A stretch of 64,000 nucleotides of DNA from Rhodotorula mucilaginosa (Eukaryota; Basidiomycota; Microbotryomycetes; Sporidiobolales; Sporidiobolaceae), in assembly GCA_034406715.1 (NCBI GenBank), contig CP137879.1, forward strand, positions 558,001-622,000. Reading direction: 5' to 3'. The translations under genes were made by a program, and so were the position numbers. Of the stretch, positions 1-64,000 are shown in pieces. The notes under the pieces were generated by a model, which ran no database searches, was not told where the DNA came from, and saw only the letters and a program-made list of their open reading frames with translations. How positions within the stretch are numbered: position 1 is the first letter of the stretch; every line of letters begins with the position of its first letter.

Positions 1-3000
1 AGTGTATATGTCTGCAATCATAACGAGCGTTAGTTCCGCTTGAAAGAAAAAGAGCGAGGAGGAGACTTAGAAGAGGAAGATGAGTCCGAGCGAGGCGAAG
101 CAGGCGAGTGAAGCGATGCCGGCCCAGCAACTAGCGACTTGCGGTCCTATCCTGGAACACGTTGTCAACTTGATCTCGGACCCAAAAGTATGGTAGTAGT
201 CTAGGGGGAAGGATCAAGCCAGCAAAGGTTTCAGGTGAAACTGAGCAAGAGAAACAGACTCCGATCTGGGAAAGGCTTTAAAGGAGCAAGATGGCAGCAA
301 GACCGCAGGCTGAGTCGTAGCACTTGCCAGACTGTGTACTGCATGGAATATGAGACTGACAGATGTCAGCCCCAACTGCCTGCTGGATCCTGTGAGCTGG
401 TTCAGGCACAAGTATCCTGTCCTCTGCTCTTTGTTCGTGACAGCCACCCACCCCCCTTGATCAAGCAACACGGTAACGGCCAACCAAAGTGCACACTTTG
501 TTAACTCAGGCTTCAAGTTGATGATCAATCTTGGCTCGAAGTGCGCCGTGCGGCCCTCCTGTTGTCATTCCTCTCTTCTTCACCTCACCGCTCTCTACTC
601 ATAATCAACGCTCAATTCAGTGTTCTTTGAATATGCGCTTCCTTCTCGTCCTACTGTCCCTTGCAGACTACCGTGGTCTCACTCACGCTTGAGACGAGTG
701 GCCTCTGCACCACCCTTGCCGCAGAGGGCACTTGTCTCAACTCTCGAGCGCTGGCGAGACGAGGCTTCTCTGCTGAGCATGGTGTGACTGTACAGAAACA
801 CTAAACAATCATGCTGAACTGAGGGTTGATTGTGGGATGAGAATTGTGTGAGAGTACGGCAAGGCGCGACTCGGCCCGAAGGAAGAGAAGCGCGGCAGGG
901 AGAGCTGTCGCTCGGAGAGATGGCGAGCACGTTGAGCAGAGTGGCGGCTTGTTCTCTCACAAGTTGCTCACTAACGCTCCTGCGCTCGCTAGGTGTGTCC
1001 ATGTAGTCACTGTAGACACATTTGCATTCCACAAGTCGCTCACTAACGCTCCCGCGCTCACTAGCTCGCCGAGAGGTCCACTCAACGTCCAACCTGTTTT
1101 AACTAGAATAAGAATAATGAAGAAGGAGAAGAAGAGTCTGAGGGAGAGCCTAAGGCACGCCACAACAAAGTGCGCCCGAGATCCTTGTCCGACCTCCACT
1201 AGTGCAGGGACACCACTCTCAAGCTTGATGCGAGAGTGGGTCTACTGCGCAGTTCGGGTCGTAGCGAGTCGTAGAAGAGCCAGAGCCTGTAAACAGTGAC
1301 TCAAGTATAGATTTTGAAGAGAGTATGAGCGAAGGAGGGCGGGGTGCTAAAGAAGAAGAAGAAGAGAGGCGAGGGAGCTACAACAAGTCGACCGAGACGA
1401 TCCACCAACATCCGCCTGAGTTGCCGAGTCTTGAGGCGCGGCCGTCACTTTGGGCCTGGCACGATATAGTGTATATGTCTGCAATCATAACGAGCGTTAG
1501 TTCCGCTTGAAAGAAAAAGAGCGAGGAGGAGACTTAGAAGAGGAAGATGAGTCCGAGCGAGGCGAAGCAGGCGAGTGAAGCGATGCCGGCCCAGCAACTA
1601 GCGACTTGCGGTCCTATCCTGGAACACGTTGTCAACTTGATCTCGGACCCAAAAGTATGGTAGTAGTCTAGGGGGAAGGATCAAGCCAGCAAAGGTTTCA
1701 GGTGAAACTGAGCAAGAGAAACAGACTCCGATCTGGGAAAGGCTTTAAAGGAGCAAGATGGCAGCAAGACCGCAGGCTGAGTCGTAGCACTTGCCAGACT
1801 GTGTACTGCATGGAATATGAGACTGACAGATGTCAGCCCCAACTGCCTGCTGGATCCTGTGAGCTGGTTCAGGCACAAGTATCCTGTCCTCTGCTCTTTG
1901 TTCGTGACAGCCACCCACCCCCCTTGATCAAGCAACACGGTAACGGCCAACCAAAGTGCACACTTTGTTAACTCAGGCTTCAAGTTGATGATCAATCTTG
2001 GCTCGAAGTGCGCCGTGCGGCCCTCCTGTTGTCATTCCTCTCTTCTTCACCTCACCGCTCTCTACTCATAATCAACGCTCAATTCAGTGTTCTTTGAATA
2101 TGCGCTTCCTTCTCGTCCTACTGTCCCTTGCAGACTACCGTGGTCTCACTCACGCTTGAGACGAGTGGCCTCTGCACCACCCTTGCCGCAGAGGGCACTT
2201 GTCTCAACTCTCGAGCGCTGGCGAGACGAGGCTTCTCTGCTGAGCATGGTGTGACTGTACAGAAACACTAAACAATCATGCTGAACTGAGGGTTGATTGT
2301 GGGATGAGAATTGTGTGAGAGTACGGCAAGGCGCGACTCGGCCCGAAGGAAGAGAAGCGCGGCAGGGAGAGCTGTCGCTCGGAGAGATGGCGAGCACGTT
2401 GAGCAGAGTGGCGGCTTGTTCTCTCACAAGTTGCTCACTAACGCTCCTGCGCTCGCTAGGTGTGTCCATGTAGTCACTGTAGACACATTTGCATTCCACA
2501 AGTCGCTCACTAACGCTCCCGCGCTCACTAGCTCGCCGAGAGGTCCACTCAACGTCCAACCTGTTTTAACTAGAATAAGAATAATGAAGAAGGAGAAGAA
2601 GAGTCTGAGGGAGAGCCTAAGGCACGCCACAACAAAGTGCGCCCGAGATCCTTGTCCGACCTCCACTAGTGCAGGGACACCACTCTCAAGCTTGATGCGA
2701 GAGTGGGTCTACTGCGCAGTTCGGGTCGTAGCGAGTCGTAGAAGAGCCAGAGCCTGTAAACAGTGACTCAAGTATAGATTTTGAAGAGAGTATGAGCGAA
2801 GGAGGGCGGGGTGCTAAAGAAGAAGAAGAAGAGAGGCGAGGGAGCTACAACAAGTCGACCGAGACGATCCACCAACATCCGCCTGAGTTGCCGAGTCTTG
2901 AGGCGCGGCCGTCACTTTGGGCCTGGCACGATATAGTGTATATGTCTGCAATCATAACGAGCGTTAGTTCCGCTTGAAAGAAAAAGAGCGAGGAGGAGAC

Positions 3001-4915
3001 TTAGAAGAGGAAGATGAGTCCGAGCGAGGCGAAGCAGGCGAGTGAAGCGATGCCGGCCCAGCAACTAGCGACTTGCGGTCCTATCCTGGAACACGTTGTC
3101 AACTTGATCTCGGACCCAAAAGTATGGTAGTAGTCTAGGGGGAAGGATCAAGCCAGCAAAGGTTTCAGGTGAAACTGAGCAAGAGAAACAGACTCCGATC
3201 TGGGAAAGGCTTTAAAGGAGCAAGATGGCAGCAAGACCGCAGGCTGAGTCGTAGCACTTGCCAGACTGTGTACTGCATGGAATATGAGACTGACAGATGT
3301 CAGCCCCAACTGCCTGCTGGATCCTGTGAGCTGGTTCAGGCACAAGTATCCTGTCCTCTGCTCTTTGTTCGTGACAGCCACCCACCCCCCTTGATCAAGC
3401 AACACGGTAACGGCCAACCAAAGTGCACACTTTGTTAACTCAGGCTTCAAGTTGATGATCAATCTTGGCTCGAAGTGCGCCGTGCGGCCCTCCTGTTGTC
3501 ATTCCTCTCTTCTTCACCTCACCGCTCTCTACTCATAATCAACGCTCAATTCAGTGTTCTTTGAATATGCGCTTCCTTCTCGTCCTACTGTCCCTTGCAG
3601 ACTACCGTGGTCTCACTCACGCTTGAGACGAGTGGCCTCTGCACCACCCTTGCCGCAGAGGGCACTTGTCTCAACTCTCGAGCGCTGGCGAGACGAGGCT
3701 TCTCTGCTGAGCATGGTGTGACTGTACAGAAACACTAAACAATCATGCTGAACTGAGGGTTGATTGTGGGATGAGAATTGTGTGAGAGTACGGCAAGGCG
3801 CGACTCGGCCCGAAGGAAGAGAAGCGCGGCAGGGAGAGCTGTCGCTCGGAGAGATGGCGAGCACGTTGAGCAGAGTGGCGGCTTGTTCTCTCACAAGTTG
3901 CTCACTAACGCTCCTGCGCTCGCTAGGTGTGTCCATGTAGTCACTGTAGACACATTTGCATTCCACAAGTCGCTCACTAACGCTCCCGCGCTCACTAGCT
4001 CGCCGAGAGGTCCACTCAACGTCCAACCTGTTTTAACTAGAATAAGAATAATGAAGAAGGAGAAGAAGAGTCTGAGGGAGAGCCTAAGGCACGCCACAAC
4101 AAAGTGCGCCCGAGATCCTTGTCCGACCTCCACTAGTGCAGGGACACCACTCTCAAGCTTGATGCGAGAGTGGGTCTACTGCGCAGTTCGGGTCGTAGCG
4201 AGTCGTAGAAGAGCCAGAGCCTGTAAACAGTGACTCAAGTATAGATTTTGAAGAGAGTATGAGCGAAGGAGGGCGGGGTGCTAAAGAAGAAGAAGAAGAG
4301 AGGCGAGGGAGCTACAACAAGTCGACCGAGACGATCCACCAACATCCGCCTGAGTTGCCGAGTCTTGAGGCGCGGCCGTCACTTTGGGCCTGGCACGATA
4401 TAGTGTATATGTCTGCAATCATAACAAGCGTTAGTTCCGCTTGAAAGAAAAAGAGCGAGGAGGAGACTTAGAAGAGGAAGATGAGTCCGAGCGAGGCGAA
4501 GCAGGCGAGTGAAGCGATGCCGGCCCAGCAACTAGCGACTTGCGGTCCTATCCTGGAACACGTTGTCAACTTGATCTCGGACCCAAAAGTATGGTAGTAG
4601 TCTAGGGGGAAGGATCAAGCCAGCAAAGGTTTCAGGTGAAACTGAGCAAGAGAAACAGACTCCGATCTGGGAAAGGCTTTAAAGGAGCAAGATGGCAGCA
4701 AGACCGCAGGCTGAGTCGTAGCACTTGCCAGACTGTGTACTGCATGGAATATGAGACTGACAGATGTCAGCCCCAACTGCCTGCTGGATCCTGTGAGCTG
4801 GTTCAGGCACAAGTATCCTGTCCTCTGCTCTTTGTTCGTGACAGCCACCCACCCCCCTTGATCAAGCAACACGGTAACGGCCAACCAAAGTGCACACTTT
4901 GTTAACTCAGGCTTC
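1..4915. repeat. Tandem array of a 1,467-bp unit (3.35 copies)
   Basis: Three complete copies (1-1467, 1468-2934, 2935-4401) and a partial fourth (4402-4915) follow one another with a period of exactly 1,467 bp. By eye the copies are identical except for one G-to-A change at 4426. The array starts at or before the window edge and stops abruptly after a GTTAACTCAGGCTTC stretch, where the fourth copy runs into unrelated DNA. Each unit holds a small internal duplication (a CACTAACGCTCC.GCGCTC block seen twice, about unit positions 965-985 and 1045-1065) and purine-rich GAAGAAGAAG tracts. The longest open frames (61-151 codons) recur once per unit, look like no known protein and differ in frame, so I do not call genes. 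Such identity implies recent amplification or active homogenisation. It may be a satellite, a subtelomeric repeat or a tandemly trapped mobile element. Confidence 0.95.
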
Positions 4916-5543
4916 TCACACTCTGTACAGGCAAGCCGACAAAAATGCAGTGCAATACCTCGAGCCAAGCTACTTGCTTTGCTTGTGAGGGCATGAGCTG
5001 GGTTTGACTTGGCATTCCATAAGGATGGAAATTTATCTTCAAGTAGACATTTTGACCAACAATCACAAGCGTAGCCAACAGAGTGGGCATGCGGTGTATT
5101 GCCTGGGGTGCTCTGTCAGATACGGTGACAAGACTGTGCTACAGAAAGGATCTGTCACCCTGTGAGATTTGTCAGATACAACTCAGGAGAACACTGACAG
5201 GCTGCATGCCAGGAAAGTAGAAGTGGCACAGTCCAGCCTTTGCCGTGCCCATCGACCACTCATCTGTTGTTGTGATGGTGAGCGTACAAGGAAGCTGGGG
5301 AGGCGGCCAGCGGCAGCGCTGCCCACGGAAGAACAGACGATTTAGCACTAGAATGTTTTACATTCACAGTGCAGAGGAAGGAGAAGAACCTCTGCTGCCA
5401 CGCTCATGTCCAAGGGATCTTTACCTCAGGTGCCAAATGAAGCTTGCCGTATTTCTCAGTACTGGCTGTTCCACTGAGAGGGCAGGATTTTGCGGCCCAG
5501 CCAATATGTACGTAACGTTGGGCCAAGGAAAGTATGAAAACGC
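4916..5543. other. Unique spacer between repeat array and tRNA gene
   Basis: No convincing gene is seen. A short direct repeat, TGTCAGATAC, occurs twice (around 5115 and 5169). The reading frames present are short and match nothing I recognise. Confidence 0.5.
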
Positions 5544-5628
5544 GGCGAGATAGTATAGTGGTTAGTACTGCTGGTTCTGATTATTCAAGCACTTCCAGCC
5601 GACCTGGGTTCGATCCCCAGTCACGCCT
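5544..5628 (+). tRNA. tRNA-Gln (anticodon CUG) with a 13-nt intron
   Basis: The segment folds as a canonical tRNA. The acceptor stem GGCGAGA pairs with TCACGCC (one A-A mismatch), the D arm is GTA..TAC, the anticodon stem GCTGG pairs with CCAGC, and the T arm is CTGGG-TTCGATC-CCCAG. Anticodon CTG lies at 5577-5579 in a TTCTGA loop as in fungal tRNA-Gln. The loop is 20 nt instead of 7, which places a 13-nt intron after position 37 (about 5581-5593), the standard eukaryotic site. The discriminator base is T5628. The A box (TAGTATAGTGGTTAGTAC) and B box (GGTTCGATCC) are intact. The gene decodes the glutamine codon CAG. Confidence 0.93.
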
Positions 5629-5632
5629 TTCC

Positions 5633-5638
5633 TTTTTT
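5633..5638 (+). terminator. RNA polymerase III terminator of the tRNA gene
   Basis: Six T residues begin four bases after the discriminator base of the tRNA-Gln gene, the usual Pol III stop signal. Confidence 0.85.
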
Positions 5639-5904
5639 CACGTCTGCTTCGTGGTTGCCAACCTCGGCAGAGGTCAAGTCTTTGGCTCCCTCTAACACCT
5701 TTTTGCTGGCAGGGCATGAAGGACACCGACAGGTAGCTCACATACCAGTCCGCTATGCAGTAGTCATGTCAAAGGGGCAGAAACTCACCACCGCCATCAA
5801 GCCGGATTTCAGCGGGAGCTTGAACACGAAGACGCTTTTTAGCCTACAGTTGTCAACTGCCACTGCTTGTCCTTGTTGCTGGAGCAATAAAGCTTCCAAA
5901 GAAG

Positions 5905-6105
5905 AACCCAGGAGCCACACCGGCCAGTGCAACGGTCCTTGAAGCAGCACTCGGGGCTCACACTCAAGCTCGATGCGAGACAAGGCACCGTGCACAGGGC
6001 AGGCTGTAGTGGGGCAGAGCAAAGCCAGAGCCAAACAAACAGTGACTTCTCAACATGAGGATTTTGAAAAAAAGGGATAAGCGTGAGGAGGCATGTTTTG
6101 CCCTC
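5905..6105. repeat. Diverged relative of the 1,467-bp repeat unit
   Basis: This stretch aligns by eye with unit positions about 1180-1350 of the array. Shared blocks include CACTCAAGCTCGATGCGAGA against CTCTCAAGCTTGATGCGAGA, then AGCCAGAGCC, AACAGTGACT and GATTTTGAA, in the same order with small indels. It is therefore an old copy of part of the repeat family, outside the recent array and separated from it by unique DNA and the tRNA gene. Confidence 0.7.
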
Positions 6106-6256
6106 TCAAACCCTTGTACCTCGGAAATCTCAAAGGACCTGCCACCTCGACAGTGGAGGTGCTTTTTAGCAAAAGGCAAAGGCTCCCCTCACCGGATTGC
6201 ACGCGCACAGCACGGGTGATGGATTGAAATTACGTCCGCGCGAACAACGCGTCGTG

Positions 6257-7243
6257 TCACCGCTTGACAAAGGGCAGGCCGACTCCGGACAAGAGAGCGC
6301 GTGCCTGGTCCTGCGCGCCGCGACCTTTGGCGTTGGTGACGCAAAAGATGTTCATGCCGAACGCGCGCGGATACTGGTCGAGGTTGACCTCGATCTGGGG
6401 GAAGAGGCCCATGGCCTCGGGCGGGAGACCGAACGAGACGACGCCGGACGTCGACGAGGGGGACTGGCGCGGGTGCGAGGCGGGCGGGAGGGGGATGCCG
6501 GAAAAGGTCTTGAGGCGCGGCAGGACAAAGTCGATGACGGTTTCGAGAAAGGCGTACATGGGTTCGCCCTTGAGTTCGACCTTGACGCCCGAGGGCATGC
6601 CGGCGCGGATCTTGAACGACGCCGACTTCTTGGTCGACTGCGTGACCTGGATGCCCTCGCCCGACCCGGGGCCGTACGGGCCGGGGGTCTTGACCTGGGG
6701 CGGTTCGCCGGTGATGGCCTGGAAGGCCATGATGAGGGGCAAGAGATTCGACTTGGCGCCGACGGCGTGTTTGTACATCGACTCGACGACGATCGACTCG
6801 AGGCGGGGCACGGATTCGGGCGAGACATAGGTCGGGTTCGGGACGATGTAGCGGTTGCCCTTGGGGCGCGGCGGGGCCGAGCGACCGTGCGCGTACGGGT
6901 TCTCGGGGGACCAGATCGGTGTCCGCTCGAGCGGGTTCGGGCGCTGCGCGGCCTCGGTGTGAGTCGCGTGCGAGTAGAGGAGGTAGAGGAGGTCGTGCGA
7001 GACGGTCGAGTCGTAGTGGTCGCCGAGGCGGGACCGCGCCGTCTGGCCGTACGAGAGGTTCGCCGGCAAGTCGACTGCGCCAGTGGGTCCTTCCTGTGCG
7101 GCCTGCTTCCCCTTGGCGGCGGAAGTCGAGGCTGTCCGGTGCGGCAGTGCGGAAGCGGCAGCGGTGGTGGAGGAGGGTGCTGGTCTCCGTGCTGCGGCGA
7201 GGGCAGAGCGCGCTGCACTCGCGACTGACTGAGAAGGCTTCAT
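6257..7243 (-). CDS. MRPL7: Mitochondrial ribosomal protein uL5m (L5/L7 family)
   Basis: Intronless 328-residue protein of the large subunit of the mitochondrial ribosome. The C-terminal half carries the uL5 signature: GxxPxxxxAKKS-like KSASFKIRAGMPSGVKVELKG, a segment ending FLPRLKTFSGI-like (VLPRLKTFSGIPLP), and the closing block PRAFGMNIFCVTNAKGRGAQ followed by ARALLSGVGLPF. The uL5 protein contacts 5S rRNA in bacteria; in fungal mitoribosomes it lies in the central protuberance. The chosen ATG (7243) begins MKPSQSVASAARSALAAARR, an Arg/Ser/Ala-rich stretch without acids, as expected of a mitochondrial presequence. The frame stays open about 100 codons upstream, but that part is low-complexity and lacks a better start. 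It is divergent from GGC1, whose ATG lies 187 bp away. Confidence 0.93.
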   Translation of the reverse strand: MKPSQSVASAARSALAAARRPAPSSTTAAASALPHRTASTSAAKGKQAAQEGPTGAVDLPANLSYGQTARSRLGDHYDSTVSHDLLYLLYSHATHTEAAQRPNPLERTPIWSPENPYAHGRSAPPRPKGNRYIVPNPTYVSPESVPRLESIVVESMYKHAVGAKSNLLPLIMAFQAITGEPPQVKTPGPYGPGSGEGIQVTQSTKKSASFKIRAGMPSGVKVELKGEPMYAFLETVIDFVLPRLKTFSGIPLPPASHPRQSPSSTSGVVSFGLPPEAMGLFPQIEVNLDQYPRAFGMNIFCVTNAKGRGAQDQARALLSGVGLPFVKR

Positions 7244-7430
7244 GGGCGCGCTCTCTAGGACCGCTGGTCTCTCTATGGGAGCAAGAGAGAGAGCGAGGCT
7301 GAAGATCCGCTGAGCTCCGCGGCGATCGCAGCGTCGCGTGCACCGCCGCCCGGTTCGGTTCGCCCTCGCTTCCTGTTCCTCCGTCGTCGCTTGCTTTGCG
7401 TGTCGTCCCGGGAAGAGAGACCAGTCGGAC
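7244..7430. promoter_or_regulatory. Shared divergent promoter region, MRPL7 and GGC1
   Basis: Only 187 bp separate the two start codons of genes transcribed away from each other. Both encode mitochondrial proteins. The stretch holds CT-rich tracts and no TATA box that I can see. Joint regulation is an inference from position. Confidence 0.5.
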
Positions 7431-9236
7431 ATGTCGCCCCCTATCGCCGGTGGAAAGGACTCGCACGCCGCCCGCATCCTCGGATCAGGGACTGCCGGTC
7501 CGTCTATCTCTCCTCTCTCTCCTCGCTGCTTCGACTCGGCGCCCCGATAACCTCGCTGATGCACCCTTCTGTCCGCATGCAGGCATTGCCGAGCTCATGA
7601 TCTTCCATCCCGTGTACGGACCCTTTTCTCCCGGCGCTCCGTCGTGATATCGGCCAACGAAAGCCCAATCGACTACTTTTTTTTGACTCGTTCTTGAAAA
7701 CCCCCGAACAGGGACACTGTCGCCAAGCGACTCATGTCCAACAAGGTTTCCGGCGTACGTATCTTCTACACGCAGATGTCTTGCGCCGCATGCTGACGTG
7801 GGTTACTCTGTCCGCGCGCGCAGAAACCGTTGATGGAGGTCGTCTTCCGCGAGCACGCAAACGCAAAGGCCGGCCAGAAGTTCCTCTCTCTGTTCCCGGG
7901 TCTCGGATACGCCGCCGGTTACAAAGGTAACGTGCTCCAGCGCCGCCTCCCCCTTCAAGAATGACCCTGCTGACCCGAACTTTCTCACGTGCAGTCTTGC
8001 AGTGCGTCTTGTCGCCCCGCGGTGCTGGTTTAGTCCCTTCCCCTGACATCAATGACCTAACGTTGCCCACTTGCTACTACCTACAGGCGTGTCTACAAGG
8101 TGAGCCGAGATGAAATTGGTCAGGGAAGCCCTCAACGGAACAATAGGCTGATGACCCCTTCACCCGCGTTTCCCCCAGTTCGGCGGCCAACCGTACTTCA
8201 ACGACTTCCTGAGCAAGAACTTCAAGTCGAGCTTCACCAACGCGTTCGGCGAGAAGAACGGAAAGGCGATGATGTCGGCCACGGCTGGATCGTACGGCCA
8301 CTTCCAGCCTCGCCCTTCCTCGCTTTGCTGCAAGTGCTGACCTCGCATCGGTTGCCCGGATGCAGCTTGACCGGCATCGGCGAGATCGTCCTGCTTCCCC
8401 TGGATGTCCTCAAGATTAAGCGGCAGTGAGTCTTGTTTCCGAGCGGAACTGGGCTGGCTCTCGGAGCGCTGACGCTCGGCGTGGCAGGACCAACCCGGAG
8501 GCGTTCCGGTCTCGTGGATTCGTGCAGATTGTGCGGGATGAGGGCTTCGGACTCTACCGCGGAGCGTCCTGGACCGCCGCCCGGAATGCGCCCGGCTCTT
8601 TCGCTGTGAGTGTCTGGAATGGGACCTCGAGGGGGAGCGTATCCAATGCACTGACACCGGAGGGAGTCACCGCATAGCTCTTTGGTGGTTCGGCGTTCAC
8701 GAAGGAGTACGTCTTCGGTCTTGAAGACTACCGATCGGCGTCGTGGTACCAGAACTTTGTCGCTTCCATTGCCGGATCCGTACGTGTCCCCCCTTTTTGC
8801 GCGGTTCCCTGCAGGCCTCCACGGCTGACCCGAATTCTGCAATTCGCAGGTCTCGTCGATTGCGATCTCGCAGCCGCTCGACGTCATCAAGACCCGGATC
8901 CAGAACCAGAACTTTGAGAGCAAGGTCGGCGGCATGACTGTCATCCGCGAGCTCATCAAGAACGAGGGCTTCTCGGCCTTCTTCAAGGGCTTGACACCCA
9001 AGGTCCTGTACGTGCACATCTTGCGTCTTCTTTCTGCCGGAGAGCCCACGCTACTGGCGAGGGGAACGAGCGGCCGCCGTCGTCATCTTTCCTTTCCGCC
9101 ATCTCTCGCGATTTGCCGCTGACCCCTCGCCCCCCTCCACTCACATTCTACGCTCTACAGGGTCGTCGGCCCCAAGCTTATCTTCTCCTTTACCCTCGCA
9201 CAATCTCTTATCCCGGCGCTGGGACGGTGGGTCTAA
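7431..9236 (+). CDS. GGC1: Mitochondrial GTP/GDP carrier (Ggc1/Yhm1 type)
   Basis: Mitochondrial carrier family protein of the inner membrane, exchanging matrix GDP for cytosolic GTP. I place exons at 7431-7497, 7583-7613, 7712-7754, 7824-7926, 7995-8001, 8087-8099, 8179-8291, 8366-8425, 8488-8605, 8678-8779, 8850-9007 and 9161-9236. The joined protein reads through all Ggc1 landmarks: GIAELMIFHPVDTVAKRLMS, LFPGLGYAAGYKVLQRVYK, GIGEIVLLPLDVLKIKRQ, RGASWTAARNAPGSFALFGG, SQPLDVIKTRIQNQNFE and FFKGLTPKVLVVGPKLIFSF. The three PxD carrier signatures are FHPVDTVAKR, LLPLDVLKIK and SQPLDVIKTR. Two exons are only 7 and 13 nt long; both are needed to spell the conserved VLQRVYK. The start is the ATG of MSPPIAGGKDS, 17 codons before the first conserved helix. 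Introns typically contain CTGAC. Confidence 0.95.
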
Positions 9237-9679
9237 GCAACGGGCAGCTGGACTCTGCAAGAAGGCGCTCGCTCTCCTCCCTGGCTTCTCTGTCTGCTCC
9301 TCTCCATACGGCGGCTTCGTTCGCCACTCCCGGTCCTTTCATACAGGCTGGCGACGGTATCTTTGTCTCCCGGGCGATAGATTTGCTCGTTTTTGTACTA
9401 TCAAGCTTCTCCCATCTCGTCTCGTCGTTTCATCTTTCCGAGTCGCGGAGCACGCGCGACTCTTCGTCTGGGCTGTCTGCGGAGATGCACCCAATCACAA
9501 TCACGGACACTTGTGGCACAGCAAGAAAGAGAGAATCGCGATGCGGAGAATTCGTGGACAGTGATCTTACAAGTGCAACACAGGGAAAGGCTCGGGGGGC
9601 ACGAAGGGATGCGAAAGTAGGAATGGATGTACGAGAGGGAGGGACGTGACGTCAAGTGAAGGAAAGCTACGCAACGCGA

Positions 9680-11490
9680 TCACGCAAAGTAGAAGTGGTC
9701 GTTCTTCTTCTTGGACTGGACCTCGAGGATGCCGGACAGGTAGTGCTCGTGGTTGATCTCGGTGAAGCCTTCCCGCAGCGCAATCATACCCGCCTCGACA
9801 CAGACCGCCTGCCATTCCAATGAACACCCCAGTTCGTTCACAGAAAATCTCAGCGCCGAGCACTGAAAACTCCATTTCCGAAAAAACAAAACAAAAAAAC
9901 GCACCTTGAGCTGCGCGCCGTTGAACTCGTCCGTACTCCGCGCCAGTTCCTCAAAATTGACCTTCTTGCTGACCCTCATCTTGCGCGAGTGGATCTCCAT
10001 GATCTTGGCGCGCGCGTCCTCGTTCGGCAGCGGGAACTCGATCTTGCGGTCGAGACGACCTGACCGGAGCAAGGCCGGGTCGAGGACGTCGATTCGGTTG
10101 GTCGCGGCGATGACCTGCACAGGCGCTCGTCTCCGTGAGTTCTTGTGCCCTCGATCTGAAAAAGCGTGGGAGAATGGGGTTCTCACCTTGATCCGGTCGT
10201 CGGATCCGAAACCGTCGAGCTGGTTCAGCAGCTCGAGCATAGTCCGCTGCACTTCACGGTCACCCGACTTGTCACTGTCGAACCGCTTGGTGCCGATCGC
10301 GTCGAGCTCATCGATAAAGATGATGGCGGCCTTGTGCGTCTTGGCGAGTTCAAAAGCATCCCGGACGAGCTTGGCGCCGTCACCGATGAACATCTACCAT
10401 CGCGGAGGGTACATATGGACCAAGTCAGCCTCGACTCGCAAGAGTAACAGAGCGGGCGCGTCACCGACGCACCTGGACCAATGACGGTGCGGCGAGTTTG
10501 AGGTAGCATGCGTCGGTCTGAGCCGCACATGCACGTGCCAGCAGAGTCTTTCCGGTTCCTGTGAGCGGGAGGATGGGATGTCTCTAGTCAGCCCACTGTG
10601 CGCGCACAGAAGAGGACAGGCGTATCCCGATGCGAGGCTCACCGGGGGGACCGTACATCAAGCAGCCCTTGGGTGCTTTGATGCCGAGGGTCTTGAAGCG
10701 TTCGGCCTGCTGCATGGGCATGACGATGGCCTCTACGAGCTCCTCGATCTGCTTGTCGAGGCCGCCAATGTCGTTGTACGACTCTGTCGGCTTCTCGTCG
10801 ACCTCCATCGCCTTGACGCGCGAGTCGTACTCGGCGGGGAGGGTATCGAGGACGAGGTACGAGTCCTTGTTGACGCCGATGAGGTCTTTTGGTCGGAGGG
10901 TGGCCGGGTCGACGAGTCCGACGAGCGGGAGGAAGATGGTTTGCCGCGTCGAGGTCTTGATGACGGCGCACTTGCCCTTGCGCTGCGCGTCGAGGTCGAC
11001 GTTGGCGCCCTCGCCGGCCTCGTCCTCGTCCGGGTCAATGTCCAGGATCTATGTGATAGTCGGGTCAGTGTTCGCTTCCGAGAGCCAGAGCCAGAGCCGA
11101 GAGAAGAGAAGGACGGGAACGGACCTCGACGACGTTGCCGACAAGGTAGGGCAGCATCTTGTTGTTCTTGATCTTGTCCGTGTTGTCCTTGATCTGCTCT
11201 CGCATCTTGCTCCGCTCGTGGTTGAGGCGCATCGTCTCGCTCCGCATCACCTTGAGGTCATTGTCGATCAGCCGCGTCCGCGCCATAATGTCCTCTGCGG
11301 TCGCGTTCAGGATCTCGTCCGGCAAGGGGGCCTCTTCGGGCTCTTTCGGTGCCTCGTCTGCTGCTGCTGGCTTGGTCGAGTCGGACATGGTGGCATCGGT
11401 CGTCGCAGACGTCTGAGGATCCGGCTTGGGCGGCGTCGGCTGGCGATCCGGGTTGTTGTTGTCGCTGGGAGGAGGCGGCTGCGAGTCCAT
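9680..11490 (-). CDS. RPT5: 26S proteasome regulatory ATPase Rpt5
   Basis: One of six AAA+ ATPases in the base of the 19S regulatory particle, which unfold substrates and open the 20S gate. Exons (gene order) are 11490-11125, 11048-10643, 10558-10473, 10393-10187, 10114-9905 and 9808-9680; they sum to 1,404 nt, giving 467 residues. After a Pro/Asp/Ser-rich N-terminus come a coiled-coil region ([20 protein letters not shown]), an OB domain, then Walker A ([13 protein letters not shown]), Walker B ([13 protein letters not shown]), sensor 1 ([16 protein letters not shown]) and the RPGR-like arginine-finger region ([13 protein letters not shown]). Rpt5 rather than another Rpt is indicated by the N-terminal context and the ending [11 protein letters not shown]. 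The last three residues are YFA, whereas the usual HbYX motif has Tyr in the penultimate place. It is divergent from ATP18. Confidence 0.96.
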
Positions 11491-11893
11491 TTTCGAGCTA
11501 CTTAAACGGCTTTCAGGCAAGCACGAGTGCGAGCGAGTGTAGCGTCAAGTGCGAGTCGAGAGACCGCGTCAGCCAGGTTGGAAATTGCCCAATACAAATG
11601 CTTTGGTAATGAGAATTCAGTTTGTAATCCGAGATTCAGCCGCCAACTCGCGAGGGAAGGCGGCGTGCTGTGAATCCGGCCAACCCACCCGTTCAACCCA
11701 AGCAGTGCGTACAGAGACCCTGCCAGACTCCGGTACTATTACCCGAGCCCCCTGAACTGACCCGCGTACGCTCCTGCAGCTACTTTACCAGTACGCCGAC
11801 CTCGTCCGCGTCCTTTCAGCCGCCCCCTCGCTCTTCTACTCGGGGAGGCCGCTGCGAGTGTACTGACTATACATATCGTCTACAGTGTTTGGC
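11491..11893. promoter_or_regulatory. Divergent promoter region, RPT5 and ATP18
   Basis: 403 bp lie between the two start codons. No gene is seen here. An untranslated first exon of ATP18 may lie here, since an acceptor-like CTACAG precedes its first coding block. Confidence 0.4.
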
Positions 11894-12271
11894 ATGCGCG
11901 CTTGGCCGACTCCTTTCCTCCGCCCCATGTGCGTCGTCGCGGCTCGCTCGCTGTCCTCATCTTGCCGCGCTCCCCGAGCCGGCAAAGAGGTCCTGCTCTC
12001 AGCTGTCCCTGCACCATACTGACTGAATCTCTCTACTTGCAGGTGGCCCTTCATGGTCGGTGGCGCTATGACCTTCTACTTGGTCGCCAAGGCCCAGGCC
12101 GGCATGATCGCCGGTGCGTTTTCCCACTCCGCCGTCCTCCCTTGCCATTCTCCCTTGCCGTTCTCCCTCGCTCCGAAACGTTTCTGTACTGACAAGCACT
12201 ATACTATAACAGTCGAGCCTTACAAATCCGACCCTAAGAACCCTCACCGCGTTCCCGTCGCCGCCCACTAA
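11894..12271 (+). CDS. ATP18: ATP synthase subunit J (Atp18, i/j subunit)
   Basis: Small single-span subunit of the mitochondrial F1Fo ATP synthase membrane domain. Exons 11894-11928, 12043-12113 and 12213-12271 join to 165 nt, giving 54 residues. The protein opens MRAWPTPFLRPMWPFMVGGA, matching the family pattern (W/Y)PTPxxKPxWPF, then has one hydrophobic span (FMVGGAMTFYLVAKAQ) and ends EPYKSDPKNPHRVP, the family's DPRNP-like tail. Reading from the upstream acceptor at CTACAG could add FG before the first Met if an ATG is split by an intron, so the first two or three residues are uncertain. It is too short for ordinary open-frame scans because of the introns. Confidence 0.88.
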
Positions 12272-13171
12272 GCGTGGTAGCCGTCAAGTTGGCAGTCCGA
12301 GGAGGAACGGTAGAATCAAAGTCGCGGCGGCGTCCGACGGAGCCCCCGGTGCGGTGGTGCAAAAGGATACTTCTCATACACATAGCGAGCAGTCCGGCAG
12401 CGCTGTCCGAGCCCGAGTACCGCGAGGAAGAGAGACAAGGAGACCTCGCACGCACAGCAAGCTGCTCTCTGATCTCTCGCTGGCGGCGCATGTTCCGTGC
12501 GAATGTCCTTGCACGACGACAGTAAAGCTACAGAGGGGCAGACACGCACGCGCACACACACACGCACGCATGGAAGGGAGGGGTTGTTTCAGTGTTTGCC
12601 TGTAGTATCAATCTTTGCGAGTCTCTACCCACATAGGGGATCGAGACCGCTAAGCGCTTGACTCTAGTTAAAGTATATGAGGCAATCTCATCATGTGTGG
12701 GAGAGGGGTGTATGTGTGCGTGTGCGTGCGTGCGGGGGTGCGCGCCGTGGACAAAGAGAGCTTGATTCGAAGGCGAGTCTAGGCGAGGACTAGCCAGCGA
12801 GCGCGCTCCTCGGGCGGGTGACGCCAGCATGAAGGACGGCAGTGCGAGCGGTAGCTGTGAGTAGCAGGTGCAGTGTCGGGGCAGAGGTGCCTCGCTGTCA
12901 TGGGGATGGGAGGTCAGCTCGGGGCGCAAGGAGGCGAGGAGAGAGCGCACGGGGGCAAGGACGCACTGAGTGATCAAAAGTCGGGATTCCTTGGCAGCTG
13001 TTTAAGCTCCGCAGAACGGGGATCAAGCCATGGAATGTAACGAGACGGAGTGAAGGGAAGAGAGAAAGAGAGAGAGAGAGACGAGATGAGCGCGCGCGCA
13101 GCTTCGTCGCCTCGGCTCGCCTCGACCGCCTCGCCTCGCCTCCTGTCCGCACCTCTCTCCCCGTCGTCACA
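12272..13171. other. Intergenic region ATP18 to importin-alpha
   Basis: 900 bp without a supported gene. It contains CA/CG-rich microsatellite tracts (around 12545-12570 and 12705-12735 on opposite strands, roughly complementary and so able to pair) and a GA-rich tract at 13055-13080 just before the importin-alpha start. Confidence 0.5.
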
Positions 13172-15395
13172 ATGGAACGCCAGGCAGCGTGAGTCACACA
13201 CCCGCATCAACCTCAATCACCACTGCCCCTGCCCCGACCACCGCCACCCAGCGAGAGGGACGAGGGGGCGGGCCGAGGCTGGGCCTCTCACTCAACCCTC
13301 AGGGTCGCAAGCTGACACTCGACGCTCGCCTACGCAGTAACCGCCGCGAACAGTACAAGAACAAGGGCATCTTTGGCAAGGAGGGTCAGTCCCCCCAGTC
13401 CCTCTCTCTCCCCTCTCCAGGTGCTGCCACTCGTCGGGGGCAGCCACCGACTTTTGTCATCGCCCGCTTGCTCTCTCTGGACACGCCCACTCTGGGGCGC
13501 TCTGGAGCGAGCGATGACTTACTAATCTTCTATCTAAACCCCCGCCTACAGAGCTCCGTCGGAGGCGAGAGGAGGCGCAGGTCGAGATCCGCAAGCAGAA
13601 GCGTGAAGAGACGATCGCCAAGCGTCGTAACCTCAACGCGCCCTCGGGCGACGCCGACTCGGACGAAGAGTCTGGCGCCGACTCGACCGTGAGTTGACCC
13701 CTCGACTGCGCTCTATGGTGTTATGACGACACTGACAAAGAGCGTCCCTTCCCCCCGAAAACAACAGTTCCTCGACCAGCTGCCGACCATGATCCAGGGC
13801 GTCTTCTCGGACCAACCCGATCAGCAACTCGACGCGACCGCCAAGTTCCGCAAGCTGCTCTCCAAGGAGCGCAACCCGCCGATCGAAAAGGTCATCGAGT
13901 GCGGCGTCGTCGCGCGCTTTGTCGAGTTCCTCCGCAGCAACCACTCGATGATCCAGTTCGAGGCCGCGTGGGCCCTCACCAACATTGCCTCGGGCACCTC
14001 GGAGCACACTCAGGTCGTCATCGAGTCGGGCGCCGTCCCCGTCTTTATCGAACTCTTGTCGTCGCCCGTGCTCGACGTCCGCGAGCAGGCCGTCTGGGCC
14101 CTCGGCAACATTGCCGGCGACTCGCCGAAATGCCGCGACTATGTCCTCGAACAAGGCGCCCTCCGACCCTTGCTCGCCCTCCTGAACGAACCGCACAAGA
14201 TGTCGATGCTCCGGAACGCGACCTGGACCCTGTCCAACTTTTGCCGCGGCAAGAACCCGCAACCGAACTGGGAACTCATCTCGCCCGCCCTGTCCGTCTT
14301 GACCAAGCTCATCTACTCGCTCGACGACGAGGTCCTGATCGACGCGTGCTGGGCCATCTCGTACCTCTCGGACGGTTCGAGCGACAAGATCCAGGCCGTG
14401 ATCGAGTCGGGCGTCGTCCGCCGCCTCGTCGACCTCCTCATGCACCACTCGACCGCCGTCCAGACTCCGGCCCTCCGCTCCGTCGGCAACATCGTCACCG
14501 GCGACGACCTCCAGACCCAGGTCGTCCTCGCCTCCGGGGCTCTCCCGGCGCTCCTCGCGCTCCTTTCGTCGCCCAAGGAAGGCATCCGCAAGGAAGCGTG
14601 CTGGACCGTCTCGAACATCACGGCCGGTTCCCCGGCCCAGATCCAAGCCGTCATCGACGCCAACATCATCCCGCCCCTGATCAACATCCTCCAGCACGCC
14701 GACTTCAAGACCAAGAAGGAGGCGTGCTGGGCCCTCTCGAACGCGACGAGCGGCGGACTCCAGGAACCGAACCAGATCCGGTACCTCGTCTCGCAAGGGT
14801 GCATCAAGCCGCTGTGCGACTTGCTCACCTCGACCGACAACAAGATCATCCAGGTCGCGCTCGACGGACTCGAGAACATCCTCAAGGTCGGAGAGGCCGA
14901 CAAGGAGATGAACGGCGGCGTGAACAAGTACGCCCTGTTTGTCGAAGAGGCCGGCGGCATGCTCGCGATCCACAACCTGCAGCACCACGAGAACCTCGGT
15001 GCGTCTCTCTCGTTCCGCTTTCCCGAGAAGATCGGATGAACCCTGACCAACCTTGCCTCTATCGCGCTCTGTCTGTCTAACACAGAGATCTACAAGAAGG
15101 TACGTGAATCCTGATCACTGCGAATAAGAGCCCAGGCGACTGACTCGAAAAGCCGAAATTGCCTGACCCTGCAGTCGTTCCACATCATGGACGCGTACTT
15201 CCCGGACGACGAGGAGGAGACGGGCGTCGCGGACGCTCCGGTCGACGCCTCGGGTGCCTTTGCCCTGTCGGACGTCCAGGCCCCGACCGGCGGTTTCCAA
15301 TTCGTGAGTGTCGATGACGAGGATAGCTAGCGCCTTCTTTTGGACCTGCGCTAACCACCTGATCTGGGCGATTCCTACAGGGCAACATGTCGTAA
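13172..15395 (+). CDS. SRP1: Importin subunit alpha (karyopherin alpha, Srp1)
   Basis: Nuclear import adaptor that binds classical nuclear localisation signals and hands cargo to importin beta. Exons 13172-13188, 13338-13384, 13552-13688, 13768-14998, 15086-15099, 15175-15303 and 15381-15395 sum to 1,590 nt, giving 529 residues, the usual size. Residues 1-55 form the importin-beta-binding domain ([20 protein letters not shown], then [10 protein letters not shown]). Ten armadillo repeats follow, with the classic Trp/Asn ladder: [79 protein letters not shown]. The C-terminus is an acidic, Gly-rich tail ending FQFGNMS. The first exon is 17 nt and the fifth is 14 nt; both are required for the frame. 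The ATG chosen starts MERQAANRRE. Confidence 0.96.
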
Positions 15396-16241
15396 GACGA
15401 CAACCGCTGCCGACACCTCGCTTTCTCCTTTTACATGGCGACGGGCGACTTTGCTCCGCCCTGCGCGCCTCGACTCGTTATCCTACTCCGGCTCTCTCAC
15501 TGGTCGTTCACTTAATCGCCAATTCCGGTCACCTCAGTACTTTTTCTTCGCCACGCACCTGTTTCGGCGACCACCCCTTGTAAGAACAGCACACACCTTC
15601 TGCCTTCCCTCGGTCTCGCCTCGCCTCTTCCGCCTGTCCCCGAGTCCGCTTTGTTATGCGCATCCCTTTCCCCTCACCGCCCCTCTCCCTCGCATGGTTT
15701 CCCCGCCTGTTGTCGTTGCACGCAGCCTCCCCGGTTATATAGGACTAAAGGTTCACACAGATAAACATGACCGCCACCACCTTCCTGCTTTCCTTCGCCC
15801 CCTCCCTTTTTTCCTATACCCCTCGGTTCTTTTTCCCCCCCCCCCCCCCCCTCGCACTCCCCCCCTTCATATGCATGTTCTCCCCCTCGTCATCTTTCCC
15901 CCCTACACACACCCCCATCTGCGGAACCGAGACCCCAAAGGAGTCTCTCCGTTCTAGTCGGCCGCAGTCGCAGCTTCCTCTAGATACTGCTGCCCCCTTC
16001 CGCTCCGCGCCTTGCCACGCGCGCGAGCGAGCAATCTCACGAGTCTGTCACACTTTATCGCATTGATTCCGTGAGAGCGAGAAGATGTGGCTGCCGGTCT
16101 TTGAAGATCGCGGGCCCCACCTCGAGTTTTTTTTTTGGCCGGCAAACGATCGCCCATCGTGGGACTTTCGAGGACACCGGCCGACGACGCTGCTGGTCGG
16201 ACGAGCTTGAGTGTAACGTTGCTGCCACGGGAGCAGAGCGC
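15396..16241. other. Intergenic region importin-alpha to PKA
   Basis: 846 bp with no supported gene. It holds pyrimidine-rich tracts, a run of 17 C residues at about 15835-15851, and a TATATAGG sequence near 15733 that could serve as a TATA-like element. It probably contains the 3' end of SRP1 and the promoter of the kinase. Confidence 0.5.
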
Positions 16242-18391
16242 ATGTACCGCCCGCCAGGCCATTACGACCCACACGATCTTGGCGCCGTCGCCGCTCACCG
16301 TCGTCCAGCCGCCGCTCAGTTCTCCGATCCCTTCCCGCGTTCGTCAGAGCTGCCCGAACACCCGCCAGGCTCACCGACCAGGCAGACCGGATACTGGGTG
16401 AGTCCAGCAACTCGATGGTACCTCCTGCTAGCCGAGGGACCTGTCAGGGCGGAAGATGGAGGCGCTTCCGTCTATTCGGAGCCCTCTTGCCGCCGGCCGG
16501 ACCAAGTGCCTGACTGATGACATTCCTCTATTCCTTGTGAACAGTACATGGGCTCCGGCCAGTCGCCTGCTGTACCCATCGCGGCACCGGAAAGTCCCTG
16601 CCTGCCGACGCCAGCGTTGACCGCCTCGTCCGGGTCGCTGTCGTCGTCTTCGCACGGCACCGTCTCATCGTTGCCGTCATCCTTCAACCAGTTGTCACCG
16701 CCGACGTCTATATCGTCCCTCTGCGAAGCTTATGGTTCTCCTACCGGGGCTCTCCTCGCCTTGAACGTGCTCCCGATAAGCGGCGCGGCAGGACCCAGTG
16801 CCATGACCCAAGCGCCTCTCGCCTCAGCCGAGAGCGAGATTCAGCCCTTCACTCTCGACGAGGACGTCAAGGGGAAAAGCAGATCGCCCGCCAACAAAGA
16901 GCCCTCGGAGCCAGAAGCAGAACGCGGGCCACTCAGAAAGCCAACGTCGCCACCTGCCGACGTCTTGCGCCGCGGCGAGGATCTCGGACTCTCGCTCGGA
17001 GACTTTGACATGCTGGACACGCTCGGGTGAGTTCCTCCGGACTCTGCGTATCTGATCCACACATCGGCTGATCGTTTTGCCGCCACCTACGGCGCTTATT
17101 CTTTGCTAGCACCGGCACTTTCGGCCGAGTCATCTTGGTTCGCCTTCGCGTGTCGCCGAGTCGCCCTCACCAACCACAGCCGCTCTACTTTGCGCTCAAG
17201 GTCCTCGAGAAGAGTACGGTCGTCCGGCTCCGGCAGGTCGAGCATGTCAATTCGGAGCGGAGCACCCTCGCGCACGTGCACCACCCGTTCGTCGTCAACC
17301 TGTGCGTGCTTTCGGGCCTTTGCGCAGCACCTTACCTGGCCTTGTCGACTGACCTTTCCTTCCGAGACAGCTTCTGTACTTTTCAGGACGAGGCGAACCT
17401 GTACATGCTCCTCGAGTTTGTCCAGGGCGGCGAGCTGTTCTCGCATCTCCGCCGAGCCGGTCGCTTCTCCGCCGACGTTGCTCGCTTCTACGTCGCGAAC
17501 CTCGTCCTCGTCCTCGACCATCTGCACCAGCAGGATATCATTTACCGCGACCTGAAACCGGAGAACCTTCTCATCGGCGCAGACGGTCACATCAAGGTCA
17601 CCGATTTCGGCTTTGTAAGTCGTGGCGCTATGATCTGCAAGCGCGATAACAGGGGCTGACTCGCGGTGACGATGCCCGGCAGGCCAAATACGTGCAAAAT
17701 CGGACCTTCACGCTTTGCGGCACGCCCGAATACCTCGCTCCCGAAATCATCACGGCGACCGGTCACGGCGCCGCCGCCGACTGGTGGGCTCTCGGCGTCC
17801 TCTTGTTCGAGTTGCTTGCGGGCTACCCTCCCTTCTTTGCCGACAACCCGCTCGAGATCTACGAAAAGATCCTCCGCGGCAAGTTTGCCGTCCCCGGTCA
17901 CATTGACCCGGTTGCCAAGAACCTGATCCGGCGACTCTTGACGGCCGACTTGACGCAACGCCTCGGCAACTTGCGCAACGGCGCCCGCGATGTCATGAGT
18001 CACCCGTGGTTCGAAGGCGTCGACTGGGCCGCCGTCGAACGCAAAGAGATTCGGGTGCGTCTTCCCTGGCCGGCCAGTTCTGGCTACTTGCTCAGTCTGC
18101 TCTGCGGTTCCGTGTGAACTGACTCTGCGCGGACTGGTGTACAGGCTCCCATCATCCCCGTGACTAACATGCCGGGCGACACGAGCAATTTTGAACGGTT
18201 CCCCGCCTGCAGCCTCGAATCCATGCCGGGCGTCTTGCGCGCCGTGACGCAGCGCCATTACGGATACCAGCCCGAGCGCGCTTCCGATCCTTGTAAGTGC
18301 TGTGGCTCTCGCATCTGGTGTCTGCGAGGTTGCGAACTCAGACATGAACGGCCCCTACTTTGCAGACGGCTATCTCTTCCCCAGCTTTTAA
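16242..18391 (+). CDS. cAMP-dependent protein kinase catalytic subunit
   Basis: AGC-family Ser/Thr kinase released from its regulatory subunit by cAMP; in fungi it controls growth, nutrient sensing and morphogenesis. Exons 16242-16397, 16545-17026, 17110-17301, 17371-17614, 17683-18054, 18145-18292 and 18366-18391 sum to 1,620 nt (539 residues). A Ser/Pro-rich N-terminal extension of about 205 residues precedes the kinase. Motifs: glycine loop GTGTFGRV, catalytic lysine ALKVLEK, catalytic loop YRDLKPEN, DFG, and activation loop RTFTLCGTPEYLAPE with the phosphorylatable Thr. The C-tail ends YGYLFPSF, a PKA-type FxxF hydrophobic motif that terminates the protein. A roughly 12-residue Pro/Arg/Gln insert lies between strands beta2 and beta3 (VSPSRPHQPQPLY). 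I did not assign a paralogue symbol. Confidence 0.93.
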
Positions 18392-18718
18392 GCCGAGTGT
18401 ATACCCTCGTTCTCCGCCGCGGCGCTCATACGCGATCTGCGATACCATCACCTGGCTCCAACCCTTCCTCCGCAACCATACCACATCGTTTCTTTCGCAC
18501 AACCTCGCAGCCCTTGTTCCACTTCGCATGATACCTACCTCTCGTTGTTTCTTGTTTCGTCGTCCTACCATACGCAAACCTTCTCTCTCTCTCTATCAAA
18601 AAGCTTGTAACACTCTCTCGAGTAATTCTTCCTCGTGATTCGTCGAGCTGGTCCGCGTCAAAGAAAGAAGAAAGAGAGTACTGCAGGGACAGAATGTCTA
18701 CCTCGCGCGCGCGTACGG

Positions 18719-20981
18719 TCATGCCCATGCGTGAGACATCAATCGCTGCGTCGCCAACAGACTCTGGTATTTGACGTCCGGGTCGGCATGGGTCATGAGC
18801 TGCATGACGCGAGCCTTTGCACCGAGGTCCTCGATAGCTCTGCGCGTGCGGGGAAGAGCCAAAAGGCGGTCAGCCATCAGATGCATATTCTCGCCCACTA
18901 GTGGCACTCAGAGAAGCGAGCGGCAAGTGGCCAAGACTTTGACGAAGGGACACGCACTTTTTGCCCGTCTCGTGGAACTTTACAAACTGCGCGACATCGT
19001 TTGCCGCGACCGCGAGCGTGAGCGGCTCCGTCGACGACATCAGCAGATGGACCAGGACCCTGATTTAAGGTTCGGGCGTCAGCGCCACGCTCTGCAAGGA
19101 GGAGAAAAGAACGCGAAGCAAGAAGAAACCGAAAGAAAAGAAATGACCCACTTGAGCTGCTCGCGGTCCTTGTCCGTGAGTTTGCTCGCGTTGTCGCGCC
19201 AGAAGTCGTCGTTCTTGTGCGTCGGGGACCACGTCAGGTGCCCGCTCGCGAGTTCCGACTTGTACTCGTCAAAGGTCCTGTTGGTTCGTTTCGTGTTCCC
19301 CAAGAGGAGAGGTTTTCGAAAGAAGAGCACGCGCAAAGATCAGTCAGATAGCCGGCGACGCAAGGATAGAGACTGTGAGGAGGCCAAGACGGGGGCGCGG
19401 CTACTAACGTCATGCCATCAAAGCTCGACTTGAGTTCGTCGGCCAAAAAATCGACATCCTCCTTGATCTCGTCGTCGCTAAACTTCCTCCCCTGCATCGA
19501 CTGCTGGATCCACGGCAGCACCTTGGCGACCAACATGGGCGCGAGGTTCTGCTTCGGCGCGCGGGTGACGAGGTTCCGGAAGGTCGAGACGACGACGCGA
19601 AGGATCTTTTCCTTGATCGCTTGCTTGGCGAGGTCGAGCAGGAGGGGGATCAGGTTGTACCGGCTATGGAATTGAAGCGGGGTTTATGCTCAGATCCGAA
19701 GTTGATCGCGTGAGACTGGGGGGAGACCGACTCACGTGTTGATCTCTTCGGCGATGGTTTGGTCAAAGGTGAGCAACCAGAAGCAGAACGCGAGCTGGTA
19801 CTGCATCTGCGGCGACGAGTACCCTCGCAGCAAGTTGACGAGGCTGCCGACCAACACATTTCAAACTCATCAGCCCGGGGTCGCACAGCGACAAGGAGGG
19901 ATTCATGACTCACCCCTCCACGACTTTGGGCTTCATTGCTGCTGCTCCTGCCGACTTTCCGTTCTCGGATTGCTGCCCTTCTTCTTGCTCCGCCTCCCAT
20001 GCGAGTTCCCGCGCCTTGGCGACTCGCAGCACCGACTCGAGCGCCTGAACGCCGACATCTTGCGCTTCAGGTTCGTTCGGTGATCCTGCATGGAGCGGCA
20101 AAGTTAGCACCAGTCTCAAGGAGCTCGAGCGTCGGGAGGAAGCAAGAGACTCACGGATCATGTTGGAGAGGATGTCGAGAACTTTTTCGACGACGTCGGT
20201 TGGTGGGGAACGGTCATAAGGGAGGATGGTCGAGATGATGGCGGCGCTCTTGAGTCGGACGAAATCGTCGGAAGATTCGAGGGTCCTTTCGGGGGGTTTC
20301 AGAGAGTCAGTTGTTGTGGTGTCGAACTGCTGGAGCGGGAGAAAAGTCTCTGCTTACTTGAGGAGGGGCGGGTAAGGAGAATCGGATTGAGAGAGGAGAA
20401 GGAGGATGCGCTCGTCGCGGTCTGCGGGATGGATGACGAGTAATCGCCCAGACAGAGTCAGCATCTGTCTGCAACTCGGTTCACGATCTCGCCTGGACTT
20501 CGTGAGAAAAGCATAGGTCTGGCTCGACGACGCACCTGCGATGAAGTCGCCGAGGAGGACGAGGATGGACTGGACCGTGTCTGTCCTTGACAGTTTCCCC
20601 AGTAGTCGGATATACAGTGCAGCGTACGTTTCTCCCTCCTAGATGGGTAGGTCATCTCAGTATCTCGTGGATCCGACGCGGTCAAAGACACGAGAAACGT
20701 ACGGCATCGAGGATGGACTCGGCCTTTTCGCGACTGGTGGATGCTACTCGCTGGACGAGTTTGACATCTTCCGGTTCGAGCAGTCCAGCCCTCTGGTAGC
20801 CCTGTTGACCGCGTCGCGGACGGGCGAGCGACGTGAGATGATGAGGAGCGATGACGACGGGGTCAGTCAAGGGCCCGGGTGGGGAGTCGCGAGATGAGTG
20901 AAGACTGACCTCCCACGGGATCGCTTTGGCTCTGATCTTGAGGCTCCTGTCGGACAGAAAGGCGTTGGCGACGAGCGACAT
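18719..20981 (-). CDS. VMA13: V-type proton ATPase subunit H (Vma13)
   Basis: Peripheral V1 subunit that activates ATP hydrolysis in assembled V-ATPase and silences free V1. Eleven exons (gene order) lie at about 20981-20910, 20801-20703, 20638-20536, 20421-20358, 20285-20155, 20085-19914, 19843-19736, 19663-19409, 19277-19152, 19059-18958 and 18839-18719; they sum to 1,353 nt and 450 residues, close to the yeast length of 478. It begins MSLVANAFLSDRSLKIRAK and IPWEGYQRAGLL, as fungal H subunits do. Near the C-terminus are TFDEYKSEL, LTWSPTHKNDDFWRDN (conserved in subunit H) and the ending AIEDLGAKARVMQLMTH plus DPDVKYQSLLATQRL. The fold expected is HEAT/armadillo repeats in N- and C-terminal lobes. 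Its 3' end is 328 bp from the convergent PKA gene. Confidence 0.94.
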
Positions 20982-21486
20982 GGCTGTCGACCGTCGGGGA
21001 GGCGATCGGGAGAACGGGCGGAGCAGAGGCGAGGTCCCGTTGCGCTGGGTCGGAGCGGTGGGCGGGGTGGTGTAGTAGAGTTTCTTCTGCGAGCGCGCGT
21101 CCAGCACTCGTCAACAAGGCGCGCGGCGGTCGAGAGGAGCGGGTGTGGGGCGACAGACTCGATTCAGAGGTTGGCCTCATGCTCTCCCTCGACACGCTCT
21201 ACACACACTGCGTGCGTGCTTGTTCTCCTTGGCAAATGCCCCAGCTACGCTCAAGTCTCCATCCCCCATCGCTTCGAAGCGAACCCCGGCTCGACCTCTT
21301 TCGCCTCTTCCACTTGCTCCTCCGCGCTTCGAGCAACTCGGGTTCGCCAAGCCCGGCTGAACGCCATGTGCGCCAAGGGTCGTCGCGTGCATGCAGCTCC
21401 ACCACAACCGCTTGATCGGTCGGCCGTCGCTTATCGGTGTGCCGCGTGGCGACCGCCAGGGGCCAAGTCCCTGACTCAGAGGTCCG

Positions 21487-21497
21487 CGGACAAGCCG
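21487..21497 (+). promoter_or_regulatory. FM promoter element (CGG-N5-CCG), FM1
   Basis: CGG ACAAG CCG, within TCCGCGGACAAGCCG, 154 bp before the proposed FM1 ATG. It is the same 15-16 bp sequence found upstream of the other family members. Confidence 0.75.
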
Positions 21498-21651
21498 GTA
21501 TGCTGAGAGGCTTTCGCCGTTCCACGGTTGCCTTTGCCTCGCTGCTTGTCACCTGCGCTTTCCCCTCCTGCCTGCCAGCAAGCAAAGTCTTCTACTCGGC
21601 ACGACCAGTGGCGTCACCCTTGTGTCTGCTGCAGCATGGCGTCTTCCCGCT

Positions 21652-22658
21652 ATGAACACTCCGGCGAGGCTTCCGCCGGACCTGGTGGACATCACAGGGA
21701 AGACACGCATCCACTCGGCGGCCTTGAATTTGACTGTACAACTCACGGCGACCCTTCAAAAGTACTTTGTCAATCTCCAAGCTGCCTTGGAGAGACTCGA
21801 GATCCTGTATGATTCGCAGGTCCAGCTCTGGTTACGTCATCTGGTTGCAGCCATCAACATATCGTACAATGGCAGGAAGCCACACGTCAAAAAGAGCCTA
21901 GGCACCACCCTCAAGGATCTCTGTAAAGGATTGTCTAGTTACAAACAGGACAATTCTGAGGCAGCGGTTGAGTTCCTTGTTTGTCTGTTCTCTGCTCTCT
22001 CTCTATGCTCCACAAGTTGCTGACCTTGAAACACTAGCTGGGCACTATATTCCTCAATGTGATTGTGCGTTCTCGTTTCGCAAGCCTTTCAAACGCAACC
22101 CGCGGTCCCGGCTGACGTCCACTTGGCTGTGGTTCATATGCAGGCAGAGTCTATCAAAAAGGTGTGCAACTTCCAAAGAGACACTGGGCGCCTGCATAAT
22201 AAACTGCACTCCTTACCTGGATCCCTACCCTCGGCAGCAAAGATTGACGCTACCACCGATCCCGAATGTGCGGTCCGAGCCGGCAAGCCTTGTCCTTTAT
22301 CCCATGAAAGCAACCGTGTCTATTACTGACAAACTGTGCTCACCACATCGGTCTGAACAGCAACAGGTATGCCTGTCCCCGAATCTTCCTCCAGCCCCCA
22401 CCTAGATCCCTTGTTCTCACCGGGTGGCCTGCTCAGCGACCTCTTCACGTCACTGACCCCTTTTGGTCATTGCATTGCCAGGGAACCGAAGGGCCGCAGC
22501 CAATGGAGCCTATGCGGTGGGTTCCGCCCTCTACAGGTCCGCCGCAATCGTCACCGCACCCTGGTCACCCTGCGCATCACCCGTCTCTCGGAGCTACACA
22601 GCTCTCGCACCGCAAGCGCGCCATCTATGCCCGACAGGGCTGGAACCCCGGAGCGTGA
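21652..22658 (+). CDS. FM1: lineage-specific family protein with RKRAIYAR tail
   Basis: Unrecognised protein; no function can be assigned. The first coding block (21652 to about 21963) begins MNTPARLPPDLVDITGKTR and contains LKDLCKGLSSYKQ, matching the LC..L part of the family module. Later blocks around 22063-22300 (HLAVVHMQAESIKKVC) and 22470-22658 follow introns with GT/AG borders. The last exon ends QLSHRKRAIYARQGWNPGA, homologous to the LSxRQRAIYxR ends of FM2, FM3, FM10, FM12 and FM13. A second ATG 16 bp upstream opens another frame (MASSRYEHSG) that ends after about 60 codons and is less likely. Exon borders in the middle are not resolved. Codon use is mixed, unlike the C/G-ending neighbours. 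It lies between VMA13 and the CIA30 gene. Confidence 0.65.
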
Positions 22659-23042
22659 ACCACACAAAGTCTTTCAGACCTTCCCTTCGTGCATAGCAAG
22701 TTTTTTTGTGCAGCCTGATTCTTCCAGGACTTTTCATTTTTGTCTTTCGTAACTTGGTACAAATCGTTTCCTGTTCTTCCCCATCCGAGGTCTGTATTCA
22801 TTGAGAGATTAGGATCGAGAGATTAGGGAGACCGGGCAGCTCTTTCCTCTTCAAAGTCTCCGTGATCTAGCAGGCGTCCAGCACTGATTGATCCAAGCTC
22901 CCGATCTCTGAAAGCGGCTCTTCGTCCTCGCAACGCATGTCTTGTGGCCGGAGCCCGCCAAGAAATACGTCGCATGGACCACAAAGAGCTTGCAATACTT
23001 CCTACAGAAGTGCAGACGTTTTCGTTCAACAGCTTTTGTTGG

Positions 23043-24119
23043 CTACGGAAGCCGAATCGCTCCTTCTCCGGCGCATTCACCACCACCGCCTCTTTGCTCC
23101 CTGAAGAATCCGGCGACAAGGTTCCACATCCATGCAAAGGGTGCCATCACAATTTCGAGAAAGTGTCGAAACCAGGTCCCGACTCCGCGAGGGTGAGGCG
23201 AGGCGATGGCGAGCGAGACCAGGTCGAACGAAAAGTCGCCGGCTTGCTCGCCAAAGTTGGAGCGGCACATAAAGCTGAGCCTGCAAGGATTGGGGAAAGC
23301 GGGGGGTGAGCAAAGGGAAGGATCGGGTACAAAAGCCCGACCCGCCCAGAGAAGCGGCGAGAACGAGAGCGGTCTGCGATCAGTCGAAAGGACCACCCTG
23401 CGGAGAGAAAACTCACTCGTAAATGTGCTCTGGATCTAAAGGATCCGCGTCCTCTTTTGGCCTCCCGCGATAAGTCGGCTTGAACTGGTCCCACTTCGCC
23501 AAAACCGTCACGCTCGCTCTGCCTCCCTTCTCTTCTTCCTCGTCGCCAACGCGCTTCTCTTCATCATCGCCCGGCGCAGATTCCAAGTCGTCGCGATAGT
23601 TGTCCAAGTCGATCGTGTACTGATAGACCGTCACGCTCTCCCTTCTGCCGTCCGGTCTCCGCGATGGCTTTTCCTCCTTGAGCGCGACGACGAGCTTGTG
23701 CGGCTTGGCGGCAGGCGGCGAGAAGAGACGAGGAGGGGCAAGGAAGGTGATGAGCAGCCCGGTGGTGCGGGAGCGCTTGCCGAGGCGAAGAGGCGGATCG
23801 AAGGTCGCCGACTGGGAAGCGAATCCGGCCCCTCCGAGTGCGGTGATGTCTGCTCGTGCCGAGGGTGGCTTCTTCAGTGCCAGAGCAAGACGAGAATCTG
23901 GACCGGCTACGTACCAAGGTGACCGCTAAAAGTGCCGAAGTTGGTTCTCGAGTCGACCGTCCATGACGAAGTCGACGCGCCGCCTCGGACCGTGTCGTTC
24001 ACAGGCTCGAAAGCAGGCCAGGCCTGTGTGCCGCCGAATAGAGGCTGGAGGATATGGTCTGTCAGCATCACTGTGCGGCCTTTGCTCGACATGCTGAGGG
24101 TATGACGGACCTTGGACAT
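23043..24119 (-). CDS. CIA30-domain protein (complex I assembly factor NDUFAF1-like)
   Basis: Exons 24119-23915, 23849-23417 and 23280-23043 sum to 876 nt, giving 291 residues. The N-terminal part shows the CIA30 (NADH:ubiquinone oxidoreductase intermediate-associated protein 30) pattern: FEPVNDTVRGGASTSSW, then NFGTFSGHLDI and LGGAGFASQ. A further family block follows after a long acidic insert (DDEEKRVGDEEEEKGG): ESVTVYQYTIDL, then LSFMCRSNFGEQAGDFSFDL. CIA30 proteins help assemble mitochondrial complex I, and some fungal homologues have other roles. No clear presequence is seen, and the C-terminus holds hydrophobic segments (FLEIVMAPFAWMWNLVAGFF) that may bind membrane, so location is uncertain. 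The start MSKVRHTLS has the first ATG in frame. Confidence 0.82.
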
Positions 24120-24605
24120 GATGAAACGGGGAAGCGATGAGAGCGTGTCGGTGACGGGACGACGAGATGCACAGGCGCAGTGAGCGGTTCAGTCACGTAT
24201 CTCGGCGCAAGTAGCTGTGCCTATCTCGCCCCGGCGTAGCACGGGCTGATCGTATGTAGGGGAAGGCGAGACCGACGAGGCAAGATCGGCGTGAAATCCT
24301 GAGGAGGTTCGAGGTTAGCTCTCGCTCGCCATTTCCATCGGTCCAGCTTGGCCGTGCGCGGATGCATGTTCCCCTATTCGACGAGAGCTGATCGCGTAGC
24401 CTGCTGCCACCAGCCTTCCGCTGCGCCGCTGCTTTTGCTTTCGCTCGCTCTCACGCAATCGACCCATCGTCGACACCTGCTGCTGGAGCGACAAGCTTGT
24501 CTCGTTCTACGAAAGTCTGCTACTACAGGGAACAGCGATCTACACGCATACACAACCGCCGAGCGCACCGTGGTTGCGCTCCCGCTCAGTCCTCTCGCAA
24601 CACCG

Positions 24606-24616
24606 CGGACAAGCCG
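24606..24616 (+). promoter_or_regulatory. FM promoter element (CGG-N5-CCG), FM2
   Basis: CGG ACAAG CCG, in CCGCGGACAAGCCG, 97 bp before the FM2 ATG at 24714. Confidence 0.75.
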
Positions 24617-24713
24617 AAGGCGAACCCCTCTGCTCGCACCTTCCACCAGATGCACCCTGTGCCTCGCTTCCTGTCCCTTTGAGGCTACGCGTGCTCCGCC
24701 ACGCCGGCACAGC

Positions 24714-26067
24714 ATGTCCCACCCGAGTTCCCAGCCTAGATCAGCAGCACTCGCCGAGGCCACCCAGCGGTCACCGACTCTGTCGAGGCCCCCCGACGAC
24801 GAGGTCCAAACCCTGCTTACTGGGTCCACAGCCAGGAGACCTACCCAGGCCGTTACTGCTGCTCTCAGGTCCATCTCGGCGATCTGCAGTAACCTGAACA
24901 TCTCGCGCGACCGGATTGTGTTCAACTGGTTCAAGACAGTCACGGGCCTCCTCAAGCGGGGCGCTGGTGGCCAGTGGGCGTATGACTCATGGGATAAATC
25001 TCAAAAAGTCACATTTGGCCGCTCGTTGAAGGTCATTGAAAAGAATGTCCTCAAAGCGCAGAGAACGGGATTCCAAGCCGTGTTGGATGTTCTCGTGCGT
25101 CGGGGCAGCTGTCCCGGATGTTTTCAAGAAAGCCTCTGACACGCTGACAGACTTGCAATCGAGACAGGAGAACCAGCATATGCATATGCCCAAACCGGAC
25201 AGCCGTGTCTGGGAGGTGAATGAACACCTTGCCACGCGTTTCTTCCATTCCTCCTTGTCTGGGACGCTGACACCCTGTATTCGAGCTCTCCAGCGGCAGC
25301 AACTTATCTTTCCTACTGTTTGTGTCAAAGACAGCTCTTTGTGTACTGTGCATTACTGTAAACCAGCAATCCAGGCTGACAATGTCGCCGCAGCAGGCTA
25401 GCTCCGGATCTCAACATCGACAGCTTTCCAACATGTCACGTCGTCCCGGACACAGCCATTCCAATCCTCTGCGGGCTGAGCCTGTGAGTAGCTGTGGCCC
25501 AGTTAGCAAATCCTGTTGAACCATTCTGACTGCCCGCTGAGCCACATACAAAAGAAAACCCCCACCGGCCCCATACAACCGGAGAGGCAGCCTTCACCTG
25601 TCGTCCCCGGTACGGCCTCTGATGGACACCTTGTACCATTTGGTACTCATCTGCATCATGATCACAGCTCAGGTCCTCCTGAGCGGCTCCCATCGATTGC
25701 GGAAATGCTAGCGGGAGAACCGGTCGCATTTTGCCACCCTCCTTCTAGCGGCAATGTATCAACACTGCCAGGTATGCAGACAAGTCTTATTTCATCCTGC
25801 TAAGATTTGGAAAGATGTTCAGCTTCTGACTTTTACAATGAGCAGGAGGATCTGCCGTTCCAACCACCTCGACCTCGCTATCTTCTGCCGACAGTGCCGC
25901 AGCAAGCACCTATATACCTTTTGCATCAGGGTGTACCCAGAGAGCTAGATTCAGAGACCCATGACCGACACAAGGAGCACGAGCGGTACAGTCTTGCGCC
26001 TGCGGCCCGGCTTTCTCTGCGGCAGCGGATCGTTTACGGTCGATATGGTTGGAGTCCCTCGTCATAG
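24714..26067 (+). CDS. FM2: lineage-specific family protein with RQRIVYGR tail
   Basis: Unrecognised. The first exon (24714 to about 25094) encodes MSHPSSQPRSAALAEATQ, then QAVTAALRSISAICSNLN, VFNWFKTVTGLLKRG and LKVIEKNVLKAQRTG, and ends at a GTGCGT donor. The middle block around 25130-25400 encodes DLQSRQENQHMHMPKPDS. The last exon (about 25845-26067) encodes Pro/Gln-rich sequence (FQPPRPRYLLPTVPQQAP) and closes ARLSLRQRIVYGRYGWSPSS, the family tail. The helical module is weak here. The gene lies between the CIA30 gene and cyclin L, on the opposite strand to both. Internal exon borders remain uncertain. Confidence 0.6.
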
Positions 26068-26298
26068 AAGGCTCGATCAGATGTTGCCTCTCTCTGTGTA
26101 GGGTTCTCTTTGTATCCTGATGCTCTGTTGGTTTCTGACAAACAGAAACCGCTTCCCATTCCCCTATTGTTGTTAAGGTCCGAGCAGACGAGCCAGCCGT
26201 TTTGTCGGCTTCGCTCTCCGCGCGGCCAAGTTGCGCCACTCAAGGGTTGTAGCATAGGTAGAGAGGGAGCATGCAACAGTGTCAAGAGAGACATCTTC

Positions 26299-27642
26299 CT
26301 AAATTGTATTGCCCGCGCCCTGATCTCCATCCCCTCCTATTCTCGCTAGTGCTTCCCGCACGCCCGATTTCGTGATGGGCAACCTCGCCGCCCTCCTCCA
26401 CACATTCTCCTTCTTCTTCGCGCCGCCATTCGTGCCAAACATCGTCGAACCCCCTGTCGCTGCGGCCGGAGCCCCTTCGTGGTCCTTCTCGGTAGGATCC
26501 CTCGTCGCCGAGCTGAACAAGTTGTCGGCCCCCCAATCGCGATACAGCTCAAGGAGCATCGTCGTGACGTGGACGAGTTCCTCCTCGGTCGAGTCAAAGT
26601 GCGTCCACCACGGGACGGGCTCGAGCGGGAGGGCGATCGGCGATGGCGAGGCGACGCGGGTGGCGAGGTAGATGGCGGCGAGGGCGAGGGTGCTTTGCGG
26701 ATAGAGGGCCGGAGCAGGCGTTTGAAGCCTGCGCAGGTAGAGGGTTTGAGTCAGTCGCCGTGCTGGGTTGCGCGCGCAGGATACGCTTGCGGAGAGAAGA
26801 CGGGAAGAGCTGCCTCGAAGGGACGAAAGAAGCGGTGACGCACATGTCGTTGCAAAAGCCCCAAGACCGGTTCACGAGTTGCTTCTCTCCCGTCAACTCG
26901 AGCACCTGTAAGTAGTTGACCAAGTGACCGTACGGCAAGCCGCACTGCGTCTGGAACCCGAGCCGCTTCAGGATCTGCATCTCGGCAATGACGAGCGCGT
27001 CCTTGAGGTCGTAAAACTCGGTGGCGAAGTAGTCCATCGGGGCGTACGACTCGAACGAGGCGGGTGGCGGGTACGGGGGGTTGGAGCAGTAGGCGACGAG
27101 GGAAGAGAGGTAGGAATAGCAGTTGATGATGTCGCGGATTCGGAGAGTCGACTCTTCGAGTTTCGAGGCGAGGAAGAGGGCGCCCATCCCGATGTCCTGC
27201 GTGAGCTCGTCAGCTTGGTCGTGTGGCAAGATGCGAAAGATCGGGCTGGCGGCACTCACGCGGATTCCGAAATGCTTGAGCGAGGTCACGAACCAGAAGC
27301 GCTGGAAGAGGACTTGAGCGGTCGCCATCACGACTTGCGGTCTGGTTCGGGAGTAGTAATTAAATGAGCTCACAGCGCAGGTCTCAGTGCAAGTCGAGAG
27401 AGCGTCTGGCTACTCACGCCTTCAGCATGATGCCCGCTTGTTGAATCATCAATGCGCCGTCTGTTTCGCGCGCCGGACCGCTCTTCGCCCGGTTAGTCCT
27501 TCCTTGACAGCGTACTCCGTGTGCACAGACAGCACTCACAGGCTCTCAGGTCGCGTTCGAGTTGCGGTGGTACGCCGTCGAGAGCCGAGGGAGTCGGTTG
27601 GTCGAGCGGCGCGAGCGGGTTCAGCAGGTGCCGCGACGCCAT
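26299..27642 (-). CDS. Cyclin L-type cyclin (CDK partner, transcription/splicing)
   Basis: Cyclin-box protein of the cyclin L group, which partners CDK11/CDK10-type kinases and links transcription to splicing. The ATG at 27642 opens MASRHLLNPLAPLDQPTPSA, and the exon ends DGVPPQLERDLRA. The next block reads GALMIQQAGIMLKAPQVVM, then ATAQVLFQRFWFVTSLKHFG, IGMGALFLASKLEESTLRIR, DLKDALVIAEMQILKRLGF, LPYGHLVNYLQVLEL, NRSWGFCNDM, LALAAIYLATRVASP and WWTHFDSTEEELVHVTTML. The two cyclin folds occupy most of the protein; a short polar tail ends GDGDQGAGNTI. Splice sites are clear except between exons 1 and 2 (about 27540 to 27483): the best donor, CCT|GTGAGT, puts exon 2 out of frame, and a weaker donor a few bases on (GTGCTG) keeps it. 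Confidence 0.9.
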
Positions 27643-28414
27643 GGCGGTCTCGTTCTCTTCGCAGCAGCTGCTTGTCCGGCTACAGCAATGTCCCCGTTGG
27701 ACTACAGACGGCGAGACGACGCGTTGAAGCGGAGCGTGATGAAGTCGGCGGCCGCCGCGGAGTTACGCCGCGCCTCAACTTGGGAAGGCCGGCCTTGCGC
27801 TCTTTCGAATTGGCGTTCTCGGTGCTCGCGCGCAGTGTGGAGACTGTTCAGACTTTACTATCAGTGGCTATTGGGCATCCCGGCACTGCCAAGGAAAGCA
27901 CGGGAGGCCCGCCGCATCGAGTCCGGATGCTGCGCCCAACAGACACGTCCGCAGATCTCTTACGAGCGACTGCCGCGTAACTTAGCTATAGCGCCGTAGC
28001 GCCGTGCCTAATTTGTTTCGTGTCTTTCCGACTTTGTACTTCTGTGTAGTAAAGGCTCTGGACCATGGACTTGTCAGTCAAAATTTTTACTCTCCCCTTT
28101 TTCTGGTTGTCATCATGCGGTGGACTCGTACGTTTGCCCCTGTCGGCGCCACGCCACAACGTAAGCTATTTATGCTGGGGGGCGTAACACCGCCTTCCTG
28201 TGGTCCCAAGCATTACATCTCGATCGCGCGATCGGTCTCGGGTTGTCCGCGGGGGCGTGTGTCAGGCCCGACGGACTGGGTGGTCGCCTCTAGGTTGGGC
28301 TCCCTTCCATACATACGCGGGCTAGCGTGTTGCTGCCCATCTCGCTCAATCTAGTGTGACAGCAGGCTCCCCATCGTCAGCGGTCCCAACGATTCAGACA
28401 CAAGCACTGCCGTC
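27643..28414. other. Intergenic region cyclin L to FM3
   Basis: 772 bp without a supported gene. It holds the divergent promoters of cyclin L and FM3, including the FM element at 28239-28249. Confidence 0.5.
28239..28249 (-). promoter_or_regulatory. FM promoter element (CGG-N5-CCG), FM3
   Basis: On the + strand the sequence is CGG GTTGT CCG followed by CGG, that is, the family element in the opposite orientation with one change (ACAAC instead of ACAAG in the spacer). It lies 165 bp before the FM3 ATG at 28415. Confidence 0.65.
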
Positions 28415-29577
28415 ATGACAAAAGGCGGACGTTCACAGCTACTTCAAAGACTACACGCGATACAAAGCCTGCCCTTTCCAAATGCAGTGCTCCCTCTGGT
28501 CCGAAGCTTTTGTGAGACCATCCGCACTGCCGAGATTGCAGCGAAAACAGTGCACCCCTTTCTGTGGCAGGAGCGAAAGCACCACGCAATCTTTGGCACG
28601 CTGCAAACCGTCTACGACAAGCTTCAAGGATTGAACAAGCAGGATCCTTATCTGTACCATAAAGTGCAGACTATTCTTGTGAGGTCATAGGTCGAACAAG
28701 CAGCGAGTGAACGACCTAAGCTGATCATGCCGCATTACAGGACAGCGCACGTGTAGACCTGCTTGATAAGATCCAGCTTGCAAGGGAGGAAGCAAGTAAA
28801 GTACCATATAAGAGAGAGTCTGCGCTATGCTGGAGTAACGGCTTGTCTCAATCTAGCAAAAGGTATTGACCCGATTAAACACACATCGTCAGAACGTTCG
28901 GGAGATGATCCATCTAGACAACCAACAATTCAACGCCTACTCAATAGCGTAGCTGCTGCATATGGCGCGGATCATCAAAAGCCCCTCAAAGTATTCCGCG
29001 CAGTCATTGCGGAGGCGTGGACAAGTGCCGATGAAAAATGGCCACCGTGCGACGGTCCGATTCACGAGCGCATCAAGAACATCTTCAAGGCGCTATGCAA
29101 GGCTCTTGAGTCCTTGCACCACCCTGAGGGGCTTGGGACGCAACAAGGACAGCGAGCGCATACTGAACGCCCTGCGGATGTACTGGTGAAACTGCTTGAG
29201 ATCTCTCTCACATCCTGGATGACGATGAGCTCATCCCTTACTCGGTGTGCAGAATGAGTACACACCTCAACTGCTTGCTGCTTTTGAAGATCTGAAGAAC
29301 CCTGCACGCAAAGCGATCATCAAAAACGAGCGTGAGTCTGCGATGACTCCAACTGCTTCAGATAATCCAAGTTTCCACCTTGACGACGCACTTCTATACC
29401 AATAAGCCTGACCTTTTACTTCCATTAGGGCTACGGCGAGCAAGGAAATCAGAGCGAGCGCGTGCCAAACAAGCACAAGGGACACAGACAGCAGGAGCAG
29501 CGCAGTCTATTGGTCACGCCGCTCGCCTGACTATGTCGCCTCGCCAGCAGCGGATCTACGGCGCCGCCGGTCTTTGA
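28415..29577 (+). CDS. FM3: lineage-specific family protein, one helical module, RQQRIYG tail
   Basis: Unrecognised. Exon 1 (28415 to about 28676) encodes MTKGGRSQLLQRLHAIQSL, KHHAIFGTLQTVYDKLQ and YLYHKVQTIL, then a GTGAGG donor. The following exon begins DSARVDLLDKIQLAREEA. The large exon near 28910-29190 carries the full family module: IQRLLNSVAAAYGADHQK, FRAVIAEAWTSADEKWPP, IKNIFKALCKALESLHHPEG. A block EYTPQLLAAFEDLKNPARKA follows, and the last exon (about 29427-29577) ends LTMSPRQQRIYGAAGL. It stands between cyclin L and GPI2. Confidence 0.68.
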
Positions 29578-29887
29578 TGTGGCTGATTTTTGTGAAAATC
29601 TCCAGTTTCGTCCACTCCGTCTAGTCGGATAAAGACACTCGCGGCTAGGTCACACCGGATTTCTTAGCCAGCGTTTACCCAAGGCCAGTTCTTTTGCAAT
29701 TGTTCCGGTTTGCTTGCACAGTCTGGACTGCAAACCGAGAGAGAAATCAAGCTTTCGGACGATCCGAAGCAAGTACATAAGCGAGTGACACCGACCTCGA
29801 AAGCTGCACCGGAAGCGAGAGAAATGGCATGAATGCTCCATACTGGTTACAACAAGGAGATGAATGTGTCAAGTCTCAAGTGTCTGT

Positions 29888-31390
29888 CTAACTGACCCCC
29901 CGGTGCTTTGCCGTGTCTAGCCTGTCCCCGTTCACCATTGACAAAAAGTCAAAGTGTTGATCATGCCCGTTGTTGTTCACTTTGGGCGGCACGACATCCC
30001 ACGGCCCGCTCAAGCGATCCTTGTACCTCACATGTAACCACCCTCTCACGAGGGGGGCGACCACGCTCGTCCCGAGCAAGATCGCACTCGCGAGGACGGT
30101 CCCTCCCGTCCCGACGGTCCTGAACAACCCGACGAGGGCGATCGCCGAGAGACAATAGGTGAGGATGAGAGTTGGGCGAAGGGTGAGCGAGGAACGGAGG
30201 AGCGGGAAGGGGCCGAACCAGAGGGTGGAGAAGAGGAGGAGGGAAAAGACTTGGGCGTTGGAAGGAAGGCGGGAGGCGAGGACGGTCGAGCCCGAGAGGG
30301 CGGCGGTGAGGGACAGGGTCGAAGGGAGCGGGGCGCGGCGTGCGAAATAAGGCGCTCGGTGGGGCGCCCGCTCCGGTGCTGATAAAGTTGGCTTTTTCGA
30401 CGCGTGCGAAAACAACCGCGGGACGAGGTCGCGACGGAACGAAGACGAAGTCGGGATGGCGCGGTAGTCGCCGAGCAGGACGTTGATGGCAAACAAGGTG
30501 CCGCTCAGAGCCCAGATCGAGTCGGAGGTGGTTGCGCGCGTGAGCGTCTTGAGCGCCGGCGAGAGGAGGTACAGCGCGACGAGCGGGATGAGGGTCCCGA
30601 CCGGCGAGGTTGAGGCAGAGGCGGTCGTATCGACAGGTCGAAGTCTAGGTGCAGTCTCGTCGCCGGTGCAGCAGGGTCCGTTGCCGTTCTGAGCGGTGGA
30701 CGGTAAAGGAGCGCGGGCGGCCGTCATCAAACTGGCGGTAACTCCCGCCCAAGCTGTCGGTTCTCCGATCGCCCACGCCCACGCTCGGAGCGTGCCACTC
30801 AGGACAGCGCAGAGGGTCAAGAGTGCCGAGGCGGAGAGGGACGCGCGCGAGAGGCGGATAAAGACGACGACAAAAATAAAGATCGAGGCGACGTGCTGCG
30901 TGATTGGGAGAGTTTGGCGGAGCAGGGCGGGCAGGTTGGCCGGGTGGACGTTGACTGGGCACAGTGTCTTTCCGTGAGTCATCGTCGTCGCAAAGAGGCT
31001 GGCAGGAGACGCACCGTTTCGCTTGAGGTCCCGGAGGAAGGACGCGTCGACGTGGTTGTCCGGGTAGGGTTGCCGAAGGAACAGAACTTTGCGGTACGGC
31101 GGCCGCGCCGTTGTCGTCTTGGAGGAAGAGTCTCCCTGCGCGTGTACGCCATTCCTCACTGCGCGACGGGAGTTCAGTTGCGATGTCTGAACCTCGCGAG
31201 ATGGAGGAGGAGGAGGCCGACCCACTGCCGCTTTCTCGAGGCCGGTGCCTGCAAGAGACACCTCTGCCCTCCGCCTGCGTCGCTCTATCCTCGGTCTCAG
31301 CTCTGCGTTCGCCGTCGTCGTGATGTTTAGGTGAGAACAGCGGAGAGCCGTGACGAAGCCGAAGTTGCGCTGCTCCCTTTCACATGTCAC
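29888..31390 (-). CDS. GPI2: GPI-GlcNAc transferase subunit Gpi2/PIG-C
   Basis: Membrane subunit of the ER enzyme that makes GlcNAc-phosphatidylinositol, the first step of GPI-anchor synthesis. Family landmarks in order: YRKVLFLRQPYPDNHVD (from about 31096), LRQTLPITQHVASIFIFVVV, LSPALKTLTRATTSDSIWAL, FAINVLLGDYRA, STLSLTAALSGSTVLASRLP, FSLLLFSTLWFGPFPLLRSS. About eight hydrophobic helices are evident. The stop is at 29888-29890. The frame is open to 31390, but no ATG precedes the conserved core in this frame, so the true start probably lies in an upstream exon; the coordinate given at the 5' side is only the limit of the open frame. The Arg/Pro-rich stretch before the core may be partly non-coding. 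About 70 residues of Ser/Pro/Thr-rich sequence are inserted in the first half (ARAPLPSTAQNGNGPCCT). Confidence 0.88.
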   Translation of the reverse strand: MTCEREQRNFGFVTALRCSHLNITTTANAELRPRIERRRRRAEVSLAGTGLEKAAVGRPPPPPSREVQTSQLNSRRAVRNGVHAQGDSSSKTTTARPPYRKVLFLRQPYPDNHVDASFLRDLKRNGASPASLFATTMTHGKTLCPVNVHPANLPALLRQTLPITQHVASIFIFVVVFIRLSRASLSASALLTLCAVLSGTLRAWAWAIGEPTAWAGVTASLMTAARAPLPSTAQNGNGPCCTGDETAPRLRPVDTTASASTSPVGTLIPLVALYLLSPALKTLTRATTSDSIWALSGTLFAINVLLGDYRAIPTSSSFRRDLVPRLFSHASKKPTLSAPERAPHRAPYFARRAPLPSTLSLTAALSGSTVLASRLPSNAQVFSLLLFSTLWFGPFPLLRSSLTLRPTLILTYCLSAIALVGLFRTVGTGGTVLASAILLGTSVVAPLVRGWLHVRYKDRLSGPWDVVPPKVNNNGHDQHFDFLSMVNGDRLDTAKHRGVS

Positions 31391-31745
31391 CCGCTCCTAG
31401 CGCAGGGGCGCAGCGGGGATCCAGAGCGCAGATGCGAACGCTATGGCGAGTGTACTCTGGCCCGCGCACCGACCCGCAACAGTGAGGTGTCGACGATCTG
31501 CTCTCATCTATGGGCTCCCCACCTTGCTCTCTTTCCTCGGCGCCTCCTCTGCTGTCTTTCAAGTGCTGATATGCTCCGGCTGAAGCTAGCTACGCCACAT
31601 CGCTGAACACGCCTCTGCCGTCCCGAAACACAAGCCGGGTGCACTCTCGCCCCAAGAGGAAGGAGTGCACTCGCCTTGCAACGTCAACCGACCTCGTCTT
31701 TCCCGCCTCGGACATCGCCCGGCTGCGCTACAGACTCCATCGAGA
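31391..31745. other. Spacer between GPI2 5' end and FM4
   Basis: 355 bp without a supported gene; a first exon of GPI2 may lie here. Confidence 0.4.
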
Positions 31746-32410
31746 CTACCAGCATGCGGCATCATCCTCGCCGCCGTCGCTGCCGTCGCTGCGGAACCTG
31801 GCTGCGGGGAAGAACCGGTTGCCGAATCCGCTCGTCGACGGCTAATCGCTCCCCGGCGGGGTGAGAACAGGACACCAGCTCTATCAGCTGCGCTAGATAC
31901 GTGAGGCAAGGCAACCACGGCTGACTCACCTGAACAAGAGCACGCCTCCCCAGAGATTGAGACCTGCCCCCGTGGTTAAGAACCCAATGTTCGCGGGCGC
32001 GCAATTTTAGGATGTCGTCCACCAAGGCTTTTGTGCACCCACGCTGAGGAGCCCAAACAAAAGCTACAAGTGAGTATGGCATCTCTTAGACTGTCTCCAG
32101 ACACAGTCGGGCTCACGAGTGTCTCGGTTGCTGGAGTTGGCTGGTCGGAAACCAACTCCTTGTTCTTGTCTCTGTTCAAAGCATCCTTCAGTGAGGTGAG
32201 CCTCCTCTCGATGTTTTTGCGCAATACTGGGACCGTATCATGCGGAGTTTCCATCTCTGGCAACACCTCGTCCCACGCCTTTTGCAGCGCGCGCTCGAAT
32301 TCCCGGAGGACTGCGCCAGACGACGCGGGTGTATGCACATATGCGCCAATCGCGGCATCGCGCTTGGGAGTGTACTCCTCCGTGAACCAGTGGCTGCGGC
32401 TCTCCTCCAT
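31746..32410 (-). CDS. FM4: short-type family protein, first of a six-gene array
   Basis: Unrecognised. Exon 1 starts at ATG 32410 (MEESRSHWFTEEYTPKRDA) and contains the short form of the module: LREFERALQKAWDEVLPEME, then LRKNIERRLTSLKDAL, ending near SDQPTPATETL. A second exon encodes KALVDDILKLRAREHW and ends RRALVQ at a GTGAGT donor (about 31930). The last exon follows a TTCTTCCCCGCAG acceptor and encodes RFRSDGSDGGEDDAACW before TAG. This three-exon plan recurs in FM5-FM9. It is 55% similar by eye to FM5 over exon 1 (an estimate, not a computed value). No known domain is seen. Confidence 0.62.
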
Positions 32411-32616
32411 CGCTCACGTCGGTCGACTTGCCACGAAGCGGGAGGACAGAATCAAGAGAGCTTTGCGCTCACGGGACGGGCCAGCAAGGCGAGCGAGTGG
32501 CTCAGGGTAAGGTGGGGAGGGGAAGAGAGAAGTGACAAAGAGAAGAGTCTAGAGTGTTCACACCCGTCTCGGTCTCCTCAGCCAGTCGGATCTTGGCGAG
32601 GACGAGCGTCGCTCCG

Positions 32617-32627
32617 CGGACAAGCCG
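32617..32627 (+). promoter_or_regulatory. FM promoter element (CGG-N5-CCG), FM4
   Basis: CGG ACAAG CCG within GCTCCGCGGACAAGCCGG, 206 bp upstream of the minus-strand FM4 ATG. Confidence 0.75.
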
Positions 32628-32887
32628 GCTGGGCGGGAGACGGTCTTCGCTCCTCACGGTCCTTCCTCGATTTTTCGTCAGGCCTCGCTATCAAGGGCTG
32701 CCTGCTATCTCCCTCGGCCAAGCACAACAACGCCGAGGCGCATGCGGAGCGGAGAAGGGTCTTGCAAAGTGGGAAAGAAGTCTCGCCACGCGCGCGTGAG
32801 GAAAAGAGCCTCGTATTTCTCGCCTTGCATATTGCCTTACTGCGCTATGATTCTCTCGGAAGCAAGAAATATGGCTGGTGTTGATCA

Positions 32888-33533
32888 CTATTGCGCCGCT
32901 TGACCGCCGCCACCGCTATCGCTGCTGGACCTGGCTACCGGGAAGAACCTGCGTCCGTTGTTCACCTGCTGACACGCGCCAGTGCGACCCGGGACGTCTA
33001 GTTGCTCAGCCATGCAAAAAGGCAGAAAAACAGAGCAACTGCAGATTGACTCACCTCGACATTGTGGCGCCTTCCGAGCGATCGAGACCCTGTAGAAGGG
33101 GTAAGGTGACGTTCTCGGAGCCGGAGCTGTATAATCCTATGCTCTAAACGCTTTTGCCAAGTTTGCTGAGGGGCGCAGGCTCAGGGTTAGAGGTGAGCTG
33201 CAGAGGTGTTGTAACTAGAACCCCCGGGGCGCTTACAAGTATTACGGTGCAGGGCTGCCGCTCGTCGGGAACCGGCGCTTTGTCTTTGTCTGCTATCAAA
33301 GCCTCCTTGAGCTCGTTGAGCCCCTTGATAATTGACGTGCGCAGCTCTTTGACACTCTCGCATGGAATCTCCATATCTGGAAAATCCTTGATGCGCCAGG
33401 CGGCCTCCAGCGTCGCCTTGAACCTTTCAAGTCTTTTGTCAGACGATCCGGGTGAATCTTTGTATGCCTCCGTTGCCGCTTTGAGGGTTGGAGCGTATAC
33501 CCAATAGCACCAATCCAGATGACTGCGGGGCAT
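32888..33533 (-). CDS. FM5: short-type family protein
   Basis: Unrecognised. ATG 33533 gives MPRSHLDWCYWVYAPTLKAA; the module follows as LERFKATLEAAWRIKDFPDM, CESVKELRTSIIKGLNELK and EALIADKDKAPVPDE, aligning with FM4 (LREFERALQKAW...SLKDALNRDKNK). A middle exon ends near EGATMSR at a GTGAGTC donor (about 33050). The final exon follows the acceptor TTCTTCCCGGTAG and encodes RSSSDSGGGGQAAQ then TAG, the same Ser/Gly tail type as FM4. The frame is open upstream of 33533, but spacing to the promoter element supports this ATG. Confidence 0.62.
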
Positions 33534-33748
33534 TGGCCGAGTGAGGTGTCCACTGCTGTCCCAGACACTGACAAGAGGAGGAAGGAGCTGCGTCCGGTTG
33601 TCAAAGCTGCGAGTCAAGGTGAAAGTAAGGAGAGAGAAAGAGAGAGCCAAGCTGTGGCTGTCTTCTGCTTGTGTATGGACACTGGCGAGCTCCTTTCGTC
33701 CTTTCCAGAAGAGCATCACGCGTCACGAGCACGGATTGCGCTCGTCCG

Positions 33749-33759
33749 TGGACAAGCCG
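33749..33759 (+). promoter_or_regulatory. FM promoter element, variant (TGG-N5-CCG), FM5
   Basis: TGG ACAAG CCG within CTCGTCCGTGGACAAGCCGG, one base off the core, 215 bp upstream of the FM5 ATG. Confidence 0.6.
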
Positions 33760-33974
33760 GCTGGGCGCTGGGCGGGAGAGGAGTCATCTCTTCATACCGC
33801 AAGCCCGTAGCGCTGTTCCTTGACACCTTGTCATGTACGAGTGTAGCTTTTGTACCTACGGCTGCTGTCAAGGTATATATCCTTTTTTTGAGCAAGCTGG
33901 CAGGAGACTCGCAAAATTGGGAAGAAGAACTTTTCGGCTTGCGATACAGTACGAGGACAAGAGCCGCCTTGTTC

Positions 33975-34430
33975 TCACCTTACTCCGCACCTCGCCCTGT
34001 CTGCGCTACGGTACCACTCACAGGAACCCGCCCCTCGCTTTGATTGCCAGCGTGGCGCTGCTTGACCGCCTTTGTCGGAGTCAGTGCTCGGAGAACCTGG
34101 CTGCCGGAAAGAAACGATCGCGACGGGCCTGTCACTCACCGCCGCAGGATCCAGCGCCACATCAGCTCATGTGAAAACAACGGACGAATTGGATCTGGGG
34201 GTAGACCGTCCACTCACCTCGCCCAAGCTAGCTGCGGCAATCTGACGGCGCTCCTCCTCAGGTTTGACAGCCTCGCAGTACTCGTTGATCTTCTGGCATA
34301 GCTCGTGCTCCGAGGCATTCTGAGGATGAAAATGGATCAGGTTCGAGTTGAGTGGTAGCACGGACAAGTCTTTTGAAGCGGGAGCCAGCTCCGAGCCTGG
34401 CCGACCAAGCAAAGATAGCACCGCCTCATA
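33975..34430 (-). pseudogene. FM6: short-type family member, start unclear, possibly degenerate
   Basis: Unrecognised. An internal exon is clear: after the acceptor CATCCTCAG it encodes NASEHELCQKINEYCEAV then KPEEERRQIAAASLGE and ends at GTGAGTGG (about 34215). The last block follows TTTCTTTCCGGCAG and encodes SPSTDSDKGGQAAPRW, matching the Ser/Asp/Gly tail of FM5. No ATG lies 206-218 bp from its promoter element as in FM4, FM5, FM7, FM8 and FM9. The nearest upstream ATG (about 34428) opens MRRCYLCLVGQARSW and does not join the next exon in frame with the obvious splice sites, and no AW-type module is evident. It may be a remnant or use an unusual first exon. Confidence 0.45.
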
Positions 34431-34570
34431 ACGAGTCCGGCGGAGCTCCGCGGCGCGGGACCGAGCTCGTCCGTAACGGCCACGCGTGCGTGCGTTCGCC
34501 AAGCGCTCGCAACCTTGACATCTCCGCACTTTGGCAAGCTGGGGACGGGGGTGGGTCTTTAAAGACTCCG

Positions 34571-34581
34571 CGGACAAGCCG
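34571..34581 (+). promoter_or_regulatory. FM promoter element (CGG-N5-CCG), FM6
   Basis: CGG ACAAG CCG within ACTCCGCGGACAAGCCG, upstream of the FM6 remnant. Confidence 0.7.
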
Positions 34582-34886
34582 TTCGGGCTGCGCGGTGATC
34601 CGAGCTCCCTGCGCAAATGTCTTGCCGGACCCGCTGCCTCTTTGCCACACCTATCAAGCCTGTGCTTCTTGGGATACATTGTTGTACTATTTCAATCTAA
34701 ATTGTAGCTTGGGAGCTTATGGCATAGCTGGAGAGAATCCTGTCGTTTGGGATGAATCTGCGGACAGTGATGCAGGACAAGGTCGACTTGGCGCCGGCGG
34801 TTGTACTTTATGTATCTGTCTTCTCAAGCGGTGATCTATGTCTGTAGCTACCAGCGCGCGGCTGGCCAGCTATTTTCGGCACCACC

Positions 34887-35491
34887 TCAAGACCTAGCTG
34901 CCGGAAAGAACCGACCCTTCTTGTGTCCAGGACAATTATGGAACGGCTAGAACCAAGTGTACAGGACAGACATTTTGCATGAGGAGGTGTGTCGGATGCA
35001 GAGTGCTCACAAGGAATGCAAACAACTCACCTTGTTCAAGCTGTTTGTGTGTGACAAATGTCCACGGTTGCGAACAAGAGTGGCGGCGTGAAGCTTTTCG
35101 ATCTTCCAGATCAAGTCTTTCCTTGCGGTGTCCTGTCAAAGTGACAGTTCACATACAAATTCCGCGCACAAAAGATGGCTGAACTGACCAGTTTCGTCTC
35201 CAAACACTGCTTGATATTCTCACTTCCCTGGTGATGGACCTTTTCCAACTCCCTTTTGAGGTTGTCAAGCTCCGACAGTATGTCCTCCGCGAGCTGTTGA
35301 GGATCCTTGCGTGGGACAGGTTGGTCCGGAACATGTTGTCGTTCCCAAGCAGCCATCAGCTCGTCGAGGAAGTCAGCAGAGACATCCTCGTCCCAGCCTT
35401 GCGCGCGGCCACATACCGCAAGCACCGCTTCAATGCCATTAACCAAAGGTACCCTATACCTTGACTGCACATCTTCAGCACTTGATTGCAT
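34887..35491 (-). CDS. FM7: short-type family protein
   Basis: Unrecognised. ATG 35491 gives MQSSAEDVQSRYRVPLVNG; exon 1 carries the module as FLDELMAAWERQHVPDQPV, QLAEDILSELDNLKRELEK and ends ENIKQCLETKLV at the usual donor position. The second exon encodes DLIWKIEKLHAATLV and ends at GTGAGTTG (about 35030). The final exon follows TTCTTTCCGGCAG and is very short (RS then stop). The distance from the promoter element, 206 bp, equals that of FM4. Confidence 0.6.
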
Positions 35492-35697
35492 TGGACGAGA
35501 CTTGCGCCAAGCTGCTCACGATGGCGAACGACACCGGAAAGGAATTTCGCCGTGTTGTGTGACTGTCTCAGGGAGAGCGCGGCACAGATGGTGGTCACAG
35601 CAGGGAAACAGAGAGGCTTTCCTTTCCCAGGCGCAAGGTACTACATACAATGATCCCCACTTCCTCGGATTCCCGCGGTACCCAGACTGTCGCTCCG

Positions 35698-35708
35698 CGG
35701 ACAAGACG
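35698..35708 (+). promoter_or_regulatory. FM promoter element, variant (CGG-N5-ACG), FM7
   Basis: CGG ACAAG ACG within GCTCCGCGGACAAGACG, one base off the core, 206 bp upstream of the FM7 ATG. Confidence 0.6.
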
Positions 35709-35787
35709 TGAAGGGGTGTGTGCGGTGTTTTTTCTTCTTCTTTTCCCTCCGATTCTCTGACTAGGACGGGGCCTGCATCATGTAACA

Positions 35788-36468
35788 TCACGTTCCACTG
35801 GGGCTTTTGAATTTCACAGATGCTATGGCAAGGTGGAGAACTCCTCGACTCATTACGGGTGCGTCGGCTAACAGTTGCTGCGAGCTCGAGCTGCTGGGAA
35901 GTACCGATGTTTGAGGGTTGAAGACAGCTGCGCGAGGCGAGACAAACCTACCATCAGCTGTGTAGAGTAACTGACCGCTCATGAAAGGTATCTCACGTGT
36001 TTGGCCTCCCCAGATCTCCCTAGATTGAATGGTTCCAGGTGCTCCGCAGCGTGTTTCGCCACCCGATACCGCTCAATCTTGTGGACCAAGCCCGGTTTTT
36101 TGGCTTCCTGCATAGTGACCAAAAATGAGACCCTTTATCAGCCCAGGTAGGCTGAAGGGGATCAGGGCACAGACAACCATCAAAGCACACACCAGGCACT
36201 GTGCCACCGACTCAGAGGCGTTATTGTTCGCATGTGCCTTTGTCTCCAGTTCGTCCTTAAGTTCGACAAGCGCATCGATCACTTCCCCGTGCAGCTTGGT
36301 AGCAGTTTCAGTAGGAACGAGCATCTCCGGCAGGCTGTGAGTTGTCCACGCTTGGACCAAGTCCCGGCGGAAGTTGGCGGCGACGTCCACATCCGGATGT
36401 TCTGTGTCCGCGTAGACCGTCAACACGGCGCGCAGGTGGGCATAGAACGGATCGTTTCGATGAGACAT
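35788..36468 (-). CDS. FM8: short-type family protein
   Basis: Unrecognised. ATG 36468 gives MSHRNDPFYAHLRAVLTVYA; the module reads FRRDLVQAWTTHSLPEMLVP, then VIDALVELKDELETKA, and exon 1 ends near ESVAQCL. Exon 2, after the acceptor CTATGCAG, encodes EAKKPGLVHKIERYRVAKH and ends EAKH at GTGAGATA (about 36000). Exon 3 follows TACTTCCCAG with SSSSQQLLADAP and ends FKSPSGT. The first intron side carries a hydrophobic stretch (LMVVCALIPFSLPG) if read through, but I take it as intron. Confidence 0.62.
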
Positions 36469-36686
36469 GGGTAAACAAAAGAAGGGTCGACAGCTGAGGA
36501 GCGACTGGTGGACTCTTTTGGGGGAGAAAGAGATTGTGGTGGAAGAAGTCTCGGGGTCAAATTCCAAAGGACATAGGCGCTTTCCTCTCGTGGCGCCCTC
36601 CGCGGGGGGAGGGGCCACTCCACGCACCCCCCGCACTCTCGAGCCCTGATATCGATCCGCACGCCGCGTGCGCGCAAAGTACTCCG

Positions 36687-36697
36687 CGGACAAGCCG
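36687..36697 (+). promoter_or_regulatory. FM promoter element (CGG-N5-CCG), FM8
   Basis: CGG ACAAG CCG within ACTCCGCGGACAAGCCG, 218 bp upstream of the FM8 ATG. Confidence 0.75.
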
Positions 36698-36910
36698 ATT
36701 AAAAAAACGCTCGCAAATGCATCGACTGCCTTTTTTTTGGCGCGCGATGGACAGACTACAGACATCTTCATTCGCACCCGCGCTAAACCTCCTGCTTTCA
36801 CCTCCTCGCGAGTGGCGTGTAGACCTGTCGGGGCTGCAAAGCTCGAGAGGTTTGCTTGCAAGAGGGGAGTCGAAAAAAAAAAAAGTCAGCCCGGCGAAAG
36901 TTCCGGAAGC

Positions 36911-37996
36911 TCAAGCAGCCAAACGCCCCGGCAGCGGGAGATGAGATACAGAAGTGTAGGGATAGGTTGCGGCGCGCGAACGACTTACCGAAGCCAGATT
37001 GTGCTCCGAATGGCCTGCGCCGTTTGACGTTCCGAGGTTCTGGGCGCGGTATTCGCGAATCAGCCTCTCCAGCTCTGGAAGGTTTTCAAACTGCAGGGAT
37101 CCATACGAGAAAGAAGCCTCGCGTGAGTAAGAGAGAGAGAGCAAGAGGAAGAGGTGCCACCAAAGCGGAATAGATCTGTAGGATTGGGGCGCCCGGACGT
37201 ACCAGAGCCTTGTTGAGACGCTCCTGGGGTTCCAAGTTCCGGTCGGCCTTGGACGGATTGGTAGCCGCCGTCTGGAGCGCGCTGTGGACGACGTCCAATT
37301 CTTCGAGTATCGCTTTCCACGTTTCACCTTGACGTTTCACGTTCAAGTCGACGCTTGGACCCGGAACCTCGTCAGAAGTCAGAGCCGTGTCGAGTCGCTC
37401 GAGGAAGCGCTTCTCGAGCACCTGACACCCTGCTCTGAAGTAGATCTTGTACTGGTCGTCGAGGTAGAACTTGTAGAGGTCTAGAATGTCTTTGACCCTG
37501 TTGATGAAGGGGTTGTGGTCGTATCGATCGTACACCGAGCCGCCGGTCGAGATGGTAATGTGGTCGAGCTTTCCGCGCAGGGCAACAATGGCATGCGTTA
37601 GGACTGGCTTCCAGAGTCTCTGAAAGGAGAGAGGGGGAGAGGTGTCATTAGCCAGGTTGACAGCCGGATGTCCCAGGAACAGGTGCTCACCAAGATCTCT
37701 TTAGGAGCGTAAGGAGACGACGGGGGCGGTCCAGATGGGCACAAAGCGGCGTACATGGCGTCGAGCTCGCGCAGGATTGGAAGCCACGCCTCGTGATTAC
37801 GTGCCACAGTATCAGGTTCGACAGGCTGTCCGTTGTAGTCCTCGGCGAAAAGCGCGTGTCGCACTTGTCCTTTGAAGAGCTTCTTCTCGCCGGGATCCCC
37901 GCCCACATGGTCGTAAGCAGCGAGGCAGGCGTCAAATCTTTCGGAAAAGGGATCGAGGGGTCGCTTTTCGTGGTGGACCGGCATGTTCGATTGCAT
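36911..37996 (-). CDS. FM9: short-type family protein with an added helical exon
   Basis: Unrecognised. ATG 37996 opens MQSNMPVHHEKRPLDPFSER, then FKGQVRHALFAEDYNGQPV and WLPILRELDAMYAALCPSG, ending PYAPKEIL at GTGAGCACC. A long second exon follows the acceptor TTTCAG (about 37620): RLWKPVLTHAIVALRGKLD, FINRVKDILDLYKFYLDD, FLERLDTALTSDEVPGPSV and TWKAILEELDVVHSALQ, a second copy of the same helix pattern, up to RLNKALV. A third exon (about 37095-36985) encodes FENLPELERLIREYRAQNL and ends EHNLAS at GTAAGTCG. The 3' limit is uncertain. FM9 thus carries two module copies, against one in FM4-FM8. Confidence 0.62.
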
Positions 37997-38211
37997 TTGC
38001 AGGGGAGGGGACGAGGTCCAGCTGCCGCCGAACAGCAAGAGTGGGACAATTTCGTCGACTCGTAGTGGGTGGAAATCTGGCTGCGAGCCACCAGCGAATG
38101 CCGCCTTTTGTGGAGAGAAGAAAGTGAAGACAAAGAGCAAGGGACTCGCGCGGCGAGGCGCCCAGATGTAGGGAGATCCGAGAGGGGTTCGAGCGCAACC
38201 CTCCGTCTCCG

Positions 38212-38222
38212 CGGACAAGCCG
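38212..38222 (+). promoter_or_regulatory. FM promoter element (CGG-N5-CCG), FM9
   Basis: CGG ACAAG CCG within GTCTCCGCGGACAAGCCG, 215 bp upstream of the FM9 ATG. Confidence 0.75.
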
Positions 38223-39026
38223 ATGACCGCGTGGCGTGGCTTGGCTGCGAGAAAAGATTTTTTCCTTGGAGGAGGTGGGAAGCGTAGACGTGGCGTGGCT
38301 TTGAGCATAGCAGGCCTACAGGGAGATCAGAAAGCGGTCCCGCCAGCAGCGTCTCGGGGGGGGACGCGTGCGCGTGATTCGAGAGTGCTGCGGACGCTGA
38401 ACGGGCCGGCGGGGCGACTTTGACAGAAGTGCCGACTTGACTGCAGCAAGCAGCAGGCGGTTGCATACCAAAGCGAGCAAGAAGAGAGAGCCGCCGCCCC
38501 CCCAACATCAGGATTTGACCACCCGCTCTCGTCTTTGAGGCCGGCCTCGAGGATGACGAGGTCGAGGGTCAAGTGGATTTTCCTCGCGATGGAGGCAGTG
38601 CGCGCGAGCCCTAGTCTCCGGAGGCTTCGATCTAGCAGCTTTGACCCCCCTCTCTCTAGCCCGATGGAGTGGTCGTGCTGGGATGGAGAGGATGACGCGG
38701 CGGCTGAGGACGTTGAAGCGCGTCGAATGGCGGGTCTGGTGAGCGGGCGGGAGAGCGAGAGCAAGGAGCGTAGCAAGCACGGATGAACAGCCTCGATCTA
38801 GATGTGCGCTTCCCTGAGAGCGCTGCGAGAGCGAGTGAAGAGTTCGAGGTCAAGAGGTGACGACTCGATTACGACGACGCTGGTTCTCGCTCCACTTTCA
38901 ACTCGTCTACAAGGGAGAGAGACACGTGCTTATACACAGCGACTAGACGACCAGCCTGCTCCCACCCAGCTTGTCAGCCCCGCCGAACCCGCCCGCTGCC
39001 CCTCCTCCTCTTCGACTGCAAACGAC
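38223..39026. other. Region between FM9 promoter and RPN8
   Basis: 804 bp. A minus-strand frame at about 38776-38520 (RSLLSLSRPLTRPAIRRAST, then ARKIHLTLDLVILEAGLK) looks like a mitochondrial presequence followed by a short helix, with possible splice sites near 38530 and 38440, but no ATG precedes it. I cannot support a gene. The rest is promoter of RPN8. Confidence 0.35.
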
Positions 39027-40362
39027 ATGGCGTCGACGAGCAGCGACCTGACGACGCACACGCGGTCGTGCGTCGTGCACCCGCTCGTCCTCCTCTCGAT
39101 CCAAGACCACTACCACCGCGTCGCCAAAAACTCGCGCAACAAGCGCGTCGTCGGGATCCTCCTCGGCCAGGACCTCGGCGCCGCGAGGGGGGGCTACAAC
39201 ATCTCCAACTCGTTCGCCGTCCCGTTCGAGGAGGACGACAAGGACCCGAGGACCTGGTTCCTCGATCACAACTACATCGAAGCCATGAACGACATGTTTA
39301 AAAAAGTCAACGGTCCGTCGCCTTGTTTTCCTTTCAAGAGTTCCGCCTCCCGCTAACCCGCGATGAGAACCGCCCCCGCAGCCCGGGAAAAGTTGATCGG
39401 GTGGTACCACACGGGACCGAAACTGCGCGCGTCCGACTTGGAGATCAACGACGTCGTGAAGCGCTACACGCCGAGACCCGTCATGGTCATCGTCGACGTC
39501 CGGTCCGACGAGGAGCGCCAGGGTGCCGGAAGCGGGATCCCGACCGATGCGTACTTTGCCGTCGAGGAGATCAAGGATGTGAGCGGGTCTTGCTTTCACT
39601 ACGCCCAAGAGAGAAACCCCGAAAACTGATGACAAGAGAGTTACCCCCCCTTCCTCTTTCCCCCCCAAACGCACCCCCGCAGGACGGCACCTCTTCTCAA
39701 AAGACGTTTGTGCACGTCCCGTCCTCGATCGAAGCCGAAGAAGCCGAAGAGATCGGCGTCGAACACCTCCTCCGCGACGTCAAGTCGCTCTCCTCCGGGG
39801 GTGCCCTCTCGTCCCGCGTGTCGGACCAACTCTCCTCCCTGAGGGGATTGGGTACCCGCTTGCTCGAGATCAAAGAGTACCTCGAGCAGGTCGTCGAGGG
39901 CCAACTGCCCGTCAATCACCAGATCGTGTACAACTTGCAGGACGTGTTCAACTTGTTGCCCAACCTCGATGCCGCCGCTGCGCCTCGAGAGGGCGAGGAC
40001 GGCGCTGGGGTGAAACGGCCGTTCACGGTGGCGACCAATGATCAGTTGTTGGTCATGTACTTGTCTTCGCTCATCCGCGCCGTCATTGCCCTGCACGACT
40101 TGGTGCGTTTACCTTCTCGTGGACAGCCTGGGATTGTGTGTTCTGATCCCTGCCCCCCCCCTCGCCGCAGGTTCTGAACAAGCAAACAGCCGCACATGTC
40201 GAAGGAGGAGGAGGAGGAGATACCGACGAAGGCGAAGCAGCAGCAGAAGGAGCAGCAGCGGAGAAGGGCGACGAGGAAAAGAAGGGAGGAGAGAAGGGCG
40301 AGGAAAAGTCGGATGCGCAAAAGGCCAAGGATTGGTTCAAGGGCGACGAGCAGGGGCACTAG
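39027..40362 (+). CDS. RPN8: 26S proteasome regulatory subunit Rpn8 (PSMD7)
   Basis: Non-catalytic MPN-domain subunit that dimerises with Rpn11 in the 19S lid. Exons 39027-39312, 39382-39578, 39683-40102 and 40171-40362 sum to 1,095 nt (364 residues). The MPN domain begins [17 protein letters not shown], with [32 protein letters not shown] and the [17 protein letters not shown] segment, which lacks the HxHx7SxxD metal ligands as expected of Rpn8. C-terminal helices follow: [36 protein letters not shown] and [19 protein letters not shown]. The tail is rich in Lys, Glu and Ala. Together with RPT5 it puts two proteasome genes in the window. Confidence 0.96.
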
Positions 40363-40513
40363 TACACACGCATGGCCCTCTCTGTAAACTGCCTGTCCCT
40401 TTCCCAGTTGCGAGTCCAGAGTTCTCCCAAGGTGAAAGTGACGCGCCACATGTGCCGACCCGAGCCGAGGGGCGTCTGCGTCCTGACTCGTTCGTGTCAC
40501 TCTACTCACACGC

Positions 40514-42893
40514 ATGGCTACGCATGAAGAGGATGAACGACTAGATCCCTATGCTGCTGCTGCTTCTACGACCGCGGGCGGGCTGTTCTACTCGACGAGG
40601 ACCGATTGGGCGACGGCGACCACTCATCATCAACATCAATCAGCAGCTGGAGGGGGACGCGGACGAGGGGGAGGGGCCATCTCGCTCGTCGAGTCTGCAC
40701 ACGAGTCGCATCCGGACGCAGCGTCGAGGGACGCGCTCTCGCTCTCGCTCTCACTCGACGGCAGTGATGACGATCACCACCACCTCCTCGACAACGCACC
40801 TCGGACAGGAAAGGGCGTACAAGGCGCAGGATCATCGTCGATCGTAGCAGCTCTACCGGCATTCGTGTCAAGAGTCGCAGGTGCAGGAGGCGGAGGACGC
40901 GGATGGAAGGCTTACGAATCGATCGCGGCCTCTTCTCGAGCGGGAGCGGGAGGGGCTCTGTCGAGGCATGTCGTCTACTCCGATGACGAGGATGACGATG
41001 ACGACGACGAGGAGGACGATGAACCGGTACCGGGAGCGTTTGTGTCGCCTCAGCCGACAACATCCACGTCCGCGAAGCCCAAGGGCACTCCCGCGAATAT
41101 CGCGCCCGCTCCGACGACGACGCTGCACGTGTACCCCGTCCCCGGTCCGAATGGGTATAATGAGCCCCATGGCGAAGACCGGTACTACCGCGACTCGATC
41201 TGGATCGTCCTATACGGGATGTCACTCCTCGCCGTGGTCGCCCTTGCCCTCCAAGCCTTCTGGACCTCGCCTCCCCCCTCTCCTCCTCCCTCTTCTTCAA
41301 GAGATCCCTCCACGTCTCTCTTCCTCTCGGCATTACCGACCCTCTCCCTCTTGGGCGCCATCTCAGCCATCGCAGGGATCGCCTCGCTCGCCTACCTCCT
41401 CACGATCCCGTACGCCCTCCCCCTCTTGCTCCGATTCGCAATCTACGGTGGGCCCGCCTTGCTCTTTGTCGTCACGGGCGTCGTGGCCTTTGCGGGGTCG
41501 TATGGATTGGGAGGAGGAGTGGCGAGTGATCGAGGGTGGAAGGTCGGAGTGAGGTGGCTCGCGGCGGGGTGCTTTGTGATGGGGTTTGGGTTGTTCAGGT
41601 CCGCGGTCGCGAGGCGGAAAGAGTTGAACCGCGCCATCAGCGTCGGGCAGGTGCGTACAGTCTCTCTCTCTTCTAGGACAACTCGGGGAGTACTGATCTC
41701 CGTCCACGGGAACCGGTTCGCCGCGCACACAGCTCGCGTGCCAAACCGTCCTCGCGCACCCGTCCCTGATCGTCCTCGCCATCTCGCTCTCGCTCCTCTC
41801 GGCCATCCTCACCCTCCCTTTCCTCTCCCTCATCGCGACCCTCCTCTCCTACTCCCCTTCGTCCCCGAAAATCGCCAGCTGGGGTACCGCCTGGACCGTG
41901 TTGGTGTATTGGTGGACGTTGGCGATCGCGAGGGGGTTGTCGCATGCGGTGGTGGGGGGTTGTATTGGGACTTGGTACTTTGAGAGGGAGGACGATGAGT
42001 ACCAGGGACCGGCAGAAGTCACGAGGGCTTCGATCGGTAAGAGACCACCCGCGTTGCCTTTCTCTTTTCCTTTCTGCAAAACCCCTTCGCTGATTTCATT
42101 TTATTGCAACCGCCAGCCCGCGCGACCGGTCCCTCGTTAGGAACCGTCATCGCCGCGTCCTTCTTCGTCGCCATCTTCTCAACCCTCGCCACCCTCCTCC
42201 ACTCCCTCCGGCGCCTCCTCGAATCTTCTCGCCTCCCTTCCCTCTGCCGCCCCTTTCTCGTGACGTGGCTCGCTCCGCTCTTGGCGAGTTTGGCGAGTTA
42301 TGCCGCGTTCTTCAATGCGTACTCGTTGAGTTATGCGGGGATGACGGGCGAAGGGTTCTGGACTGCGTCGAGGGAGACGGCGGAGTTGTTCAGGGCCAAC
42401 AGGGCGCGCAACATCCGAGACAGTGAGTCCTCCCCGCTACGACGTGTTTGCGCTTGCATTCCCTCCCTCTCTGACGGAACCCTTTCCTCGCCCACAGCCG
42501 CCCTCTTGCGCCTGACCTTGTTCGTCTCGTCCGCGGGCTGGGGCCTCCTCACCGGCCTCGTCGCCTTCTTCCTCACCTCGACGCACCTCTCCCCCCTCGC
42601 GGGCGGGTACGCCCCCACCCTCGCCCTCTTGTGCTACGCCATCCCGATGTACACCCTCCGGTTGTGTCACAACTTGATCGGCGACGCGGTCGACGCGTTG
42701 TTTGTGTGCGCGCATTTGGACGCCGAGAATCAGTTGTCGCATTGCCCCAAGGCGGTCGAGGCGGTGCGTGCCACACACTCTCTTTTTCTCTGGAAGCCGG
42801 CCCCTTATGGAACTTGCTGACAAGGTGACTGTGCGCGTACAGTTTGGCACGCCCGAGGCAGAAGGCGACGTCCTCCTCTCGCTTCCAATCTGA
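40514..42893 (+). CDS. Choline transporter-like (CTL/SLC44, Pns1-type) membrane protein
   Basis: Exons 40514-41650, 41733-42036, 42117-42422, 42498-42763 and 42843-42893 sum to 2,064 nt (687 residues). The first 225 residues are soluble, with Gly-rich and acidic tracts (DDEDDDDDDEEDDE). Then come about ten hydrophobic spans: YGMSLLAVVALALQAFW, TLSLLGAISAIAGIASLAYL, ALLFVVTGVVAFAGSYGL, LIVLAISLSLLSAILTLPFL, TAWTVLVYWWTLAIARGLSH, and others. The CTL-family core is seen at GGCIGTWYFEREDD, the GPSLGTVIAAS segment, and the C-terminal YAIPMYTLRLCHNLIGDAVD with DAENQLSHCPKAVEAF. Some SLC44 proteins transport choline in animals, while yeast Pns1 has no proven substrate; I assign only the family. It starts 151 bp after RPN8 ends, on the same strand. 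Confidence 0.9.
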
Positions 42894-43258
42894 TTTGTCT
42901 CTTTTCCTGAATCCCCTTCTCTTCTCTTCTCTTCGTACACGCCGCTGTTGTCTCGAGCTCCCTTCCAAGTATCCAAACCCTTGTCGTATCACTTGTGCCT
43001 TGTGATCCTGTATGTAAAGAGACCTTCTTGTTTGCCGGAATCCTCTCGCGCAGCAGCTCTTTCCGAAGCTGCACCTTCTCAGATGACCACTTCCTTGCTC
43101 TCAATATCACACCGTCGGAGAGACTGGCTCCAGAAAGTGTCTGTGTAAATCCAGCAATGGTGTTAGGGAGAGGGCAACGGGAGGGATGAAGAGGAGGAAA
43201 GAGACAAAGAGGGATTGGGGGAAAATGAAAGGAAAGACTTTGGACAATCTGCCCAAGT

Positions 43259-44978
43259 TTACTGCAGGCGAGAAATTGGGTTCCAAGGTTGGCTGCGAGT
43301 GTAGATTGCACGTTGGCGCGGCGAGAGCAGGCCCATGCCTGGAGAGATGCCCAGGGAGTCCGCAGGCAAGGTCCGGTCGGGGCTGTTCGGCCTTCTGGAT
43401 GGTCCCTCACCAGGCTCTAGATGGCCAGGTAGAGTCAGCATTGTCATGTTGACTAGAGACCCCACAACAGTGCAAGTGGGGCAGCGTTCAAGGTAAGGGG
43501 TCTGAACACAGATTCACCTGGAATCTTCCGTTTCCTCTCCTTCTTCCAAGTCTTGTTGCGGACATCATCAAAAACCTCCCTCAAGTTGGTCTCTGCCGCC
43601 TCCTGTGTACGAGTGGTTCAGAGGAGTGCTCAGCGTTGCATGCGGCAGGAGGGAGGAGTTGGCGCAACCCACCAACTTAGTATCCATGTTGCTCTTCAGC
43701 TCTGTGTCGGGCCAGGAGTGCTCTTGAGCACTTCTATGCAAGCTTTCAAGGCTCTTACACAGCTCTTGAAAGGCCTTGTCGAGAGCTTGGCGACTGTGGC
43801 CCCTACCCGGCCATCGTTGTCCAACAGCCTCCCACGCTTCCGTAATCCGGGTACGGAAGGCAGTTCTAGGTAGACCATATGCTGCATCAACCTCATCAAG
43901 CCAGTACTGAAGTGAGTTTTTCATTTTGTGGGTATTTGTGTTCAGGTGCTTGCGCCCAGCTGTGTGCAAAGACCGAAAGTTTGAGTTCTTCCTCAAAAGG
44001 GTATTGGTTCTTCGTGTGTGTATTAGTCAAGTCACTGACCTTGCCTGCCATGGTCTGCAATATGAGTGTTCCACTGCTGGAGCACTTCCATGAACTGAGC
44101 CATTGCTTCCTCCTGTGGACAATGATACCTGAGCGCTGCACTGTGTTCCTGACGGAAGATTGGCCGAACAAACCAATTGTGTATCTAGTTCCTTGTGCAG
44201 ATTGGCTGCATGCCACTGCTCTGCTTGAGCTGTCTGTTGTGTATTCTTGAGGTTGGTGCAAAGATTACGGAAGACACCGTCCAAAGCCTTGCGTTCCGGT
44301 GTGTCCTTCCTTGGCCAGTTCCTTTTGGTATCCTGCCAAGCTTTGACGACCTTGTCACGGAATGAAGTAGGAGACTGGCCGTAAGCGCTCTCAACTTTGC
44401 AAAGCCATTGCCCAAGCGTGCTCTTTTTTGTTTGAGTAGCGCGTCCCTGAGGTTCATACTCGCCTGTGTGCACCAAGTCAGAATCCTGGGCAGAAGAAGA
44501 TGAGATGCCTGCCTCTTACTGGGACTGGGACTGGTATGGGCAGCTGCCTGTGCTGGCAAGCCCCTGGCAGGCTTGCCCATCAGCTTTCCAAGGTATTCAA
44601 GCTGATCAGCCTGCAAGGGAACAACCAGAGTGAGCGAGGCAAGATAAGGCAAAATTCCACAGTACGGACAAGATATTTTTCCACCCGGGTGTGTGTGATC
44701 TGGTTGCTGTTCAGGGTTTCAAGGATTGCGTGCACAGACTGAATACACTTGAGGGCGGCTTGTGAGTGCTCCACGCACACTGCGTTGGGCTGCTCTTCAA
44801 CGGGATCAAAGCAGCCGACTTCTGCAGCGAACTTGCGACCCGCGTTGACAAATGAGGTGATGAGCTCGCGCACTTTCTCATCCTGACCAGAGTATACCTG
44901 CGAGATGCGGCCAAGTTCTTCCTCGAAGGCAGACATCCTCGGGCGGGCACTGCCACTCTGCGGATGGTGGCTAGCCAT
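43259..44978 (-). CDS. FM10: long-type family protein, two modules and RQRAIYTR tail
   Basis: Unrecognised; the most complete long-type member. Exon 1 from ATG 44978: MASHHPQSGSARPRMSAFEE, ELGRISQVYSGQDEKV, ending THTRVEKYL at a GTCCGT donor. Exon 2: ADQLEYLGKLMGKPARGLPA. Exon 3, first module: LGQWLCKVESAYGQSPTSFR, VVKAWQDTKRNWPRKDTPE, LDGVFRNLCTNLKNTQQTAQ, ending LHKELDTQL. Exon 4: EEAMAQFMEVLQQWNTHIA. Exon 5, second module: LQYWLDEVDAAYGLPRTAFR, ITEAWEAVGQRWPGRGHS, LDKAFQELCKSLESLHRSAQ, ending SNMDTKL. Exon 6: EAAETNLREVFDDVRNKTWK and KKERKRKIP. The last exon (about 43428-43259) is Pro/Arg-rich and ends GLLSPRQRAIYTRSQPWNPI. Both modules end at the same exon border, which argues for exon duplication. 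Predicted all-helical; no signal or membrane segment. Confidence 0.72.
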
Positions 44979-45111
44979 GCTTGCAGCTGGACTGGTTCAG
45001 CGAATTGCACTTGGGGAGCTGGCCAGATAGGCAGAAGATGCGAAAGAGCATGGAAGGACACACGTTGAGAGGGACCCGGTCGACCCGGGGGAGCCTGCAC
45101 AGTTTCCTCCG

Positions 45112-45122
45112 CGGACAAGCCG
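45112..45122 (+). promoter_or_regulatory. FM promoter element (CGG-N5-CCG), FM10
   Basis: CGG ACAAG CCG within CCTCCGCGGACAAGCCG, 133 bp upstream of the FM10 ATG. Confidence 0.75.
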
Positions 45123-45613
45123 AAGCGGCGCGTGTACCGAGCTTGAAACTTCCACGTTCTCGTGCTTTGCGACCCGGGACGTATCAGCTTAACCCACATA
45201 AAGTACTGCACTAGCGTTCACACCAGGGTTGCTACTATCCTAATCAATAAATCATGTGACGGAAGGCTGGCTGAAGGAACTTCATTATCCGAGTCTGCAT
45301 ATTCTCCCACTTGAGAACCACGGACGACCAGATCCAGACTTTGCTGTCTTGTATTTCTCTTGACTCCGTCTTTATATGAACTGCCTGTGGCCTGAACTTT
45401 GCTCTCTCCTTTGATTCTGCACCTTGTTCGGTTCTGCGTTCACAGGTCTGGATTTCCTTTGTGATTAACCATTACCAATTTGCGCAGGAATGGTGCCGGA
45501 GTCCATGCTTACACCGAGCTCAGCTTGTAGTACACCGGTACTCTATCACAGGGTGGAGAAAGGCGTGGAACAAAATGACCTTGCTACTGGGGGTGCACAG
45601 TTGGGTTTCTGGT
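45123..45613. other. Spacer between FM10 promoter and FM11 3' end
   Basis: 491 bp, relatively AT-rich, without a supported gene. Confidence 0.4.
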
Positions 45614-46884
45614 TCAGATGTCAGGGTGCTCGGTGCGGCAACAAGGAAAGAACCGGTTCCCACCAGAAGGAACATCATGAGAGTGTACAAAGATGCGGCC
45701 TGTGACAGGATCAATGCTGTAATCGTCTGCCGGGTTGTAGTGCTTGAATTCTTCTCCCGCACGAGGTGGTAAGTTGACCGTATGCCAATGCCGACTTCCC
45801 GTGTCAGCTGTTCCATCTGCAGTAAGACTCCAAGCACCTGTGGGTGGAGCAGTCAAGGGTCAACACATCAAGCATTTTCCGAGCACGCGAGCTTTTGAGA
45901 GACAGAGACAAAAAGAAAAGTCAAGCGCACATTCACCAGGATAAACTGGCTCAGCCGTGGCCAACCTAAGCCGCCAGATGATCTGTGTCAACCTTGCCTG
46001 TGCTTGCTCCTGTCAATAGATGCACAATGTTGGGTGAGCACTTGTTCTAGTGAAAGTGAAGTATCGGCATAACGGACCAATTGAGCATCTAGGCTAAGTT
46101 GAAGTGCTTTTGAACTCCAGTGGTGTACTTGAGCATACTCACGTGTGGCAATCAGGCCATCACACAGGTGAACAAAAACCTGCATGATTGCCCTATGCCG
46201 CTGCTTTGACCACCTCTTTCCGTAAGCATCCCATTGCTGCAGGATATCATGGCGGAACGCAATCTTGCGTGCTCCATAGGCGTTGTCAACACGGTCAAGG
46301 AGGCCAGCAATCACACTCTGCCCATCTGACCTGAGGCGATTGTCACGGCCTGTGGCAAGCCAGTCAATTAACAAGCTGGACTTGCACATAGTTGGAGCTC
46401 AACCACTCGCCTCTTTCCTCTTTTCCGGCACGGGCCTCACGGTGGGCCCTAGATTTATACCCAGCCAGCCATATCTTGTGTATAAGTAATGTTGTTTTAC
46501 CTCTCTGCGTGCAAGCAGTCCACACAATAAGTAGGGGAAGGAGAAGGAGGCTCGCAATCAGCGCACCAAGTAGTCTTGAAGGGGTGGAATGGTCCATACT
46601 CTGCGGGTCTGCAAATCTCTACCAACTGCCCTGAGCTCAGTGAACACGGCTGCATGCTCAGCCAGCCTATTGGGATACCACCGGAATCCGGCAGGCTGCA
46701 CATCAGAAGCTTGATAGAAACCGGCGTCATGAGCCGCTTGACGCAGAGTGCCCAGAAATTGAGCAATGGTCGCCGCAGGGTCGTCTGGATACGCTTGAGA
46801 TATCCTGCCAAGTTCCTCCTCGAAAGCGGAAGTGCGCGGCCGGTTTGGGCGGATGTCATGAGCGCGTCCATGGTGTAGAGCCAT
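45614..46884 (-). CDS. FM11: long-type family protein, one module, no RQRAIY tail
   Basis: Unrecognised. Exon 1 from ATG 46884: MALHHGRAHDIRPNRPRTSA, then FEEELGRISQAYPDD, the same opening as FM10 (SAFEEELGRISQ.Y), ending PPLQDYL. A later exon (about 46350-46075) holds the module: VIAGLLDRVDNAYGARKIAF, RHDILQQWDAYGKRWSKQ, IMQVFVHLCDGLIATREYAQ, ending LQLSLDAQL. The last block (about 45840-45614) encodes GAWSLTADGTADTGSRHWH and DDYSIDPVTGRIFVHSHD and ends RTEHPDI, related to the DPxTGxxVH repeats in FM13. The usual tail is absent, so the gene may be 3'-truncated relative to its kin or have another last exon. Confidence 0.62.
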
Positions 46885-47022
46885 ACTTCCGTAGCCAATC
46901 GCGATGAACTGGGCGGAGCAGTTGCGCGAGCACAGAGCAAAGCAAAGGAGTATGTTTAAAGTGTGCGCGTGGGATCAGGTCGAGCCGTAAGTCGTGGGAG
47001 AGCGGCGGGCATGCGCACGCCG

Positions 47023-47033
47023 CGGAGAAGCCG
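47023..47033 (+). promoter_or_regulatory. FM promoter element, spacer variant (CGG-AGAAG-CCG), FM11
   Basis: Within CGCCGCGGAGAAGCCGAG, with one spacer change from ACAAG. It lies 138 bp upstream of the FM11 ATG. Confidence 0.65.
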
Positions 47034-47763
47034 AGGAGCGAGGGGCGGCCGTTAACGAAAGCGAATCCCAGCTCAAGATGCGATCAGTCACATAGTGCTA
47101 GATCCAAAAGAGTTGCTCGTCCCGAGTTGGCGTAGCAGGAAGTGCGGATCCGACAGCTGGGTCGGTCGCCCCTTTTCGAGAAGTCGAGTCCGCTCCGGCC
47201 CTTTGGCACATGCCGTCTCAGTGTCGGAGCCCTCGCACGCCGGGAGACCAGCGCATAGACGCTTCGGCATCCTTGTTCTTCGAGCGCGAGGCCGCATCAG
47301 GTCGGCCTGACACACACAGCGACTGCGAGACGGCGAAAGGGCGACCAACCAGGATGAGCGCCGACACCGACCCCGAGCTGCGAGTGCGCTCCCCAGTCAC
47401 ATCTGCAGCCCGCCTGTGTGCCCTACGCATGCTCGGCGATAGCGCTCTGTCAACGAAGGACGTCGAGCTGTGCGCCAACAGCCAGCGGACTTTGTCTCGC
47501 TCGACCCGCTTTCTCCGCCTCGACCGCTCAAAACTTTTCTCCCTCTTTACGGCGGTTCCTGTCTCGATCATGCAGATCTCTCGCAATCAGTGGCCTTCCT
47601 TCCTGCGGTTCCACGCTAAGAGATAACCTGCGAATCAGCCAGGAGAGCGCCCCCGCAACCTGCTTATCTGTCGCCAACTCGACAGCTCTGCTCTGCTGCA
47701 CGCTCTCTCGCTCCACCGCGCTTCTGCTCTCTTTTGACAAGCCACCTGCTCAGCGAGCTGTAG
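47034..47763. promoter_or_regulatory. Divergent intergenic region with GATA-type sites before permease
   Basis: 730 bp without a gene. Two AGATAA (HGATAR) sequences lie at 47621-47626 (+) and 47664-47669 (-), about 140 and 95 bp before the Dal5-type permease ATG. GATA factors control nitrogen-source permeases in fungi, so these are plausible nitrogen-regulation sites, but their presence alone is weak evidence. Confidence 0.4.
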
Positions 47764-49970
47764 ATGGCAACTTCGACAATGGCTACGCCGGCAATCGAGT
47801 ACGACACGCACCTTCTGTACGATCCAGAATCTCCCGAATATCAGGCGATCGAGCGACGCATCGTTCGCAAGCAGGATTGGCGCATCATGCCGTTGATCTG
47901 CTTGTCATACTTGCTCAGTGAGTGCCCAGTCTCGGCGGCGGGAAAAGGGGGCCTGTTCGAGACTGCGCGCGCGCTGACTTTCCGCCCTCTCCTTTGCGGC
48001 GACTCGCAGACTACCTTGACCGGACCAACCTGGGCAATGCGCGAACGCTCAACTCGGACAAGCCTGGAGAGTCCCTCGTCGAGACCTTGGCGCTCAAGGG
48101 TATCCGCTACAACATCATCGTCGCCATCTTTTTCGTCCCCTGTGAGCTGGCTCTCTCTTTCTCTCTCTCGCGGCTCATACATCCGAGTCAAGCTAATCGC
48201 TCGGCCACCACATAGACGTGCTCTGCGAGTTCCCAAGTAACCTCGCCTTGAAGTACTTCTCGCCGAGCAAGTGGATCTCGCGCATCATGGTCTCGTAAGT
48301 CGCGTGGGATTTCCCGCCGCCTTTTCTGACCCGCTGCTAACCCTGCTTGGTTCCGCAGATGGGGCGTCGTCACGATCTGCAGCGCCGCCGTCTCGTCTTA
48401 CACTGGACTCATCATCTGCCGCATCTTCCTCGGGATCTGCGAAGCCGGCTTCTTCCGCAAGTCTCTGAACGCGCGTGTCTCCTTCTCAGGTCCTGCCGCC
48501 TCGCTGACAACTCGCCCGTCCCCCAACAGCCGGCATCATCTACTACCTCTGCTTCTGGTACAAGGCAAACGAACGAGCAACGCGCATGTCGATCTTCTCT
48601 GCCTCAGTCGCCGTCTCCGGGTGCGTGTCGCTCTTATCTTCCTCGCGCAGTTCAACTCGAGCTGACGCGCGCACACCTCGCTCGCAGCGCTTTCGGCGGT
48701 CTTATCGCGACCGGAGTCTCGTACTTGTCTGGCAAGGCAGGCTTGTACGGATGGCAGTGGCTCGTAAGTCGTCGCGAGACTGCCCCGGGAGTGACGGCGC
48801 TGATTTCGCCTCTCGCAGTTTATCCTCGAAGGCATTCCAGCTGTACTCGTTGGCATCTTCGTCTGGTTTGCTTTACCCGACTATCCCGAGTGAGTCCTTG
48901 GTCCGTATGGAACCGGCGCTCTGGAAATCGGGCTGATGCGAGCTCTGATCCCCCGCCTGCAGGACGGCCAAGTTCTTGACGCCCGAGGAGCGCGCTTTCG
49001 CCACGCATCGCATGGGACCGTTCGCACCCAAGGTGAGCTTTGAATATCTCGAGCGCTCAATGGACCGCAGCCTCACGAGCGATGTGCCACTCAGGGAACC
49101 GACAAGCACTTTGACAAGAAGGAAGCGGTCGACTGCTTGAAGAGCTGGCAGTTCTGGGCCTTTGCCGCTTGCTACTTCTGCCTGACCAACTCCCTCAACA
49201 CCTTCGGATGTACGCTTCGCCTGCGTCTCAAGTCCCTCCTTCCTGGCTGACCTCGCTTGTCCACTCTCGCAGATTTCGCGCCGACCATCATCGCTTCGCT
49301 CGGCTTTAAAGGCCCGATGGGTCAACTCTTGACTGTCTTTCCCAACATCTTCGCCTTCTTCGTCATCATCTTCAACTCGTGGCACTCGGACCGGACCAAA
49401 GAGCGGCCGCTGCACATCCTCGCCGGTTGCGCCCTCGTCATGACCGGCTACCTGATCCTCGCTGTCGTGCGACATTGGGGCGTTCGCTACATGGGCGTCT
49501 TCTTCATCGCCTGCACCAACGCCGCCGTCATTCCCTTGTACGTCGCGCGCTCGCTGTCCTCGGGAGTGGTTCTGAACTTCCGTTCCTGCGGCTGACCACG
49601 CTCTTGACTTTTCCTCATGCCGCCGGCCTATAGTCTTGCCTTCCGGACTGCAACAGTCACAGGAGCCACTTCTACTGCCATTGCTACAGGAGGAGTCATC
49701 GCTATCGCGAACACGGCGGGAATCGTGGCTCCGTTCCTCTTCCCCTCAAAGGATTCGCCGCGATACCTCACCGGCAATTGGACCTCATTTGCCCTTGTTG
49801 GCCTCGCAGCCTTCATTGTATGCTTCCTTTGGTACATGCTCGGCAGCAGCTCGGAATACAAGGGATCCGACTCGCTTGTCGACATCACGGAGGTGAACCA
49901 GGGTGGCGTTGTTGAGGGGGACAAGGAGAAGCTTGATGGTGCGGCCGCTCCTGCAGCATTGCGGGTCTGA
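47764..49970 (+). CDS. MFS permease, anion:cation symporter (Dal5/Tna1-like) family
   Basis: Plasma-membrane major facilitator of the allantoate/nicotinate permease family, H+-coupled uptake of organic anions; the substrate cannot be told from sequence. About ten small introns. Early exons are 47764-47917, 48010-48141, 48216-48294 and one from 48359. Landmarks: MPLICLSYLLNYLDRTNLGN (TM1 with the family DRxNxGNAR), ICRIFLGICEAGFFPGIIYY, WQWLFILEGIPAVLVGIFVW, FALPDYPETAKFLTPEERAF, TNSLNTFGYFAPTIIASLGF, HSDRTKERPLHILAG, IAIANTAGIVAPFLF. Twelve spans are expected; both termini are cytosolic. The C-terminus is acidic and ends GAAAPAALRV. Start: first ATG, after an in-frame stop. It sits between FM11 and FM12. 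Confidence 0.92.
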
Positions 49971-50859
49971 GAATAGTATAGCGATTTTATGTAGAGACTC
50001 ACAGAGAGAGTGTTCTGGTATGGCTTTTGTTTCCCACCTCACAAGCCAACGCAACATTTGATTGACTAGGGCAAGACATTTCTCCGGGAAAGTGTCTCCA
50101 GTCTACAAGTACGCCAGGAAGAGAATCAAGACTAGGGAAAGAAGGGTGAACATGGAAGTAGGGAGGGAACACTTAGGGAAAGAAGACTGAAAACGGAACA
50201 GCCATGTGCTTCCTGATCACCAGAGCGAAGAGTGGCTGTTCCCAGCTCCGGCGCGAGCATAGATTGCGCGCTGGCGCGCTGAGAGGAGGCGCATGCCACG
50301 AGAAAGTCCGAGGGAGGGTGCAGACGAAGTCCCGGGCTGGTGGTGGGCGGTATCATTGCGGTCCGGGTGCTGTCCAGCTTTGGGCAGTGAATTTGGATCT
50401 AGTGTCAATGTGCAAGACATGTCCCACACGGGAGAGGAGAGGGCAAGCTTGTGGAAAAGGAGTCTTGACGCACCCTTCCGCTTGGCCCTTTTCTGCCTCA
50501 TGTCTTGGAACATAGTTTCCACTTGTTTCTGTGCTGCAACCTGTGCTAGCCGCCGGCTAAGTGCTTCACCTTGGTGATAGTCCAGGGACAATGTTACGTA
50601 CCAATTCAGCATCCAGGTGCTCTTGTGGCTCTTTTCCAGACCAGCGGACTTGCCGCATGTCAAGAAGCCTGGCACAGAGTTTTTGTGAGATGTTCTCAAT
50701 CTGTTTGCGCTCTTTGCTGCCCTCCCTTGGCCAATACATCTTGCTAGTTGCCCAAGCGTTCAAGGTGCTGGCACAGAATATCGCCAGCGCAGCTGTGGGT
50801 TCACCGTAAGCTTTCCCCACGGCTGTGAGCATAGAGAATGTTGCCGTTCAGAACGGGGC

Positions 50860-50945
50860 CTGAACGGGGTACGGGAATTTGTACGGCGGTACGTACGGGG
50901 CGCACGGGCCCCGTACGCCGTGCCGCACCCGTCGCGACGATTAAA
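50860..50945. repeat. Left subterminal GTACGGG repeats of the hAT element
   Basis: Dense copies of GTACGGGG/CCCCGTAC and GCACGGG words in both orientations, matched by a similar cluster at 52238-52375 next to the right end. Subterminal short repeats are typical transposase-binding regions of hAT elements. Confidence 0.65.
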
Positions 50946-51299
50946 GTCCCGTCTGACGGGAAAGTACGGGCTTCAAGAAACTTGTAGCAGCTGTAGAGGA
51001 TTCTATATTGCATACACAGTGTCTCTGAACGTTCTGCAGCCTCACAGAGTAGGTCTCAATAAAGGCTCGCAAGGTCCGCGGAGTCCCGAGCGGCCTGAGC
51101 GGCAAGAGTCGGCCAGAGCGAAGTCCGCCTCGTCTCTTTTGCTCTCTCTGCTCACTGGCAACGCTTGTCCTCATGCTCCCGGCGCCAGCGGGAGGAGCAC
51201 CGCTACCATGAAATCTCCAGCTGCTCTCGGCAAGGCTTGAACGTGCCTGGACAGACCAGATTTGGGTGGGAAACGTTCGACGCTTCGAGTGAGTCGTCT

Positions 51300-52140
51300 G
51301 TCCCTTCTCTCTCTCTCTCTCGGTAGGCTGCCTATGGCCACCAAGATGGGCTGCATGACCGGACTTGGATCCGCCGGTGGTGCTGGATTGCCCACACTGG
51401 CTGTGGGCGAGGGCAAATCCCGGGTGGGCACTCTGCTCTTGTGGGCATCGGCTGTGAAGACGACGACTGGTTGACGCATGCAGCGACGCACGCGAGGTTT
51501 ATCGGCGCCATATGAAGCTCGAGCGCGCTGGGCAACACAAGATGTGCATTGTGGACTGGCGGAATCGCTGCTGACCTTGCTCTCTTTTGCTTCCCCATCC
51601 TTCCTCACTCCTCTCGCAGCAGATCACTCGAACCATCGGCATTACGCTACGCCCGCAATCGCTTTGATCCGACTCAAGAGGCTAGAGTTGCCGGGATTCA
51701 ACTAGCTCTCCAACGCTGCCGCGCCAAGAGCGACTGCTCCGTCTTCCGACTCATCGTTTCCTCCGACTCGTTCACCGCCATCTGTCGCTCTTTTGGGTGA
51801 ATTTCTGCCCTTCCCTATCATCACTTCTTTCCTTCCCTTTTCCATCGCGACGCTTCCATTCTTCAACCTCCTCCTCTTTGCCGACACTCCTTCCACCGCC
51901 TGGTCATCGGAAGAAAGCTAATGATACCTTGCTTTTGCGTGCGCGCAGCCTTCCTCTTTGCGGAGTGCTTTGTGGACATGCTCTGCAGAACGGCTCCGGT
52001 CGAGCAATCTCGATCATGCAGTGACTCGGGAAGTCACAGCGGCAGAACCGGACTTGCCGCGGGGAGGCGGAGGAGCTGTTCCTCAGCGCCGCAACTCTCG
52101 GTACTCGGTAGCCAGTTTGTGCAAGTAGAGCAGGAAGAGA
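51300..52140 (+). other. Exon-like interior of the hAT element, faint RNase H-like blocks
   Basis: Open blocks flanked by plausible splice signals: KMGCMTGLGSAGGAGLPT near 51345, and RVAGIQLALQRCRAKSD then FRLIVSSDSFTAI near 51680-51780. The second resembles the AE..A...AL.....I.TDS part of RNase H folds. This could be a captured fragment of another gene, but the match is weak and not a basis for naming a protein. Confidence 0.25.
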
Positions 52141-52237
52141 TGGTGTGAGAATGAGATGCCTTGCGCTCCAAATTGGTCACCAGAGCGAGTCAGAACGCGA
52201 GGAGACCTCTTGGACTCGCAAGCAGACAAGTCCGACC

Positions 52238-52375
52238 CGTACACCCCGTCGCACGGGCCGTACCCCCGTACTGTACGGGGTACGGGAGGCCCGTGCCCGT
52301 ACGCTTCCCCGGCGGCCAAAAGTCGGAATTTTTTGCCCCGTGCCCGTCGCACGGGAGGGCACGGGTACGGGACAA
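52238..52375. repeat. Right subterminal GTACGGG repeats of the hAT element
   Basis: Repeated GTACGGGG, CCGTACCCC and GCACGGG words, inverted relative to the left cluster. Confidence 0.65.
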
Positions 52376-53673
52376 CATTCTCTATGTGAGCATGCCCAGA
52401 ATGGGATAGTCGAGTAAATCATTTCCGGAGGGATTATATCTGCAAATAACTGTAAAAAGCAACTGTCCGAGCCGAGTACTTGCAGAATATACAACCTGAG
52501 CTCGTCGCTACTCCATCATCGGGCACTCACATTTGCGGAGCACGGGTCTCATTTCTGCCAGCATCTTGGCCAGAGTTGTGAGCTCTGTCTCCGCATTGGA
52601 CTACAGAGGAGGAAATGTGAGCTCTGCACAGTACTGAAAGAGCTGGTAACCACAAGCCTCACCAGCTCATCAGTCAGCTGTCCTTGTAGCTTTTCCTCAG
52701 ACCAGCTGTGTGCTCTAGCAGACTGCTGTGTAGCACGCAGGCTGGAACAGAGCTTGTGAAAGATTTCATCCATCACTTTCCGCAGTCCAGTGCCCGCTGT
52801 TGGCCAGCGAAGCCCTGCATCTCTGACCGCTGCCGCCCAAGCTTCCTGGGTTGTGTTGCGGAATGCAGTTGCGCGTTGACCGTAAGCCTTGTCAACCTCA
52901 TCAAGCAGCTGCATGAGCAAGCTTTGATGCGTGAGTCGCGTTCCGCTGACAGATGGCTGTAAGGCTATATGTAGAGACTGTAAGCTTGTCCGAGAGAAGA
53001 AAAGCCAGTTCCTTTTGCTTGAGTCAACTGTCAAAGGCACTCACACTGTGTCGCATCAGGTGTCGCATGGGCGTGTGAGGTCCTGGCAGGCATGAGTTTC
53101 TGAAGGTGTTCTAGCACACTTGACTGCGTGATATGATGCCTGAGATCAGACTGATGGCACAAAAGTGAAGGGAAGAAGTGGTAGGGCAAGAGTGTATGGT
53201 GCTCACTAGATACTGTTCAAGCCAGTCCGACGTGTTGATTCTGCGGTCCAGGACCGCGAGAACCTTGTGCACCGAGTCAAGGCGCCTGAGTGCAGCTTGC
53301 AAGTGCCCCTCCGACACATGTTCGTTATGCTGCCATTGGCCTGATCCGCCAGACTCATCTGCCGCCTCGCACAAGCCGGCTTCGTGACCAATTTCCCAGG
53401 CCGAATGGAGGAAAGAGTTGACACGCTGGTTGACCTCGTTATCGTGGCCAATGTACGCCCTTCAAATCTCATCAAGCATACGCTCGAAAGGAGAAACAGT
53501 CGGGTGGGTGTGCTCTCTGGGGCGGCTGCTGCTGGCCATGGCTTGTAGGAGATTGCACTGCTCCAGAAGGCTGCAACAGCTGCTCAGAAGGAGGTGAACA
53601 GTAGCAGTCAAAGAGGCAGCGAGCGGCGTGCGTGCCTAGGGCAGAACTCGTTGGGGAGCGTGCGCACACTCCG

Positions 53674-53684
53674 CGGACATGCCG
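53674..53684 (+). promoter_or_regulatory. FM promoter element, spacer variant (CGG-ACATG-CCG), FM12
   Basis: Within ACTCCGCGGACATGCCGAG, 134 bp upstream of the FM12 ATG. Confidence 0.65.
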
Positions 53685-54012
53685 AGTCGCCCGAACGTGC
53701 GCGCGCAGTGAAAAAGCTTTTTGAAAGCTCTGATGCTTGACGGCATCGCTACGCACACGAAAAGTCTCCTTGACACCGAGTAGTGCAGAGAAGCGAGCTC
53801 AACGCAGAAGAAATCTGATCCGGTCATCACCGCTTCGCTCCTTTGCAGAGGGCTGCAGCTTATCTCCAGACTTGGAGCTACATTGGTAGGTTATCTAGAT
53901 TACGGCCAAGAATGATACGGGTATAGAATTGCAAAGTATCTTTGCGGTGCAAAGGCAAAGATTTGTTGCGCGCAGTACAAAGTCAAATTCTGCTTTTCCG
54001 CCACAGTGGCAG

Positions 54013-55461
54013 CTACATCCAGTTCACCATGCCTCCACTTGCTCGAGCATAGATGGCTTGCTGACGCCGCGAGAGGATGAGGCTGGCATGGCGACCAATG
54101 GAATACTGCGGCTTGGTGTATGGTTGGTGGACATACCTGCCTGTCCAGGGATCCAACACCCCTGAAAGGAAGAGGGTGTAGTCTTTTAGCATGCCTTTTT
54201 TGCCTTTGAGATAGAGTGTATTGGGAAGTTCAAGCTGGAACCCACCTTCACCCGGAATTCTGAGAGTCGCCGACGCCGAGTCAATCTTGGGCCCCTTGCT
54301 GATGTTGTACGGTAGTGGCGTAGAGTCGTACGGGTAGTGGACTGATTCGCCTGTGAGTGGATCCCACGCGCCTGACAATTTCAAACACACACTGCGCCAT
54401 CAGCATGTTTTCGCCTTCTGGGACAGATCATAAAAAGAATGCCGCGCGTGTTTTTGGAAGTTGAGACAGAGAGTCTCTCACCTTCGCCGGGAACTACTGG
54501 CGGGGCAGATGCCAAGTCAATCTTGTGAATGATGGCTGCCAACTCGCGGTGCGCATGGGCCTGCATGCACCGGAGGTTTGCTCGTGATCTGCTAGGGGTG
54601 ACCAAAAACAGGGACAAGACATGAAGCTTACCAATTGTCCGCGCAGGCACTCAACCAACTTGTCTTCAGTCCAACCCTGGGCTTTGGCCATGCCATGGCA
54701 ATGTGTGAGGTTGCCACAAAGTGTGTTCAAGCATATCAAGAGCTGATCGTGCAGTCGCGTATTTTCGCGCGGCCAGCACTTGTCAATCCGTTCCCATTCA
54801 TCCAGCACGGCACGTTGGAACTCGCACAGAGGACCATGCGGGATGTGAGCTGTGCCGTACGCTTCTGCAACGCGCTTGAGCGCTCCTTCGAGGATCGGAC
54901 CGCCGAGTTGTAAGCCTCCGAAATTGGAAGCACGGACTGGGTCGGGGGGTTTGGTGCTGCAAGTCAGCTTGTACCTCTCGACCGTCAGTGCTTGTTGGCG
55001 GGACTTGCCAATCTGGCGCTTGGCATTGGCAGCTGTAGCAGCCTTGAAAATCTCCGCAACGAGGAGGTCCTGTTGAGTGTGCTAGATACAGTTTTGGTTT
55101 ACTTGATTAGGTCAGCCTTGCAGGTTTCGGAGCATGGTCATCAAAGAAGAGCGAAAAAGGATCGTACAAGGTATTGGGTCAAGTCCAGGCGATCCCGCCA
55201 CCGGCGCGCCATGAGGTGCTCCTTGACCAAGTCCAAATGGTGAAATAAGACGCGGTGCGCTTCGATGAGGGCCGGTCGCCATGCAAAGTTGGTGTACCAT
55301 TCTTTCACCTCTTGGGCCGCCATTGCGAGGGCTTCAATCAAGGGATTCAGCAGGTCGGCGTCTATGCCCGGCAGAGTCGAGATATCTTTGATCTTTCTTG
55401 CGAGAGCAGACCTTCCCAAGGACTCTCCGGGCGCTCGGCAACGAGGCGGAGTGCCAGTCAT
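54013..55461 (-). CDS. FM13: family protein with module, DPxTGxxVH repeats and RQQAIYAR tail
   Basis: Unrecognised. ATG 55461 opens MTGTPPRCRAPGESLGRSAL, then LLNPLIEALAMAAQEVKEW and LVKEHLMARRWRDRLDLTQ, ending QYLV at a donor, as in FM10 (VEKYL) and FM12 (LEQYL). The second long exon (about 55080-54630) encodes DLLVAEIFKAATAANAKR and the module GALKRVAEAYGTAHIPHG, FQRAVLDEWERIDKCWPREN, LLICLNTLCGNLTHCHGMAK, ending LVECLRGQL. The 3' exons hold two related units, GAWDPLTGESVHYPYD and GVLDPWTGRYVHQPYT, joined by IPGEGGFQLELPNTLYLKG, and end ILSRRQQAIYARASGGMVNW. The spacing to the promoter element, 98 bp, matches FM2. Confidence 0.68.
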
Positions 55462-55559
55462 GGGCAGTTAGATGAGCTCTGTGTCGAGGGTCGACAGAGC
55501 AGGAGCGTCGGAAGAAGGCAACTCTGCGTAGGCCGAGAGCAGCTAACAATCCTTCCCCG

Positions 55560-55570
55560 CGGACAAGCCG
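55560..55570 (+). promoter_or_regulatory. FM promoter element (CGG-N5-CCG), FM13
   Basis: CGG ACAAG CCG within TCCCCGCGGACAAGCCGAG, 98 bp upstream of the FM13 ATG. Confidence 0.75.
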
Positions 55571-56293
55571 AGAGCGGCGCGCGTTTCCGGCGGGAAGAAA
55601 GAGCCGATCAATGCACCCCGGCTCACACTTATGTGTACAGCCGAGATCAGCCCACTGTACCCTGCGCCAATACATTTATGGCCGAGCCGAGATGGATCGA
55701 TGGTGGCGAGATCATCCGGATCGATGCGAGAGCTCAACCGGACGACCTCTTGGCGCGACCAGGACCCAGCACCGAGTGCGCGTTAATTGGGCTATTGTAC
55801 ACAAGCGTACCGGACAAGAGCCAGTCCATATATCGAGTGGTTGAGAGAGAGGAAACTGGCGCCGACTTGGTGCGGGAGCGATAACTTGAAGGAAGGACCC
55901 AAGTCGGCTCGCTTGCTCGGGCCCAAGGGGAGGACGGGCGTTTCCCAAGCTCCCAACGTAGTGGTTGTCGGCCGGAGAGAGAGAGCAAGTCCGGATGCTA
56001 GAGTTAGCGAGGAGAGACAGCAGTGCCTCGAGCTCAGCGCGAGTACCTTTGCAAGCCGCGAGTGGGGGGGGGGGACCTTCAGATCGAGTAGCTGTAAGCG
56101 ATGGCAGCTGGTGCGAATCGCGTATGTAGGTTCACAGAGCTGAGAGTCTAGACAAGCGCGTGAGAGCGAGTCGAAGCTCGAGCTGATCGGAATGGGAAAG
56201 TTGCACCGCCACACTCACCTCTCTCTCAACAAGCGCGAGCTCTACACTGCCGAGGAGGGTGTGACCTGATTCAAGCTAACGAGCCGAACGAGA
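55571..56293. other. Divergent intergenic region FM13 to RCL1
   Basis: 723 bp without a supported gene; includes a run of G residues near 56070 and the RCL1 promoter. Confidence 0.5.
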
Positions 56294-58009
56294 ATGTCCA
56301 AAGCCGGACCGAGTACTCCCGGCAACTCGTCGCGCGTGCTCTCGTTCAAAGGCCACGCCCGCCTCCGACACCGACTCGTCCTCTCGCTGCTCTCGCGCCG
56401 CCCCGTCCGGATCGACCGCATCCGACCCGACGATGACGAACCCGGTCTGAAGGCACACGAGGTGTCCTTCCTGCGGTTGATCGAAAAGTTGACGCAGGGG
56501 TCGCGGCTCGAGATTTCCTACACGGGCACGTCGCTCCTCTTCCACCCGGGGACGATCCAGAACGGCCAAGTCACCCATTCGTGTCCCCATGAGGGCGAAG
56601 GGAGGGCCGTCGGTTGGTACTTGGAACCGTTGTTGGCGTTGGCGCCGTTTGGGAAAAAGGATTTGGTCTTGACCCTCCGAGGGGTCACAACCAACGCGGT
56701 CGACCCGAGTGTCGATACGATCAGGACGAGCGGGTTGCCGCATCTGGCCATGTTCCTCGATCGGGATGGCGTCGAACTCAGGGTGCGTGCGCGGCTGGCT
56801 GGCTTTTGCTTCCCTCTCTGGGTGGCCGGTGTGGGAAATGGGACTGACACCCCGCGGCTGCCGTCCCGCAGATTACGAAACGAGGTCACCCACCCTTGGG
56901 AGGCGGAGAAGTGACGTTCACGTGCCCTTCCGTGCGGACCATCAAGTCCGGGTTCGAGTTTACCAACGTCGGCCGGATCGCGAAAATCAGAGGGATCGCG
57001 TGCGTCCGCTTTCTTTCCCGAGGCCATGATACCTGGTCTTGATGACCAGAAACAAAGAACTGGAACTGATGCGTGTGCGAGCGTGTGCGTGTGTGTGCAG
57101 TCACTCGGTGCGGGTCTCGCCGCAACTGGCGAACCGACTCGTCGCGGCTGCGAGGAGCGTCCTGAACCGGTACATCCCCGACGTCTACATCTACTCGGAC
57201 GTGTACCGCGGAGAAGACAGCGGCAAGTGAGTCCGGCCCGGCGTGCTCTTCCTCGGGGTCTGCTCTCTGCGCTTCAGAGGGAGCCGAATCTACGCGTGAA
57301 TAGAGAGTGCTGGCTTTGATTCTGATTCTCTCCTTACAACCGCCCGCAGATCTCCTGGATACGCGATCACGCTGGTCGCGACTTCGACTTCTCACGTAAT
57401 CCATTCCGCCGAAGCGTCTTCCTGTCCGCCTCCCTCCAAACCCTCCTCCTCAACACCAACTTCCACCACCGACTCTTCTTCTCAAGGCTGGACCCCTCCC
57501 GTGCCTGAAGACCTCGGCCTCCTCGCTGCTCGACAACTCCTCGCCGAGATTAAGCGAGGCGGGTGCTGTGATCGCGGGTGGGAATGGTTGGTCACGACGA
57601 TGTTGGTCCTCGGAGCCGAGGACGTTGGGCGAGTGAGAGTCGCGGGTCCGTTCGAGGCTGGGTTGTGAGTCCATCCCTCTTTTTTCTTATGGGGAGAGAT
57701 ATCTCTTTTTTCGTTTGCAGCAAGCGGACTAACGAAAGAACGCCACCCTTCGCTCGCTCGGCTCGCGCGCGCAGCATCGAACACTTGCGCGACTTGAAAG
57801 CGTTCTTCGGCACGACGTTCAAGATCAAGGATGCCGCCGCCTCCGCCTCTGCTTCTGCTTCCGCTTCTTCGCGACTTGCCCTTACCGATGGTGCGGGCGA
57901 GGATGAGGCTGCTGCGATCGGAGGCAAGGACTCGGAGAGGGAGGGGGAGGAGTACATCCTGAGTTGTGTCGGGACTGGGTTCACCAACACGGCCAAGCGG
58001 GCGGGTTAG
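56294..58009 (+). CDS. RCL1: RNA 3'-terminal phosphate cyclase-like protein Rcl1
   Basis: Nucleolar U3 snoRNP-associated protein needed for early pre-18S rRNA cleavages; related to RNA cyclases but without cyclase activity. Exons 56294-56782, 56872-56999, 57101-57226, 57350-57664 and 57775-58009 sum to 1,293 nt (430 residues). Family blocks: FKGHARLRHRLVLSLLSRRP, LKAHEVSFLRLIEKLTQGS, ISYTGTSLLFHPG, GRAVGWYLEPLLALAPFG, GVTTNAVDPSVDTIRTSGLP, RGHPPLGGGEVTFTCPSVR, RGIAHSVRVSPQLANRLV, IYSDVYRGEDSGKSPGY. The usual cyclase nucleotidylation His motif near the end is not evident, as is typical of Rcl1. A Ser/Thr/Pro-rich insert follows STSHVIHSAE, and the protein ends SCVGTGFTNTAKRAG. Start: ATG of MSKAGPSTP. 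Confidence 0.95.
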
Positions 58010-58523
58010 TCGGCGGGCCGTGTCTAGAATCCTCTCTCTATTCCGTCGTGGATGTGTTTGTTGTAATCATCTTATGCGCCGAGTGACGAGGTTGTAATGC
58101 GGGGAATAGTAATGCGGTTTGATTAGTAAAATGGAGTCGATTGCAAGTGGGGCTCTCGTCTCGTTGTCAACGCGGCTCTCGCTCACCCTCGCATGCGAAT
58201 CTTGTGCGAGTGCTATAGGGAGACAAGAGAATCTCATTAGAGCGGTCTGCCCTGCGCTGCGCCACTCTCTCTCTCTCTCGCGTTGAGACGACGACGACTC
58301 TCGCTTCTCAGTGACTCGCCTCGCCTCGCCTTACCACAAGCTCCGACGCAGAGCATAGAGGACTCCGACCGATAGGAGCGACCCTTGAGTGCATTCGTCC
58401 GTGAGCTGCCTTCCCTTGCCCCTTTGCACGAGCGAGCGAGTTGACGCGAACTGAGCGCCCCTTTCACCTCCACGACGACGACCGACACTGACCTCGCGTA
58501 CTATAGAGCATAGACGCAGAGCC
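58010..58523. other. Intergenic region RCL1 to striatin-like gene
   Basis: 514 bp, no supported gene; CT- and CG-rich promoter-like sequence for the following gene. Confidence 0.5.
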
Positions 58524-61288
58524 ATGCTCCCGTGGAATCCACCGTCGGGGTTCTCCCTCGCCGGAGGGGCGACTTCCAATCCCAACTCCAACTCCAACTC
58601 GACCGCAGCCGGAGGAGGCGGAGGCTATTCCGGTTACAACGACCACCAGCAGCAGCAGCAGCAAGGACAAGGACAAGGACAAGGACAACAGCCACAAGCA
58701 CAGATCGGAGGGCAGGTCACCCCTCCCCCCGCCAACCCCAACGGGGCCCAACAAGCCCTACCCCCAATGACTCTCGCCTCGACTCTGCATTTCCTCCAAT
58801 CCGAACACCGCCGCTACGCCCGAGACCGCAACGAGTGGGAGATCGAACGCGCCGAGATGAGAGCCCGGATTGCGCTCCTCGAGGGAGAGAAGAGGGGCAA
58901 CGAAGGCGCGTTGAAATCGCTCGCGAGGAGGTGCAAGATGTTGGAGATGGCGTTGAGGGGGGAACGGTCCAAGTTCCTCAACTCGGCGGCGACTGCTCTC
59001 AGTAACCCCGCCGCCGTGTCGTCCGCCGCTCTGAGCACCCCCGCCACCGCTTCCGGAACGGCGTCCCCCATTCCGGGACAAGGTCCCACCCTCGCGGCCA
59101 CCACAGCCGGGAGCAGCATCGCCCCCAACAAGGCCCTCACCGCGTTGCAGCAGACCCTCGCCGAGGCACCGAAATCGAGCCCGATGACGAGTTCGACGTC
59201 GTCGCCCGGTCAGGCGGCCGGGTTGTCGTTGCCGCCCGCGGCCGGTTCGGCCGGTGGAGGTCCGCAGCAGCAGCAGCACACGCGATCCGACTCAGTTGGC
59301 GCAGCGAACGGCGGCCACCCCGCCCCCACCACCACTTCAGGTCACGGCCCCTCCATCCCCATCCCCACCGCCACCGCAACGACAACGACGAGTCTGCGCG
59401 ACCCGCGCGGCAAAGCCCGCTCGCGCGACTATCTCAAACAATGCCTGCAAGAGATCACCTACTTGACCAGTTCGGCGACGTTGAACCCGTTGGCGGCGCA
59501 GAGTTATGCGGCTCCCGGGGTCATGAGACCGAGGAAGGTGTTGCCGGATCAGGTGCCCGTGGGTCAGCCCGGGGTGATCAACCTTGGAGGAGGACCGGGA
59601 GCGGCGACTCAGGCGGCTTCGGTTATGGCTCAGGCTCCGACGACGGCGACGACCACTACCACCGCAGCAGCAGCTCCGACGCCCTCGACTTTGAACGCGC
59701 AACCCTCGACGAATCCCGGTCCCGGTCCCGAATTCGAGCCCGTCGCAGCTTCTTCGACGACGTCGCGCGGTGGTGCAGGCGCTCCGACGAGTTTGGCGGC
59801 TGCGACGCCGGTCGCGTTCCCTCCTGCTTCTGCTTCGGCGCTCCTCTCCGCCTCGGCTTCGGATTCGGAGTCGGCTTCGGAGGTGGCGACTCCCCTTCCG
59901 CCTTCATCCTCAACAGCGGCCGACTCCGCGTCGTCGTCGTCCTCCTCTGCCGGCCAAGAAGCGGAGACGAAGAAAGGGACCGAATCGACGCCGTCGTCCT
60001 CCTCCTCCTCCTCCTCGAATAGCGCCCCTGTCGCTCCGGACTCGGAACCGGACGTGTTCGCTTCGACGCCCGTCCCACCCTCGCCCTCGCCCTCGCTCTC
60101 GAACGGCGTCACCCCGACTATTTCGTCGGGACCATCTGCTGCTGCCGGCGGCGAGAGTGCGCATGAACACGATGACGACGAGGAAGAAGAAGAAGAGGAG
60201 GAGGAGGAGAGGGAGGGGTCCGACCCGCCTTCGGCGTTTGTACCGCTCAAGAGGCAACAGACTCGTCCTGCCCAGGCTCGAGATGGTGCCGGACGAGGTG
60301 CGAGGGACGATCGTGGAGCGGCTGCGACGTCTCCCGTGGTCGTCATGGCGAGCAAGGCGAACGCGGCGCGGAAAGACGGCCATGACGACGACGACAACGC
60401 TGAGATGGACAAGGCGATTGGCGAAACGGCGACTCGGGATCAAGATGCCGCCGGCACTCCCTCAGACGTGGACGTGGACGTGGATGGCGACGGTGAGACT
60501 GCTCCGTCTCGGGATCAGAAGCAGAAGCAGGAGGAGTCGCCGTCGACAACGCAAAAGGAGGAGGAGGAGGCAACGATGCCGGCCGCCGCCGCCGCCGAGG
60601 AGGAGGAAGAGTCGCATCACAAGTCTGGAGCAGGTGCAGGTGCAGGCGGTTCCGAGCCAGAGAAGCCGGCTACCACCGCCGCCGCCACTGCCACCGAGGT
60701 TTCGGCGCAGAAGGAGGAGGAAAAGGAAGAGGGAAAGGCAGCCGACGCTGCTCCCACTGCTCCTGCTTCAGTTGTCGTCGGCGAGTCGGACGACGACGAC
60801 AAGAAGGAGGAGGAGGAGGAAGTACCGCGTGCTTTGGGCGTCGTTGGCGATGGTGCCACGTCCGAGGCGGGAGCTGGATCTACGAAGCAGGTACGTGCTT
60901 GGCTACCTCGCCTCGCCTCTCTCGCCGAAGATGAAGGCAAACAGAACACAATGCTGACTCTCTTTCCCTCCTCACGTCTCGTTCCCTTCTTTCCTCCATA
61001 CGTTTTCGCTGCACTCCCCTCTCTCCCGTTCTCTCGGTCTCGGAATGCCACGTTCAGCAGCAGCCGACGTCGACTTCTTCTAGTCCGCCTCGAACGGGCA
61101 GCAAGTCGCAAAAGTCGAAGAAGAAGCACCACCAACAGGCGGCCGCGAAGTCATCTACGGAGGCCGGAGTAGGCAAGGACAACTCGGCGTCGACAACGAC
61201 CACGACTTCTCCTTCTTCTCCGCCTTCCGCTGCTACCAAGTCGACAAAGACGGTCGAGGAGACTGCGGAAGGACGGGATCGGGCCTGA
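58524..61288 (+). CDS. Striatin N-terminal-domain protein lacking WD40 repeats
   Basis: Two exons: 58524-60890 and about 61061-61288 (864-865 residues, depending on which CAG of a CAGCAG acceptor is used). After a Gly/Asn/Gln-rich start comes the striatin domain: LASTLHFLQSEHRRYARDR, NEWEIERAEMRARIALLEGE, LARRCKMLEMALRGERSKFL, a caveolin-binding/coiled-coil/calmodulin-type region (about residues 90-155). About 145 residues later is RDYLKQCLQEITYLTSSA, a second conserved striatin block. The remaining 550 residues are low-complexity: Ala/Ser/Thr/Pro stretches and long acidic runs. The protein stops at EETAEGRDRA with no WD40 domain, although striatins of the STRIPAK phosphatase-kinase scaffold normally end in about seven WD repeats. 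Nothing WD-like follows before COX16. Confidence 0.85.
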
Positions 61289-61804
61289 AGAGAGGGCCGG
61301 ACCCTTTGATTTCTCTCTCCCCCTCTCCCAACTCCTCTTCATTCTGTTTTTTTCTGTGCGCATGTCTCTTCGGGTTCCTCTCTGTTTGCATGGCGCAGCG
61401 TCTCCCCGCGTTTCGGTAAATATAAAGCAAAGCAGCATTTTTGTGTTTCTCTCTTTTCTGTTTCCGCTCGTCCGGTTCTCCTTGCGATATCGATTCCGGG
61501 TCGGCATCGTCGCTTCTCCTTGAAGCCGTTTCTTTCCAGACCTCTCTTGCTCCAGTCTAGCGGTTACCTTTGCGTCAATAACTCTGACCTTTAGGCAAGG
61601 GTGCAGGGGATTGATTGCGGAGGAGGAGCATAGTACAGACAACAGTTGAACTCGGAAAAAGAGCCGGTGGAGGAAAGGTGGCGACCTCCTGGTCGTCATA
61701 CGGTCGTGACCTGCAGACTCGCTCGATGCCATCCGTGGTATCGAGGGAGCAGGGACAGCGTCAAGGACGAAGAACGACTCGAAAGGTGCCTGCCGAGGGT
61801 GCGT
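61289..61804. other. Convergent intergenic region, striatin-like gene and COX16
   Basis: 516 bp. T/C-rich 3' flank after the striatin-like stop; no gene and no WD40-coding sequence seen. Confidence 0.5.
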
Positions 61805-62385
61805 TTACGGATCCTTTTTCGCGATGGGCAACTCGCCCCATTCGGCTTGGCCGGGCAACCTCGCGACGCGGACGTTCTCGTACTCGTCCGACTCGCCGAT
61901 ATCCCCCGAGGATCTCATGCGCTGCACGATCAGCATACACGCATCAGTTGCCGTGGTCCGATTCCGAGCCGAGGGCGAAAGGGAAGGGAAGGAGGAACGC
62001 ACCCAGTACTCCTCCCTGACGTCAATCTTTCGCCGGTCCTTCCGCATCCCCAACTCGTCCTCTTTGCTGACCGACTGGACTTTTTGGTCGCGGTAGTCGT
62101 ACCGGGTCTGGGTGAAGCCAGAGAGGGCGAACGACGAGAGGACGATGAGCGAGAGGAACGGGAGTCCGAACAGGGTGAACGGATGCCGGCGCAGGGAGAG
62201 CACGAGCGAGGACCTGCGTGGGCGCTTCAGCCGTCAGCTCCGGCTACCTCCGTGGCATGCCATGGGCTCTTGAAAGCAAGAGCCGAGGCGATAGCGAGAA
62301 AGAGGTCGCGACAGAGGGCTCGCTCGGAGGAGGGAGTCGGATGCTGCGCTCACGGTTTCACGGGTCTGGAAGCGAATGGCGGCAT
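61805..62385 (-). CDS. COX16: Cytochrome c oxidase assembly protein Cox16
   Basis: Mitochondrial inner-membrane protein with one span, required for assembly of cytochrome c oxidase. Exons 62385-62354, 62213-62003 and 61921-61805 sum to 360 nt (119 residues). The joined protein reads MPPFASRPVKPSSLVLSL, RRHPFTLFGLPFLSLIVLSS, FALSGFTQTRYDYRDQKVQ, VSKEDELGMRKDRRKIDVRE, EYW and ends LPGQAEWGELPIAKKDP. The family signature FGLPFxxLIVxxSFxLxxFTQxRYDxxDxKVxxVxxEExLxxRKxRxxxDxREEY is complete. The start was chosen because it restores the short basic N-terminus common in Cox16. Confidence 0.93.
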
Positions 62386-62916
62386 TCTCGTCGTCTGTAC
62401 GTCGTCTTAAAGCAGCCTAGACGCTGGATGCTGATGAGCGAACGAGGGAGCTGGCGCGGAAGCGATCTCGAATAGGGGGAAGCTCGCACGGAGAAGTGCT
62501 TCGACCGTCTCTGGCCTACGACGTCGCTGAGCCTTGATGCTCCCCGGAGTGACATCGAGAGATGGGCGCGCACAGGGAGGAATGTGGACCCTTCCGAAAG
62601 AGGGAAGCCGCAGGGGCAGAACCCACGTCCCCGCCTGAAACAGCTCACCGCCTCATCAAGCTCCCCTGGCGCTCGTCCCGAAACGTACAGACAGCTCGCA
62701 GACGCACGCTTCAACGCAGGTCGGACCCTGTGGACTCGCAGTGTTCGAATCGCGCGTGAAAGACCGCCGAGCTGCGACTCCGGCAACGCGAACGAGCGCA
62801 CGCGCCTTTTGCTTTTCCGCGCGCAAGCTCGAGTCTGATCGTGTGTATCTCTGGCTAATCAAGCCCACAACAATTAGTTTTCCAGTGTCCCGACCTGCAA
62901 CAAGGCCATACTGTAG
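62386..62916. other. Intergenic region COX16 to end gene
   Basis: 531 bp with no supported gene. Confidence 0.45.
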
Positions 62917-63993
62917 TTAAAAGTGTGCCCGGAAGTTGAGAGGGACAAGAAGGCTGAAGCGGCTTTTGTAAACGGAGTTGAGCCGGCCCCAGACAGCGTT
63001 GTGGACCTTGGTGCACACTGACCAGGACTGAGTCGAGTTGCGAGTCCCATTCAGATATCTGCCGCTCTGGAAGGACGGAAGAACCAGAGCAAGAGCACTG
63101 TCTTGGAGATCAAGTCGCTCGCTCAGAAATGCGCCACACGCTGGGCTATGTCCTAATACAACCTGCCATCCCTTCTCTTCTACTATACAAAGCTGACACT
63201 CCTCATCATTACAGATGTCCGCATTCATTGCTCTCAAAAGTGCTGGACTCGTTGGATTGTTGCGGTGTTACAAGACGTATTGGGTGCGGGCAGAACTTTG
63301 TGTTGCGGGGTTTTCAACGCTGCAGTGACTCCGTCGGGTTTGCTGCAACAGATTGATAAAGATATGCCTTGGGATTAGTCCCTACAGCACACGCCACTCT
63401 GCTGTAAAAAGGGTAGATTGCTCACCCAGTCCCGGTGTCATGGGAAGCTGTCGTGAAAGAAGCCTGATTGGCTAAAGCAGACAGGCGCAACCCTGTCAAA
63501 CCCATGGCTGTTGCGATACTTGAAAAAGGGATCACCACCAACTCACCCAGCGCATGTGGTTGGTCATGTTGAAAGAATCGAGGTACTGCCATAGATATTG
63601 GAGATTCTCATTGAATTCATAGTTGATTCTCAGCTCTTGGGCCGTGAGCAGTCTGAGCATAGCTTCCCGCCACTCCTTTGCTCGTCTACATTCCTTTTTG
63701 TGCCATTGTTTGACTGCCCGAGTCTCGTTCCGACACAACTGGGGTAGGTGCACATGTGCAGCTTGGCAGAGAGTCTCAAGTTGTTTGCGGTAACTGTCGT
63801 AGCTCATCATGTGAGTAGCACACTCAAGGTGATCTGCTGGATGGCCCTCCGAACCATCAAGAGCCGGCAGTACTGTCTGCAAGGGGTGCACATCCATCTC
63901 TGCATCAGCCAGGTGAGCGTACAAAAACAAACAGTATCGGTAATACTTGCCCAGAGGTCTGGCTTCTCGAGGAGTTTGTCCAAAGTTCCCCAT
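62917..63993 (-). CDS. Unrecognised multi-exon gene at the window edge
   Basis: No family recognised. A long exon from 63993 (ATG at the very edge, possibly internal) to about 63551 encodes MGNFGQTPREARPLGKYYRY, LFLYAHLADAEMDVHPLQ, LETLCQAAHVHLPQLCRNE, VKQWHKKECRRAKEWREAML and NLQYLWQYLDSFNMTNHMRW, and ends at a GTGAGTT donor. A small exon near 63430-63465 lies between an AATCAG acceptor and a GTGAGC donor. The last exon encodes CQLCIVEEKGWQVVLGHSPA, CTKVHNAVWGRLNSVYKSRF and ends LLVPLNFRAHF. Codon use and AT content resemble the FM genes, but neither the module nor the tail is visible, so I do not assign it to that family. The 5' part may lie beyond the window. Confidence 0.5.
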
Positions 63994-64000
63994 AGATCTC

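Follow-up and report, generated by a model that had tools for sequence, protein, structure and literature searches.

A nearly invariant motif, TCCGCGGACA(A/T)(G/C)CCG(R) in its best form, precedes almost all members of a rapidly diverging gene family in Rhodotorula mucilaginosa and also genes of other orphan clusters, which suggests that a single regulator could place these genes under joint control. The motif is probably the site of one transcription factor that would control a dispersed, taxon-restricted gene set. In the window, the stretch of 64,000 nucleotides analysed here, the 13 sites named by the original prediction were all found at their coordinates, 8 as the exact 14-mer CCGCGGACAAGCCG and 5 with one mismatch:

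21484..21497, plus strand: exact 14-mer; proposed gene on plus strand, ATG 21652
24603..24616, plus strand: exact; gene on plus strand, ATG 24714
28239..28252, minus strand: 1 mismatch (CCGCGGACAACCCG); gene on plus strand, ATG 28415
32614..32627, plus strand: exact; gene on minus strand, ATG 32410
33746..33759, plus strand: 1 mismatch (TCCGTGGA form); gene on minus strand, ATG 33533
34568..34581, plus strand: exact; no clear gene start (FM6)
35695..35708, plus strand: 1 mismatch; gene on minus strand, ATG 35491
36684..36697, plus strand: exact; gene on minus strand, ATG 36468
38209..38222, plus strand: exact; gene on minus strand, ATG 37996
45109..45122, plus strand: exact; gene on minus strand, ATG 44978
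47020..47033, plus strand: 1 mismatch; gene on minus strand, ATG 46884
53671..53684, plus strand: 1 mismatch (CATG spacer variant); gene on minus strand, ATG 53539, in-frame stop in first exon
55557..55570, plus strand: exact; gene on minus strand, ATG 55461

Allowing up to 2 mismatches to TCCGCGGACAWSCCGR, precisely these 13 sites were recovered in the window and none in the reversed window. The core CGGACAAGCCG with at most 1 mismatch occurred 17 times compared to 1.9 expected from dinucleotide shuffling, the additional matches being at 27668, 48055, 53368, and 61843; a 2-mismatch copy at 42523 falls inside an ORF. Motif-to-start distances had been given as 97 to 218 bp, and 12 of 13 proposed family ATGs indeed lay 95 to 215 bp from the motif edge. 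The start of FM6 had been described as unclear, and we saw no clear gene at 34568 either. The longer 16-mer with a leading CT, attributed to the family genes, was present at 7 of the 13 window sites, while the others lacked its full length.

The window contains 13 family genes, including the one at 21484, which was assigned on weak evidence (hhalign 66%). The others comprise:

24714..26067, plus strand: family gene span, C-terminal box at 26014, exon 1 related to the family on contig C3
28415..29577, plus strand: family gene span with a helical domain at 28916-29140 and a C-terminal box at 29536
32129..32410, minus strand: family exon 1, subfamily A
33243..33533, minus strand: family exon 1, subfamily A
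35195..35491, minus strand: family exon 1, subfamily A
36187..36468, minus strand: family exon 1, subfamily A
37736..37996, minus strand: family exon 1, subfamily A
43259..44978, minus strand: family gene span, two helical domains (44168-44428 and 43667-43921), C-terminal box at 43324
46072..46884, minus strand: family gene; exon 1 plus a helical domain at 46072-46320
50217..50844, minus strand: fragment of a family gene with a domain at 50596-50844, a C-terminal box at 50282, and, as its sole site, a 3-mismatch copy at 51067 (minus)
52657..53539, minus strand: family gene; exon 1 plus a helical domain at 52657-52926
54013..55461, minus strand: family gene model, 361 aa, GT-AG introns, five exons (55168-55461, 54632-55069, 54482-54560, 54246-54371, 54013-54161)

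The motif had been predicted before every family gene; this was the case for 12 of the 13, the exception being the fragment at 50.2 to 50.9 kb with its 3-mismatch site. The 12 aligned window domains are 14% to 40% identical to the first. Exon 1 of the gene at 24714..26067 matched the C3 family with an hhalign probability of 91.7% (best reversed control, 1.8%). Pfam searches, which covered two alignments and a selection of 30 ORF fragments, gave nothing better than E = 0.015 for the 12 window domains or 5 C3-type exons, and the best values in PDB sequence searches were E = 0.21 and 1.1. A word-based search with one full gene (54013..55461) returned no database protein at E ≤ 10. For secretion signals, the threshold was a hydropathy of 2 averaged over 10 residues; none of 16 first-exon N-termini reached it (highest 1.85), so that secretion is not indicated.

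Across the 20.35 Mb of the genome, the exact 14-mer was found 131 times compared to 1 for the reversed word. Likewise, TCCGCGGACAAGCCGR with at most 1 mismatch gave 193 matches (control, 2), the CAT(G/C) variant 35 (control, 0), and the relaxed-spacer form TCCGCGGANNNNCCG 263 (reversed control, 11). In 60 unique exact sites, chosen so that the 14 motif bases were fixed and the flanks free, the flanks carried a mean of only 0.022 bits per base; the base before the 14-mer was T in 51 of these 60 and the one preceding it C in 31. The large excess over the reversed word together with near-zero flank information indicates a selected element rather than a repeat. Among the 100 listed of the 263 TCCGCGGANNNNCCG words, 46 have CAAG as the four spacer bases, with CA still strongly preferred, and changes were found in the triplets too. 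Of the 121 TCCGCGGACAAG words, 100 are listed, and 92 of these retain the distal CCG. Where statements refer to listed sites, these are 100 of the 131, 100 of the 193 (including all 92 exact 16-mers), 100 of the 263, and 100 of the 121 matches.

In readable genes the motif lies about 65 to 215 bp before the start codon in either orientation. Along contigs C1 to C3, 23 of the first 30 sites had an ATG-initiated ORF of at least 75 aa at 60 to 250 bp, compared to 401 of 900 shifted positions; these loci (L009-L038) were taken by contig order without other selection, and some overlap (L024/L025, L026/L027, L028-L030, L035/L036, L037/L038). A C+T-rich block lies on the gene side of the motif whichever way the motif points (18 promoters in the same orientation as the gene, 14 opposite; sign-flip, 1 in 20000), as seen in 32 promoters picked for readable genes from about 68 sites, placing the motif directly upstream of a pyrimidine-rich, core-promoter-like block. 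A repeat search of the region from 20 to 57 kb (seed 14) reported a single DNA repeat of at least 40 nt, and this is anchored on the motif. The near-palindromic element anticipated in both strand orientations is thus real, selected, promoter-proximal, and common to the family.

We also asked how family members fare elsewhere in the genome. The window-family HMM was seeded with genes adjoining motif sites, and therefore only the test with the C-terminal box is independent of the motif, the box itself having been defined on site-bearing loci. The box gave 16 genome matches, a count that boxless members escape. Outside the window, 8 of 11 box genes have a site with at most 2 mismatches 0.9 to 1.3 kb upstream of the box. 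The gene at C12:38407 has only the 11-base core. For those at C3:1462026 and C3:1470750, a search allowing up to 3 mismatches found no site in the upstream stretches covered, which for C3:1470750 amounted to 0.8 kb, up to the next box.

The expectation that the motif would be confined to this family found no support. By the criterion set with the original prediction, the motif is far more widespread: 16 boxes stand against 131 to 263 sites, and few of the 131 copies belong to the box family. The remaining copies precede further orphan-gene clusters and some ordinary genes. Nearly half of the listed sites on C1 to C11 (45 of 96) lay within 10 kb of another, compared to 11.3 expected and a maximum of 24 in 500 simulations, with the lengths of C5, C6, C9, and C11 estimated. 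Tandem orphan genes were present in the motif clusters read, among 15 regions selected for site clustering. Clusters without detectable protein similarity have the motif in common, and no relation of the other orphan clusters to the window family was established (best reversed control, 41%). For one site-bearing orphan gene (L052), the two database relatives are C6P46_003086, a "hypothetical protein" from R. mucilaginosa (94%, covering 24% of the query), and an unnamed protein (54%, covering 47%), indicating that such genes are poorly annotated. Conserved genes had been thought free of the motif; as far as examined this is true in the window but not genome-wide, as a Peptidase_M16 exon at L011 and a few other ordinary neighbours judged by eye demonstrate.

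These ordinary neighbours bear on the most serious alternative, that the motif is bound by a general factor, regulatory or architectural and comparable to Reb1, Abf1, or Rap1, which would open promoters or insulate genes without being a pathway regulator, the family carrying the site because its promoters have no other elements. A long, near-invariant site used in both orientations beside a pyrimidine block would suit such a protein. However, 131 to 263 sites in 20.35 Mb, strongly clustered and with tandem orphan genes in the clusters read, are too few and too unevenly spread for a housekeeping factor, and we regard this explanation as unlikely. Conservation of the single site does not in itself discriminate among activators, repressors, and architectural factors.

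The other alternatives are far less probable. A mobile element or a repeat spread by gene conversion, such as a transposon terminus or an insertion target located in promoters by chance, could explain why identical copies are numerous and point either way, and at C4:517-530 kb six core sites repeat over three steps with a spacing of exactly 4692 bp, indicating that some copies arose by duplication. Yet the flanks are unconserved on either side, the window cluster shares no other DNA of at least 40 nt, and the motif keeps its promoter position, with graded variants at gene starts such as the two CATG sites of L065; the 0.022 bits per flank base at the 60 fetched sites largely refute this view, which we consider very improbable. 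Pure inheritance, in which recent tandem copying left similar promoters around a functionless motif, would agree with the constant orientation in most clusters (of 30 adjacent pairs up to 12 kb apart, 28 share a strand). It is hardly credible given that flanks are not shared, that 14 to 16 bases are fixed beside window domains of such low identity, and that clusters lacking detectable protein similarity have the motif too. Finally, at 65 to 215 bp from the ATG the motif could be transcribed and act as RNA within the 5′ leader or serve post-transcriptional control, but the roughly equal orientations (18 versus 14 of the 32 picked promoters) and the pyrimidine block between motif and ATG make this most improbable.

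Returning to a single transcription factor, we compared the motif with known systems. The three CGG triplets stand in a fixed arrangement, CCG-CGG-N5-CCG, and with the distal CCG kept this fits zinc-cluster logic; a Zn2Cys6 protein is plausible, at about an even chance. The genome has at least 20 matches to Zn2Cys6 domains, none within 5 kb of the exact sites listed (100 of 131). PDRE1 (TCCGCGGA) and PDRE2 (TCCGTGGA) are the classical sites of the zinc-cluster proteins Pdr1/Pdr3 in Saccharomyces cerevisiae (PMC11111045, PMC8211738). Their octamer is identical to that of the Rhodotorula motif, including the known C-to-T variant (the 33746 site), and both have everted CGG triplets, but the Rhodotorula motif has an additional CA(A/T)(G/C)CCG. 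No listed exact 14-mer or 16-mer was near the exons of PDR-type ABC transporters (13 PF06422 matches), and a relaxed match, TCCGCGGAAGCTCCG, lies between PF06422 exons at C1:39874 and C1:86678. The nitrate regulators NIT4/NirA have the sites CTCCGHGG / TCCGCGGA; these contain the same octamer, and the extra CCG again sets the Rhodotorula motif apart. Among gene families, the wtf genes of S. pombe have Mei4 FLEX sites as a shared regulator site. They are described as a fast-diverging, multi-copy, multi-exon orphan family (PMC9762604, PMC9562144). The likeness extends to a common regulator site, whereas the Rhodotorula motif marks other families too and no sign of drive was seen. Plant-pathogenic basidiomycetes have tandem clusters of effector genes, which are likewise clustered, fast-evolving, taxon-restricted, and possibly co-regulated, but secretion is not indicated for the Rhodotorula genes (16 N-termini checked).

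We propose that one sequence-specific factor binds the motif, within the proximal promoter and irrespective of orientation, and would drive its target genes or silence them until needed. Its targets would be the window family, relatives on other contigs, further tandem orphan clusters, and some ordinary genes, and genes bearing the motif may be co-expressed. Tandem duplication would have copied gene and promoter together, selection retaining the motif while its surroundings diverged. A more tentative, though conceivable, extension is that the 16-base site and one regulator define an "orphan regulon" comprising roughly a hundred fast-diverging, taxon-restricted, apparently intracellular genes arranged as tandem clusters across many contigs, made up of several families or of one ancient helical-module superfamily diverged past sequence recognition.

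Orphan families are hard to place when neither sequence nor neighbours reveal their role. The motif serves as a gene finder, having pointed to tandem orphan clusters on several contigs, and a near-invariant site before such genes makes the question of their function testable via the binding protein and the activating condition. This yeast is mainly a saprophyte; if true, an orphan regulon in this host would resemble a system for conflict or for recognition, such as self/non-self discrimination, drive, or defence, that is turned on en bloc.

The CGG-N5-CCG element that the original prediction had placed upstream of the family genes at 21-56 kb, mostly within CCGCGGACAAGCCG, was present at all 13 coordinates claimed for it (13/13), as the exact 14-mer promoter motif at 8 and with one mismatch at 5. 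The refined consensus TCCGCGGACAWSCCGR, at up to 2 mismatches, recovered the same 13 sites in the window and 0 in the reversed window. At 12 of 13 sites the motif edge lay 95-215 bp from the ATG of the proposed gene; at 34568, where the gene start had been called hard to see, we likewise found no clear gene. The claim that a site precedes every family member is nearly right: a good site was found at 12 of the 13 window family genes (n = 13 includes the weakly supported gene at 21484), and the exception is the following.

50.2-50.9 kb: family gene fragment, nearest copy a 3-mismatch site at 51067

Adjoining this fragment, window positions 50689-51237 show ~82-86% translated identity to a fetched locus at C4:25.3 kb (L043:3-744), and the stretch is perhaps a mobile element that pushed out the 5′ part of the neighbouring fragment. 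The gene at 53671, running from window 53539 downwards, has an in-frame stop within its first exon and retains its promoter site; it is possibly a pseudogene. The window also encodes a karyopherin alpha 99% identical to that of Rhodotorula dairenensis and, from 1 to about 4430, about three head-to-tail copies of a 1467-bp unit that continues past its left end, the first 2958 bases being identical to the next copy of the repeat.

One family gene was modelled as 361 aa in five exons, with every intron GT-AG; its protein had no match at E ≤ 10 in a protein database that included Rhodotorula proteins. Each family gene carries at least 1 copy of a helical domain, for which structure prediction gave a confident four-helix model (pLDDT 90.5). 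A structure search with the predicted domain returned no informative match, and 12 of its copies gave nothing better than E 0.015 against Pfam. Exon 1 of the window gene at 24603 is related to the family on contig C3 (hhalign 91.7%; best reversed control 1.8%). Several family genes close with a C-terminal box, LSxRQRxIYxR, which occurs 8 times in the window and the fetched regions together and never in the reversed control. At the DNA level, a pattern describing the box but including no motif sequence matched 16 places genome-wide versus 0 in the control; of these, 5 lie in the window, 4 elsewhere on C16, 6 on C3 and 1 on C12. Outside the window, 8 of 11 boxes had a site (≤2 mismatches) 0.9-1.3 kb upstream.

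C-terminal boxes outside the window
C16:468-471 kb: three boxes with an upstream site
C16:638328: box with an upstream site
C3:1392437, C3:1457674, C3:1471579 and C3:1473555: boxes with an upstream site
C12:38407: box with the 11-base core only
C3:1462026 and C3:1470750: boxes with no site at ≤3 mismatches in the 3.1 and 0.8 kb scanned, respectively

Across the 20.35-Mb assembly of 19 contigs, in which the window occupies C16:558001-622000, the exact 14-mer occurred 131 times (reversed word, 1), the 11-base core 259 times (reversed control, 32) and TCCGCGGACAAGCCGR, at ≤1 mismatch, 193 times (reversed control, 2). The motif is far more abundant than expected by chance and is spread far outside the window. 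The family region holds 8 exact copies in 34 kb, a density ~36-fold the genome-wide average (one copy per 155 kb), and 45 of 96 sites listed on C1-C11 have another within 10 kb, compared to 11.3 expected. Core sites on C4 (517375-530025) are repeated at a spacing of exactly 4692 bp over three steps, probably as a tandem array.

The idea that the motif is exclusive to the window family was wrong, since it serves a much larger gene set that includes other orphan clusters and ordinary genes. Clustered-site regions on C4, C7, C8 and C10 contain several kinds of tandem orphan genes with first open frames of very roughly 60-190 aa. Ten ORF fragments from clusters, one of them from the window, gave no Pfam match that passed the curated threshold, and protein comparison could not demonstrate relatedness of the C4, C7, C8 and C10 clusters to the window family. 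An ATG-initiated ORF of ≥75 aa lay at 60-250 bp for 23 of the first 30 sites in contig order, compared to 401 of 900 shifted positions. When 20 fragments taken from the 30 loci that come first in contig order were compared with Pfam, 3 had a match at E ≤ 0.01.

L011: Peptidase_M16, in an exon close to the site
L032: TPP-enzyme domain
L019: Snf7 (sub-threshold)

Ordinary genes are also among those bearing the site. One motif-bearing gene outside the window was 94% identical to R. mucilaginosa C6P46_003086 over 24% of the query. A further orphan family on C2 and C16 (loci L021, L022 and L064, the last assigned by eye) shares a stretch like (H/N)IDx(F/Y)LQxLTLGI, with a motif copy at each.

Freeing the spacer (TCCGCGGANNNNCCG) gave 263 copies genome-wide versus 11 in the control, while freeing the end (TCCGCGGACAAG) gave just 121 versus 2, and CCG continued TCCGCGGACAAG in 92 of the 100 matches listed of 121, suggesting that the triplets are held more strictly than the spacer. 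Yet the spacer is constrained too: CAAG accounted for 46, CATC for 9, CATG for 6 and CACC for 5 of the 100 matches listed of 263. Strict triplets with a looser spacer are expected of zinc-cluster sites. Variants with a CAT(G/C) spacer numbered 35 genome-wide versus 0 in the control; two, at L065, lie 173 and 158 bp upstream of paired, similar-looking orphan first exons, the gene being less clear at the six others fetched (L060 to L064). Among 60 unique fetched exact sites, flank information was 0.022 bits per base, the base before the motif was T in 51 and the base after it a purine in 49. Adjoining or overlapping octamers at L056:1270-1293, C3:1461457-1461488 (L039) and C4:67051-67072 make up imperfect, two-sided forms of the motif.

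The octamer of the motif, TCCGCGGA, and its variant at 33746, TCCGTGGA, equal PDRE1 and PDRE2, respectively, of Pdr1/Pdr3 as given in PMC11111045. A single Zn2Cys6 regulator, as the original prediction proposed, is a plausible binder of the motif. The genome has at least 20 Zn2Cys6 matches, none within 5 kb of an exact site among the 100 listed of 131, and these matches are candidate regulators. Exons of PDR-type ABC transporters form mirror-image arrays with equal scores at C1:28771-44000 and C1:83150-97795, which would reflect either inverted duplication of a large segment or an artefact of assembly.

CT-rich cores are a feature of fungal core promoters. Within 32 promoters picked for readable genes, a pyrimidine-rich stretch lay on the gene side, 30-80 bp from the motif, where C+T was 0.71 in the same orientation and 0.61 in the opposite one, compared to 0.52 and 0.51 on the side away from the gene. 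Motif and pyrimidine block are probably an upstream factor site adjoining a fungal core promoter, in either orientation. It is the wider gene set served that makes the element more interesting. We conclude that one protein would bind the motif upstream of the core promoter, indifferent to orientation, and would set, whether by activation or by repression, the expression of taxon-restricted genes dispersed through the genome.
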